DNA of 64,000 bases. Source: Lonicera japonica. Lineage: Eukaryota; Streptophyta; Magnoliopsida; Dipsacales; Caprifoliaceae. The position numbers were made by a program, and so were the translations under genes. Each line of letters starts with the position of its first letter. Position 1 is the stretch's first letter. Under the pieces are notes generated by a model. It did no database searches and was not told where the DNA came from. It saw only the letters and a list, made by a program, of their open reading frames with translations. Positions 1 through 64,000 of the stretch are shown piece after piece. The stretch lies in assembly GCA_021464415.1 (NCBI GenBank), contig CM038467.1:23592011-23656010 (forward strand), read 5' to 3'.

Positions 1-303
1 TATAAGAAGAAAAGTGTCAAAATTGATTAAAACAAAGCCCAATTTTTTTTGTCAAAAATGACTTTAAATCATGGCCCAATAATGTAAAAATAATTTTTAA
101 GTTATGGTCCAACAATATAAAATAGGCCTAATTGTCTAAGCCCAAAACTGAAAAAATCAAAAAACCGACCCCGATCGAACCGACCCTGACCAGTTTTAAG
201 TATTCATCGGTTCAATTTGGTTGACCATTTTAACAAAACCGACTAGTCGGTTCGGTTCTCACCGGCCCCGCACGGTTCGGGTAACCGAACTGTGTACACC
301 CCT
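1..303. mobile_element. Terminal fragment of a non-autonomous hAT-like element (partial)
   Basis: The segment ends in GTGTACACCCCTA, which read on the other strand is a TAGGGGTGTACA terminus typical of plant hAT-type MITEs. Just inside it are runs of CGGTTCGGTT and ACCGAAC in both orientations, as such elements carry near their ends. The other end would lie left of the window, so neither a target duplication nor the full length can be checked. A related AGGGGTGGCAAA terminus with similar CCGAACC sequence occurs at 15,165. Confidence 0.35.
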
Positions 304-954
304 ATATCTGGTGTTTGTTGTAGAAAATGATAGGATAAATAAATCATATCATGTGTTTGGCACAAGGGTGGATATGATATTTTAATCTTATCACACGTTT
401 GATGCAATAGGGGATTGGATTGTACTCAGGATTAATTATTATTTTATCCCTTTAGAACCGGATAAATATATACCACGCCTATAGGTGGTATTATTTTATC
501 CAATGGTTGCCGAATAACGAAATGAATATAAAAACTAATTTTTTTTTATTTTGATCTTTTTTTTATGCCTTTTAAATAATCAAATTTATTAATGAAAATT
601 TTCAACCAAAAATTTATTAATGAAAATTTTTAACCACCCAAAGTCACAGTAATTCAACTAATAAAATTTATTTATTGTATAATATGGTATTTTTATTTAT
701 TTTTTATTAAATGAAGATATTTGTAAGAAACTTTAATTTTAGAAAAACTGGTAACATTAGAATTTGAAATTGTACTTAATGCCTAGTTTGTAAATACTGT
801 GCGTAGTATAGAACTTTTCTCCCGAAAGAGTTTTTTTATGAAACTTATTTATAAATAAGACTTGTAATCCGGAACTCCGTCAAATGAAAAATTTATTAAA
901 TATTTATTCGATTAGTCTTTATCTTGTTCGATCCTACTTAATTTTTATCCGACT
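304..954. other. AT-rich intergenic DNA, possibly one arm of an older inverted-repeat element
   Basis: No gene is seen. The left part (GGTGTTTGTT, then GATAGGATAA at about 310-340) resembles the reverse complement of 4855-4903 (GGGTGCGGTT, then GATAGGATAA). The solo LTR at 960-4786 may therefore have landed inside an older DNA transposon whose ends are near 308 and 4903. No clean target duplication was found for that older element, so this stays tentative. Confidence 0.3.
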
Positions 955-959
955 GATTC

Positions 960-3900
960 TGTAACACCCCCACCTTAATCTACAGGACAACACTCGTAAT
1001 TAAGACATGGAGTGCTACTAACCCATCTTAAATTAACTAAAATGAGTATATAAATATAAAGAAATTCAAACAGTAAATATCACGCATATCAATCAGCAAA
1101 ATATAAGAGGACAATACTATACATAAACATGCATAAATGTTTATAGCTATTACATAAAATTAGTTAAGTAAGTCCAAACTAATATATAATACTTTGGGCT
1201 AGCCGTGGCTTCCCGAAATAACATATACACAACAAAAATAAATTTGTATCATAACCTTCTATTTCGATCCCGAACCCGCCGTCTTGTTAGCATCACTCGT
1301 CCCCTGTTTACCTGTATAAGTTAGAAAACGGGGTGAGCTCATAACTCAGTAGGGGGATATAGGGAATAACACGTGTTTGAAAAACATAATCATTAATTTG
1401 ATAATAGTTTATACTTCAACCATAATTCTATGAAACAATGCAATTTGATGATAATCCACTCCTTAACCATCAATCCATGTAAATATCATGATTTCACAAA
1501 AATAATGCATGCTCATGCCTATGAAAGTTACATCCTTTATGTCAACCGTTAAGCCACGTCACCAGAACAGAATATGGGCCACAGTGCTAATAGAATAATA
1601 ATAATAATGATGACACCGTCTCATCATCTCTCCAAGAGAATTGCTGAAGCTGAGCCAAATCATAGTCATAATAATAATAATACTAATAATAATAACAGTG
1701 GGCCTGACCGCCCCAAGAGAATGAGTATCACACACATAATATGGGCTCCCCAAGAGATATGAGCATCGAGATCATAACATAGGATCATATATATCTAGAA
1801 TATGGCCTATCTGTATCGGGTGAATACCAACAGATAATTAATAATTGAACCACAGTCCACAATATCATATCAACTGATCATTATTATAACAATTGTCTAG
1901 ATCTCCAGACTATTCACCGCGAGCTCTAGACAGCCGATGACTCACTAGTGTCTTGTCGTTGTTTAAATTTTTGGACTACTTACCGCGGGCTCTAGACAGC
2001 CGACGACTAGATGGCCCCAGAAGATTTAGGGCTTTTTAACCCAAAGGCACCAAGCCCTGCCTATTTTCCCATACCGGCAAACACTAACCACATCATTCCC
2101 CTTCACCTGACGGAAGGCCACAATAAATACAAATAATTGTGGGCAACATCCCACCATATATAACATAACTGAGAACATATGACATGCAGAACGGCGATCT
2201 CCAGAGAATAATATCCCACGATTCCAGAAATGCCAATATGAATATAGAAATATCTCTATCATCACAAATATGAGGTATTAGCTTCCCAAGAAGCAAATAA
2301 TATACCATATGCCATGAGAATACTCCAATATTGTCTAGAATATCGTCGAGAATGCCAGGTTGACACAATAATTATGCATAGCATGCAATTCATGCTCTAA
2401 ATATAAACTAGAAACAACATATGCCATGTAAACTCCAATAAACATTCATTCATATCCCTTAGTGAATACAAAATCATTATTTAATTCATTTTCATCAAGC
2501 GATCTACTATACACCTAAAGGACATCTTTTAGATATCAAATACTTTGTGAATATCAAGTTTATATGGCATACCTCGCTTCACTTCATGAAATTTATAGCT
2601 CAATCATGCACAACTTATGTATATTAAATTATATGATCAACATATTAACATACATGTATAAAATCATCCTTGTATAATCAATAATAAGAGATATGCGCTT
2701 TATATATCACGTATATGTATATAATCATCCATTTATTGGTAGATAAAATCATACTATCGACCTTTTTATGAAAATAAGGTTTAGAATCCACTACCTCAAG
2801 TTTAATAACGGAAGGAATGAAGAAAAAATGATAATAGAAGCCCCGTTCGATGAAATTCCAAATCTCCTACGTCACCTCACTCCTAGTATGACAAAACTCC
2901 CAAATAGATGAAGTTTAAGCTTCTATTCGTGTTGCCAAAGCTCTCACGTGAGCTCCCATGGCAAAACATCAAGGTAGGAGCACTGATCTAAAAATTAGGA
3001 TTTTTGGCTGATAAATCGGCCAAAAATCAAAAATCGGGATGTTACCGAGCGGATTTCCTTGAATCGGTGGTCAAAAATCGGGACAAATCGGCACAAATCG
3101 GAAAAAATCGGGTATAAATCAAAAAGTTATTAAAAATAAAAAATGTCTTAGATCTTTTTTTTCCCTTCACAGTTCACACTTTGGACAAATAAGTAAAGTA
3201 GTAAACAAAACAAAAAATACCCTAACCCCCAAATCATAAGCACGATCTCCTTCTCTTTCATCCGCTTCTTCTCTTTCTTCGTCTCATGGTCGCACAACGA
3301 TCCTATCTCTTCTCTCTCACACAGCCACGCAGGCAACAGTCCTTTCTCTCTCCTCTGTGACGCCGACAATAGTCGTCTCTCTCTCCTCTCACGCCGTCGA
3401 AGAGATGGCCTTCTCTCTCTCACGCCGTCGAAGAGCTCTCTCTCTTCTCTGTGTGTGTCCACTGTAACAGAGGGTAAGTGCTTGAAATATTTAGTTTAAG
3501 TGTTTTGTTTTTTTCATTAATTATTTAATTCATTGTATTTATATAAAATTTGTTCATTAAAAAATAAAAAATTTTGGTCGAAGTGTACAAAATCTGTTTC
3601 ATTAAAACCATTGGTTAAGTGATTTTTTTTGGTTCATTAAGTATTTAATTCACTACATTTGTATAAAATATTAAAATATGTTTATTAAAAATCTTTGGCT
3701 AAATGTAGAAATTATGTGGTGTACGTGTATCTATATGACTGTGGCTAAATCTTTGGTTAATTCATTGCTTCTTAGTGTAATGTATGTATCTGTGGCTAAA
3801 ATTATTTGTGGGAATGGAAATGTTATTATATTACTTAATGCCTGATTTTTTAAATTATGGGTTTGCCGATAAATCCCCGATTTTTTCCCGATTTCTCAAA

Positions 3901-4786
3901 AAATCCCCACTCCCCACCTTGCCGATCTAGGTTCGATTTACGATTTTTAGAACATTGGGTAGGAGATGATGAATAGTGAAAGAGTAAGAGATTTAGATGA
4001 TTTGAAGCTTTAATTCTTTGATCGAGGGTGAAAATGCTTAGAAATATTATTTTTTTGCTCTCTAGAACCCTCTGGAACTCTCTAGAGGTGTGTGAAAATG
4101 TTTGGATCGAAGTTAGAGTAAAAAATGACAAAAAATGGCTTTAAAACGTGTTTAAGTCTGTAAAAAAGTTTAACTAGCGGATCGGTATGCCAAATACCCA
4201 AAACTAATCCGCGGAGCACAAATTTTCCAATTTTTTGTTGCCGGACCGGTATGCCAAAAAGGACATACCGGTCTGCGGGTAAGTTTTGTGCCCCGATGCC
4301 CCATTTTTGTTTCGGTCATAAATTTTCGCTCGGAACTCCAATTGAGGTGATATTTATTTTCACGGAAAGGTAATTCAAAGATCTACAACTTTATAAAGGA
4401 AGTTTTATCAAATTATGGACATATAATTCTTAAAAATTCGACGAAAATAGAGCTCTGCCAAAGCGCTACCGAATGACCAGAATTTACTAATCAACCTACT
4501 TCGCACGTTGTTTTGACCAACGCAGAGTGTGAATTAGCTTTCAACTGAAACACGAAAGTTGTAGAATGATACAAATTCTAGACACCTATGCAAACGGAAT
4601 GATAAGTAATAAAAAAATTACAATAATTCAAAGTTAGCTAAAATTAATGAATTGCGAAGAACCAAAACTTCTTATTTACCAACCGAAATCGATTCGGATC
4701 ACTCGAATCACCAAATGATCACTCACATGAGTATAAATAAACTAACATAATTCAATTTAAAAAAAATTAAAGTACGTGGTATTACA
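960..4786. mobile_element. Solo LTR of a large LTR retrotransposon (3.8 kb), target duplication GATTC
   Basis: The block begins TGTAACACCCCCACC and ends GTGGTATTACA, so it has the TG...CA termini of an LTR. It is flanked on both sides by the 5-bp direct repeat GATTC (955-959 and 4787-4791). No second copy of either terminus occurs inside and no retroviral-type coding sequence is seen, so it is best read as a solo LTR left by recombination between two LTRs. About 1 kb of its length is the hAT element at 2981-3957, giving an original LTR near 2.85 kb. TGTAACACCCC starts are common in plant Ty3/gypsy LTRs, but the lineage cannot be fixed without an internal region. Confidence 0.75.
2981..3957. 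mobile_element. Non-autonomous hAT element inside the solo LTR, target duplication GGTAGGAG
   Basis: An exact 8-bp direct repeat, GGTAGGAG (2973-2980 and 3958-3965), brackets 977 bp. The ends form an imperfect inverted repeat: CACTGATCTAAAAAT on the left and CAATGTTCTAAAAATCG read inward from the right. An 8-bp duplication with CA..TG termini is the hAT signature. Both subterminal regions carry many copies of ATCGG or its complement CCGAT, which in hAT elements are candidate transposase-binding repeats. No transposase is encoded; the open frames inside are low-complexity. It inserted after the surrounding LTR. Confidence 0.8.
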
Positions 4787-4791
4787 GATTC

Positions 4792-7040
4792 TTTTCCTAT
4801 CCTATCCCACATAATTCCTATTTGACTAATTTCGACTCTTATCATATCCGGCCTTTATCTTATCCTATCATACCTCCTTATCCGGCATGCCAACCGCACC
4901 CTAATAGTATTATGGAGGAAGTTCAACCATTTAATATGTCATTAATATTTATTAATTGTATATATTTCATTAATATATATATATATATATTACATGTGTT
5001 TCTTCAAGCAAAATATAATTTTAATTTGCTAAATTTGCACTACACGATTGCACAAACTATTTCTATTTTGATGTATTCCATACACAATCATCAATTGCTT
5101 TCTTAGATAATATGGTTTTCTTGCTAAAGTTTGTAAGGTATATATATATATATATTTACATTTCAAAATGATCAATCAATATTCTTATTATTTTTTTTTT
5201 ATTTTTCTATTCATATTTTTACTGTTATTGCATTTTTTGTATTATTATTATTTTCAACAAAGAAAAATCCAAACACAAAGTCGATAATAAAGTTAACAAA
5301 TAAAAACAGGCAAAGATGATAGCAAAATGTGATATAAAATTGTATACTTTACCATGATTTTTAAATTCTTTGATTATATTAGACATTGAAGTTTCTATAT
5401 CAATATTTGGCCCCACATTTAATTACACTCCAAATTAAAAGTTTTAATATAATTCATTTATCATTCAAGGTGTCATACGATTATTTCTATGCACGCTAAA
5501 TCTGCAAGTAAAGAATAGGGGCTTTTAGTTTAAAGGACAAAAGTTAGATTTTTATCTATTATATGACACAATTTTTAATGATATGATGATTTCATCAAAT
5601 GATCTAAGCATTACAACCAACAATAGCAATTTCAACCACCATCAGTTTGCGCTGCCGTCCACCCACGTTACTGCCTCCTCCCTTCGCGGGTTCTCTCCCA
5701 CGACCCTCACCTACTACTGCAACAATCGAATATTTTCATATCAGTCAACTAAAAATACAACTATTATAACTCCATCTAGTACATTTGTCTATATATATAT
5801 GTGCGCTTACAGCCATTGCTGTTGAAACAGAGCTGAAAGATGTATAAAGAGCTGTGATGACGAACAAGTAGGGTTTTTTGTTAAATAAATAATGTTAAAA
5901 AGAGCTAGAGAGAGAATTTAGGTGGTGAATATAAGAAAGTTGATGAATATGAGATATTTAATTCAGCTGGTAAGGATGGATGATGATGATTGAGGAAGGG
6001 AGTTTATTCTTTATTTTAAAAACCCATCTATATTTGTGTTAAAAAATTAAAACTGGGTTGGATTTGGTAAAAAAATAATCTATATGGTACGCATAAAATA
6101 GATCACTCTAAAAATTGTGGTCGTGTCGTATTGGAAGATAAATTAGCATGAAAAATTATAAGAGTGATTTTTCTGAGGACTCCATGGTTATAGTTATCTG
6201 CTAATTAAGCTAAAATTTAAGAGATTTCAACTATTTCGATCTCTCTCTTGACTTCATGATTTTAAAGATGTTAAAGTCTTCTATCCGTCATTTACTAAAT
6301 CATTTGATCTATATTTGCAGTCCGCTTATGATAATCAGTATTTTTAATTAGCAATGTTCAATGTGTATAATTAATTATTTTTATCTTATATATGTGAACT
6401 ACTCTTACTAATATATATAGCTTTTTTCGTTTTTTGTTATACAAAAGGACTTTTTTTACTTTGTATATATTTAATTATTTTTCCTTTTTTGTTACACCTA
6501 AATAACAAATCCAAAACATATTCTAAAATATGGGACATTAATACCATCTCAACTAAGGGAAACACATACAATATACCTATGAATAAAAGACTACAACAAA
6601 ATTAAAAAAATGGAAAATATAAATCAAATACGGTGGACTATTTTAAAAACATTGTCCATATTTAAAAAGTATGGACTTAAAACAATTGGTTTAAAATGTG
6701 TGTCCTTGAGCCAACTCATTCAAAAAAATATTGAACTAGAGACTAATTTTCTATAAAGGGTATGAAATCTTTTGCATAAATAATTCATCGCAAGAAATAC
6801 GTGTTTCATTTCTTTTTTTTTTATCATGTTGTTTGCATTTTTTACCAAGTATTCACACGAACCAGATTAGACATTTGAAGTGAATTTTTATTTTTTATAC
6901 TATAAATAAATTTAAAAAATGTAAATTATCCGACCTCGTGCACCACAAGAGTTGAAATCTAGATATAATTATATTACGGAGGAAGTGTCATAATTGTAAT
7001 CATAATTTCTGTTTTAATTGCAGTCATCATATATCTAACC
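4792..7040. other. Gene-free AT-rich region with a diverged dispersed repeat
   Basis: No convincing gene. Parts of 5190-5515 and 6745-6925 match 44,455-44,955 in order (shared stretches include AAAGTCGATAATAAAGTTAAC and AAAATTGTATACTTTAC), so this is a second, larger copy of the sequence that forms the small Helitron-like element there. The intervening part, about 5520-6745, has no counterpart in the other copy. It contains (TA)n tracts and a GACTACAACAAAA motif at about 6590 of the type seen at ends of some DNA transposons. Confidence 0.45.
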
Positions 7041-7043
7041 TAA

Positions 7044-7450
7044 GGCCATCTCCAATGGTGTTTTCTACACAAGTAAATTTCTATGATAGAAATGAATAAT
7101 AGAAAAAATCTTCTCCAATGGGCATATCTATCTCCATTTCTATCTTAAGTGGAAGTCTAGTAGGATTGGGAATTTCTATCACCATTTCTACATATAGAAA
7201 TGGTGATAGAAATTTTCTATGTGACATAGCAAATTTTCATTGGTTGTTGTAGACCCACTAATTCTCTCTCTTCATTAAATAGGGGACAAAGTAAGGAAGA
7301 AATGGAACAATAGAAATCACCATTGAAGACCATATTTTCTATCTTTTTACACCAATACAAATATATTGCCGATAGATATAAAAATATTATAAAATAATAT
7401 TGACACATGAGATAGAAATACAAAAATAGAAATCACCATCGGAGATGGCC
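7044..7450. mobile_element. Tourist-type (PIF/Harbinger) MITE, target duplication TAA
   Basis: The 407-bp segment starts GGCCATCTCCAATGGTG and, read inward from its right end, starts GGCCATCTCCGATGGTG, so the terminal inverted repeats are close to perfect over the first 17 bases. TAA flanks both sides (7041-7043 and 7451-7453), the three-base duplication expected of PIF/Harbinger MITEs. It is non-coding. Confidence 0.85.
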
Positions 7451-7628
7451 TAAGTAAAACCTCCTTCAATTACGTTTGTTTCAATTTTATTTGGATTCTT
7501 TAATTCACACGCCTTTTTCTTATAATTACTTTCCGTATTCTTTAGTTTCCTTAAACAATCCATCCTCTCACAATTATTGCTTCCTCCTTTACATATCATA
7601 TAAGGTTTGAAGAGTAATTTACATAAAA

Positions 7629-8189
7629 CTAGTTTTGTAACCCGTGCGACGCACGGACGTTTTACAACCAAATGAGGAAATGACTTGTAAGGAAAAAAAT
7701 AATAACAGCTTTGTGACTATTAAGAAGAAATTTAAATATTGAGTATCTCAAACTTTTAAAGTGGGAAAACAATCAAATAGGAAAATAAGTTGATATAACT
7801 AACCTTGAAATAATAAAGCGTCGATGGAGTGGAAGAAAATAATATTTGACGAAAACCTTGAAATCTTCAAAAACATTCAAAAGGGAAAGAAATTATGAGT
7901 ATACAATTGGAAGGGAAAATAAAAACTAAATTGTTTAACATAAATTGGAATAATTGCATTACCTTAAGAAGTTTTTGATCGGAAAATGATATACAGCGAA
8001 TTTGGATTCCGGGGAGCCATTTTTATATAGTTGGTGGAATAAAGCAATAATAATGGTAATTTTAATACGGTTTTAGTGGAGCAACTAATAAGGAGTAATC
8101 ATTATAGGACAAACGGAATTAATTATAATTAAAACGGAAAAGAGGAGAGAGATGGTGAGAAATAGAAAATGGGCACAATATTAATTAGA
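7629..8189 (-). mobile_element. Non-autonomous Helitron 1 (3' end at 7629)
   Basis: Read on the minus strand the 3' end is a GC-rich hairpin (CCGTGCG/CGCACGG, 7642-7656) followed after about 10 bases by CTAG (7629-7632) and then T, as Helitrons end. The matching 5' end is TCTAATTAATATTGTGCCC at 8189. The same 5' sequence recurs at 12,433, 12,606 and 12,803, so it marks a family. The 561-bp element has no Rep/helicase coding. The base outside the 5' end is not the expected partner of the A/T target, so the exact 5' boundary is less certain than the 3' one. Confidence 0.6.
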
Positions 8190-8264
8190 ACTAGATTATA
8201 ACCCGTGCTATGCACGGGCACTTTTATAAAAGTTGTGTCTGTGCTAAAAATTATTATAAAAAAA

Positions 8265-8935
8265 TTATCAATTATAATTATTCAAATGAATTAGAAATTA
8301 ATTGAAATTGAAATTAATCTATAATATGATAATAAAAATAAATTATACTCAAAGTATAAAAGAGAAAGACCAATTTGTAAATTCTTGTGGTAGTAAGTTT
8401 AGATTAATAAAGAGAAAAAATATTTCTTTTTATTAATAATTGAGGAGATTAACATAGTTGTTTTTAGAAAGGAAAAAACAAAGAGAAAAAGGAAAAAAGA
8501 AAAGAAAAAGGAGATTAATAATGTAGCTAATTAATTCCTGCATTAATGATTGCCATGTGGTAATCTCATAACAAATCCTCCTGACAAAAAAGAATTGTCA
8601 ACTATAATTCTACAAATGAATTAGAAATTTTACATTGTCTTATTTTTAAATACAAAATAAAATTCAAATTGATCTATAATATAATAGTAAAATTAAATTA
8701 TAATCAAAGTATAAAAGACAAAGACCAATTTGTAAATTATTGATGTATGTAAGTTAAGATTAATAAAGAGAACACATATTTTTCTTTATTAATAATTGAG
8801 GAGATTAACAAAATTTGTTTAGAAAATAAAAAATAAAGAGAAAAAGGAAAAAAAGAAAAGAAAAGGAGATAACTAATTAATTCTTGTATTAATGAATGCC
8901 ATGTGGCATTCTCATAACAAAACATTCTCACTCCT
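8265..8935. repeat. Imperfect direct duplication, two units of about 330 bp
   Basis: 8265-8580 and 8595-8935 share long stretches in the same order: CAAAGTATAAAAGA, AAGACCAATTTGTAAATT, ATTAATAATTGAGGAGATTA, a purine-rich AAAGAGAAAAAGGAAAAAA block, and GCCATGTGG near the end. The copies differ at many positions, so the duplication is not recent. It lies directly inside the Helitron 3' end at 8191 and stops just before the next 3' end at 8953, so it may be two copies of one Helitron 3' region rather than a simple tandem duplication. Confidence 0.6.
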
Positions 8936-8979
8936 CCCATTTTATATATATACTAGGTTAATACCCCGCGATGCGTGGG

Positions 8980-11880
8980 CGTATTAACGTAGACGCATAA
9001 ACATATCAATTTACATAATTCTGTGTTGTACATATATAATTTCTTACATCATCTATTCCATGTATTTGTGTTTTCAAAATTGTCGTTGGCAAATGATAAT
9101 ACTCATTTGCTAAAAGATTGCTTCAGATCCAGATCTTGTATAACCTATCAACTTTGAAGTGTAACACGATCAACGTGTAGACGGCTATACTTTGCCTTTG
9201 ATTCCTCCATTACTTTGGCATAAACAAATATTATATAGATTCCTGAACATTTGAAAAATACAAAACTCTCAATTATGTACAAAATATATATAGAAAGAAA
9301 CTCTACCATAAAAAAATGCCGGCTATTGTACATGCATTGGCTTTACCCACTACAATATCATATATTTCTCTTTGATCGTATATTGGTTGGATAAATCTCA
9401 GGCCAAACATATGTAAATATGTGGCCTCAATGGAATATCTAACATCTATTCAAATCATAAAATAATTCTTGTATTCTTCAAGCATACCCCAGCTATTTTA
9501 TCTGAGTGATTGGAGGTCAAAGCATTCGACATATCGTACATCACCAGTGAACCTAAAATGTATACATAGCAAAATTATAAATGCACAATATACTATTAAT
9601 CTTAATTTGAGAAGGGGGTAATGAAAAACTATTTCACACTACTCACAATTATAAATTAATACATAAAACATAATCCCGATCATAAGAAATTAGATCGGAT
9701 AAAATCAAATATATAAGAATGCACTAAAAAAGGGTTGTGCGTCGACCTATTAGTACAAAAATCTCAGATAATAGGGCTTGTAATAGTCTTCATAACTACA
9801 ATCATAATTTGTTGAAAAGTAATAGCATACTAAGATTGAGGCTCTTTTACAATTGAATGTATTTGACCACAAAATGCAACACTGCACAAAGCATTCAAAA
9901 ACCTTTTAGATATCTAGCATTACAAATTAACATATTACTCACAGCAACTTAGCTTATAATATAAAAGAACAATTATCACCTATGTATATAGAAAATATGA
10001 AAATTTTCTTCATGAAATTCCTAGGAGCAAATTTCCACTAATGATCACTGAGATTGTTTATTGATGTTGAAATTGTCACATCTAAGTGTGCTCAACATAT
10101 TAAGCTATAAAATTTGTATAATGAAAAAAAGAACTGGGCACCTAATATATGGTTTCTACCTTCTTGGGACATAATTCAGGAAGTAGGTAATGTTCAAATT
10201 CATGATGAGAATATTTAAATGGCCTGTTGTCAACAAAATATAATTAAATCAAATGAGAGATGCAGTAAAAAACATAAAACAATAAAAAATATCTTATACT
10301 TAATTCTAGAAAATGATATTAACTTTATTACTATTTATCCAAGAAGAAAACAATTATAACAAATTTAAGCTTCTTTGGTAACAAATACATAGATTATGTT
10401 ACCATCAAATCTCATTTGAGCTTTGTCAATAACAGTTGATGCAATCAAAGGGAGTACAAACCTTTCTATTGAAATGGGCACTACGAAATGCAATTGAATC
10501 CATGGATTCTCTAATTTATCAACTAAACAAAATAACAAATATGTATTTATATCGACACATGTATCTATGTATATATATATATATATAATTTGGGGGTGTT
10601 AAGTTCTTACCCACGTAAAAAGTGTAGCTTGTGTTCCTATCATATCAGTTGCCATGGCAGAAATAGAACTTAAAGCAACATCTTGAATCACTTGGTAAAA
10701 GCTAAAACCTTCCTGCAATATTTCAAAATGCGCTGGTAAAATTAGATTCCATCCGATCATATTGAGGATAAAATATTTCTACATTTAAACTAATTAAGTA
10801 ATATGACCAACTATCAAGGTTAAATGTAGGTAATAGGCTCAACTGGTTAAATGGAAGAATCATATTGTTGAAAACTTTGGATAACAAATTCATAGGGCAA
10901 TGAAAACCCAATCAAAGGCAAAACAGTGAGAAATCAAATATACGTGACAAAATCATGTAAACTTGTGGATGCATATATATAGGTAAAAAGAATAAGAAAA
11001 TTACTCACTCAATGCAAAACACAATTATTCAGTGTAAATTTCACAGGTCAAATAAACTTACAAAGAGCCCTCAAATTTGATATCGAAACCCCTTTTCGCC
11101 TTTATATGAACTTATCTGAGCAGCGCACATATGGAGATTATGGCTACTACCCATTTTTTCCCTTCAATTTTAATCCTCCATTATTCTTCAAAAAACCCAT
11201 GACCAAATTCAAACCCAGATTTAGAGTATATTTATTTACTTTTTTGTTCTTGAAGTTTGAATATAACATAGGAGAAATTGAAAAATGGATTTTCATTTAA
11301 TAGAAGTAGAAATTGACGGAATTGATAGAACAATGAATGAAAAAGGATTTTGATGGTACAATTATATGAATCTGGAGAGAGAAAAAGAAAACAAAAAGAG
11401 GAAACTGAAGAGGATACTCATGAAAACAAAGAGATATACCAATCGATGGAGACCTAGAAATACCTTAGACAAATTGAAATTGCAAACACCAGATTCTCTA
11501 TGGAGTACAGTTCCGATGCCATCATAGATGTAGAGAAGGTTCTTGAAGATTGATTGTTCAATGACGGGGAAAAGGCTAGGTTTTCCATAACTAATAAATA
11601 AGGGAGAGCAAAAGACGAAGAGGAAAAGATGAAGAGTTATGTGTACGTTGGATCTAGAGGACAGAGAGGGATGGATGATTACGGGACGGAGATGATAGAA
11701 TATAACGGCACAATTGAATGGGATATTAATGCGTGGCAGAACAGGGAGAATGTGAAATAAATGTAGGACTCATGAGATGTTGACACGTGTATGTGTATTT
11801 GTTCAAATGGACAGCGTTTTTATTTAGTTTTAGTAGATATATATACTATTAGATTAGATTATATTAGATTTGATATATGA
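8980..11880. other. AT-rich interior of the Helitron cluster, no gene recognised
   Basis: Only short open frames occur and none resembles a known family. A (TA)n tract lies at about 10,568-10,588. The sequence may contain captured host gene pieces, as Helitron interiors often do, but I cannot identify any. Confidence 0.4.
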
Positions 11881-11889
11881 TATAATGCT

Positions 11890-12205
11890 AGTGCGATTTA
11901 AATGCTTAATCTAAATAAATGGGATATAAATGCTTAGTTCCTATGAAGATGACATGTGGCATTTATTTAGTAATAAAGGACTCCATTTTTGTTAGTGAAT
12001 TTAAATGCTTAATCTAAATAAATGGAATATAAATACTTAGTTGTTATGAAGATGACATGTGGCATTTAGTTAGTAATAAGGGACTCCATTTTTGTTAATG
12101 GATTTAAATGCTTAATCTAAATAAATGGGATATAAATGCTTAGTTGCTATGAAGATGACATGTGGCATTTATTTGGTAATAAGAGACTCCATTTTTATTA
12201 GTTTT
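11890..12205. repeat. Three tandem units of 103 bp
   Basis: AATCTAAATAAATGG recurs at 11,908, 12,011 and 12,114, giving an exact 103-bp period. Each unit also contains TATAAATGCTTAGTT (or close variants), GAAGATGACATGTGGCATTT and GACTCCATTTTT. Units differ by a few substitutions. The array is non-coding and lies inside the Helitron cluster. Confidence 0.8.
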
Positions 12206-12882
12206 AGTAAGAGAATTTCAAAATTTGGGATTTTCGGAATCATAAAGGAGGAAATAGAAGAGAGTGAGGGAGCAAAAATAATTATTGGGAAGAAAAAGAG
12301 GAGCATAATAAGGACTATTAATTATAGGAGGAAATCTAGAATTGGGTGAGTTGTTTAGTTTAAAAAAACGGAAGGAACGAGAGAGAGAGAGAGAGATGGG
12401 GGAAAATAAGAAATGGGCGCTATATTAATTAGACTAATTTTGGAGAGTAATTTAAGAAAACGGATGGGAGCCAAAAATAATTATTGGGAGGAATAAGAGG
12501 AGGAGCATTAGACTAATTTCAAAATCTAGCAAAATGAGGAGCATTAAAAAACGGAAGGGCGGAGAGAGATGGTGGGAAATAGGAAATGGGCACAATATTA
12601 ATTAGACTATTAATCTTTAAATTTGGAATTTACATAATCATAGAGGATAAAATAGGAGAGATAAGGGGAGGGAGCCTAAAATAGTTATTGGGTGAAAAAA
12701 GAGGAACAAAATTAGGAGTCATAATTATAGGGAGTATAAAAAACGGAAGGGAGCTGAGGAGAGAGATGGTGGGAAATAGGAAATGGACATAATATTAATT
12801 AGACTATTAATCTTGACAGAGTGAGTTTTTTTATAATATATATATATATATATAAATAATATCTACTAGAAATTAGGTAGAA

Positions 12883-13542
12883 GGGCTTATTATACATTGA
12901 TTTTTACCAAAAATCTAATGAATAATATTTTTTTGAATGAAGGGCCTATTTTTAATTGGTAATTTGAATAAATGGCCTATTTTTAATTGGTAATTAGTGT
13001 AAGAGGCCTATTTTGTTTTATATTTTAAATGAATGTATTTGAATAAATTTAAATATCATTTAATTAATAAAAACATGTTATGTATTACCTAAATTACCCC
13101 TTTTTATGAAATTTTCACAAAAAATATGGACTGCAAAGTTCATATTGCAATAAAATATGAACTGCAAAGTTCATATTACAGTGAAATATGTACTGCAATA
13201 TGAACTTTGCACTAAAAATATGGACTGCAAAGTTCACATTGCAGTAAAATATGGACTGCAATATGAACTTTGCACTAAAAATATCGACTGCAAAGTTCAC
13301 ATTGCAGTGAAACATGGACTGCAAAGTTCATATTGCAGTGAAATATAGACTGCAAAGTTCATATTGCAGTCCATATTTTAATGCATATTGATATTTTTTT
13401 AGTTTATTTTAAGGGTTGGGATGTCATTTTATAATGAAAAAAAAGACACATGTCATATTATCAATAAAATAAAAAATAAGCCCTTTATTTAAAAAAAAAT
13501 TATTCCTTAGCCTTAGTGTGAAAATCTTTCTCTAATAAGCCC
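12883..13542. mobile_element. Foldback/MITE-like element with long imperfect inverted repeats
   Basis: The left end reads GGGCTTATTATACATTGATT and the right end, read inward on the other strand, GGGCTTATTAGAGAAAGATT. The similarity continues with gaps for about 90 bases, including a second AAGGGCYTATTTTT block in both arms. Between the arms is a tandem array of palindromic units (13,120-13,375). No clear target duplication was found; ATTAGG lies a little outside both ends, so the true ends could be slightly further out. Non-coding. Confidence 0.6.
13120..13375. repeat. Tandem array of palindromic units containing ACTGCAAAGTTCATATTGCAGT
   Basis: GACTGCAAAGTTCATATTGCAG-type units occur repeatedly in one orientation, and ACTGCAATATGAACTTTGCA in the other. 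Neighbouring units can therefore pair into hairpins, and single units are themselves near-palindromic (CTGCAA..TTGCAG). Spacing is about 35-45 bp. The array is open in frames on both strands (13,157-13,348 plus; 13,115-13,324 minus), but only because the repeat lacks stop codons; there is no sign of a gene. Confidence 0.75.
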
Positions 13543-14149
13543 TTTTTTTTAATTGCTCCTAATATCTATTATATATACAGAGCGTTTTACTATATTTATA
13601 ATAGATATGGATTTGAATGTATTAGATAGTCCATCTAAATTGATATTAATTCTTATTTTATTTTTGAGATGTTTAAAATTGATAATTATATTCTCTATTT
13701 ACGATATAATTAATGTATATACTAAATTTTACAAAAAAAATAAAATTGTATTTTTAGACCATTATCTATGTTGAGATTAGTGTTTCAAAAAATGTATTAA
13801 GATATCAATATGGGACTAAAACAATAATATATTTTTCTAGTACAATTATATGTATAGCTTTTTTTAATTTACTCTCTTCTATTGCTTATGTATTTAAATA
13901 TTAAATTAATTATAAACTATTTTTATTTTTTCCCCTATTTATCATGCGGTAATAATGGAATTTATACAATGACGAAACGTAAGTGGTGAATTTGTAGCTA
14001 TTTGACAGAATTTGTGGTTAACTATCGCAAAAATTATAGCCTCTGTCTTTCTGTCTTTCCTTCTCTATAAAAATCATAAATTTCTCCATTCTCCCCTTAA
14101 TAAAACTTCTCTATAAAGATTTATTAGTACATGTAGGTATTTTTATTTT
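13543..14149. other. AT-rich intergenic DNA
   Basis: Nothing recognisable: no gene, no terminal repeats and no tandem array apart from short A/T runs. Confidence 0.5.
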
Positions 14150-14695
14150 GGGTGCTAGTAAAGGCACCTTTAATTTATAATTTCAACACCCATAAACATT
14201 TAAATTAGTCTTTAATTCTAAAAGTACACCACTAATTTAAGCACTTTAATAAAAAAAACTAATTTACCCTCTTTAATTCTAAAAGTACACCGCCATCATC
14301 GAACTCGCCAGCAATGAATAAACTGCAGAGCAAATCGACTATCTTCACTGTCATCGGCGATATTCTCAGCGGCATCATCGTGGTCTCAATTTTGGGGCTT
14401 CTAATTGTCTTCTTTTCTTGGCAAATTCATGATTTTTTTTCTCATTTATCTGATTTTAAAAATTTGAAGCAAAGGGATACATTTTTTCAATGAACACAGA
14501 GAGGAGGAGGAGAAGAAGAAGAAAGCTATAGATTTTTGTCCCGGTTGTTGTAAAAAGATTTTTTTTTTATTTTTCTTTTTAATTTTAGTAGGGTGCTCAA
14601 ATAATTAGGGTGCTTTTTCAAAATTAAAAATTAAATTTGGGTGCTTAAAAAATGGGTATAAAAATAAGAAATTAAGGGTGCCTTTACTGACACCT
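14150..14695. mobile_element. Mutator-type MITE, 9-bp target duplication TTTTATTTT
   Basis: The left end reads GGTGCTAGTAAAGGCACC and the right end, read inward, GGTGTCAGTAAAGGCACC; similarity extends about 26 bases. TTTTATTTT flanks both sides (14,141-14,149 and 14,696-14,704), a 9-bp duplication as made by Mutator-like transposases. The low-complexity target makes the duplication weaker evidence than the inverted repeat. No coding sequence. Confidence 0.7.
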
Positions 14696-14704
14696 TTTTA
14701 TTTT

Positions 14705-17633
14705 ATATTTGTTGCTCATTGCAATTATTTATTTATTTATTCTTTCTTTCAACTTTCATCTATATTGTCGATCTCTTTTTACTTTTAATAAATCAGAAAC
14801 AGATTAAAGAAATTTTAGTTTCATATATATAGAAATATATATTTGTTGTCAACCATTTAGGCAATACTAAATCTTTAATATCATGTTATTTATTTCAATC
14901 CATTATTATATAATTTGTGTATAATAATTTATGAAAACTAGAGATCAACTTAAAATATGGCATTATATTATAAGTTAAGGTGATTCTCCGTTACTCTTTC
15001 AGTCCAATTCCATTCAAGAGTGTCTAGTTCAAAGGTTAAATGGATGAATTTTTTCATGAAACTTAGTAAAGATTATCTCTATAATTAGTAGATCATGTAC
15101 ACAAAATTTCATCAAAAAATTCACACTAGAGGTGTAAAAAAATTTAATGCATTTGTTTATTTTAGGGGTGGCAAAAAAAAATCAACCTGCTGGGTTACCG
15201 AACCGATCCGATTTGTTTGGAGCGGTTTCAGGGCGGTTTTTTTTAGACCGTTTGGTTTTGGGTTTAAAAAAAAAACCGTTGCGATTTTGATTTTTTTATT
15301 AAATAAGCATTTGACTGTGTCTTTTGAGACGTTGGGGAGGTTGTGCCTTCTGCGTAACACAATTATATCACCACGTCTATTCCGTTGCTCGTATACATAG
15401 CGGTAACTCGGTGAGAGATATATATACAAAAAAAAAAGCAGTCTTCTTCTTTTACGTTTTTCTTCTTCTTCACTATTTTTCTTATCATCATTTTTTGAAT
15501 ACTTTGAGAGCTCCATTAGAGTTCTACAGTTGCTGGTAGTAACCATAAGGTCGTTGAATCCTGGGAAGTGTATGCTCTTGAAGGCTGACAGCATCGATTT
15601 AGCGGACAATTTTCACCTTAGGAAATTGTGTTTACACGAACCTCAATCGATAAGTTTTTCTCTATTTTGTATTTCCGTTTTCCACAATAGAATAATCAAT
15701 ATAATTTTCCAACAAAAACAAAGAAGATGTGCACGAACAGAATCACATATGAAAGCGATAAGTTTATAGGCACTAATTCTTTTCCGGTCTGCTCAAGAGC
15801 AGGCCATCCACTATATCTTTTTAAATCTCATTAAAACTTTCTTTACTTTTGTTGAGCAGACTATCTACTGTATCTTTCTAAATCTTATTAAAACTCTCCT
15901 TGCTTTCGTGAGAACGCACCACGTGCCATTTAGACACACTCTCCGCTCTTTGGCACGCGCAATCTCCGTCTTTTATCATCTTATCTCCTAATTAATTAGT
16001 TAAATTTCAAACCAGTTTCTTAACTATTGTCGTTTAATACCCTCTAATATTAGAAACTGTCTTGAGACTCTCTGCTCATACAAAATGACTTAATTTTGCC
16101 TCTAAACTTCCATCGATTTCTCCTCGTTAATGGTATATATTCTGATTCTAATCGCATGCCTCTTTATTTAGGGTTTTCTCTATCCTCTGCATTCTATTAT
16201 ATAGTTTCACTGTTCTCCTCGCCGTCAGTGAACATTGACCTTTTATCTATATTTAAATTTTGGTAATCTTATTGTACGTATGACTCAAGTTTCTTTATCG
16301 TTATTATTACATATTTCATAATTCGGGAGAAGAAATTTTTATGCACTATTTAAGAGATTTGAATGGCTTGGGTTGTTTAAAAGACTTTTAGGTGAGAATT
16401 ATACGTAAGGGAGATTGTGAAGTAAAAAGTGGGCAGCTAGTGGAATAAAAAATGGGTCGGTGGAAACTCCAAATAAAACTATATTACTAATTAAACAGGT
16501 TGAATTGAATATAATAAAAAAAATGTACTTATTTAAAAAATAAGAAATTAATTCCATCATATTTGTACTTATAAAAAATGGTGAATTTTTTTATGCAATT
16601 CAAACTCAAAATTTAAAATACATAATGGAAATTTTATTTGAATAGGATTCTAGAAGAAAAGTTCTAGAAGAAGTGTATAATTTCATTTTTTGTAAAATTT
16701 ATACAATTTGTAAAAAAATATCTCCAACAGTTTTTTTTTTAAAATGAGTTTTGTATAAAACGAAAGTGTAAAATACACAATTAATTTACAATGCCACTCC
16801 AACTTTCTCACTCAATTTTTTTATAAACATTTAAAATGAAATAACTTTTAATACAAAACATGAATTTTAATAGAAATTATATATTTAAAATCTATTCATT
16901 AATGCCCGTAAATCAAGATTCATTGTGATTATAATATAATGTATATATGATTTTAAGAAAAAACATTTTTTTATATAAAATAACATCTAACATTTGTCCG
17001 TATATTATAGGTTCTTTTTAATTTTATACAAAAACTAACAAAATTCTCATTGGAGCGTATTTTTTTTTTAGATTTCAAGTTTTGTGTAAAAGTTGTTTGA
17101 CACATGTGATATACAAATCAAAACTTAAAGTAGTTTTAAATTTTAAGTTTTGTGTAAAAGTCGTTTCACACATATATGATATATCTTATCATTAGAGCAT
17201 ATTCAAGATTTACACATCAATTTTTGCACAATCATTGAAGATACTCTAAACTTTAAACTAAGTAGAAAAATTTGATTTTACTTAGACTTACTAAAATCAA
17301 AACTTAAGATAAACATGCCAGATTTGATTAATTAGTATCTACTCTAAAATTTAAATATCAACGTATTTATTTTTGAATGACAATATACTACTTATAAATA
17401 TATGTATTTATTGGCTCGTAGCTATTATGAACAAATTTAATTATTAATTATCATTATTAAAATTTAATCATTATCGTTTTGTGTCTATTACATTCCTTAC
17501 GTACAAGTAAAACTAATATAATTAAGTTGGGATATAAAAATTGTTACCTAACCTAAATTACATCCAAGTACATTATTAATGCGATCCTAAAAAACGTTTC
17601 GGCTATGCGATTTTTGATCCGCCTAATTGTTCC
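14705..17633. other. Intergenic DNA with transposon debris
   Basis: No gene could be supported. At 15,165 an AGGGGTGGCAAA terminus followed by TACCGAACCGATCCG resembles a hAT-MITE end, but its partner was not found. At 15,810-15,900 a unit of about 62 bp is duplicated (CTATATCTTTTTAAATCTCATT and a variant). At 16,648-16,672 TTCTAGAAGAA occurs twice. From about 16,720 to 17,230 are motifs such as TCTCCAACAG and ATTGGAGCG that are common in MITE ends, without clear boundaries. Confidence 0.4.
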
Positions 17634-17877
17634 TGTTAGAATATGAACACCAGCACCACCAACCACCCCTCTAGACCACCATTCTAGATGTCAACTACCC
17701 TTCTAGATGAATGGTGGTCAACACCAACCAACACCAACCATGCACCACCATGTTCAACACCAACCATGCCCACCAACCACACACCAACCCCATTCTTGTA
17801 TATATATAACCTCAAGCTTTTGTAAAGAAATCATCAAAATCAATAATAAAATTTCGTCTCCTCCTTCATTTCTAACA
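17634..17877 (+). repeat. Copia element 5' LTR
   Basis: Starts TGTTAGAATATGAAC and ends TTTCTAACA. It contains several TTCTAGA/TCTAGA motifs, a TATATATATAACC TATA-like box near 17,800 and a region rich in CACCAACCA repeats. Compared with the 3' LTR it lacks one TTCTAGACCACC segment and has an additional CCAACCACACA segment. Confidence 0.9.
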
Positions 17878-17892
17878 TGGTATCAGAGCAGG
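17878..17892 (+). other. Copia primer-binding site
   Basis: TGGTATCAGAGCAGG directly follows the 5' LTR. TGGTATCAGAGC is the usual complement of the 3' end of initiator-methionine tRNA used by plant copia elements. Confidence 0.9.
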
Positions 17893-18577
17893 TTTAATTC
17901 TCTTCTTTTTCCAACCAATCCACAAAATCATCCCACTGCAGAAACCAACTCAACAAAGCAGAAACCAACTCAACAAAATCAATCAAATGCTCAAATTAAC
18001 TTAGTGCACCTCGACATCTATCAAACCACACCTAATTCATAACAATACACACCCATCCTCTTCATCTTGAAAAGACGATTCCAACGCCGAAAGAATCAAG
18101 TCCAAAGAAGCTCACATGCGCTTTCACGCGCCGTCAAAATAATCCAGGCAACGTTTTGCTAATTCCACGCGCCACATCCAGCCAGCATACCATGTGTCTG
18201 CCACGTCATCGTTGACTTGTCCACGTCAGCGCTGACCAAAGTCACGTCATCATCCACATCAGCAGCCCCGTCAGCATCAACGGTAGCGTTGACCAGTGCC
18301 ACGCCATTGTTGACCGTACACGTTAGCGAACACGTGGCGGCCACGTCATTTTTGACCAGTCATTTTGCCACGTCAGCAGCATAGTTTGTATTATTTGCAT
18401 TTTGGCCCCTGAAGTTTCTGATATTTATAATTTGGTCATATAACTTTCTGATATTTTTATTTCTACCCCAGAACTTTTGATATTTATAATTTAGTCCTAG
18501 AACTTTTTGATATTTTTATTTCTACCCAGAACTTTTTTGATATTTCCATTTCCACCCCAGAACCTTATGTGAGCATT

Positions 18578-19735
18578 ATGGATCGTTCTGAAGTTACCCG
18601 ACCCATCTCTATCATTCTCAATGGACCAAACTATATTCATTGGGCTCAGGCAATGACTAGCTTTCTTCAGGCACGACGAGTTTGGCGCATTATTATCAGA
18701 GAAATGACAGTCCCAGTATAAAAGAGAGATGAGACCGATGAAGAATGTGCAAATCGTCAAGACGAATGGTTAGGAAAAAATGGCGATATTATCACTTAGT
18801 GCTGTAATACCTCTATCCCTACCATTGGTTAACAATTTGGCAGGTTTTTCACTGGTAAAGAAGTATGGAATTTTTTCAAGTTGTGTTACACCACCAAAGA
18901 TCTAGCCCACCAATATTAATTATTGATCGCTATGCACTCTAAAAAGCAACAATCTGATCAGTCCATCGATGAGTTCTTATCCGAAATGCAAGTCCTATAG
19001 GATCAACTGGCTCCCTCCGAACCTGTTTGGCACTGCTCCACTGATGCTGCCAAATTTGAAATCTACAAAAGCCAACAGCAAGTAATGACCATTCCTATGG
19101 CTCTACATGATCGATATGAACCTGTTCGAGCTTCTCTCCTTCACTGCCATCCATTGCCAACTTTTGATGATACTATCATTACTCTTCATTTTGAAGAAAC
19201 AAGACTTGGTTTAAACCCTCAAGCTTCAAATGGAGTTCTTGCCGTCATTCATTCCAAATTCAAGAAGACATCAAATGAGTGTACATACTGCCATGAGACT
19301 AATTATACATTGCTTTATTGTCCCAAGCAGGTTTGTAAATTCTGTCGCAAGTGCGGTCCTAAACATTATGGTTCTGATTGTTATAAGAATCCGGCTAGAC
19401 AAACCAGTAGTAGACCTGGCACTGCTGTTGTTGCCATTCAAACATTATCTAATCCATCACTACCCGTCACTAATAATGACCTTGCAGAAATGTTGAAACA
19501 GATTTTATCTGGCCCATCTAATGCATTGTCTACTACTTCAGGTAACTCTTGGTATTTTGACTTTGCCTGTTGCAACCACATGACTTCTGACTCCACCATT
19601 TTTGTCTCTAAAAATACTATCTCACATAAATCTCCCACAAAATTGCTGATGGATCTCAGTTATATGTCACAAATATTGTATCCGTATCCATATCTAATCT
19701 CTCTTTTCCATTTACCTTTCACATACCCAAGTTAA
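18578..19735 (+). pseudogene. Copia gag and protease remnant
   Basis: The reading starts at ATG 18,578 with a copia Gag N-terminus (LNGPNYIHWAQAMTSFLQ), but reaches a TAA after about 48 codons and is broken again downstream. The open stretch 19,085-19,735 carries the nucleocapsid-like zinc knuckle (CTYCHETNYTLLYC) and the protease neighbourhood, where the usual WYxDSGA-N-HMT appears as WYFDFACCNHMT, so the catalytic D-S-G is lost. In an intact element these would be the capsid and the aspartic protease that processes the polyprotein. Clearly inactive. Confidence 0.85.
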
Positions 19736-20019
19736 CCATTAATCTTATATCTGTTGGTCAACTTTGTGACCTTGGTCTAAATGTTATTTTCTCTTTCTCT
19801 GGTTGTCAGGTACATGATCCAAGGACGAAGCAGATTATTGGGATAAGCCGTAAAGTCGGTCGTTTGTTCGAACTTGTTCATCTCCGTACACCATCAGATA
19901 TCACCAACCCCACACTCACTATTGCCTCTGCTATCCCCACATCGTTTCTAAAATTATGACACGCTCGTTTAGATCATGTTTTTAATGCTAGACTTAGATC
20001 TCTCATCTTTACTGGAAGG

Positions 20020-20678
20020 TTTGGAACAATTAAAATAGAAAGTATTCATTATTTATCAAGTCAACTTGGAAAACAACCTGCATTATCTTTTAATAAAAAT
20101 GATTCTCTTTCTTCTCCACCATTTGACCTAATTCATTCTGATATATGGGGACCTTCTCCTCATAACACTATGGGGGGTCTAAATACTTTGTTATTTTCAT
20201 AGATAATTATACTCGTTTCACCTGGATATATCTTATGAAAAATCGTTCTGAATTATCACAAATATATTATAATTTTGCCCAAATGGTTCAAACCCAATTT
20301 TCTCGCTCAATTAAAATTTTTCGAGCCGATAATGCCATGGAATACAAAGAATCAAAATTTCTTAATTTTTTGCATCAGCAAGGGACAATTTCTCAGTACT
20401 CATGTCCTGGCACATCTCAACAAAATGGTCGTGCTGAACGAAAACATCGTCACATTTTAGATACTGTCCAAACCCTTCTCATCTCTAGCGGGTGTCCTGA
20501 ACGTTTCTGGGGGGAAGCAGCTCTTACCGCCGTTTACACCATCAACCGTCATCCTCTTCCTGCATTCCAAAAGCAATCCCCATATGATAGGTTGTATGGC
20601 AATCCACCCAACTATAATCTTTTGAAAGTATTTGGGTGTGTCTGTTTTGTTTTGCTCCACCCTCATGAACATTCCTAA
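20020..20678 (+). pseudogene. Copia integrase remnant
   Basis: The catalytic triad of a Ty1/copia integrase can be followed: HSDIWGP at about 20,130, RADNAMEY at about 20,325 and NGRAERKHRHIL at about 20,425. It continues into FWGEAALTAVYTINR and LKVFGC, the conserved segment C-terminal to the core. At least one frameshift lies between the first Asp (about 20,130-20,190) and the open stretch from 20,235, and a TAA ends the frame at 20,676-20,678. In a working element this enzyme would insert the cDNA. Confidence 0.85.
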
Positions 20679-21344
20679 CTCGAACATCGGTCACGCCTAT
20701 GTTGTTTTTCAGGGTATGGGATAGAGCATAAAGGATATTGTTGTTGGGATCCGATTTCAAAAAAGACTTCGTGTGCCTCATCATGTCATATTCTGGGAAC
20801 ACAAAATGTTCTCTTCAGTCTCCAAATTTTAGGTCACCACAGATAACTCCCTTCCATTCTTTACCAGCTCTAATACAGATCTCTATCCATCTTCCACTAC
20901 CACAGAAATTCATGAATCAACAACTGATGACAGCTCATCTAGTGAACATCCTTTCACAGCAACCAGTCATTCACCTACCACCACAAATCAATCCGGTGAT
21001 CCATCCCCCATACTGACAACAGACTATCCTGATGATACTGACTCACCCAACGATCCTGTCAACCAAACGCCCCTTCCTCGTCAATCCACCAGGGTAAGAC
21101 AACCACCTTAGCATCTTTGCGATTATTATTGTTATTCTATAATATTCTCACATCATGAACTATCTTCTTATAAAGAGGCTAGTTCTAATCATTTATGGCA
21201 GCAAGCTATGTCTGAAGAATTGCATGCTTTAGAAAAAGCCTAAACTTGGGAGTTAGTCACTCTTCCTCCTGGGAAGACGGCAGTTGGGTGCAAATGGGTC
21301 TATAAAATCAAAACCAAATACATTGGGACTGTTATTATTGAACA

Positions 21345-21733
21345 TATATATATATATAAACGCAGATAGAGTTACAAAAATTAAATGAGATGAGGCCCAG
21401 AATTCATCAAACGCATGTAATTAACAGGAAACTAAAATGAAAATTAACAACATGATATATATATATATATGCCATCCACTTGTATTAATTAATTAATCCA
21501 TATGGTCATGGCGAACCAATCCGAGATTCGGTAATTGGAGTGGCACAGCAATGACAACACCTTCCCGCAGGTGGAGGTGAGCAACACACGCATGCCGAAC
21601 ATATCGGACGCTGAAGAAGTTCTCGATGAGTGAATTGAGATGCCTCACAAGGTAACGCAGGAGAGAGAATGATGGCGAAGAGGAAAAGTGTGACCAAAAT
21701 AGGAAACCTTTGCTCTAATTGCCCATTTAACAT
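21345..21733 (-). pseudogene. Captured fragment of a small secreted cysteine-rich protein gene, antisense inside copia RT
   Basis: On the minus strand the frame ending at TGA 21,506 encodes a hydrophobic signal-peptide-like stretch (FPILVTLFLFAIILSPALP), then a basic RELLQRP segment, then a compact cysteine-rich end with four CC or CxxC groups (CSACVCC..CCHCC). The stop is followed, still on the minus strand, by about 160 bp of AT-rich sequence that looks like a plant 3' untranslated region and ends near 21,345 after a TTCAATAATAA stretch. The first eight codons from 21,733 overlap copia sequence, so the natural start (or an upstream exon) is missing. The insert replaces part of the copia RT. 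I do not recognise a named family; a short secreted peptide is the best reading. Confidence 0.55.
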
Positions 21734-22388
21734 CTGTTAGAAGCCTTTTCGCAGTTGCTGCAGCTTGTAAATGGGAACTTTTTCAGATGGATGTAAAAAA
21801 TGCCTTCTTAAACGGAGATCTGCCAAAAGAAGTTTACATGAAACCTCCTCCAGGGGTTCCACATTCCGCCTCTCAAGTTTGCAAATTTTATCGAGCTCTA
21901 TATGGCCTTAAACAAGCTCCCCATGCCTGGTTTGAGAAATTCAGCTCCACCATTCGCCAACTGGATTTCACTCCAGCTCATATGACTACGGACTTTTCAT
22001 TAGAAAAAGAAAGACAGGCATCACACTGCTATTTCTTTATGTGGATGACATGATTATTACTGGGGATGATATTACTAGTATTTCAGACCTAAAGCTTTCG
22101 CTCAGCAGACATTTTGAGATGATGGATCTTGGTCCTTTACAATACTTCTTGGGGCTTGAAGTTATATCTGATTCCAACGGTTATTATCTCTCCCAGGCAA
22201 AAAATGCTTCTGATGTTCTTGTTCGTGCTGGTCTCACCGACTGTAAAACAGCTGCAACTCCACTGGAAACAAATCTTCGTCTCACCCCTCTGAATGGTAC
22301 TCCTCTTAGTAACGCTACTCTATATCCACAAATTATTGAAAGTTTGGTTTATCTTACCGTCATTATACCAGATATTGCATATGCTGTC

Positions 22389-22393
22389 CACAC
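22389..22393. repeat. Tat target-site duplication, left copy (CACAC)
   Basis: CACAC precedes the left LTR and recurs at 40,922-40,926 after the right LTR. Deleting the element and one copy restores the copia reading frame. Confidence 0.95.
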
Positions 22394-23970
22394 TGTGAGA
22401 ATCCGCAAATGCGGCCCCCCCCCCTCGGGTCTCGTCCCCGTTGGTGGTGGGGGTCATGGGACGTCGGAACTGATTCCGTCGTTCCATTTGCTGGAGCGTT
22501 TTCATTGATTCATATCAAGTGTCCCTACGTTCTATTTCTAGATGCAAGGGGGTTCATTCAGAGTCGCCAGTACGTTTTACGAGAAAACGGACAAAAAAGG
22601 TCGTGTAAGAGGAAAGGCTATAGACAAGCCTTTCTTTACACGTTTGTCTGCGAAACCGGGATTCTTATAGGGTTCGGAAACTATATTACGGTTTGGGAAG
22701 GTGTTAAGCACCCATTCCGCCCTTTCGGTCTCTAGTGGTCTTATATGTTTATTCTATGTTGAAAAACTTGGATGCTTTTACCGACAGTCTACTACTTTCT
22801 AAATGAAGAAAAACCCTAATTTGGGAAAACGGGGAAAGGGATGAAAACCTTTGTGTTCCGAGATCCGACGTTTTTGTATTTAAAAGATGTAAATGACAAA
22901 TGACAAAAACCTTTTATTTTTGAAAGAGTATTCCGTATTATTTCCTCAGATAATGACGGTTTTCTCGAGTTGTGATTATTCTGAAAAAGGTTCGGATCTT
23001 TATGTCGGGACTAATTCAATATGGAATTTGAACTCTTTGAGGAGAGTTTATCAGACACGTCGCAGTCTATGAAAAAGACAGGATATGTGGATTTTAATTC
23101 CTAGATAAGTCTTTATCGGTCCGGGGTTTTGAAAACACGGTTTATCCGGACGATAATGTACTTACTCTTCTAGTTTTAAAAGTAGTTTTATCAGGGCCTT
23201 TTGTTTTGAAAACGGTAGACTATTGGTAACTTGACAATAAGTTTATTCAAATAAAACGTGGACAGAATAACAGAAGTAAAACAAGTACACAGATATCTAA
23301 TTTTAAATACTAGAAGGGACTTTCTTTACCTTCCCGACGAGAATAATAATAAGAAAGAAAATATAATACGGCAGAGGGATCTCTGGCGATAGTAATCTTC
23401 TCTTTCTTCAGATATTTCCGAGAAATCGATTCCAGAAACGGAACACGTCGAGTGTTAAAAATAGATTCGAGAATTCTTCAGAAATAAGATAATAGTAAAG
23501 AAATGCTTGACAAAAATCAGATCTAAAGCACCAAATTCTCGGATTCTAATTGCCTCCCTGAACCCTTGGGGGTGTTGGCCTATTTATACTGCTCGGGAGA
23601 GATTGTCGCGCGACATTTCCTTAAAAAAGGAGAATGTCGCGCGACATACGGGAATGTCGCGCGACAAACGGCTGAAGTGATGGTTCTGACAGATTGATGT
23701 GTCAGAAAGTGGTTGGTCTGGTGCAGAGGGGGAATGTCGTGCGACATAGTGGAATTGTCGCGCGACATATCAGGGATTGTCGCGCGACATATCAGGGATT
23801 GTCGCGCGACAATGTGATATGTCGTGCGACAATCTCTCTAAAAAACAAGTTTGTCGGGCGACAAACCCTCCTAGTGTAGTACCGGGTCCTCGGGTGGGTC
23901 CCGGACCCAAAATAGTAGTTCTCGGAGGTCGTTAGGGTTCTTGCGGGGGTCACGGATCGGGGTGTCTACA
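22394..23970 (-). repeat. Tat 3' LTR (left in the window)
   Basis: Bounded by TGTGAGAATCCGC on the plus strand and TGTCTACA at the right end; in element orientation it starts TGTAGACACCCC and ends GATTCTCACA. It differs from the right LTR only by one extra C in the C-run near 22,414. It carries nine copies of the TGTCGCGCGACA palindrome or variants, followed in element orientation by TATAAATA. The region after the TATA box (R plus U5) is long, about 1.16 kb. Confidence 0.95.
23604..23863 (-). promoter_or_regulatory. Nine-copy TGTCGCGCGACA palindrome cluster in the 3' LTR
   Basis: Copies start at 23,604, 23,635, 23,655, 23,735, 23,756, 23,778, 23,800, 23,820 and 23,852. Six are perfect 12-bp palindromes. 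Those at 23,735 and 23,820 read TGTCGTGCGACA and that at 23,852 reads TGTCGGGCGACA. Start-to-start distances are 31, 20, 80, 21, 22, 22, 20 and 32. The cluster lies immediately upstream, in element orientation, of TATAAATA, with 15 bp between the nearest copy and the TATA box. Confidence 0.9.
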
Positions 23971-24665
23971 GACCCTCTCGACTCAAGCTCCTTGCTTGCA
24001 AGGATTTGAGGCGACTGGAAGAGACCTTGATCCATGGCTCCCGCAGGAACTCTAAGAAAGTGTATGCGTATAGAAGTACTTGTGAGTGCCTCCGGAGAGG
24101 GCTTGGCGATTGGTTTGCCTCCGCGGAGGGCTTGTGTTACCTCATTGCCTCTTTCGAGGACTTTCATTTGTTCCACTTTGCGCCTCAGATGGGAGGACTA
24201 CCGTATGCCTCTCTGGGAGGGCTTTGCCTCAGGTGGGAGGACTACCGTTCGTGCCTCTCTGGGAGGGCTTCGCCTCAGGTGGGAGGACTACCGTTCGTGC
24301 CTCTCTGGGAGGGCTTCGTCTCAGGTGGGAGGACTACCGTTCGTGCCTCTCTGGGAGGGCTTCGCCTCAGGTGGGAGGACTACCGTTCGTGCCTCTCTGG
24401 GAGGGCTTCGCCTCAGGTGGGAGGACTACCGTTCGTGCCTCTCTGGGAGGGCTTTTTAGATCTTCTCGCCTCATGTGGGAGGACTACCATTGTGCCTCTC
24501 TGGGAGGGCTTTTTAGATCTTCTCGCCTCATGTGGGAGGACTACCATTGTGCCTCTCTGGGAGGGCTTCGCCTCAGGTGGGAGGACTACCGTTCGTGCCT
24601 CTCTGGGAAGGCTTCGCCTCAGGTGGGAGGACTACCGTTCGTGCCTCTCTGGGAGGGCTTTTAAT
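23971..24665. repeat. 46-bp minisatellite next to the 3' LTR
   Basis: From about 24,180 to 24,662 a unit beginning GCCTCAGGTGGGAGGACTAC and containing CCTCTCTGGGAGGGC repeats about ten times at a 46-bp period. Two longer variant units carry TTTTTAGATCTTCTCGCC. The unit has no stop codon in any plus-strand frame, and 46 is not a multiple of three, so all three frames stay open for 140-220 codons; this is a by-product of the repeat, not evidence for a protein. The stretch just inside the LTR (GAGTCGAGAGGGTC on the minus strand) is only a weak polypurine tract. Confidence 0.85.
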
Positions 24666-25600
24666 CTGTAAGAAGAAAGAAAATTGCCTCTGGGAGGGCT
24701 TCTTGTGAGTACTTTTTGCTTCTGGCGAGAGCTTGTGTTTGTGTTTTGCCTCCGAAGAGGGCTTGTGTTGTGATAAAAAATACTTATTATCTCTCTTTAG
24801 ACCGCTAGAGTGAGAGAGAGAAATCCTCGTGAGGGTGGTAAGAGCTCCTCAAGGTCTAATCTTATCCGGATAACCGTTTTCTTGCGCCTTTCTCGAACTT
24901 TACTCTCATGTTTTCCTCGAGCGAGGATACCTCTCTTGGAAGGCAGTTTTCGATTTTCTCTTGTTTCTCGCAGTGCGATGATTCGAGATTTTTTCCAAAC
25001 CATCTCTCCTTTATCATGCTGAAAAGAAAATTTGTTTTGAAAGTTCAACCTCTGATCTCTGTTCTTTTCTTAGTTTTCTCTTTTGGTGGGCCCACATCGT
25101 ATTCTGTTTTTTCGATGCCCTTATTTCTTCCTCTTTTGGGAAAGACTTTTCCTGGCCTTCTCTGTTTTTGACCAGGAGTCTTTTTGTCCCTTTGTCGTGA
25201 TCAGGAGCCTTACTCACCCAAAACGAAGCCCTGAGCCGGTTTTGGCATAGCTGTCACTTTTGGTGTGGCTCTCCCTGTCACTCTGCATTTCTGTTTCTCT
25301 CGCTCGCTCTGGGCGCTCATACGGGTTCTTTCTCTTTTCTACTTTTTCAATTTTTTCTATTCCCGTTTTATCGTGGCATTCTGCCTTTTCTCTTTGCTGG
25401 TCTCGATCCTTTCTGTGAGATCAGAGACTACTTTAATCGTGGCATTCCGTTCTCGCGTTTTCCGGAGAGATGATTTGGAAGTTTTATTCTTTAAATTTCA
25501 TCCTGAGTGTGCGGTTTTTAGCAATTTTCGAAAACTGCTTCTCTGAAGTACCCCTGCAGGAGATAAAAAATGAGAAAAAAGGTCAAAAATTCAGGGGATG
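24666..25600. other. Non-coding spacer of the Tat element, upstream of the antisense PMD gene
   Basis: No open frame resembles a known family. The sequence is rich in CT and TTTTCT runs, with remnants of the neighbouring minisatellite (CCTCTGGGAGGGCTTC, GAGGGCTTGTGTT) up to about 24,770. It probably holds the distal promoter of the plus-strand gene that starts at 25,838. Confidence 0.5.
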
Positions 25601-25607
25601 GGGGGAT

Positions 25608-25690
25608 TGTCGCGCGACACTTCGGTCCAGGGGTCTTTGTCGCGCGACAATGTGGCCATTTGTCGCGCGACAATCCTCTTCACTATATAA
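25608..25690 (+). promoter_or_regulatory. Promoter of the antisense PMD gene: three TGTCGCGCGACA palindromes and a TATA box
   Basis: Three perfect palindromes start at 25,608, 25,638 and 25,661 (spacing 30 and 23). TATATAA follows at 25,684-25,690, 11 bp after the last palindrome. A pyrimidine-rich leader (CTCTCTCCTTCTCTCTC-like) leads to the ATG at 25,838. The layout matches the LTR and the promoter at 30,078. Confidence 0.85.
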
Positions 25691-25837
25691 TCCCTTGCTG
25701 AGCTCATTCCACCTCATTCTCTCCTCTCTCCTTCTCTCTCTAGCTCTCTTTCTCTCTCTTTTTCTCTTCTTCCGAGCGAGGAAGCCCTGCCGCTTTTCCG
25801 ATTTTTCCGACCTTTTCACATATTCTACCTATACCTG

Positions 25838-28800
25838 ATGGACCCCGCACATCCTGATAGATTGGAGGGTGACCAGGAGGAGGTCACTTTTACAGACGCT
25901 CAGGGCGTTCTCCGCTGCAGCCCTCATCATGACGACTAGGCGGACTTGGATTGGTACGATGAGGATGGGATCAACCGCGGTCGGGCGGTGGTCTATAGGG
26001 ACATTACCCGGGCTGCTCCGGTCCCGGATGTCCCATGGCTCTTGATGGAGCCTGTCTCTCACGAGATTCGCCGTCGATCTCTGGTATGTCTTCCTTTTGT
26101 GTATTTATCTGTTCCATTATTTCTGTTGTTTCCTGCATGTGTTTTTAAACAATGTTAGTATGCATGCCTGCCCAGAAATGATGTCCGATTTAGTGAAACT
26201 CGTACTTTTTACCTGTGATACCCTTTAGAAAATTATAAAATGTACCCTTATAGTCCTATAACGCTCATAATTACCCCAAAGTACCCTCAGGTTTGGAAAA
26301 TTACATAATTTACCTTTATAGCCTTATAACTCTCATAATTATACCAAAGTACCCTCAGGTTTTGGAAAATTACATAATTTACCCCTATAGCCCTATAACT
26401 CTCATAATTACACCAAAGTACCCTTAGGTTTTAGAAAATTACATAATTTACCCCTATAGCCTTATAACTCTCATAATTACACCAAAGTACCCTCAGGTTT
26501 TAGAAAATTACATAATTTACCCCTATAGCCCTATAACTCTCATAATTACACCAAAGTACCCTCAGGTTTTAGAAAATTACATAATTTACCCCTATAGCCC
26601 TATAACTCTCATAATTACACCAAAGTACCCTCAGGTTTTAGAAAATTACATAATTTACCCCTATAGCCCTATAACTCTCATAATTATACCAAAGTACCCT
26701 CAGTTTTTAGAAAATTACATAATTTACCCCTATAGCCCTATAACTCTCATAATTACACCAAAGTACCCTCAGGTTTTAGAAAATTACATAATTTGCCCCT
26801 ATAGCCCTATAACTCTCATAATTACACCAAAGTACCCTCCATAATTACACCAAAGTACCCTCAGGTTTTAGAAAATTACATAATTTGCCCCTATAGCCCT
26901 ATAACTCTCATAATTACACCAAAGTACCCTCAGGTTTTAGAAAATTACATAATTTACCCCTATAGCCCTATAACTCTCATAATTACACCAAAGTACCCTC
27001 AGTTTTTAGAAAATTACATAATTTACCCCTATAGCCCTATAACTCTCATAATTACACCAAAGTACCCTCAGGTTTTAGAAAATTACATAATTTGCCCCTA
27101 TAGCCCTATAACTCTCATAATTACACCAAAGTACCCTCATAACCCCATACTCGTTCATTTGTCTGCAGTGGGTTGGCCGCGGTTGGGGTTCCCCCAACAC
27201 TATATCTTCGGAGTGGCGACGGGCACCGGCCCCTGTCCAGGAGTTGATCTTCGCGACTCCTTTCGGCTCCCTCTTCGACGCCCTCCCAGAGCGAGTATCT
27301 AGGGCGACAGTTTTAGTATCGGCTCTGGCTTGCCACTGGTGGGACACCACCCATACCTTTCACTGGAGCTGGGGGGAGATGACGATGACTCCCCTCGATT
27401 TGTTTGCTTTGACCGGGATCCCTTCAGGGGGGGTCCCCATTCAGATCGATGTCCCCTTGCGTCTGACAGCCGAGGGCATCGTTAGTTCATTAGGATGGTT
27501 TCCGGAGCGACGGAGTTCCGGCGACACGATTCCTCGGGGCGTCTTGGTTACGCGGTTAGCCACAGAGAGGGCTCGACTAGCTGCTTCAGGGGTTCCTATG
27601 ACCCGTCAGGAGGCGCACCAGTATGCCCGCGTCCTCCTTCTACTGACACTTCATGATCTATTCGAGGCTCGTGGTGGGGACACGGCTCATCTTTGGTGGT
27701 TGCCCTATCTTCGGGACTTCAGCCTCATGTTTGACTACGACTGGGGAGGCTTCATTCTTGCAGTCCTTTATGATGCCATGGACCAGGTCTCTCGTCATTT
27801 AGCCCTGAACCTCAAGGGCTTTTCTTTGCTGTGGGAGGTACATTTTTTAGTCTTTCTGTCTTTGCTTCAGTTCTTTGCTCATTACTTGTTGATCATTGCT
27901 GATTTCTTCTATCTTTCCTTTTCAGAGCTGGTTTGTAGCTTATACCCGTCTGGGTCGCGCCCAGGTGGATCTCCTCGTTGAGAACGAGGACCAGTTCCCT
28001 TTTCTCCGCCGATTCATCGCGGGGAACTATAGGGCTCCCTATGTATACCGGACTCGGGAGACCGGAGCTGCTGCTGTTCATGATCTGCGGGAGGAGCAGG
28101 TAAAATATTTTTAGTTTTCTTGCTTTTCCATAGTCAGATAAAGTAGAATATATAAAATACTGAAATAAAATCTTATTCTCTTTTCAGATTGAGTGGGCCC
28201 CTTGGGGTGATCTGGGTCATCATTATGGGTATGGCCGTGCTCTGACTGCCTCGAGGACCAGGCGGCTTATCCGGGATGAGTACGGCCTTCTCTTCTACTT
28301 GGGCGAGAGGGTCATTCGTCAGCATACGCCGTCCCAGTGGCCTCGTGTCCCTTTGTTCCCTCCTGTTCTGATGAGGCGGACGGGTGAGATTGATCAGGTG
28401 ATGGTGCAGGCTTTAGTCGACGGACTCGGTTTCCAGACGTTCGTCGAGGAGGGAGACTACGCTGTTTTTGCTGCCCGTTACCTGATGAGGGAGCCGAAGG
28501 GGACTCGGGGACGGGTCTTCTACGAGAGATACCAGACTTTAGGAGGTGATCCTCATTACATACGGGGACAGACTCATTTAGCTAGGGCGGACCCGGGTCA
28601 TTTGCCACCTGTCCCTGATCAGAGGGACAACATTCCGGATTCTGAGGATGAGGATCCTGAGGGAGAGAGGGATGTTCCTGCTGCGGCTGAGGGCGGTGGT
28701 CGGCCAGAGGGCGAGGGAGGTGATGCGACAGCGGTTCCGGAGCCGCCACCTCAGGCGACACCTACGGGGGAGCAGCGCGCTGAGGGCTTCGAGTTTCCGA

Positions 28801-29760
28801 CCGGCCCTTCCGTGTCTCCGGGGGGCCTTTTTGCTGCTGCTGAGGCTGCTGAGGGGAGAGCGGGATTTTCTGAGAGGTCCTGGGAGCCCGCGGACCTTGG
28901 GGCAGATTTTGATCAGTTTGGGCGGACTTCTCCCGCGGCGGTGACTACTCCTTCTAGTGGGGTACCTCCTTTGGGGGCGACGGCCATGGTGGATCCTCCG
29001 GGGGTCCGAACATATGCTACGTTGACCCCTCTACCGACGACTGTCATGGGGCCTCCCGCCCGATCTCCGGGCTTTGGCGGCTCATCCTCTCGTCCACCCT
29101 TGTTCCCGATCCATGAGGAGGGCGGGTCTACTTCCGCTGGTGTTCCGGCGGGGTCGTCTATTCCGTGGGTAGATCTACCCCCACTCCCCAGGGATATTCC
29201 TTATGTTGGCGCTGGATTACGTCGATATTCCGTCCCGGAGTATCCTCTTCCTGAGGATACTTTTGACTTTTTGGGTGGTCGCCCTGATGGCGAGGTACTT
29301 TTACTTTTTTTTTTTTTTTTTTTCTCGATACCCTTATGTCTATCTCCATCTATTTTGACTGTGCTGATTCTCTTTCATGTCCTTTTTACAGAGAGTGAGC
29401 GTACGGGTGGCAGATCTTCGGGCTTGGTACGCCCAGTACCTTTACAGCTGGAACCTGCTCCAGTATGTCGGTCGAGACCCTCCAGCCTATATGCGTGACT
29501 ATCAGAGGGCTATCGACATCTCTTTACGGCCGGACGACCCCCTGACTTCCTCCCATGCCCGGACGGATTCTCGGAGGAGCAGTAGTCGGACTTCCAGGCG
29601 TTCCCGATCGTCGGTGATCCGTCCTACGGCACCGGTCCAGTCCACGGGGCCTTCTCAGGCGGCAGTTCCATCTGTTCCCAGCGTCCCAGTTGTTGATCTT
29701 ACCCCCGAGGAGGGCTCGGGAGATAGTGGGAGCGTGTCAAAACGCGCCCGAGTAGATTAG
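25838..29760 (+). CDS. Plant-mobile-domain (aminotransferase-like) protein gene, five exons, antisense in the Tat element; one in-frame stop
   Basis: Predicted exons are 25,838-26,083, 27,169-27,837, 27,926-28,099, 28,188-29,294 and 29,392-29,760. All introns are GT..AG and phase 0, giving 854 codons before the stop. Exons 2-4 hold the plant mobile domain (about residues 95-420), with WWDTTHTFHWSWGEMT and PLDLFALTGIPSGG, the family's hallmark; a Pro/Gly/acidic-rich linker follows. The last exon has an Arg/Ser-rich stretch and ends SVSKRARVD, a possible nuclear signal. PMD proteins are plant-specific and occur both in transposons and as host genes needed for silencing; their biochemical activity is not settled. 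In this copy codon 34 is TAG (25,937-25,939). The next in-frame ATG is about 36 codons later, so either a shorter protein is made or this copy is null. Intron 1 holds a 69-bp minisatellite. Confidence 0.8.
26217..27140. repeat. 69-bp minisatellite inside intron 1 of the PMD gene
   Basis: About 13 head-to-tail units, each containing GTACCCTCAGGTTTTAG, AAAATTACATAATTTACCCC and CTATAACTCTCATAATTAC, occur at a 69-bp period (for example 26,351, 26,420, 26,489). The first unit is the most diverged, and a 29-bp partial unit sits near 26,835. The array is far more AT-rich than the flanking exons and has stops in every frame. Confidence 0.9.
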
Positions 29761-30077
29761 TTTTCCCTTTTCTGCATTTTAGTGTTAGTTTGGACAGATA
29801 CATGTTTAGACAGATATTTAAAAACTGTTCTTCTTTTTGGTTTTATAAAATATCTTTATCTGTGTTTGATTATACTTTTATTCTCTGTCTGTGCAAGATA
29901 TATACATATATATATATAAGAGTCGGTAATTTAAAAGTCATACCTTGTAGTGTAGTGATACTTATGTTTCCTGCAAAAAAGAACAAAGTGAGAACAGAAA
30001 AGCATCCAGAAGTGATTCTTTTGGCAAAGATGACCATTATGTATAAGGAAAAAAGTAGGGTGCCCCCCAGATGGGTT

Positions 30078-30187
30078 TGTCGCGCGACAATCTCTCCTGG
30101 ACATGGGTTTGTCGCGCGACACTTCCCCCTGAAAATGGGTTTGTCGCGCGACAAACAGGTACAGGACCCTCTTTTTTGCTATAAATA
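30078..30187 (+). promoter_or_regulatory. Promoter of the antisense DUF7745-like gene: three palindromes and a TATA box
   Basis: Three perfect TGTCGCGCGACA copies start at 30,078, 30,110 and 30,142, exactly 32 bp apart. TATAAATA is at 30,180-30,187 and the ATG at 30,226, so the leader is very short. The two outer copies extend to TTGTCGCGCGACAA. Confidence 0.85.
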
Positions 30188-30225
30188 CACCCATCTTCCT
30201 TCCTTCATCCCCACACCTCTCCAAA

Positions 30226-31481
30226 ATGTCTTCCTACCATACCAACTCTGATTTTTCTTATGTTAAAGCTCGAGATGCTCTGATATCTTCTGAAAATGGT
30301 TTGAACTTTGGTGCATTCAGTCCTTTGGCGGGCTGGTGCCATCGTCCTGTAGATTTCTCCTTTCTGTTAGGTGCCTTGTATTTCTGGAGTCCTGCGGACC
30401 ATCTCTTCCGTTTTGGACTAGATGAGCTCTGCCCAACCTATGAGGAGTTCTCCTGGCTGTTACGTTCTGACGTTCGTCTCCGATGGCAGTTCCTATAGAA
30501 GGAATCGGTCCCCGCAACATGCTAATTGCTCTGTTAGCCATTCCCCAAGTGGCCTGCGATGGTTTCATTGTCGACGGTCTCCTTGACCTCCACAAAATGG
30601 TGAGGTTCTTTCATCGTTATGAAGATAGGGCCTCTTACGGCGTGGGGCGTACTGCAGCGGCCCTGATTTGCCTGGTTTCTGATATGCTGCTGGTGACGGG
30701 TTCTTCCCGTGTTGATCCGACTATCTTGAGTCTGATTTACCAGGCTAGAAATGGGGAGTCTATAGTGCCGATCATTCTTGCAGAGACCTTGAATGGTCTT
30801 GATGATGTTCAACGGGGGGCCTCGCCCTTCTTTCGGGGGAGCCCGCGTCTGCTATACATGTGGCTACTAGAGCGCTTTCGATCGGTGGGTTTCAGCGGAG
30901 TTCGGCTCGACAATCCGACTCATTTCTTCCATCGGCCTCTCTTTGGTGCTTTGACCATGTCTTCCTCTGATTGGACGGTGTGGTTTTCGGAGAACTTTCG
31001 GGCTATCCGGTGGAACATTCCTTGGTGGAAGCTGAGGGCGATGGTACTTAGCACCGGGGGTCAGAACTACGTTCGGCTCCGCGGGCTCTGGTTTACCTCC
31101 TTTTATCTCCCAGGTCGTCTTCTTCGGCAGTTCAACGTTCCTCAGGATATTCCTCTCGGCCTGAACAACTTCTCCTCTGAGTCCAAATTTGTGACCCAGC
31201 ATGTCTCCCTATCAGTAGAGAGGATGTGGCGTGCTCGATTGACTCGGCGGTTTAACTATGCTCGTTTTGGTATTTCCAGGCCCCTCCGGGCTGACATTAT
31301 CCGCTCTTGCTGGCAATCTCTAGAAGGAGAGCTGACTGATGACCCCTTTCAAATGGAGTGGTTCCGATTCATGGATTCTGAGCCTACAGAGGATGGCATT
31401 GTCTTTGCGTACCAGATTTTGGATGAGGCTCGAATTGATTTGGCCGCTGAGGACCCAGTGTGGCCAACCCCTAGGGATTAG
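30226..31481 (+). CDS. DUF7745-like plant protein, antisense in the Tat element, with a frameshift near 30,480
   Basis: The frame from ATG 30,226 encodes an N-terminal part (about 90 codons, including FRFGLDELCPTYEEFSWLL) and ends at TAG 30,496-30,498. The overlapping frame from about 30,483 to 31,481 (332 codons) carries the rest: a helical region around LICLVSDMLLV, then SPRLLYMWLLERF, NIPWWKLRAMVL and RLLRQFNVPQDIP. The order resembles the plant DUF7745 proteins often found next to transposons and distantly related to the plant mobile domain; no function is established. Both parts read as one protein, so a small indel near 30,470-30,495 has split it, unless the second frame starts on its own at ATG 30,483. 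No introns are evident. It ends 228 bp from the convergent gag-pol stop. Confidence 0.7.
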
Positions 31482-31708
31482 TTTCTTCTTTGTATGCTGT
31501 ACTTCCTTTGTAACTCTCGGTGTTCTGAACCACCTCTTTAATAATATATGAAGGGACTTTTTATGAGAAATAAATTTCTTTACAAAGCTTTAAACCGGGC
31601 CTGAAGTCACTTCTCAGGTTGCCTACGTTCCCCCCTTTTTGATTTTTTCCAGAAAATACAATATTCGAGTTGGGGCTCAGGTTTACGTAGTTCTTATACA
31701 TGTCGTGC
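31482..31708. other. Convergent intergenic spacer between the DUF7745-like gene and gag-pol
   Basis: Both genes point into this 227-bp spacer. AATAATATATGAAGG and AGAAATAAATTTC (about 31,540-31,576) are possible plus-strand polyadenylation signals. If the antisense transcript reads through, it would overlap the 3' part of pol. Confidence 0.5.
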
Positions 31709-34700
31709 TTATTGATAATACTTCTTCAGTCGGTCCATGTTGACTGGTGAATGTAGTAACTGCCCGTCTAGGTCAGTGAGTATAGCGGCGCCCCCTGTAT
31801 TGATTTCTTTGACGATATACGGCCCTGTCCACTTCTGCCCGAACTTTCCCCTCGGATCTCTGGCTGGCTCTCGAATTTCTTTCAACACGATGTCATTTTC
31901 AGTGATACCCCGAGTCCTCACTCTCTGGTTAAATGCTCGAGCGATTCTCTTCTGATATCCTTGATGGTGGTATGCGGCTTTCAATCTTTTCTCATCTAGT
32001 AAGGCTAGCTCGTTATAACGTGCCCGAACCCACTCCAGTTCATTGACCTGATTCTCTAGCATTACTCTGAGGGAAGGGACCTCTAACTCGACAGGGAGGA
32101 CTGCTTCCATCCCGTATGTAAGCGAGAACGGGGTTGCCCCGGTAGAGACCCTTTCGGTGGTGCGGTATCCCCACAATGCATATGGTAATTTCTCCGGCCA
32201 GTCCCGGCAGGTGTCGGTCATCTTGCTTAGGATATTCTTCAAATTCTTGTTGGCGGCTTCAACTGCCCCATTGGTTTGTGGTCTATATGGCGAAGATTTG
32301 TGTCGGGTGATACCGTATTCCTCCATGACTGTATTAGCTTCTCCTTCGAAGTGGGTGCCGTTATCTGAGATGATCTCGTGTGGGACCCCATATCGGCAGA
32401 CAATATTCCTTTTGATGAATTGGGCAACTTTCCTGGCATCCAGGGTTTGGTAAGATTCGGCTTCCACCCATTTGGTGAAGTAGTCGATGGCTACTAGTAT
32501 GAATTCATGGCCGTTGCTGGCTTTGGGTGAGACTTTCCCAATGACGTCAATTCCCCAGGCTGAAAAAGGCCAGGGAGCAGTCATGTTGTACAACTCTTTT
32601 GGAGGAAGCTTCTGGGACTTAGCATAAATTTGGCATTTGTGACAACGGCGTACATGATCAGCGCAGTCAGTTTGTAGGGTAGACCAGAAATACCCTTGCC
32701 TGATGATCTTGCGGGCAAGCGTATGCCCGCTCATATGAGGTCCGCAATCGCCCCCATGTATCTGATCCATCATTCTAACTGATTCTTCTTCGGTGAGACA
32801 TTGAAGATGAGTCCCGTCGTAGTTCCTCTTATATAATCTTCCGGCACAGAGTATGAATCCTGATGCTAGTCTCCTGAGTGTGACCCGTGTTCTCTTGTCT
32901 GCTTTCTCGGGATACTGATGGTTCTTCAGCAGGTTCCAGATATCATAAAACCAAACGGTTGAGTCACCGTCTTTTTCAATTTCCACCTCAAGGGTCATGC
33001 AGTGCGCGGGTCCTGATTTCTTTTGTACCGTGAGGGTTATTTCTTCCATCCCCTCCGGAATATCGATCATAGATGCCAGGGTTGCCAATGCGTCAGCAAA
33101 ACTGTTCTGGGACCTGGGGATATAGTAAAACTCCACACGCTCGAACCTTCCTGCGACTTCTTCTAGTCGGGCGAGGTAAGGGACCAATTTCTCATCTCTG
33201 ATCTTCCATTCCTTCAGAACTTGATGGACCACTAGTGCTGAATCTCCGTATACCTGTATCCTCCTTATACCCCTTTGAAAAGCGATCTCTAACCCGAGTA
33301 TGCAGGCTTCATATTCGGCCATATTGTTGGTGCAGAAGAAGTCCAGTCGATATGATACCGGGGAGTGAGTTTGGTCTGGAGAGACTAACAGGATGCCTAT
33401 CCCGTTTCCGTTCCGATTGGCGGCCCCGTCAAAGTACAACCTCCAGTCTTCATTGATCTCGACGTTCATGATGGTTTCGTCCGGGAATTCGGCTTCTTCT
33501 ATCATGTCTCCCAATATCGGATTGTGGGCCAGGTAATCAGCTATGATCTTGCCTTTGACTGCCTTCTGGGTCATGTAGGTGATGTCGAATTCGGAGAGTA
33601 GAAATAACCATTTTGCCATTCGATTCGAGAGAGCCGGTTTCTCGAAGAGGTATTTCAACGGATCAATCCGTGATGCCAGGATGACTGGAAAAACTAGCAT
33701 GTAGTGCCGTAGTTTCTGTGTTACCCAGACGAGAGCGGTACACGATTTTTCCAATGGTGTGTAGTTTATCTCAAATGGGGATAGCTTTTTGCTGAGGAAA
33801 TAGATGGCTTGCTCCTTCCGGGTATCGGTGAGGTGTTGGGCTAGCATTGCTCCCGCGGCTGAATCAGTGACGGTTAGGTATAGGATTAGTGGTAGTCCGG
33901 TCTGAGGCGGGGCTAACACTGGGGGCTTGGAGAGGTAATCTTTGATTTTGTCAAAAGCCTCCTGGCATTGATCGTTCCATTCTCCTGTTGAAGACTTCCT
34001 CAGGAGTTTGAAGATGGGTTCGCACTTTTGAGTGAGCTGAGAGATAAACCTACTGATGTACTGCAGATTACCCAAAAAACCCCGGATTTCTCTCTCGGTA
34101 CGAGGCTCGGGCATGTCTTGGATAGCTTGAACTTTAGCGGGGTCCACCTCGATTCCTTTCTTACTGACGACATATCCCAGGAGTTTTCCTTTGGTTACCC
34201 CGAACACACATTTCTGCGGATTGAGTCTCATCTGATACTGGCGGAGCCGATCAAAGAAGGCTCGCAAGGCTGGTACGTGGCCTTCCCTCTCTTTTGACTT
34301 GATTATCATGTCGTCTACATACACCTCTACTTCTTTGTGAATCATGTCGTGAAAGATAGCCGTAGCTGCCCTCTGATATGTTGCCCCGGCGTTCTTCAGC
34401 CCAAACGGCATAACGGTGTAGCAGTATGTTCCCCACGGTGTGATAAATGCTGTTTTCTCCTGGTGATCCGGGTGCATCTTGATCTGGTTATATCCGGCAA
34501 AACCATCCACAAATGACTTCAGGGCGTGGTTGGCAGTATTATCTACTATCAAATCGATGTTGGGCAATGGAAAATCGTCCTTTGGACAAGCTTTATTGAG
34601 ATCCCGGTAATCCACACACATGCGGACTTTCCCGTTAGCCTTTGGAATAGGCACGATGTTGGCTAACCACGAGGGGTACTCGATCACCCGTAAGAATCCC

Positions 34701-37700
34701 ACACTCAGTTGTTTCATTACTTCTTCTTTCACTTTCAAGGACCATTCTGGCGTAAGTTTCCTCAGCTTCTGTTTGACGGGCCTAAGTTCTGGATTGGTGT
34801 GTATTTCGTGCATGACTATCTGACTGTTCAAACCCGGCATATCTGCATAAGACCAGGCGAAGACATCCACATACTCTTTCAGAGTTTGTGTGAATTCTTC
34901 TCTCTCTGTCCCACTTAGGCTTGCCCCAATGCGGACCTCTTTTCTTTCCTCCTCTGTTCCGAGGTTAATCACAAGAGTGTCTCCTTCCTCGCTTTGTATA
35001 CGTTGCTCCTCCCGTTCAGGGTGTTCGTTCATTCTTTCCAATTCCATATAAGCAATTACAGAATTAAAAATAACAGGATAACGCAAAATAGACTCTTCTT
35101 TATTGATACTAGTATTTATAGGTACAAGTTTAAAAAGTTCATTTAGGAGTGACTCCTTCCTATCCTTACCCTCACTCTTATCTCTCACCCTTACAATTTC
35201 GCTCTTTTCCCTTTCCCCTTGGTAGTCTGGATCAGCGTATATCAAGTGTACAGGGTCGTCTCCTGGCTCATCATCTCCCAGAGCCATGATGTCGAAGAGA
35301 TCTCCGATCATTTCTTCCTCTTCGCCTTTCATGTCTTCACTTTCTTCCTTCGGCCCGATTGTCAACTTGGTAGCGAAGCTGTGTACGGTGTTTTCTTTGA
35401 TATATAGGTCCTCTTCATAGAAGATTTCCCACCCAGGAAGGTTCTCTCCGTCGCTGTTTCTCCAAGGCTCCTGGAAGCCGCAAAAGGGGAAGTCCTCTCC
35501 TTCTTTGACAAAGAACCCGTTCAGAGAGCTGAAACTCGGATACTGATGCCCTCGACCCCTTTTTTGTTGATCGTCCTCTTCAGTGTGTTGGTACCCCAAA
35601 CCTTCCCTCTCGTACCTTGCTACTGGTTCCAATGCTTGAAGTAGTCCTGGTTGTCCCATTCCCAGACCGGCTCCAGGCAAGTATTTCATCATTCTCAACA
35701 TATTTGTAATCTTGGTGCTGAGACCGGGGATATTGTCAGGGGGAAGATACCTGATTGTCTGGGTGCTAAGAGTTTGCACTTGAGGCTCGTAAGAAAAGCC
35801 TCCTAACTGTATGCTCTGGCTCCCGATTCCCAAAACTGGTAACTCCATATCCGCCAAGGTCCTTTCAGGATCTCCTTGGATGGTAATTATGTTCCCTTCA
35901 AACGGTATCTTGATCTTTTGGTGCAAGGAGGAGGGGAGTGCTCCTATGTCGTGTAGCCATGCTCTTCCCAACAGTAGGTTAAAACTGGAAGGAATGTCTA
36001 TGATTTGAAAGTCGGCCGGGAAGCTTCCGGGACCAACCATGAGATCAAGTTTCAGAGACCCCAGAACGGCCCTCCTGGTATTATCATAGGCCCTGACGGT
36101 TACAGCGGATGGTGAGAGCTCTGAATCTGAGATACCCAAGCATCTGGCAGTCTTTAGGGGGCAGACATTTATGGTCGACCCATTGTCGATGAGAACTTGT
36201 GGCAAGATCTTCCCTCGGGTTCGGACGGTGATATGGAGAGCCAGGCTGTGTTTTCTCCCCAACGGAGACAAGTCTTCATCTGAAAATGACAGACTTCTTT
36301 GGACTGTGAGTGACCCGATCATGTTTGGCAGTTGTTCGGGCGTGGAGTCCGGCGATATGACAGCCTCATCCAGGAGTTTAATGAAAGCGGTCCTGTGAGG
36401 TTTGGAGGCAACCAAGAGGCCCCAAATGGTGATGTGTGCCTGGGTTTTCTTCAACTGTTCCAGTACTCGGTCTTCTCCTACTTCTTTTGGAGGCGGTGAT
36501 TTTTCGGCATCCATCGGTGGTGGCTGGTATACCTTTCCTGAGCGGGTAATCTGTTGTATCCAAAGGGATGTTGGGTCTGATCCCTCTGAAGTTTCTGACG
36601 ACTCTGGTTCTGCCGACCAACTAAAAGTCCCGGGGGAGGTTTCTGTCATACAGATTGTCTCCTTATGAGGGGGGCGGGGTTTCCATGGTTGTTTTTTCTT
36701 GTCCTGGGTCCATCCTATCCCAGCTTTCCCAGGATTGGTTTTGATGGTGAGGGGTTGCGAGATCCCCTGATTTGTCTTTCCTAAGCCCTGCCCAGGTAGG
36801 AAGTTCATCTTGGCCATCCATTGGTCAATTATTGGGTTGAGGCCTGGGGCAACTTGTGCTTTTGCCGATAGCATAACGGGTGCCTTATAGGCTGGATCGT
36901 CCCGAATGCGTCCTACGGGATCAAAGCCTTCATCAGTGGTTAAGGCGTTAATTCCTGCAGGTGGAGCATGATTGGGGAGGGGGTTGTTGGTAACATTGGG
37001 CCCGCCGGGTGCGGGGATGGTTCCGGCTTCAATGAGGTCCTGGATACGATGGCGGAGAGCTAAACAACGTTCCGTGTCATGGCCTGCCGCCTGATGGTAC
37101 GCACAGTTCTCATTCATTCTCCAAGTGTTGGGAATAGGATTTGGTGGAGGGCGTGGGTTGAGTGGGGTGACTAGTCCGGCTTTTTGGAGTAGTTCCAGGC
37201 TTTTGACCAGAGTAGTGGGGAGGGTGCAAAAATTTCTCCTTTTCTTGACCTCGGTGTTTGAAGAGTCTCCCTGCGTAGGCCAACTCATTGGGGGGACTTG
37301 CGGTGACTGCTGAAAGGGGTTTTGTTGATATGGGTACGAGCTTAGTTGGTTTACGGCTGGAGTGGCCGTCTTTCTTCCAGTGTAAGAGGCCTTCTTGGTA
37401 TCCGTGTCTGCCTTTCTGGTCAATTCTTCCTCTACCTGTGACCCCATACTCAACAGGGCTCTGAAGTGTGGGAATACATGCTTTCCCATGCAGTTCAATA
37501 CAGCTGGAGTAAAATTCTTCTGTATGATTTCTAACTGCTCTTCTTCGTCGGGCCGTTTGGACATTTGGGATGCCATTTCCCTCCAGCGGGTGACAAAGTC
37601 GCTGAAGCTTTCTTTCTCACCTTGCTTGGGCATTTCCAGGTGTTTACGGGTAATTTTCAAATTCTCGTTGGACCCGTACTTGGTCATGAATTCTTTGACG

Positions 37701-38593
37701 ATATCCCCCCAAGTTTTCGTGTGGTGTTTCTCTAGGTCGAAGAACCATCTCAGGGCTGCCCCCGTGAGAGTCATGTGAAAAGCCTGAGCCAGCTCCGGCT
37801 CTCCACAGCCGGACACTTGCATGGATCTGATGTAGGATTGGAGATGGGTTTTGGGGGGTGTAGTACCAGTGAATTTGGTGATAGAGGGGAGCTTAAATCC
37901 TTGAGGTAGTCTGGCTTCTGGGTAGAGGGAAAAGGCGTTCATGTCTGTGATCTCGTCTGCCCCTTTCATCAGAGAAACACCTCTTTGCAGAACCTTCATC
38001 TGCTCTTTCAATTTCTTCATTTCTTCGCTCTCTCTTGACACCTCATCGGGCTGTTCCCGGGCTATCATCGATTCTGCGTATACTGCCCGGAGTCGGTTGA
38101 TGTCTGGGTACTCATTGGGAGGGGCTATTGGGGCTGGTGGAATAGGTCTTGCGGGGACTTGTGGCCATGGTTGATATTGGGGATCGAGGCCTTGCTGAGG
38201 TTGTGGCCAGACGATGGGTGGCTCTTGTTGTTGGTATGTGGGGCCTGAATCTGGGGCCCATTGGTTCTGATTGTTGGGGTCGGTTTGAACGGGACCGGCC
38301 ATGTTGGGGCCCGTTTGGGGTGGATTAGTTCCTTGGATTGGGGGAAGTATTTGTGAAGATTGCCCTTGATTCGGATCTCGATTCGGTGGTAGTTGCTCAA
38401 ACCCGGGTGGTGCGGTCCGTTCGGCTGACAACTCTTCCATTCGAATCCGGGTGTTCTGTTGCTCACCTGTGAGGCTTGCCAAATTCATGCTGACGGTCAT
38501 CAACAAACGGTGCATCTCGGCTAAAGTCGGTTGAACTGCAGACGCCTCGGCTAGGCTCTGATTTGTCTCCTGATTCTCTCGTCCATCGGCCAT
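31709..38593 (-). CDS. gag-pol: Tat-lineage Gag-Pol polyprotein, 2294 residues, uninterrupted
   Basis: One frame from ATG 38,593 encodes all core functions. Rough residue positions are: Pro/Gln-rich N-terminus (1-170); retrotransposon Gag with TWGDIVKEFMTKYG (about 230-400); a CAYHQAAGHDTERC knuckle (about 490); a G-patch-like segment MNFLPGQGLGKT (about 595); aspartic protease with LIDNGS (about 800); a second G-patch-like segment YLPGAGLGMGQPG (about 970); reverse transcriptase with YVDD (about 1425); RNase H (about 1560-1660); a second, archaeal-type RNase H starting YFDGAANRNG (about 1717), diagnostic of Tat/Ogre; an HHCC zinc finger (about 1945-1985); and integrase with Asp in WGIDV, Asp in SDNGTHFEG and Glu in VEAANKN (about 2013, 2076, 2111). 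No stop or frameshift is present and all catalytic motifs are intact, so this copy could be functional. Confidence 0.95.
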   Translation of the reverse strand: MADGRENQETNQSLAEASAVQPTLAEMHRLLMTVSMNLASLTGEQQNTRIRMEELSAERTAPPGFEQLPPNRDPNQGQSSQILPPIQGTNPPQTGPNMAGPVQTDPNNQNQWAPDSGPTYQQQEPPIVWPQPQQGLDPQYQPWPQVPARPIPPAPIAPPNEYPDINRLRAVYAESMIAREQPDEVSRESEEMKKLKEQMKVLQRGVSLMKGADEITDMNAFSLYPEARLPQGFKLPSITKFTGTTPPKTHLQSYIRSMQVSGCGEPELAQAFHMTLTGAALRWFFDLEKHHTKTWGDIVKEFMTKYGSNENLKITRKHLEMPKQGEKESFSDFVTRWREMASQMSKRPDEEEQLEIIQKNFTPAVLNCMGKHVFPHFRALLSMGSQVEEELTRKADTDTKKASYTGRKTATPAVNQLSSYPYQQNPFQQSPQVPPMSWPTQGDSSNTEVKKRRNFCTLPTTLVKSLELLQKAGLVTPLNPRPPPNPIPNTWRMNENCAYHQAAGHDTERCLALRHRIQDLIEAGTIPAPGGPNVTNNPLPNHAPPAGINALTTDEGFDPVGRIRDDPAYKAPVMLSAKAQVAPGLNPIIDQWMAKMNFLPGQGLGKTNQGISQPLTIKTNPGKAGIGWTQDKKKQPWKPRPPHKETICMTETSPGTFSWSAEPESSETSEGSDPTSLWIQQITRSGKVYQPPPMDAEKSPPPKEVGEDRVLEQLKKTQAHITIWGLLVASKPHRTAFIKLLDEAVISPDSTPEQLPNMIGSLTVQRSLSFSDEDLSPLGRKHSLALHITVRTRGKILPQVLIDNGSTINVCPLKTARCLGISDSELSPSAVTVRAYDNTRRAVLGSLKLDLMVGPGSFPADFQIIDIPSSFNLLLGRAWLHDIGALPSSLHQKIKIPFEGNIITIQGDPERTLADMELPVLGIGSQSIQLGGFSYEPQVQTLSTQTIRYLPPDNIPGLSTKITNMLRMMKYLPGAGLGMGQPGLLQALEPVARYEREGLGYQHTEEDDQQKRGRGHQYPSFSSLNGFFVKEGEDFPFCGFQEPWRNSDGENLPGWEIFYEEDLYIKENTVHSFATKLTIGPKEESEDMKGEEEEMIGDLFDIMALGDDEPGDDPVHLIYADPDYQGEREKSEIVRVRDKSEGKDRKESLLNELFKLVPINTSINKEESILRYPVIFNSVIAYMELERMNEHPEREEQRIQSEEGDTLVINLGTEEERKEVRIGASLSGTEREEFTQTLKEYVDVFAWSYADMPGLNSQIVMHEIHTNPELRPVKQKLRKLTPEWSLKVKEEVMKQLSVGFLRVIEYPSWLANIVPIPKANGKVRMCVDYRDLNKACPKDDFPLPNIDLIVDNTANHALKSFVDGFAGYNQIKMHPDHQEKTAFITPWGTYCYTVMPFGLKNAGATYQRAATAIFHDMIHKEVEVYVDDMIIKSKEREGHVPALRAFFDRLRQYQMRLNPQKCVFGVTKGKLLGYVVSKKGIEVDPAKVQAIQDMPEPRTEREIRGFLGNLQYISRFISQLTQKCEPIFKLLRKSSTGEWNDQCQEAFDKIKDYLSKPPVLAPPQTGLPLILYLTVTDSAAGAMLAQHLTDTRKEQAIYFLSKKLSPFEINYTPLEKSCTALVWVTQKLRHYMLVFPVILASRIDPLKYLFEKPALSNRMAKWLFLLSEFDITYMTQKAVKGKIIADYLAHNPILGDMIEEAEFPDETIMNVEINEDWRLYFDGAANRNGNGIGILLVSPDQTHSPVSYRLDFFCTNNMAEYEACILGLEIAFQRGIRRIQVYGDSALVVHQVLKEWKIRDEKLVPYLARLEEVAGRFERVEFYYIPRSQNSFADALATLASMIDIPEGMEEITLTVQKKSGPAHCMTLEVEIEKDGDSTVWFYDIWNLLKNHQYPEKADKRTRVTLRRLASGFILCAGRLYKRNYDGTHLQCLTEEESVRMMDQIHGGDCGPHMSGHTLARKIIRQGYFWSTLQTDCADHVRRCHKCQIYAKSQKLPPKELYNMTAPWPFSAWGIDVIGKVSPKASNGHEFILVAIDYFTKWVEAESYQTLDARKVAQFIKRNIVCRYGVPHEIISDNGTHFEGEANTVMEEYGITRHKSSPYRPQTNGAVEAANKNLKNILSKMTDTCRDWPEKLPYALWGYRTTERVSTGATPFSLTYGMEAVLPVELEVPSLRVMLENQVNELEWVRARYNELALLDEKRLKAAYHHQGYQKRIARAFNQRVRTRGITENDIVLKEIREPARDPRGKFGQKWTGPYIVKEINTGGAAILTDLDGQLLHSPVNMDRLKKYYQ

Positions 38594-39324
38594 TTCAGGT
38601 ATGCTTGGTCTTACTAGTCTTCCGGTATGATCTCGACCGGCCCAACCTTCCAGACTGACGCCGCTTTATGGCTGTAGACGAAACCACGTGGCGAAGATGA
38701 AGGGAGACTATGATGTGACTCGATTTTTGCCAAAAGAATCACTAAAAATGGTCGAGAGAAAACCTCGGAAAATAGGTGTGGTAAAGTAGGCCGTAAGGTG
38801 GTACATCCCCTACAGCTGTATGACAAGTGTTTTAACTGACTCAATCTTAGATGCAGCGCAGGTGTTCGAACGGTTAAGGCTTCAGGCTCCCTCCTTTTTG
38901 GCAAGACCTTGCGATATACCCCAAGGGCGGGTACGTGCAAGAATCTTTTGATATACTTCCCGGGTACGTGAGTGTTCTCGTCACTCGATATACCTCGGGG
39001 GCGTACTTGGCCAAGGAGAGTGGAAGTAAATGCTTTCGGTTTATGTTGGCCCAAGCAAGCCAACTCCCTACTCACTTATAATACTTCCGAGGGTTTGGGG
39101 TAAATTCACACTCGTAGAACCAATGCATGATTTGTGATAGTGCGTGTAAAGTTCGAAAGGTTGGTTTCACAAATATCATTATCTTTATTACGTCTTTTCG
39201 AAAAACTCCCATTTTTTAGGAAAAGGTTTCTTCTCAATCAATTAACATGAGTAGGGAAAGCAGTAAAAGCAAGTTTTCAACAGATAAACAAAGGTCCACA
39301 TATAAGAGTCTAGTTTTCTAATGG
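38594..39324 (-). other. Leader of the Tat element between primer-binding site and gag
   Basis: The region holds an open stretch of about 150 codons on the minus strand (39,075-38,614) that ends 20 bases before the gag ATG. It lacks a convincing ATG at its start and resembles nothing I know, so it is more likely part of a structured, packaging-related leader than a gene. Tat/Ogre elements sometimes carry an extra frame upstream of gag, so it is recorded here. Confidence 0.4.
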
Positions 39325-39344
39325 TGTCCCCAGCAGAGTCGCCA
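39325..39344 (-). other. Tat primer-binding site
   Basis: One base after the 5' LTR the minus strand reads TGGCGACTCTGCTGGGGACA. TGGCGACT-type sites are usual in Tat/Ogre elements, where an arginine tRNA has been proposed as primer. The match to a particular tRNA cannot be tested here. Confidence 0.75.
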
Positions 39345-40531
39345 CTGTGAGAATCCGCAAATGCGGCCCCCCCCCTCGGGTCTCGTCCCCGTTGGTGGTG
39401 GGGGTCATGGGACGTCGGAACTGATTCCGTCGTTCCATTTGCTGGAGCGTTTTCATTGATTCATATCAAGTGTCCCTACGTTCTATTTCTAGATGCAAGG
39501 GGGTTCATTCAGAGTCGCCAGTACGTTTTACGAGAAAACGGACAAAAAAGGTCGTGTAAGAGGAAAGGCTATAGACAAGCCTTTCTTTACACGTTTGTCT
39601 GCGAAACCGGGATTCTTATAGGGTTCGGAAACTATATTACGGTTTGGGAAGGTGTTAAGCACCCATTCCGCCCTTTCGGTCTCTAGTGGTCTTATATGTT
39701 TATTCTATGTTGAAAAACTTGGATGCTTTTACCGACAGTCTACTACTTTCTAAATGAAGAAAAACCCTAATTTGGGAAAACGGGGAAAGGGATGAAAACC
39801 TTTGTGTTCCGAGATCCGACGTTTTTGTATTTAAAAGATGTAAATGACAAATGACAAAAACCTTTTATTTTTGAAAGAGTATTCCGTATTATTTCCTCAG
39901 ATAATGACGGTTTTCTCGAGTTGTGATTATTCTGAAAAAGGTTCGGATCTTTATGTCGGGACTAATTCAATATGGAATTTGAACTCTTTGAGGAGAGTTT
40001 ATCAGACACGTCGCAGTCTATGAAAAAGACAGGATATGTGGATTTTAATTCCTAGATAAGTCTTTATCGGTCCGGGGTTTTGAAAACACGGTTTATCCGG
40101 ACGATAATGTACTTACTCTTCTAGTTTTAAAAGTAGTTTTATCAGGGCCTTTTGTTTTGAAAACGGTAGACTATTGGTAACTTGACAATAAGTTTATTCA
40201 AATAAAACGTGGACAGAATAACAGAAGTAAAACAAGTACACAGATATCTAATTTTAAATACTAGAAGGGACTTTCTTTACCTTCCCGACGAGAATAATAA
40301 TAAGAAAGAAAATATAATACGGCAGAGGGATCTCTGGCGATAGTAATCTTCTCTTTCTTCAGATATTTCCGAGAAATCGATTCCAGAAACGGAACACGTC
40401 GAGTGTTAAAAATAGATTCGAGAATTCTTCAGAAATAAGATAATAGTAAAGAAATGCTTGACAAAAATCAGATCTAAAGCACCAAATTCTCGGATTCTAA
40501 TTGCCTCCCTGAACCCTTGGGGGTGTTGGCC

Positions 40532-40539
40532 TATTTATA
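40532..40539 (-). promoter_or_regulatory. TATA box of the Tat 5' LTR
   Basis: TATAAATA on the minus strand, 15 bp downstream of the last palindrome. The same box is at 23,581-23,588 in the 3' LTR. Transcription would start about 30 bases further on, near 40,500. Confidence 0.75.
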
Positions 40540-40554
40540 CTGCTCGGGAGAGAT

Positions 40555-40814
40555 TGTCGCGCGACATTTCCTTAAAAAAGGAGAATGTCGCGCGACATAC
40601 GGGAATGTCGCGCGACAAACGGCTGAAGTGATGGTTCTGACAGATTGATGTGTCAGAAAGTGGTTGGTCTGGTGCAGAGGGGGAATGTCGTGCGACATAG
40701 TGGAATTGTCGCGCGACATATCAGGGATTGTCGCGCGACATATCAGGGATTGTCGCGCGACAATGTGATATGTCGTGCGACAATCTCTCTAAAAAACAAG
40801 TTTGTCGGGCGACA
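40555..40814 (-). promoter_or_regulatory. Nine-copy TGTCGCGCGACA palindrome cluster in the 5' LTR (gag-pol promoter)
   Basis: The same nine copies as in the other LTR, shifted by 16,951 bases. This copy sits upstream of the TATA box that would start the genomic RNA, so it is the functional upstream region of gag-pol. Confidence 0.9.
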
Positions 40815-40926
40815 AACCCTCCTAGTGTAGTACCGGGTCCTCGGGTGGGTCCCGGACCCAAAATAGTAGTTCTCGGAGGTCGTTAGGGTTCTTGCGGGGG
40901 TCACGGATCGGGGTGTCTACACACAC

Positions 40927-41525
40927 CGTTAGTCAATTCATGTCAGCTCCACGATCTACTCACTATGTTGCTGTTTTTCGCATCATTCGCTACATAAAAG
41001 GAACAATGTTCCAAGGTCTCCATTTTTCGTCCACGTCCTATCTTCAAATTCGAGCATACTCTGATTCAGACTGGGTTGGTGACCCTACTGATCGTTGATC
41101 CATTACAGGATACTGTATTTTCTTAGGAGATTAACTCATATCTTGGCGAAGTAAGAAATAATCGCTTATCTCTCGCTCAAGTACCGAAGCAGAATACCGT
41201 GCTCTTGCTGACACCACTCAGTAAGTCATCTGGTAACGTTGGCTTCTTTCAGATATTGGAGTTCCTCAACATCTTCCAACTTCTATCGGATGTGACAATC
41301 GAAGTGCTATTCAAATTGCTCACAATGATATATTTCATGAGCGAACAAAACATATCGAACTCGACTGTCATTTTGTTCGCCAACATGTCTCTAACAATTC
41401 TATCAGTCTTGCTTCCATCTCATCCGAAGATCAACCAGCTGACATCTTCACTAAAGTCCATCCACCTAGACGATTTCAAGATTTGCTTTCCAAACTCAAG
41501 ATGGTTTCCAATTTGCCACCTTGAG
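40927..41525 (+). pseudogene. Copia reverse transcriptase end and RNase H remnant (right of the Tat insertion)
   Basis: The copia frame resumes with VSQFMSAPRSTHYVAVFRII, then has the RNase H motifs YSDSDWVGDPTDR, a stop, GYCIFLG, another stop, and SRSSTEAEYRALADTT. It ends in a degenerate tail with GCDNRSAI-type and HIELDCHFVR-type sequences in shifted frames. Several stops and frameshifts show it is inactive. Confidence 0.88.
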
Positions 41526-41528
41526 TTT

Positions 41529-41539
41529 GAGGGGGGGGG
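41529..41539 (+). other. Copia polypurine tract
   Basis: TTGAGTTTGAGGGGGGGGG lies immediately before the 3' LTR, as usual for the plus-strand primer of plant copia elements. Confidence 0.85.
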
Positions 41540-41787
41540 TGTAAGAATATGAACACCAGCACCACCAACCACCCTTCTAGACTAGCATTCTAGATGTTAA
41601 CCACCATTCTAGACCACCCTTCTAGATGAATGGTGGTCAACACCAACCAACACCAACCATGCACCACCATGTTCAACACCAACCATGCTCACCAACCCCA
41701 TTCTTGTATATATATATAGCCTCAAGCTCTTGTAAAGAAATCATCAAAATCAATAATAAAATTTCTCCTCCTCCTCCATTTCTAACA
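41540..41787 (+). repeat. Copia element 3' LTR
   Basis: Starts TGTAAGAATATGAAC and ends TTTCTAACA. It is followed by GTTCC, matching the base duplication before the 5' LTR. It contains four TTCTAGA motifs in its first 90 bases. Confidence 0.9.
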
Positions 41788-42011
41788 GTTCCAAAGAAGC
41801 CTACCTCAAACATACCACCTACCACTACTTATAACGTTATACATTCCCGTATCTGTTTCACATACCGCTACAATCCGCGTATTAGACAACTCTCTTGCAA
41901 TCCGCGTATTAGAGAACTCTCTGCAAGACTACAAAATGGAATTATAAAAGTTTAGGCTTTTTCGCATATATTAATTAATTATATACGTGTTTTCCCCATC
42001 CAAATCCTTAA

Positions 42012-42928
42012 GAGGGTGTATTGGATTTAGAATATATAGGATTTTTATGGACTTTTAAAGTTCATGGGTATTCAATTGAGATTTAAAAAAATCTTTTAAA
42101 ATCATGATGTATTTAATTGAGATTTTAAAAAGTCTTTTAAAATCTTGATGTATTCAATTAAGATTTTAAAAAATCCATTTAAATTTTATGGTATTCAAAA
42201 GTCTAATGACTTAGTAGGATTTTAATTAGTGGTGGATTTTGGTGAATTGTAAAGCGTTTTTTATACATAAAAATTCATCTTGAAATCTTCTCACTTACCC
42301 AGAGATTTCAGATGGATTTCTAATTCATTTAAGAACTTTACTCAACATTCTCTCTCTCCACCCTTCCCCCTCCCCCTCTCTCTCAAAATCCAAATTTCTT
42401 ATTATGTGATGAATGCATTATAATTTTTTCTTCATCTCTATAAAGTCTTTATTCTATTTTTTACTAATATGGTTATCACGCATTAACATAATTTCAAATG
42501 ATTAGACCGCTAATTATCGTTCAAATTTTTAAAAACAATTCATGTCAATTTCATTAAAAAATACTAGTGGGGGGAGAAGTCTAATTTTGTAGGTTCAGTA
42601 TGAATTTTTATAATGTATTTCGTTAATTGTCTTTACATTTTTGATAATGTTACTTTAAACTCGTAATTAATTTATTTTATTGTTTGTCTTTTGTCTTTTT
42701 TATTTTTTATTTTTTTATAAAACTTATTAAAATCTGCAAAAATTTATGGACTTATTGAAATCTGCAGAAATCCATGGACTTGTTAAAATCTGTATAAATT
42801 CAAAAGAATCCATGCATTAAAATCTGTCAAACTCTATAAGGATTTGAAACAATCTATAGACTTAACAGAATCCATGGATTTTAAAAATTCAGTTAGAATC
42901 TTTTAAAATCTGAATTGAATACACCCTC
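42012..42928. mobile_element. MITE with GAGGGTGTATT terminal inverted repeats
   Basis: The ends read GAGGGTGTATTGGATTTAGA on the left and, inward from the right, GAGGGTGTATTCAATTCAGA. Both arms contain many repeats of TTTTAAAATC/GATTTTAAAA and ATCCATGGA-like words, giving a strongly self-complementary 917-bp element. No exact target duplication was found. It is non-coding. Confidence 0.65.
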
Positions 42929-44320
42929 CTAAATCTACGCTCTCCATTTGTTTCTTTCACCCAAAAATTATCCCTCATGTCATGACTCATCAAGCAAATG
43001 GTTCCTTCTTTCTTTTGAGTTTATTTTATTGAGTAAATGATGTCTTTTAATTTATATACTTCCTTGATCTTAAATTAATGATTTTGGGAGATCACAATTT
43101 AATAATCTTTTTTTTGGACATGTTTGTATTATACATTGACTATTGATTAAGTTTAACATTTTGTTTTCTTAAAAGGTAACAAAGTTAAAGTAAGATTATC
43201 AATTTAAAAAAGATAAAAGATCGACATATCTCCTAATGTAAATTGATGTTTACAAGTTTTGATAGTGGATTATATTTCACATATTGTTGTATTACAAACG
43301 TAAAACTTTATACAAATAAATATATAGGGAGTACATGATGAGTCGGCCTCGATGTAATATATTGTATAAGGAACAAATCAAGTATGAAAAGATGATTATA
43401 CAAGCAGAGGTGGATCCAGGATTCTTCTGAGGGGTGAGCTAATAGTAATAGATAAAAAAAATTATATAAAAAAAATTAAAAGTATAACCATATAGTGAGT
43501 TATATAAATTTAAGAAAGTTATATAAATTAGTGGGTTTATAATATTTGAGTTGGGTTAAGGGATGTGCTAAAATTTAACAAAGGGATGGGCTTATATTAA
43601 TTTTTTTTATTTTTTTTAGTAGTACTAGTAGGTTTTTCAAAATTTTGTTCTGTGTTGTACCTCGCTCTGCCCGTATACAAGTCAATACATAAGTACAGTG
43701 AGAAAAAAGGGGAAGAAGAATAAATTTGAGCATAAAAGATGATGGGCAATGTAAGAGTAAAAAGAGTCTTCAATGTCGTCGTTATTAAGCAATACTAATT
43801 TTGTTATGTATTCCCTGTCTTATAAAGATACTCTCATTTTTTTGGTGCATTTTAATTTGATAGTTTTATTTATTTTTTTAAATATAATTAATTTACCAAA
43901 TTTTTTAATACAACATAAATTTTATTTTTAACCACGGATTTGAAACGGAGAGAGTCTAAATTTTAGTTTTATTTGTGGTTGACTTGCTCTGATGATAGGT
44001 GCCCACTCTAGGTTATATATTGAAACTACTAAAATTATCATGTGATTGCTTACATACGAGTTTATATACATCAGTGACATTGTTAGACGAATGAAATTTG
44101 ATAAGCCCTGGATGAAATATGAGACTATAAAAATGATGAGATTATTTTAGAGTAACAGATTTACTGTTAGTGACAATATTGAATCTACTGACACTGAATT
44201 TGGCAAGCACTTGCATTATTCTTGTAGGTACAATTATGGTTCAAGGGAAGCAGCCTTTTATCTTTATGCGTATACGGAGTATTTTTCAAGCATACGTGCA
44301 TTGCATGAGTTAAATACTAG
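42929..44320. other. Intergenic DNA with Stowaway-like fragments
   Basis: No gene seen. ACTTCCTTGATCTTAAATTA (about 43,060) with ATATAGGGAGTA (about 43,322), and ATTCCCTGTCTTATAAAGAT (about 43,810) with ACGGAGAGAGTC (about 43,950), look like the ends of two short Stowaway-like MITEs of roughly 275 and 160 bp. The ends are too diverged for firm boundaries. Confidence 0.35.
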
Positions 44321-44986
44321 TCTACTACTACTAAAATAAAATGTTCCTTCTTTGAACATGAATGTGCTACGTGTCAAATGGAGGATGTTCCTCCATTCAT
44401 ACATATTAATACTTTTTTTAATATAATACTATTTATCTAATACAATGTAAGTATTTTTTTTCTATTCATATGTTCATTGCTATTGCGTTTTTGTTATTAT
44501 TATTTTTTTAAACAAAGAAAAATTCAAGCAGAAAGTCGATAATAAAGTTAACTAATATGATAGCAAAGTGTAATATAAAATTGTATACTTTACTATAATT
44601 TTTAGATTCCTTAATTATATCGGATATTAGAATTTTTAGATCAGTGGTAGTATTGGTTATATCAATATTTCTCCCCACACTTAATTAAACGCCAAATTAA
44701 AAGTTTTAATGTAAGTCATTTATCATTCAAGGTGTCATAGAATTATCTCTTTACACTCTAAATCTAGCAAGTAAAGAGTGTGAAATATTTTCACATAAAT
44801 AATTCATCCCAAAAAATGTATGTTTCATTTCTTTCTTTATTTTTTCTTTATCGTGTTGTTTGTATTATCTATCAAATGTTAATACGGATCAAATTAGATA
44901 ATTAAAAAAGATTTTTATTTTCTAAACTATAAATAAATTTGTAAAATATAAATCCCCTGCCCATATATCGCACGGGTAGAATCTAA
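44321..44986 (+). mobile_element. Small non-autonomous Helitron
   Basis: The 5' end is TCTACTACTACTAAAATAAA, a common plant Helitron start. The 3' end has a GC-rich imperfect hairpin (CCCCTGC/GCACGGG, about 44,954-44,976) followed after about 6 bases by CTAA and T (44,983-44,987). The base before the TC is G rather than the expected A. The interior matches parts of 5190-6925. No coding sequence. Confidence 0.5.
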
Positions 44987-45324
44987 TTTGTCAGTATTAT
45001 TTAACCCTAACTCTTCACTAAAGTTTAAAGGAAAAATTGCATATTTGTACCAAAAAAAAAAAAAAAAGAAAAAGAAAATTGACTACTACATAGAAACCAG
45101 CAAAAAAAAGTACTTGATTGCGGGCTAACCCATTCGATTCGGGCCAATTGAGCCCATTTAACTTAATGCCCAAAAACGAGCCGGTTCTCGAAGGGCTTCC
45201 TTCACTTCTCAAAAAATCAGGAAATGAATCATAAGCATCCAAATAAATTTATACGTGCTTTCGCAACATTGGGTTTTGGATTCGGAGTCTAGAAGCTTGA
45301 TTTTTTTATTCGATTCATTCTAAG

Positions 45325-45567
45325 GTAATCTTGTAGTTTCCTTAATTCTTGAATATGCAATTGGCCACAGGTTTATTAAATCATTCTTTTGTTTATATGA
45401 TCTGAATTCGTTGAATATACTCAAAAATACTGTTTATATCATATGTGATGGATTATTTATGCTAGGGGAATATATTGAATTAATTACTTTTTTGGTGTTT
45501 ATTGCCTTAGTGCTTTTTTTTGTTCTTAGTTAACAAAACCTATAATGGGTTTTATTGTTATTTTCAG
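45325..45567 (+). other. Probable 5' UTR intron of trihelix gene 1
   Basis: A donor TAAG|GTAATC and an acceptor TTATTTTCAG|TTGAA enclose an AT-rich 243-bp stretch in the leader. The second trihelix gene has a similar arrangement (donor GCGAG|GTACGC near 48,990; acceptor near 49,240). Confidence 0.5.
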
Positions 45568-45738
45568 TTGAATATAAGAGACAAGTGAGGTGGTGCTTGT
45601 TGCTTGTTGCTTGTGGAATTGGAAGAAGCATTGGTTGATTGTCCTATGGGTTGAAGAATTTTACTAGGGTTTGATTTTGAAGTTGCTTTATTAAGTTACT
45701 GTGAAAGAAAATCATTGGGTTCTATTTGGGGAGGATCA

Positions 45739-46881
45739 ATGCAAAGTAATCATCAACAAAACCCACAAGCATACCAAAGTTTTATGTTCCTTCCCCAACA
45801 AGTTCAAAATGCTTTCCCTTTTAGGAACATGCAAGAATCCGACCAGCTGGTTACTTTTCTTGATTCTAATAGCATCGGTGAGAAACGGAAGAACTCTATT
45901 AGCGATGATGACCGGTTGAATGTTCACGAAGAAGGTCTTGATGGGCATAGTGAAGGTGGCAGAGAGAAAAAAGAGACTCTGTGGCAGCGTGTGAAATGGA
46001 CTGATAATATGGTGAAGCTCTTGATTACTGCTGTATCTTACCTTGGAGACGATGCTTTGTCCGATTCTAGTGGCGGTCGAAGAAGGAATGCATTGCATTT
46101 GCTCAAGAAAGGGAAGTGGAAGGCTATTTCGAAGGTCATGGATGAGAGAGGTTACCATGTATCGCCTCAGCAGTGTGAGGATAAGTTTAATGATCTGAAC
46201 AAACGGTACAAGAGACTTAACGATATAATTGGAAGAGGCACTTGTTGCAAGGTTGTTGAGAACCCTGCCCTTTTGGACTTGATGGACCTTTCTGAAAAAG
46301 CAAAAGGAGATGTTAGGAAGATCTTGAACTCGAAACAACTGTTTTATCAAGAAATGTGCTCGTATCACAATGGAAACAGGTTGTATCTTCCTCATGATTG
46401 GGTTCTTCAACAGTCATTGCAGTCGGTTCTTAAAAGTGGGTCATACAAACCTGGTGAATTTGATGAAGAAAATGACAGTGATGGTCGCAATGATGAGGAC
46501 CATGCTTTACAATTAGGTAAACGAAAAAAACAAATGGAAGAACATGAATCCACAAACTTGTTGGACTATAACAAAAGGTCGGATCCTTATCCCCCTAATG
46601 ATCTTGGTGATGTGAATCGGGTTTTCACTGAGGAGGGGGAGAGAGCACAGTTACTGAAGAGATGGATGATCTCTCGTTCACTTCAGTTGAAGGAGCAGAA
46701 ATTACAGATTCAGGCCCAGATGTTTGAGTTGGAAGAACAGCGGTCTAAATGGCTGAGGTTTAGCCAGAAAGAAGACACAGAGCTGGACAAGATGAGGCTT
46801 GCAAATGAATGTCTAAAGCTTGAGAATGAGCGTTTGGCATTAGAACTCAAACGCCAGTCAACGGATGCTGACTACAACTAA
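45739..46881 (+). CDS. Trihelix (GT-gamma-like) transcription factor 1
   Basis: A single-exon frame of 380 codons from ATG 45,739, the first in-frame ATG after a stop at 45,652. The trihelix DNA-binding domain spans about residues 85-165 (RVKWTDNMVKLL, KKGKWKAISKVM, QQCEDKFNDLNKRYKRL). It has Trp in the first and second helices and Phe in the third, the W-W-F pattern of the GT-gamma clade that includes the Arabidopsis hypoxia-response attenuator HRA1. A central conserved part follows (FYQEMCSYHNGNRLYLPHD), then an acidic linker with a basic GKRKKQ, and a C-terminal coiled coil (about 310-375). Such proteins bind GT-rich promoter elements in the nucleus, often as dimers. The paralogue at 49,331 lies in the same orientation 2.4 kb downstream. 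Confidence 0.92.
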   Translation: MQSNHQQNPQAYQSFMFLPQQVQNAFPFRNMQESDQLVTFLDSNSIGEKRKNSISDDDRLNVHEEGLDGHSEGGREKKETLWQRVKWTDNMVKLLITAVSYLGDDALSDSSGGRRRNALHLLKKGKWKAISKVMDERGYHVSPQQCEDKFNDLNKRYKRLNDIIGRGTCCKVVENPALLDLMDLSEKAKGDVRKILNSKQLFYQEMCSYHNGNRLYLPHDWVLQQSLQSVLKSGSYKPGEFDEENDSDGRNDEDHALQLGKRKKQMEEHESTNLLDYNKRSDPYPPNDLGDVNRVFTEEGERAQLLKRWMISRSLQLKEQKLQIQAQMFELEEQRSKWLRFSQKEDTELDKMRLANECLKLENERLALELKRQSTDADYN

Positions 46882-48900
46882 ATGATCTTTTTTGGGATGT
46901 CTCATTATTTTATGCCAGGTTAATGCTGCACAACTTGATTATCGTTTTCATCTTCAAGAGCACTGAATTAGGTTTAGTAGGTTATAAGTTTGTTTAGTGA
47001 TTGCAGGTGGTTAATGTTAATGCCTCAAGTTTTGGTGAATTATTGAAGTGTTTTTCAATTCTTGTGTATTGGCCTTCTCTTAGTTGTCTTATTGCCCATT
47101 ACTTCTCAAATCTTAATATCAAGTAGATTGCTGGCCAGGATGTGTGTTAGCTTGATGGACTTTAAATACTACTATAGCAGAATCAGTGTATGTCCCTTGT
47201 TGACGTCTTCTAATTTTAACATGATGTTCTTGTGCTCTAACTTTTAATACTTTGAAAATTGTAGCAATACCATTGGGAAAGGCAATATGATGTAAATTCT
47301 TAAACAGGCCTACATGAAATTTCTGAAAATAAAACTATCCAATATTTGCTATTACTTGCTCTTGGAATTTTGTTTGTAGAATAAAAATGTCATTGGAGCA
47401 TCCTCTGCATGAAAAACGAAACCACAAACTTTGTATAGAAGGAGCATTTACAGTAAGATTTCGGTGCCCTTCACTTCGAGATTTTGTACTTTCTGAAATC
47501 ATAAACTGGTCACTACCCATAAAGAGTTGATATTCACCGCATGAATTGACATTCTTGATTCACACGTTTAAAATGAATCATGAGACTTCACATGTGAAAT
47601 CACCAATTTAGGTTTCCTCAGAAGCACAAAACCTTGAACCAAACGAGCATTTAGTGTGCATAATGAGCTTCTTGTTATTGCCGCACAATTTGAAAACAAG
47701 CTATGATATATTTGCATATATGGTACTAATGAATGTTATAGGTTTTCCTTTTTACCTACTATGACATGCAGCATTCATGTAAGGTTCTTTTGGAATATTA
47801 CATACAATTGCAGCTTTGTGAGACTCTTTGGGTCCCCAAGTTTACTCGAGTCTACTTGGTAATAATCTATCTTTTGCTTGTAATTTTCCTTACTAGTCCG
47901 TATATTGCCCTTGGTCACGAATGAATTATACTGCATTTTGTAAAAAAATAGTGAAATTTGAGCATTGTTCTCTCTTTTCACAACTTTGGTAATAGAAGCT
48001 TAAATGTTTCCGATACCTTATTCTCCTCTTCACCTCACCCACCCCCACCAAAAAAGAAAAAAGGAAGAAAGAAACTGAAAAGATAATAAATAAAAAGGGA
48101 CTGTCATTTTCACTTTTCTGTTCAGAAGTTTTCATTGGTTTTATATTCCATGCTTTGGATAATTATAAGATATTACGATATGAGTGTACTTGACTTATTT
48201 AGACACATTTACCGATCAGCAAGGGTTACATTTAAGAATGGCAATAGAGGGGTTATGGGTTGGGTTGCGTGAGCGAATACCCATTCTATCTTCACCCTGC
48301 CCTTTTAGGAGCACTCTGATCAGCCCAATATTTCCTCTTAGCATTTTTAATCTTTTATTGTTGAAGAATTAACCAAAAAAAATACTTAAAAATCTCATGT
48401 ATAACAAGGATTTACCGATTTACACTAATAGAAATCTAGTATGGCTGTGTAAGTAATTTAGTAGATGGAGCAATAAGGGTGTGTGTTGATCTATCTTTAT
48501 TCTCACAATGACACTAAATATCCCCCAACTCATCTTATTATATTTTCTAAATCTGTATTATATTTTCTGAAATTCTCAAGCTATTTTTAATATCTCCCAC
48601 TTATTAAAAAGAAAAATTTATATTGACTGGTGGGATATTATTTGTTCGCCTCAAGTCATATATCAAATAATTCCTGAAACAAGATTTGAGTTTCTTAACT
48701 TACCAAAATTATCAAGGAAAGATAAAACGGAAAAAGAGAGGAGAAAATAAAGCCAAATAACAAATGTCACCAACTAAAAGCACCCGTTAGTGGGCCTACC
48801 TCTAGTCCAAGCCAGGTGGGCGCATCCTTTGGATCCATGACAACGTGAATATGCTTAGGGCTCATTGAAATAAATTGATCACCTTCTATCAGTTTCCTTT
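46882..48900. other. Intergenic DNA between the two trihelix genes
   Basis: Contains the 3' UTR of gene 1 and, near the right end, the promoter of gene 2. No open frame looks coding. A purine-rich AAAAAAGAAAAAAGGAAGAAAGAAA tract lies at about 48,050. Confidence 0.5.
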
Positions 48901-49330
48901 CACTTCTATGTAAGCAACAAGACCAGGTTCGTTGTTCTTGTATTGAAGACTAGGTTTTGCATTCAAAATCTGGAAGTTTATGTGGATGCGAGGTACGCTT
49001 TTGATTTCTCAATTGCCTTTCTTTTTAAATTACAATCTGCATTTGGGTTCTAATCAATTGTTTGAGATTTTCTGTTGATTTCACAATCTAAGCCTCTTGA
49101 TTGAGCTTAATTATTGAAATCTGCACGGATGATCGTTTATAAGGATAGAAAATGCAGTAAATTTGTTACTTTACATGGCTAATACCTTAATTTTTTGTTG
49201 AATGCATGAATTTAATTCAAATGGATCTTGTTTCATGAAGTTGGAAGAACCATAATTGCTTGGATTAAATCTTCTGGCGGAGCTCCGATTTGATTTGAGT
49301 TTGATTTTGAGATTCTTTTTGTCGAACCAA

Positions 49331-50530
49331 ATGGAAGGAAAAACACCAGCTGACAGTAGTTTGATGCCGGATGGTTTGCCTGATTTATTACCCCTACAAG
49401 GATCAATTCAAGTTAATCATCAAGAGTACCTGGATCCCTTCCAGAATTTTATGGTGTACCCCCAACAAGTTCAGGCTGAATACCCTTTTAGGGCTTGGAA
49501 CATGCAAGGATCTGATCAAATGATTTCATTAGTTAATAATATTAATGAGGCCGAGAGGCCACATAGCTTTGTTATTTGCAGTGATGTGCAAAAAGGTGGC
49601 ACAGAGCAACAAGAATGTCCATGGAAACGCGTGAAATGGACCGATGATATGGTAAAACTTCTAGTTACTGCGGCTTCTTATGTGGGGGATGATATTTCCT
49701 CTGATTTATGTGGCAGTGAAAAAAGTGACTTTTTGGTTATAGCAAGGAAAGGAAAATGGAGGGCAATTTCAAAGGTTTTGGTGGAGAGAGGTTGTAAAGT
49801 TTCTCCTCAGCAATGTGAGGATAAATTTAACGATTTGAATAAAAAGTATAGGAGATTGGTGGATATACTTGGCAGAGGTACTTCTTGTGATGTTGTTGAG
49901 AACCCCGAGCTTTTGGAATTGATGAACCTATGCGATAATTTGAAGGAGGAAGTTAGGAAGCTTTTGAGCACGAAGCAATTGTTTTATCGAGAAATGTGCT
50001 CATATCATAACAAGAATCGCTTGTTTCTTCCTCATGATGAGGGTCTTCGACAATCGTTGAGGTTGGTTATGAAGGGTAAGCGGCAATACAAACCTAAAGA
50101 GCCTTATGAGGAAGATGGAGATTCAAAGAGTGAAGATGACAAGGGTAATTTTGGAAAACTGGTGGATGCTGGCATCTCTTCAAAGAGGAAGAAACAAGAG
50201 GAAGAAGGTGGAGTCGGGGGTTTTGGTAACGCTTTACTTGACGATCGTGTGGACAAAGATCCTGTTTCCGCCGAGGGTGCAGGGGGTGAAGAACGGCTGC
50301 AGGAGCGCTGGATAAGGGCTAGTTCGCTTCAGTTGGAAAAGAAGAAGTTATGGATTCAGGTGCAAATGCTGGAGTTGAAGAAGGAACAATCAAAGTGGCT
50401 GCGTATCTGCCAGCGAGCCGATGAGGTGCTGGACAAGATGAGGATGGAGAATGAGCGTCTCAAGTGTGAGAATGAGCGTTTGTCATATGTGCTTAAATGC
50501 CGAGAGATCAGTGATGATGATAACAACTGA
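49331..50530 (+). CDS. Trihelix (GT-gamma-like) transcription factor 2
   Basis: A single-exon frame of 399 codons. ATG 49,331 (MEGKTPADSS) is preferred because the 25 codons before it have no ATG and a leader-like composition. The trihelix domain lies at about residues 97-176 (RVKWTDDMVKLL, ARKGKWRAISKVL, QQCEDKFNDLNKKYRRL), and the central FYREMCSYHNKNRLFLPHD block and C-terminal coiled coil match gene 1 closely. The N-terminus has a QVxxxYPFR motif shared with gene 1 (QVQNAFPFR). Differences in the linkers show that the duplication is not recent. Likely a nuclear transcription factor of the same clade, able to pair with its neighbour through the coiled coil. Confidence 0.92.
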   Translation: MEGKTPADSSLMPDGLPDLLPLQGSIQVNHQEYLDPFQNFMVYPQQVQAEYPFRAWNMQGSDQMISLVNNINEAERPHSFVICSDVQKGGTEQQECPWKRVKWTDDMVKLLVTAASYVGDDISSDLCGSEKSDFLVIARKGKWRAISKVLVERGCKVSPQQCEDKFNDLNKKYRRLVDILGRGTSCDVVENPELLELMNLCDNLKEEVRKLLSTKQLFYREMCSYHNKNRLFLPHDEGLRQSLRLVMKGKRQYKPKEPYEEDGDSKSEDDKGNFGKLVDAGISSKRKKQEEEGGVGGFGNALLDDRVDKDPVSAEGAGGEERLQERWIRASSLQLEKKKLWIQVQMLELKKEQSKWLRICQRADEVLDKMRMENERLKCENERLSYVLKCREISDDDNN

Positions 50531-51012
50531 AAGTGATGTTTGTGTGGGTTAGTTTTTTCAACTTTTATGGGTCTGTAGTACTTAAAATTTTTCTGTCTGT
50601 CTTTTTCAATTACTTGTTGGCTTGTAGTACTGGTACTGTCTTAAGTTTTGTGAACTTGGCCCTTTTTATTACTTGTATGCTGCCCTTACTATTTCAGTAT
50701 CTAGTTTGCAAATATCATGATTTTAGATTTCTTGTTATCTCGATGCACTTGGAGTGTGTTTGGGTACTTGAATTCCATAACCTGGGATTGGTGCAAAATT
50801 AGATTAAAAATTTGGACCAACACAGCTCCTGTCCCAATTCTAAACCTTGGAATTTGAGTTCCCAAGCACACCTGTTGTATGATTCTACCATAGAGGTCTT
50901 AACCGATATGTTTGACAACAAAAATATTTTTCTTAAAGCATTTGAAGTGATTTATTTGAGATATGGCATAGAAAATGGTACAGGGCTCCTTGAAAGCAAT
51001 GGAAATCAGTAG
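50531..51012. other. 3' region of trihelix gene 2
   Basis: AT-rich, no conserved frame. Probably holds the 3' UTR and polyadenylation site of the gene ending at 50,530. Confidence 0.5.
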
Positions 51013-51019
51013 ACAGCTT

Positions 51020-51740
51020 ACAACAACAACAACAACAACAACAACAAGCCTTTATCCCACTAGGTGGGGTCGGCTACATGGATCAAACGACGCCATAGTG
51101 GCCTGTCGTGAATCATATCTATAGTGAAACCATTTGCCTCTAAATCCTTCTTAATAGTTTCACCTATAGTTTTTCTCGGTCTTCCGCTTTCTCTAACAAT
51201 TAGGCTTCCCTCCATATGATCAACTCTCCTTACCACGGCATCTACTGGTCTCCTCCCTACATGCCCAAACCATCTAAGTCGAGATTCAACCATCTTTTCT
51301 GTAATAGGTGCCACCCCAACTCCCTCTCTGATGGTATCATTCCTGATCCTATCTTTCCTATTTTTGCCACTCATCCATCTCAACATTCTCATCTCAACTA
51401 CATTAAGTTTATTCTCGTGTTGGCTTTTGACCGCCCAACACTCAGTCCCATACAACATCGCTGGTTTAACCGCAGTACGGTAGAATTTTCCTTTTAACTT
51501 GAGTGGTACTTTTTTATCACATAACACACCCGAAGCTTTTCTCCATTTCAACCACCTTGCTTGAATCCGGTGGTTTACATCTCCCTCTATCTCCCCATCT
51601 TCTTGTATAATGGATCCAAGATACTTATAGATTTTGACAAATAGTTTATGTCTAGATGAGTCCTCAGCAGATATGGAAACTATCTGCCAAATTTGAGCCA
51701 TCCGATGTATATACTTTGGTATGGTGCGACAAGGCATGTT
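51020..51740 (-). mobile_element. 5'-truncated RTE-type LINE
   Basis: The minus-strand frame 51,737-51,060 encodes the C-terminal end of a LINE reverse transcriptase: KYLGSIIQEDGEIEGDVNHRI, then LYGTECWAVKSQHENKL, MRMLRWMSGK, RLRWFGHVGRRP and the terminal LIHVADPT. The stop is followed by about 15 bases and then (TTG)n, seen as CAACAACAA at 51,021-51,046, the simple-repeat tail characteristic of RTE elements. The polymerase catalytic core and endonuclease are missing, as in most 5'-truncated copies. The frame itself is still open, so the insertion is fairly young; the residues before KYLGS may be target sequence. Confidence 0.88.
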
Positions 51741-51744
51741 AGAT

Positions 51745-53476
51745 TTGGATCTTGCAAGTTCATGCTATTGGAACTTGGAGGAATATCACTTGTCAGCAGG
51801 TTCATTATACGTAACATGCTTTTTATTCCTCTTTAGCTGCTTGGTTTGATGACTTAATTTGCTTTTCGTCTACATTGTTTGCTGCTTGCATATTCTTCTT
51901 CGTGTTGTCCAATGGTGGGGAAATTCTATTGGCAGAGCAATTTTGGCTGTTGCTGAAGTAGCTTACACCTTGGATTGTACAAGGTACAACCACCTAGGGT
52001 AATTGAAGTAGCTTTGGAAGCTTACTAGTCCTTTTAAGGAGTTCTGCTCACTTTGTAGCACTTTGGTGAAGATCAAATGCTAGTAAGTGAAAGCGTGAAA
52101 CTATTGAAGCTAGAAGTCTGGCCTTTTGGGTAAAGATTTTTAGTATGGTTTTGTCTCAAAATAGATTAGGGTCGGATCCTTTTTTAGATACTTGAACCAG
52201 ATTTATGATTGGATTTGATACATCAAAATCATGGCCGGTCTCTGTTTTTCAAAATTTGCGCAATAAAAGTATGAATCCCTCATTCCCTTGCAAGGTTAGA
52301 CCTCATCTATGTTCAACTTTTTCTCACAAGAACCTTGAGACTTGCAGATAAAGAGTGGGCTGATTGGGGAATTGGTTATCCCTTTCCTCTGTTGTCTTTG
52401 TTTTCTCTTAGTAAGGAGACGCTAGGCCGATTGCGCTATTCCGTACAAAAATTGAAAAGGCAGGTCAATCCCATATGCAATATGTATCTTATGCTCTTGT
52501 TCTAATTAATATTGGATTCTTTCGTAAGTTATAAAACCATTTATCATATGTGTCCCTGAGGTTGTTCATCACACTTGCTCTGAGGACCAGTCCTGAGAGT
52601 TGAATCATCCCTTAACGTTTCTCTAGTGGAAGACATTTTTAATTTTCAATGACAATTGAATTGTTAACATTCTACTGAAAGACATTTTTCTTGTGAGAAT
52701 TGATATTACCTTAAGATTTTTGGCTATTCATCAGGTAATTGTTGTTTTTTATATTTGGTGGGTAATACTTTATTTTTCGAAAGGAATTTAGGAGGCGAGC
52801 AATAGCAATACATAGTTGAACGTGAATTAATTTAGTATGCATTCTCAACAAACCTTGCGAATGTGAAAGAACCCCAAGACTTCTTAACCATTTGTCTACT
52901 TGTATGAGTATAAATACTTATCATCATAAATATTTCTCCTTTTCGGATTACATATAAATTTATCATAATTTTCACAATTTGATCATCTATGTGCTCATTT
53001 AATTTGAGCTTATATAATTCTTTTACGAATTTAAGATTGGTTACTCCATATATGAAATCTCATTGTTCATGCCAAGGATTTAAATTAGCATACTAATTGT
53101 TTATATAAGCTTAAACTTCATTTCATATGTGAATTACTAATTTTGAATTCCAGTTGAAGTCAATCAAACACTGATGTTGAGTAAATTTTATATATGGTTC
53201 ACAACTTGCATAGTTTTCTCAAAAGCGGAATACAACAATGTGAATCGAATTCATAATCTCTACCTTTCTAAATACAGATGCCAACTAGCGCTGCTAGTTT
53301 GTTATAGCAGGAGAGAGAATCTTTTTCCTTTTTTAAAATGTGTTGTGAAGAGATTGTATATTAATGAGAATTATGATAAGTTTATATTTTAATCCGAAAA
53401 ACAAAAGAATAACTAATCTAATCATCTCACAAATATATTTTCAAACTTTACATAAAAGAACAATACAATTGACCCT
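51745..53476. other. Intergenic DNA between the LINE and the WAT1-like gene
   Basis: No conserved frame. Some stretches (for example 52,860-53,160) have the TTTAATTTGAGC/ATTTAAATT composition of MITE debris. Confidence 0.45.
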
Positions 53477-56400
53477 TTATTCTTCTTCTAAATCTTCATC
53501 CTCCTCAATACTACTTGACAAATCTCTGTTTAATGCTTCATTATCCACTGTTTGAAAGCTATAATCACTATTTTTGTTGCTAATAGTAACAGTGTCAATA
53601 GGTTTCATTTCTGTAGTGGAGGTGGTAATTGTATCTGGTATCAACTGAGAATTCATCTTCATCTCCTTGCGTTTTCCCCATAATACCACATATAACCCCA
53701 TCACTATTAACACAGATCCCACAACACTGTTAATTCACCAAAAAAAGAATTAAACCAAAACAAATACTACATTAGATGAATACTTCAAAAATTACAAAAA
53801 CTTACTATACCTGGAAAGACAAAGAAACATGAACTCTTGATATTCGTTTGGGTTGGGTATTTATTCGTTCTTGGAATCCAAAATACTAATTTCACGCGGA
53901 AAATTTGAGTTTCATCAACTAATTATGATTCAACCTCTTAACATGAATTGTAAGATACTCCAAGTGTGAATTTACTAATTTTAAGATTCTAGGAACGATA
54001 AAAAATTCGAAACAAACAAGCACTTAATTTGAAAGATAGGGTGTCAATAATTATTATACAGAGTATTTTCTATTGTATTTCCTTGTGCCACAATTTCTTT
54101 TACTCCTTCCCTTACGAATTTCATTTTTAAGATATTTCAAATTAAAAAAGTTCAGTTTTCTTTTTAGAACATAATCAATGTGCTACGTTTTGGGACTGTA
54201 AATAAGTTCTGCTCTAAACCATTTATTATGTTGAAAGTGCTGTCTATTTTTAAAATATGTGAAAGTAAAAATGAACTCTTAATTTAAAACTGAGAGAACA
54301 CGTAAGTTGCGTACCTTCCAGAGTGTATCTTCTCATCTAGTAACAAGGAGCCAGCAATTGCCACAAGCACAAGCATGAGTGGGTTAAAGATGGACACAAA
54401 AAGTGGGCCTCTCACATGTATACACCATGCTACTAAGCTAAACATCAACCCTGAAACCAAAATTCCCTACAAAACACAATAAACAGACAAACGTCAACCA
54501 CAAGAAGCCTGTAAATTGGACAATAATATTGATCTAGGCTCGTTGTAGCTTGATTCATTTTATAGCTCTGGTCCAGCCTAAAAGATACTGTCTACTTTGG
54601 CCTGAGCCATCACGATTTTACTTTGATCCTAAAAGACCTATTATTAATAAGGAGAGGTGACGACTCATATACAAGTGATATGGGATGAACACCCATAGAT
54701 AACGTATAACTTACCAGAGTACAAGTACCTGCTGCAGTTATACGGAGACAGACAGCAGACTGCCACAACACTTGGTTATGTACATGGAAAAAGGAAAAAG
54801 CATATAAAGATACCGAGTAAGCTACAGTGAGAAGCCTAATATTCCATCCGAGCTTCCATTGATTCCAATCCCTCTCCGTACAAAGCGCAAACACAACACC
54901 TTGAATTGCCGCCATTGTTGCCATTAGAGCTGTTATTGAACAAGGACATGGGTACCTCTCCGCCATTTTAGCCTACCCAGAAAAACAAAGAAAATAACAG
55001 TGGATTAATTAATAATCTTAGAAGCACGAATATTTATATTTATTTATATTTATTGGATCGAGTAGCCGACACCCACAAACTTAAATCAACGGGGGCTTAT
55101 TTAACACCAAGACAAGAACTATGACACAAAATACATTTGAATATAACTTGCCATCAATCTTAGTAGCATATATTGAACCTCAAGAGCATTTGGCTGTACG
55201 TATGTCGAAATAGATGCAATCAAAGAGCATTTGTTAAGAGCTAACCTGAAGAATAAACCACGAAGCGAAACAAACACAACTTCCAAGTGCCAACAAAGCA
55301 CCCAATACATGATTAATTGACTTTTGATGGACCTCGTTCGCGTGTCCACCTAACGGGTGATTCTCATGCAAAAGGTCAACATGTGTTGCCCAAATACTGA
55401 GCTCCGGTCCTTTGTAGAAGGTCAGAAGCATCGCCCCGCCTATGCCCACTAAGGTTCCCATTACCTTTGCCTTGCCCGCCGAGGTACCCCAGCCTCGCTT
55501 CTCCAGCCTAGACCATCGACAAACATAATCATGCCAAATTGTTATATATATATATATATATATTATACTCTTGTCAATTTGTCCAAAGTAGGAAGCCAAT
55601 ATTCTTTTTTAGACAACCCAAGTTAACAGTCAGGTAATCAATGTATTAGATATTAGGATGATAAACAAGTTAAATGATAGAATTGTAATAAAATGCGCGC
55701 TTTTACTTGACAAGTACCTAAAACTGATGGCCATGAGGAAGGTAATGGCTGGAGTGAGATTAGTCATAGCTGTAGTAAATGTTGAAGAGGTCAAAACCAA
55801 GCTTTCCACAAATATATTTTGTGCCAATGACCCTCTGAATTTAAAAATAAATAAATAAATAGATAATTAGGGTTTGTTAACATTTTTAATGCACTGGAAT
55901 GATACATTCTTCTGAAAAAAAAAATTAAAAAAAGGAAAGATATATACCTCAAAAACTAAAAAATCATAAAAGAAAAATAAAAACATACCCTAATAACCCA
56001 CAAAGAAATGCTTGGAAGAACACTGTCCATGTCAACTTCGGCCTGCTCTTCCTTTAACCAAGAAAAATAAAAAATTAAGAACATTACTTTATCCAATTAA
56101 TTAAAATAAAGACAAAATTGACTCAAAACTTGACAAATATATTGCAAAATGGTCTAACCTCCTCCCCTGTAAATAAATTTCAGGACAGAATATTGGGCTG
56201 TTTTGCTACATTTCTGTCAAGTTTAAGTCAATTTTAAGATGAGTCGCTACAATAAATTTAATATTTATGACGAAAATACATTTTCTGTTACAAAATGTGC
56301 ACTTTTGATGACGAAAGTTTTGTAATGAAATACATTTTGTCACATAAGGTCTGCGTTTTTTAATTATGATGAAATTTTTGTAACAAAACAAAAAATTTGT

Positions 56401-56889
56401 CACTGAATTTTTGAACGGCCAAAATTTTGGTAATGGTGAATCTTAAAAGTCTGACACTAAAGGATGTTTTCTAAGTGTGGTGCAAAATTTTTTGTCATGG
56501 AAGAATTGTTTTGTTGTAGTACGTGCTGGTTAGCTTATGTATAATGTAATATATTTTGACTATCAGACAATTATGTATGCATATTTTTAGCGAGTATAAT
56601 ATTATTTATATTTTGATAACATAATATATATCCGAAAACGATTCAGATATATATAAATAATCGATTGATGAAGCCAATTAATATAACAATTGATTACACA
56701 TTACCTTTCAACAAAGAGGGCAAAAGGAATAGTAAAGGCAGCAGCAAATAAGAAGCGATAAGCAACCAAAATTCTCAAATTCATTCCATCGTTTGTAGCC
56801 AGTTTGTACAACACAATGCACCCTGCAAATATGGTTTGTGCCACCACCATTGTTAATGTTGGCTTCATCCCTTCTATTACCTTCCTCAT
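53477..56889 (-). CDS. WAT1-related (EamA/nodulin MtN21) transporter, seven exons
   Basis: Exons on the minus strand are 56,889-56,705, 56,051-55,989, 55,834-55,718, 55,507-55,246, 54,972-54,814, 54,466-54,315 and 53,726-53,477. All have GT..AG borders, and together they give 395 residues, normal for the family. The start is MRKVIEGMKPTLTMVVAQT; the TTG three codons upstream is not a likely start. Two EamA repeats are seen: exons 1-3 (KLATNDGMNLRILVAYRF, VFFQAFLCGLLG, LTSSTFTTAMTNLTPAITF) and exons 4-6 (SWFILQ, TERDWNQWKLGWNIRLLTVAYS, RGPLFVSIFNPLMLVLVAIAGSLLLDE). About ten membrane helices are expected. Exon 7 ends in a helix (GLYVVLWGK) and an acidic tail (SIEEDEDLEEE). The family includes vacuolar auxin and amino-acid exporters; this member's substrate is unknown. 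Confidence 0.93.
56052..56704 (-). other. WAT1-like intron 1, containing probable transposon debris
   Basis: The 653-bp intron has repeated words such as GACGAAA, TTTGTCAC and ATGACGAAA, and ends in TTTTGTTGTAGTA, like the end of a small DNA transposon. Its other boundary is not clear. The splice sites of exons 1 and 2 are intact. Confidence 0.4.
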
Positions 56890-59800
56890 TTTAATCAAAT
56901 TAATTCAATTCTCTCCGCTATATATAATATTATATATATATATATATATATATTTTATTCCACCCAATATATTAATCAAAATGCAAGTCCCTTGCTTTAA
57001 CTAGCTATCTAAATGATGACTATACATACATATATATATAGAGAGAGAGAGAGGGGGAGGGGGGGGGGTAGAATTGTTGGTGGTGTTTTAGAGGGGGAGG
57101 GAGGAGGTGAATTATATTGTTGTAAGGTAATTGAGAGCACATGGTGCTAAACTTATTTATTTATTTTGAAAGAAAAATTTATATAAATAATTGTAACAGA
57201 TTAAAAGAAATAAATATTTATTTATTTGGTTCAAATTTTCAAATTTTTTTCCAATTCAAAATGGTAGTTTTACATAAAAATTAAGTTACGATCTAATAGT
57301 TTATAAAAAATCTTTTTAATATAAACTAAAAGAGATGGTTAATATGAATTTACTAATTTAAATTCATTGTATTAACAAAAAATTGAATCAAACGAACACC
57401 AAATATATAATCTCACAGGTAATGTTATATAGACTCTTAATTTGTAACTGAAATATCACAAAATTATTTGGTGACATGGTTACAAAATTACGGATTGTTG
57501 CCCAATTACATAAAATACAAATAGATGGTAAGTTGTCACCTTGAAAATTTACATTCAGTGACAGTTTACCGAATTATAAATAAAGGTTCAGTCAAAGGTT
57601 GTTATTTATGTTAAGCCGGTGAAACATTACCGAATCGAATATCTAAATTTAACAACGAGCTATTAACTCAATGCTTAAATTTTGAATGCCCCTTATGGTG
57701 ATTTTAATTATTAATAATATAAAATTTAGTATTAAAACTGCTATAATATCCCGATTATAAATTAAGAAGTATATAACTAAGAAGTATATAACATCACCCT
57801 AATTTCACTAATTAATTCAAATGGTGTTATACCAGTTAACGGAAAAAAAATATGTAAAAATTAAAGGAAGCCCGACACTTCAAAAGTTGACATTGTGGGG
57901 AGGGGTATTTATTGTAATTATGGATTCGAGGTTGGGGTATTTTTCCAACACATCATGTCCAGCGAGCACGTGTTAAGGTCTAAGTTGACACGTGCGAGTG
58001 TAAAGCTGTACGTGTTCAACTTTCGAATGAATTAGTTTAGCCAACGTCACCCGCACCCTCACCCCCACCCGCACCCCCACCGCCAGAGCAATTCGTGTTT
58101 TTAAATTTCGTCTCGACTTGATATAACACGACACAATTAAAAAATAAAATAAAACTATAAGATACGAATGTAACATAATAATAAATATGTTATAATGCAA
58201 ATGAAGGTTATAAATTTTTTAGTTTTTTTAATTTAGATACAACAACACAGATTATTACAATATAACTTTATTTTTGGTTACTTTTATTTCAAAATTTAAA
58301 TACGAACAAGATCGAAACGATTCGTGTTAGAAAATGACAACATGAACACACATTTTTTGATCAATTCTACCCCAATTTTTTTTATGTTTCGTTTAATTTT
58401 TAAAATTATCATCCCTACCGCTCAACTCACTGTGGATCCCTTGCACATGGACGAAATAAAATGCCTTGTACCAAAGAAAATATTTTGTGCACTACTATAT
58501 ATGTGATACTATTTTATTTTATTTTCGTTTTTTATGTGCATACTAATTTTATTTATTTTACAAATTATGCATACTATTAGCTAGCAACAATTTTGAGAGA
58601 AATTTGGTAAAATTCAAATGTAACCTGCTTATATGGGTATCTGAATATTTTAAAGTGGTTATTTTAAATAATCTAGATACAACTTGGTTGTTTTACGTAT
58701 TCATTATGATTTGTTTTGACTTACTCTAATCATTGTAATTGTATTAAAATATAAAAATACATAAAAAAGAAGAAGACGTATTTGTGTTGGGTCCCCTCAA
58801 TCTAAATAAATTTACGTGAAATTTAATACATTAATTATTTCACACATAAATTAGTTAGCAATCTAATCTATCACAAATTGTTACTCTTTAAATGTGGAAT
58901 GTGCTAAAAAGATATATTACTCCCTACTTTTAAATTTGATGTAAAGAAAATTACTGTGCGACTTTTAGTTTGGGATGCCTTAAACGAAAAAGAAAAATAT
59001 CATTCTTAATGCAAGACAAATAGTTAAGAAAAAAATAAACTTATGATTGATTTGTTAAGAACTCAGTGAAATAGATATATTTTCAGTATGAAATATTTAT
59101 TCATGCAAATTAAATATTTTACGTCGGTGTGATTGATATAAAAAATAACGATAATCAACTTCACTGAATTCTGCGATTATCGCCTAAATGTAAAGAACGA
59201 TGTTTCAGTATAACAATATTTTGTTGTTGTGACGAAAAGTAGAAACGTGCTATCAAAGGGATTTTACATTCTTGGAAAGAGAAAATTAATTGTAAAAAGG
59301 CACACATCAAAATATATTTTTGCATCAATATATACAATAATAGCGTACTGCCCAACCAATTTACATATATATAGTTATGGTATATTGTTATTTTCTTTCT
59401 TCCAACCGATCTTTTCCCCTAGAAAATACAGAAATTATAACTTTTCAAAGTTGTCTTTGATACGCAAAAAGAATGGAGTGTCAAATGACTTTTTAGATTT
59501 TTCGTAAAAATACCTTAAAATGCCTCATTTGGAGATTATATTTTTAAGATATTTTAGCACTTGCTTGAGAAAAAGAAATTTTGTATCCATCTACAAGGTA
59601 ATGCAGTAGATATATATTTTGGGATGCTTCTAATTTATTCATTTCTATGAAAACTCTATATATATATTTGCAATTTCTTTAGTTAAATTAGGACAATATT
59701 AATACGAGCGTGAATATGTAGGCCCAACTATTTAAATAGGTTTGTCATATTTGTTAGAAACCATGGCAAGCATGTTTTGATAATCACCATGCATCAATGA

Positions 59801-60230
59801 GTTTTAGAGTTACTCGACTTTTCCAACTTCATCTAAGTGTCTCTTTTTTCATTTCAAAATGTTTCAATTAAGATTTTTATTTCTACATCCAACTCCAAAG
59901 TTAATTTTTTTGTAATATTAATTCTAAAACTCGAAATAAGATCCCAAGCGCATCCTTAGACCATTTCCACTGCATACTTGCATAGGGTGAATGGACAAAT
60001 TTTGCCCTTTCGTGACTAACCGTACCGCTTGGTAATTTAGTGAAAAGGGGTATGTAAAAATGTAAGCAAAGGAAATACATGGCAGTTAACAAAAAAATTA
60101 GTGGGACACGGTGTAGTGTCGGTGTGTGTTCGAGATGAAAGACTGTCATCCGAAAATCGGATGGAAGGCTATTCTTTTTTCTTTTTCTTTTTTAAAGGGA
60201 GCTGCGCGAATGCAAGACCCCACTATCACA
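56890..60230. other. Upstream intergenic region of the WAT1-like gene
   Basis: Contains the gene's promoter. (TA)n tracts occur at about 56,930-56,955 and a GA/G-rich tract (GAGAGAGAGAGAGGGGGAGG) at about 57,040-57,070. The remainder is AT-rich with single-stretch MITE-like words; no coding sequence is supported. Confidence 0.45.
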
Positions 60231-60464
60231 AATTATACTGCAAGTTTCACTACTTAGGTAGACCTTAGACGTAACTCTATCGAGTCAAATCTTTTATGGA
60301 GATAGAGAATGGAGAGAAAGAGAGAATATAACTCTAGAGAGAGAAAAAAAATTCTTATTATTTCTTGATAATTTCTATTACACATATATCAGGGTATATA
60401 TACACTTGGAGAAAGGTAATATAAAACATTAAAGAGGAATCTTAGGGAGAAACTATAATGTTGT

Positions 60465-62082
60465 TGTTGGTCGGATTTCAACCCTAGAGGGGGGGGGGGG
60501 GTGAATAGGGTTTTTGAAACTTAATACGGAATTTAAAAACTTTTCAAAAATGTTTAAGTAAAACAATTTATTAAACAAATTTATCAAGGAATGCAATCAA
60601 ATAAACAATCAAGCAAATAAACAATCTCAAGCAAACAATAATATAACAAGTAAATAAAGAGATTGAGTAAGAAAGATTGAACCGATTTGAAGTCCAAGGC
60701 TTTTTGTCCACACGGTTTTGGTTTACCAAACCATAGTCCGCGCTCGGTTAGTTCCCCGAGAATTTCCACTAAAATCAATCTCCTTCCGGGTGAAGATCAA
60801 ACCTCTACAAGTGTTGTCTCACACACTCTACAAAAGTTGTCTCACACACTCTACAAGTATTGCTACACCACAATACTCTCACAAGATACCCTCTTGCTAA
60901 CCTTGTGAAATTTACCTTTCACAAAAACTAAACAAGAATTTACCTTCTTGTTTTTCCTATGAGATTTACCTCTCACAATGAAATCTAATTGTTTGGTGAT
61001 TCTCACCAATTTACAATAACTCTCTCAAGTGTATAAAGAATACAATTTGAAGCTCATACTAGAGTTATCCTATTTGATCAAGATGACATAGCTCAAAAAT
61101 TAATGATTGATCAAAAACAATTTCTTGAATCTTTAGATATTGAAGATAGATAAAGTATGAAGTGTATGAATGATTCAAGGTGTTTAGAATGAGTCTTGGA
61201 AGTCATATTTATAGTCCCAAAAGTGATATAGCCGTTTGTGGTAGAGATATAAATTAATGGGGCAAAAATGCACTTTAAACAAAGTTTCAACGGCTATATT
61301 CTGTTAAGGGAGTCGGCTCCCTGAGTCTTCATGGAGTTGACTCCATGGCTTTTCCTTGAGGGAGTCGACTCCAGCACATTCAGTGGAGTCGGCTACATGG
61401 CACTGGAGTGTGGACTTTTGTGCAATTTTCAACTTTTGCAATATGACTCCAAAATTGATTCTAATGCTTAGGGAGTGTTCCAAAAAAGTTTCTAAGACTC
61501 CCAAATATGTTTTTGTATCAAAATTCATTCATATGAATTAATTATGAATTTATTTCAAAACCGATTTTTGCAAGAATGATGTTTTGAAATGATTTTGATT
61601 CAAACTTGGTTTTGATCAATCTAATAATGATGCAAGCTCATGTTTGAGCTATATAATCAATCAATTAGGAAACTTTACATTAATCCTAAGCAAACACTCA
61701 ATTACCGAATAGATGAGTCTTCGAATGCTTCGATTTGTTTATTCAAATTGATTCTTCACTTGAAGCTTTTGCATATGATTCTTGATCTTTGTGCTTCATG
61801 GATTTGCATTGCTAGATTGTGAGTGATAAGAATGATCTTCTTTGACTTGACCAACGCTTGTAGTTGAATTATCTTGATTCGGATAGATTGGTTTTAGTTC
61901 AATGCTTCGTTGACTTGATCGGATATTGATTGAATGATCCTTGTCAAACTTCCTTTGAGCAATCATGCTATTCTTGATTTTCCAAATAAGAAATCTATAA
62001 TCTTATATCAAGAACATGTTAAATTACACATGATTGATTTATTGTTATTATCAAAATAAGATTAAGACCTTCAAGGTCAACA
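60465..62082 (-). mobile_element. Solo LTR inside the copia LTR, target duplication GTTGT
   Basis: Starts TGTTGGTC and ends GGTCAACA on the plus strand, so the termini are TG...CA with short inverted repeats. GTTGT flanks both sides (60,460-60,464 and 62,083-62,087). Removing it and one GTTGT rejoins the copia LTR. No internal coding region or second terminus is found, so a 1.6-kb solo LTR is the simplest reading. It is oriented on the minus strand, judging from the TATA box at 61,206-61,213. A CCCTAGAGGGGGGG C/G-run lies near one end (about 60,482-60,499). Confidence 0.75.
61206..61396 (-). promoter_or_regulatory. Promoter of the solo LTR: four GGAGTCGACTCC palindromes upstream of TATAAATA
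   Basis: In minus-strand order, near-palindromic 12-mers lie at 61,396-61,385 (GTAGCCGACTCC), 61,372-61,361 (GGAGTCGACTCC, perfect), 61,344-61,333 (GGAGTCAACTCC) and 61,320-61,309 (GGAGCCGACTCC). TATAAATA follows at 61,213-61,206, about 95 bp beyond the last one. Spacings are 24, 28 and 24 bp. The plus-strand text GGAGTCGGCTCC and its relatives show the same four motifs. Confidence 0.6.
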
Positions 62083-62187
62083 GTTGTCTTACTATGATGT
62101 TGTCTCCCTAATGATGTTGTCTTTCTAATGGAATCCCATGCTAATGGGATCCAATGTCTAACACTCCCCCTCAAGTTGGGGCATACA

Positions 62188-63990
62188 CATCAACCATGCC
62201 CAATTTGTCCAGTGAGTCGTAGAATACTTTTCTTGAAACCCATTTTGTGAGAATATCTACAAGTTGCTCTTCGGTGGGGACGAAAGGAAAGCTAATTAGG
62301 TTGGCATCTAGCTTTTCCTTTATGAAATGATGATAAACTTCCATATGCTTAGTACGATCATGCTGGACTGGATTCTACAAGATATAAATGGCTGCTCGGT
62401 TGTCACAATACAACTGCATAGCGTTTTTGGGTTCAAAATCGAGATCACATAATAGAGTTCGCAACCACAGTAATTCGCATACTCCATGAGCCATCCCCCT
62501 GTACTCAGCTTCGGCACTTGATCTAGCCACAACTTTCTGCTTCTTGCTCTTCCACGTGACAAGATCACCTCCTACAAAGGTAAAATACCCGAAAGTCGAC
62601 CTTCTGTCAGTAACACTCCCGGCCCAATCTGCATCGGTAAAACCACAAATTTCGAGACAATCACTGTGTTTAGAAAACAGCACCCTCTTCCTAAAGATGA
62701 CCTCAAGTATCTCAAAATTCTGTTAACAACATCCATGTGACTCTCACTTGGATTATGCATGAACTGACTCACCACGCTCACGGCATAAGTTACATCTAGT
62801 TTAGTATGAGCCAAGTAAATTAAGCACCCAACCAGTCTCTGATAGTGAGCTCTATCATTCGGTATTTGGTCTGGATACTCTGCTAAGCAATGATTTTGTT
62901 CAATAGGGGTGTCAACAGGTTTGGAGTCTAACATGCAAGTTTTAGCCAACAGATCAAGAATGTACTTCCTTTGACACAAATAGATTCCTTCACTCCCCTT
63001 TGCTACTTCAATCCCTAAGAAATACTTAAGTTCACCCCAAGTCCTTCATTTCAAACTCTGAGGCCAACCTTTTTTTAAGTTTATCAATTTTAACTATATC
63101 ATCACTAGTGATTACCATATCATCAACATAAATGATTAGAGCAGTTACCTTCCCTTGTTGGTGCTTGAGAAACAAAGTATGGTCTGAGTTACTCTGTCTA
63201 TAACCCACCTTCTTTATGAACTGGGAGAAACGTCCAAACCATGCACGAGGTGACTGTTTGAGCCCGTATAATAATTTTTCCAATTTACAGATAAAATTAC
63301 CAGGAGAAGCTGCCACATACCCAGGTGGGAGAGCCATGTAAACTTCCTCAGCTAACTCTCCATGAAAAAATGCGTTTTTGACATCAAACTATTGTAGAGG
63401 CCAATTAAAACTCACCGCAAGTGATAGTAGGACCCGAATAGTATTCATTTTTGCAACCGGTGCAAATGTCTCATCGTAGTCCATTACATACGTTTGAGTA
63501 AATCCTTGAGCTACTAGATGTGCTTTATACCGATTCACAGATCCATCTGCATTATGCTTCACAGTAAAAACCCAAAGACAACCTACAGCTTTTTGCTTTG
63601 TGGTGGGGAAACAATTGCCAAGTATTATTTTTCTGCAATGCCTCCATCTTTTCATCCATTGCCTTTTTTCACTTAGGATCTCTCAAGACATCCTGCACTT
63701 TATTAGGAACTGATACAGTAGATATTTGATTCACAAATGACTCATATGACTTAGATAATCTGTCAGTGGAGATATAATTTGCAGCTGGATACTTTGATTT
63801 TGCATGGAGGGTAGGTTCATATCTTTTTGGTGGCTGACCCATGGTTAACCGATTAGGTAATACATTAGACTCATTACTATTAGGGGAACATACCTCAAAT
63901 GAGTGATCTTCAGTGCCAGGGAGTTGTGGATCGAGGGTATGATCGATAATAGAGGGGACATATGTGATTTGAACTTCTTGTGTTTGAATT
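62188..63990 (-). pseudogene. Copia 2 polyprotein remnant (reverse transcriptase and RNase H)
   Basis: From right to left the minus strand encodes the linker and RT start (VGCLWVFTVKHNADGSVNRYKA at about 63,580-63,520; ETFAPVAKMNTIRVLLSLA), then YGLKQSPRAWFGRF, the catalytic YVDDMVITSDD (about 63,130) and FEMKDLG. A frameshift near 63,030 follows. Next come LVGCLIYLAHTKLDVTYAVSVVSQFM and, after another frameshift near 62,690, RNase H with FTDADWAGSVTDRRSTFGY and ARSSAEAEYRGMA. A stop at about 62,378 precedes the final part. Residues are well preserved but the frame is broken at least three times. Confidence 0.88.
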
Positions 63991-64000
63991 GGAACTATCT

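Follow-up and report, generated by a model that had tools for sequence, protein, structure and literature searches.

A palindrome before three TATA boxes of one retrotransposon

Can a single DNA-binding factor serve promoters on both strands of a retrotransposon? The question is raised by TGTCGCGCGACA, a 12-letter palindrome with 18 exact copies in the window (the 64-kb stretch of DNA that was analysed), all within one Tat element. The parts of this element are listed below.

22394..40921 (-): whole Ty3/gypsy element, Tat lineage, 18.5 kb; gag-pol on the minus strand
22,389-22,393 and 40,922-40,926: 5-bp target-site duplication CACAC, flanking the Tat element
39346..40921 (-): 5' LTR, 1,576 bp; one base of a C-run differs from the 3' LTR
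22394..23970 (-): 3' LTR, 1,577 bp; otherwise identical to the 5' LTR
31709..38665 (-): gag-pol, a single open frame running 2,318 residues from stop to stop
25838..29760 (+): antisense gene 1, predicted; five exons, plant mobile domain (PMD)
25,838-26,083; 27,169-27,837; 27,926-28,099; 28,188-29,294; 29,392-29,760 (+): exons of antisense gene 1
30226..31481 (+): antisense gene 2, PMD-like / DUF7745-like; PMD match below the Pfam cut-off

The element is nested inside a Ty1/copia element and has a PBS-like sequence alongside its LTRs and target-site duplication. The gag-pol frame contains Gag, G-patch, RT, RNase H, RVT_3 (a candidate aRH) and integrase domains. In angiosperm Tat elements, an additional RNase H (aRH) is described between the RH and INT of the polyprotein (PMC6317226). 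Here, RVT_3 (residues 1752-1863) follows RT_RNaseH (to 1693) and precedes integrase (from 1964), the Tat arrangement if RVT_3 is taken to be the aRH. Among 120 listed of 2,296 polyprotein matches at E 1e-20 or better, relatives were 49-67% identical and those bearing organism names were plants. In this similarity listing, the closest relatives thus appear to be plant Ty3 polyproteins. The same source describes a PMD-bearing extra ORF in 57% of Ogre elements, and Transposase_28 in 23% of Retand (PMC6317226). The Ogre-branch feature of a PMD-bearing extra ORF is present here; PF10536 lies in exon 2 of antisense gene 1 (E 1e-17, exceeding the Pfam cut-off). Ogre elements also have a sense-oriented extra ORF upstream of gag. 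None of this type was found among frames of at least 100 aa; the sole sense-strand frame of that size upstream of gag has 153 aa and overlaps the gag-pol frame.

Both antisense genes of this copy appear to be broken. The predicted introns of antisense gene 1 are in phase 0 with GT-AG ends, and its predicted exon 1 has a premature in-frame stop. Antisense gene 2 has a frameshift at about 30,471-30,498; 118 of 120 genome matches to this gene, this copy included among the 120, were scored without an internal stop. The first-pass annotation had envisaged a 'self-contained' circuit, which these lesions make unfit for this copy. The antisense genes appear broken, yet the LTRs differ by only one base. 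Hence, any such control would have to act in trans.

The arrays and their TATA boxes are as follows (no strand is given for palindromic features).

40555..40814: U3 array of the 5' LTR; nine copies, six exact and three with one mismatch
40532..40539 (-): TATAAATA box of the 5' LTR, predicted gag-pol promoter, 15 bp after the array
23604..23863: U3 array of the 3' LTR; nine copies
23581..23588 (-): TATAAATA box of the 3' LTR
25608..25672: P1 array, with three exact copies at spacings of 30 and 23 bp
25684..25690 (+): TATA box, predicted promoter of antisense gene 1, 11 bp after P1
30078..30153: P2 array, with three exact copies at spacings of 32 and 32 bp
30180..30187 (+): TATAAATA box, predicted promoter of antisense gene 2, 26 bp after P2
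23684..23707: second inverted repeat, TTCTGACA-N8-TGTCAGAA, inside the 80-bp U3 gap

Exact copies number six per LTR, three at 25,608-25,672 and three at 30,078-30,153. Six further copies, three per LTR, have one mismatch. A search tolerating two mismatches gave no copy elsewhere in the window, and all 24 are within the element (expected, 0.30). No copy arose in 100 dinucleotide shuffles, and Markov models of order 0-3 predict 0.0001-0.0009. These counts and places reproduce those first reported (nine copies per LTR, six perfect and three variant, and two clusters of three), and the TATA gaps of 15, 11 and 26 bp were the same on remeasurement. A TATA box at most 40 bp downstream of all three clusters has a probability of 5.5e-5 under random placement (200,000 trials). 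The accompanying claim, that a 12-bp palindrome is not expected even once in 64 kb, was wrong; the window contains 34 distinct ones. What is exceptional is one non-AT-repeat palindrome occurring 18 times, when the next such palindrome in the window occurs twice.

Genome-wide distribution of the motif

The whole-genome scan that the first-pass annotation had asked for gave 29,561 copies of TGTCGCGCGACA in the 886-Mb genome, compared with 1 for the backward control. Thus, the remark that no further copy was noticed elsewhere in the window holds there but does not extend to the genome. All 53 copies sampled, from 13 loci at the start of contig 1, were in family elements (U3, 41; P1, 9; P2, 3), a sample that would still be compatible with a share of up to about 5% lying outside the family. 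The relatives carrying them are 66-90% identical. Across the genome, TGTCGCGCGACA occurs with TATAWAWA within 5-35 bp 2,837 times in the forward and 2,811 times in the reverse direction (control, 0 and 1). Reading of gap length and sequence in 100 listed cases gave 69 of U3 type, 20 of P2 type and 11 of P1 type. In the loci sampled, the motif is linked to the family and to TATA boxes; the contrary outcome, a motif common genome-wide with no family link, was looked for in the scan and not found. The family has thousands of copies in the genome.

One element has largely different U3 spacers (L021, spacer identity 0.57). Both of its antisense promoters are nevertheless retained, each with a TATA box: P1 has three exact copies (L039) and P2 has two sites, of which one is exact (L060). 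A single site only was present in one of ten U3s chosen by the motif (L026).

Sites are better conserved than spacers

We also took U3s independently of the motif, by LTR start alone (every fifth of 100 listed places; n=20). Each of the 20 contains between 3 and 9 sites, followed after 15-17 bp by a TATA box (15 bp in 17 cases, 16 in two and 17 in one). At up to two mismatches there are 143 sites, 79 exact and 53 with one mismatch; seven control palindromes of the same composition gave 0 sites in the same U3s. Inexact sites make up 64 of the 143, and CpG transitions account for 36 of the 53 one-change sites. Conservation is 0.925 for the motif versus 0.766 for spacers, and the motif is higher in 19 of 20 U3s. 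With the TATA-proximal site left out, the motif-chosen set gave 0.90 versus 0.68 (19 of 19). Intermediate values, above the spacers and below the motif, belong to the U3 segment that precedes the array (0.867) and to the 68-nt gap (0.845). Half-site flanks are A/T in 241 of 264 cases at -1 and 254 of 264 at -2. An inverted repeat resembling TTCTGACA-N8-TGTCAGAA is found in 15 of the 20 U3s.

Neighbouring sites are in helical phase

Neighbouring sites are approximately 2, 3 or 4 helical turns apart. Genome-wide, 5,053 pairs of exact sites are spaced by 30-34 bp versus 50 by 24-29 bp. In the 20 motif-independent U3s, 102 of 123 spacings fall within 18-46 bp, the range of the phasing test, and these are solely 20-22, 30-34 and 42 bp. 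Among periods scanned from 7 to 16 bp, 10.5 bp was the best. At this period, the mean cosine of these spacings is 0.858. This value was reached in 0 of 50,000 uniform random draws, a figure to be read knowing that family arrays share ancestry, so that sites and spacings are not independent and only 15 distinct layouts occur among the 20 U3s. A large gap of 79-81 bp makes up 16 of the 123 spacings. It corresponds to approximately 7.6 turns and so places two sub-arrays on roughly opposite helix faces. P1 is more poorly phased with its own TATA box (gap 11 bp) than are U3 (15) and P2 (26).

Helical phasing argues against an RNA fold and for a factor with two-fold symmetry that is bound to DNA. 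In the RNA explanation, copies would pair in genomic RNA, and the resulting hairpins would serve packaging, dimerisation or the making of small RNAs; the promoter link would be secondary. All three arrays are in the 3' half of the genomic RNA and fold far better than shuffles (z -14.0, -6.8 and -4.7). Small RNAs attracted to palindrome clusters of maize Sireviruses have also been described (reported in PMC10760457). However, when random palindromes take the place of the native ones, folding is at least as good (in U3, -149 versus -130.5 kcal/mol for the native sequence, which has three imperfect copies). Thus, the fold is a consequence of palindromy. The window's U3 shows no compensating variants. 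Moreover, 10.5 bp spacing and a fixed TATA distance are a DNA rule. We consider a role in RNA unlikely.

Passive spread is very improbable. Here, tandem duplication in a hypervariable U3 would have spread a chance palindrome, amplified by hitch-hiking. Duplicate spacers do occur (P2a versus P2b, 14/20; U3 versus P2a, 12/20, P 0.00025 uncorrected), and TRF reports 22- and 32-bp tandem arrays there. Conversely, sites remain better conserved than spacers despite three mutable CpGs, and all three promoters have the same site. Spacings of 31 bp, not multiples of the 20-22-bp unit, are phased too, and layouts vary (15/20) yet stay in phase within sub-arrays.

A predicted operator and its candidate binders

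One factor acting on sense and antisense promoters, as first suggested, remains the best reading of family confinement in the loci sampled, TATA adjacency, conservation above spacers and phasing. We propose that the TGTCGCGCGACA arrays are an operator and that one two-fold-symmetric DNA-binding protein probably activates all three promoters together. The site would be approximately 16 bp, WW-TGTCGCGCGACA-WW. Each copy would bind one dimer, and dimers sharing one helix face would cooperate. Because it is a palindrome, the site should work in either orientation; hence, a single module can serve a promoter on each strand. The U3 and P2 arrays face oppositely, yet they have one spacer in common, which suggests descent from one array. 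With three CpGs per site, binding would be sensitive to DNA methylation. It is possible that the factor represses, instead of activating, the promoters.

Tentatively, we rank first a binder encoded by the element itself, either of its two PMD or PMD-like proteins, which would act in trans on every copy of the family. A host factor comes next, and the two are about equally likely. Two points weaken the element-encoded candidate: the antisense genes of this copy appear broken, and the structure model is of low confidence (mean pLDDT 33). Furthermore, four Sireviruses are described with palindromic LTR arrays but no extra gene (PMC2829016), which also favours a host factor.

The host alternative is a serious possibility: a host transcription factor, such as an auxin response factor (ARF), would bind the palindrome, and the family would have multiplied its site. 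Other plant retrotransposons have multiplied the sites of host stress factors. The half-site TGTCGC is a TGTCNN element, and the palindrome is two half-sites face to face at spacing 0. TGTCGC reporters are described as active in Arabidopsis roots, and ARFs as binding TGTCNN pairs as dimers (PMC10690724). However, the main ARF pattern in that source has inverted half-sites separated by 7-8 bp (PMC10690724); inverted TGTCNN half-sites at this spacing were not found in the palindrome. TGTCNN alone leaves the CGCG centre and A/T flanks unexplained. A host factor should also have sites at host genes, yet all 53 sampled copies are in family elements.

Returning to the element-encoded candidate, a self-encoded regulon can be imagined, if with some reserve. 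A PMD protein made by an antisense gene would bind TGTCGCGCGACA as a dimer, cooperatively and on one helix face, and would activate all three promoters in every family copy within the nucleus. In a plant retrotransposon, this would amount to a transactivator loop of the retroviral kind. Were the PMD protein the binder, the plant mobile domain would gain its first DNA target, and a domain found plant-wide, of unknown biochemical role, would acquire a function and a test. A common operator would tie two antisense genes to the gag-pol promoter, and it offers a bait of about 16 bp for finding the binder. It is unusual to see cooperation between protein and DNA signalled at genome scale, as it is here by the phasing of thousands of natural site pairs.

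Comparison with known systems

The closest precedent is the palindromic repeats (RM boxes) of Sireviruses. According to Bousios et al. 2010 (PMC2829016), these are mostly CpG-bearing, number 8-32 per element and cluster in the LTR shortly upstream of TATA; their binder is not identified there, and further copies lie upstream of an extra gene. Our element shares the U3 palindrome array before TATA and the copies before extra genes. Conversely, the RM core is CGG-CCG in 12 of 13 cases (PMC2829016) and CGCG here. The Sirevirus extra gene (ENV) follows pol and is described without an identified promoter (PMC2829016), whereas here there are two antisense TATA-bearing genes. We noticed no helical phasing of RM boxes in that account (PMC2829016); it is counted here. 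Sireviruses belong to the Ty1/copia superfamily, whereas the domain order here is that of Ty3; our element is not a member.

VANDAL, of Arabidopsis, is a DNA transposon. In the VANC / VANDAL anti-silencing system, as in our family, a short motif is repeated in non-coding parts of one family; there, the protein that binds it is encoded by the element and works in trans on copies of the family (PMC5735166, PMC10398659). The motif described, YAGTATTAY, is non-palindromic, and VANC carries DUF1985, not PMD (PMC5735166, PMC10398659). No DUF1985 protein was found among our element's antisense products, which are PMD and PMD-like / DUF7745-like; an element-encoded binder here is a candidate only. In Arabidopsis, the PMD proteins MAIN and MAIL1 are needed to express genes sharing a promoter motif (PMC7156037, PMC9899485). 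Their DOWN motif, in the form given for MORC1 (CATGCAGTTT, promoter), bears no relation to TGTCGCGCGACA, and the work as described does not show direct binding to it (PMC7156037, PMC9899485).

Antisense genes of Tat retrotransposons are described as widespread, with function an open question; examples are Grande gene23, RIRE2 and Retand (PMC7264820, PMC11963269). Grande gene23 has an upstream promoter of its own that drives its transcription, and a regulatory role has been suggested; Retand antisense genes mostly carry Transposase_28 (TRP28), unlike the PMD here (PMC7264820, PMC11963269). We noticed no operator common with the LTR in these accounts (PMC7264820, PMC11963269). What is new here is two antisense gene promoters with a common operator, and helical phasing counted genome-wide.

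Distribution of the palindrome

As the first-pass annotation had claimed, the palindrome is confined to one element in the window. There are 18 exact copies inside the element. None occurs in the window outside it, even at two mismatches. The element is:

22,394-40,921, minus strand: Ty3/gypsy element of 18.5 kb, which sits inside a Ty1/copia element

The LTRs, of 1,577 and 1,576 bp, are identical apart from a single base in a C-run; the target duplication is 5 bp (CACAC). The gag-pol gene is a single open frame, with RT, RNase H, an RVT_3 domain ahead of integrase, and G-patch domains. Between pol and the 3' LTR are two predicted genes on the strand opposite to gag-pol.

Each cluster, upstream of gag-pol (U3), antisense gene 1 (P1) or antisense gene 2 (P2), ends before a TATA box, with gaps of 15, 11 and 26 bp. 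With random placement of the three clusters within the element, the probability of a TATA box no more than 40 bp downstream of each was 5.5e-5. When the motif was masked, the surroundings of the clusters had borderline similarity (scores reached by 9, 20 and 3 of 300 shuffles). The exception is one 20-bp spacer apparently common to U3 and P2 (12/20, P 0.00025 uncorrected).

The proposed association with TATA boxes extends across the genome. We found 29,561 copies of the motif in 886 Mb, compared to 1 for a control with the same letters read backwards. The sequence TATAWAWA followed the motif at 5-35 bp in 2,837 forward and 2,811 reverse cases (control, 0 and 1). Among 100 such matches listed, reading assigned 69 to U3, 20 to P2 and 11 to P1, with no other type. 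At 75-105 bp the counts were 823 and 788. By reading, most of those listed were copies lying further upstream in these arrays, and this count does not separate the hypotheses. We also inspected 13 loci, of 10 kb each, around the motif matches listed first on contig 1 (L001-L005 excluded). All 53 motif copies were in U3, P1 or P2 of relatives 66-90% identical to the window element; with no misses in a sample of this size, the share lying elsewhere could still reach about 5%. In viral contigs, a double-motif search gave 0 matches, and searches by pol and by a 12-row pol alignment gave no confirmed relative. A search of genome contigs found one distant locus (L001, 29% identity), which was not used. 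The exact motif string matched one paper in the literature, on chicken PRMT4 and unrelated judging by its title.

Conservation of sites in U3 regions chosen without the motif

The LTR start, TGTAGACACCCCGATCCGTGAC, occurs 3,402 times in the genome (control, 0). Every fifth of 100 listed places on contig 1 was taken, giving 20 U3 regions of 450-470 bp; the exact 22-bp criterion favours well-kept copies. Three of these (L040, L041 and L043) overlap U3s of a second, motif-chosen set. Within the latter, L019-L038 were picked from the motif-TATAWAWA matches for an exact site beside a TATA box. The conservation comparison for motif-chosen U3s used 19 besides the window, and its TATA pattern missed those in L017, L026 and L027.

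All 20 sampled U3s contain three to nine sites, with a TATA box 15-17 bp past the final site. At up to two mismatches there are 143 sites, including 79 exact matches and 53 with a single change. Seven palindromes of the same letters had no sites in the same U3s. Agreement with the window was 0.925 for the motif, 0.766 for the spacers, 0.867 for U3 upstream of the array and 0.952 for the TATA region. Changes at CpG, C to T or G to A, account for 36 of the 53 one-change sites, and 24 of these are identical (G7 to A). Such changes are expected of methylated copies; hence, the sites have been kept despite their mutability. Outside the palindrome, A or T occupies position -1 in 241 of 264 half-sites and position -2 in 254 of 264, and G is never found at -2. 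This bias suggests that the true site is probably 16 bp.

Other repeats and variant palindromes were seen. The large gap of the window U3 has a second inverted repeat, TTCTGACA-N8-TGTCAGAA (23,684-23,707 and 40,635-40,658), and 15 of the 20 sampled U3s have one resembling it. In some family forms both arms are changed symmetrically (TGACTCA...TGAGTCA; L021 and L025). This repeat is possibly a second operator. The motif-chosen L022 U3 (contig 1, about 10,394,100-10,394,500) has eleven exact copies, separated by spacers that mostly differ from those of the window (identity 0.49). At L031 (contig 1, about 16,473,100) a P1 site is reduced to TGTCGCGACA, with one CG unit lost and the palindrome retained. 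A relative at L028 (contig 1, 17,317,520-17,318,080), probably a shorter one, has a like U3 promoter about 8.3 kb away, at 17,309,620. Its distal array contains altered palindromes, e.g. TGTAGCACTACA and TGTCGCGCTACA. The symmetric variant that L028 suggested, TGTAGCGCTACA, has 9 copies genome-wide compared to 4 for its control. Hence, in exactly this form it has not been amplified into a second operator.

The sites are helically phased

In the 20 sampled U3s, 102 of 123 spacings between adjacent sites measure 20-22, 30-34 or 42 bp. The remaining 21 are the large gap, of 72-102 bp, and none is 23-29 or 35-41 bp. Measured against 10.5 bp per turn, the 102 spacings have a mean cosine of 0.858, and none of 50,000 uniform random sets was as good. 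The best period scanned was also 10.5 bp, using a wider, partly motif-chosen set (37 spacers of 18-46 bp, near-duplicates removed; L001-L005 and spacings above 130 bp excluded). Large gaps and one spacing each of 51 and 65 bp fell outside the period test. Genome-wide, 5,053 exact pairs are separated by 30-34 bp, compared to 50 at 24-29 bp. A further 578 are at 35-40 bp; all 50 places listed for these are at 40 bp, and by reading nearly all skip a middle site at 20+20.

We propose that each palindrome would be bound by a dimeric protein, and that several dimers aligned on one helix face near the TATA box would activate transcription. As the site is symmetrical, one module could serve promoters on both strands. 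The gap of 79-81 bp, about 7.6 turns, counts against the simplest form of this picture, since it places distal and proximal sub-arrays on opposite faces. Alternatively, the palindromes might serve to fold RNA. However, random palindromes placed at the same positions fold as well or better, so folding looks like a by-product; the RNA folds do not separate the hypotheses.

Proposed operators at the predicted antisense promoters

The proposed operators of the three promoters go together, as in the L021 element (contig 1 near 10,307,188). Its U3 array is rebuilt, with largely different spacers (identity 0.57). At its P1 (L039) there are still three exact copies, with a TATATAA box, and its P2 (L060) retains two sites, one exact, and a TATAAATA box. 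Both L039 and L060 were selected by element position, without use of the motif. Five P1 and five P2 loci were also picked by an exact TATA-proximal site. In P1, spacings of 30 and 23 recur with two to three sites. In P2, a spacing of 32 recurs with two sites, and the window probably gained its third by local duplication.

The antisense genes and candidate binding proteins

Antisense gene 1 (25,838-29,760), predicted to have five exons, encodes a plant mobile domain (PMD; E 1e-17). Its four predicted introns, with GT-AG ends, could persist within a retrotransposon because they run in reverse in the genomic RNA. A 69-bp tandem repeat (26,224-27,139) fills most of the predicted first intron, and a 46-bp array (24,181-24,660) adjoins the 3' LTR. 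Antisense gene 2 has a PMD match below the Pfam cut-off (E 1.4e-4; 1.6e-5 for a homologue) and a weak DUF7745 match. The best protein match found for it, at 97% identity, comes from Lonicera macranthoides, pointing to a honeysuckle as the probable host. The start of that protein fits two motif copies with the same 32-bp spacing, as read off the residues. The predicted structure of a gene 2 homologue, P0001, had a mean pLDDT of 33 and was set aside. Elsewhere in the window, two adjacent open frames (45,655-46,881 and 49,256-50,530) encode Myb/SANT-like, trihelix-type DNA-binding domains (PF13837).

The CAMTA (VCGCGB) and E2F consensus sites do not fit the palindrome core. One candidate binder is the PMD protein of the element itself. 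In its favour, the sampled motif copies are confined to the family, and the promoters of the PMD genes themselves carry the proposed operator. Elsewhere in the genome the best matches to gene 2 are mostly open, with no stop within the match in 118 of 120 scored (the best 120 of 4,115 candidates, window copy included). There is also the VANC precedent (PMC5735166, PMC10398659). Against it, both genes appear broken in the recent window copy, gene 1 by an early in-frame stop within its first predicted exon and gene 2 by a frameshift. The literature covered describes no DNA binding by PMD, and some Sirevirus elements have LTR arrays yet lack the extra gene (PMC2829016). The Arabidopsis PMD-linked DOWN motif, printed for MORC1 as CATGCAGTTT, differs from the palindrome (PMC7156037, PMC9899485). 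The other candidate is a host factor, such as an auxin response factor reading the TGTCGC half-sites, but the main pattern described for these factors has a 7-8-bp gap (PMC10690724).

Comparison with known systems

Sireviruses have palindromic arrays beside LTR TATA boxes, with further copies ahead of an additional gene (PMC2829016). Antisense genes occur in Tat elements, and one of them has a promoter of its own (PMC7264820, PMC11963269). Among open-access full texts, we found no report of an operator common to both the sense and the antisense promoters within a single plant retrotransposon, or of helical phasing. Hence, within that literature, LTR palindrome arrays in Sireviruses and antisense genes in Tat elements are already known, and the shared operator and its helical phasing are apparently new.
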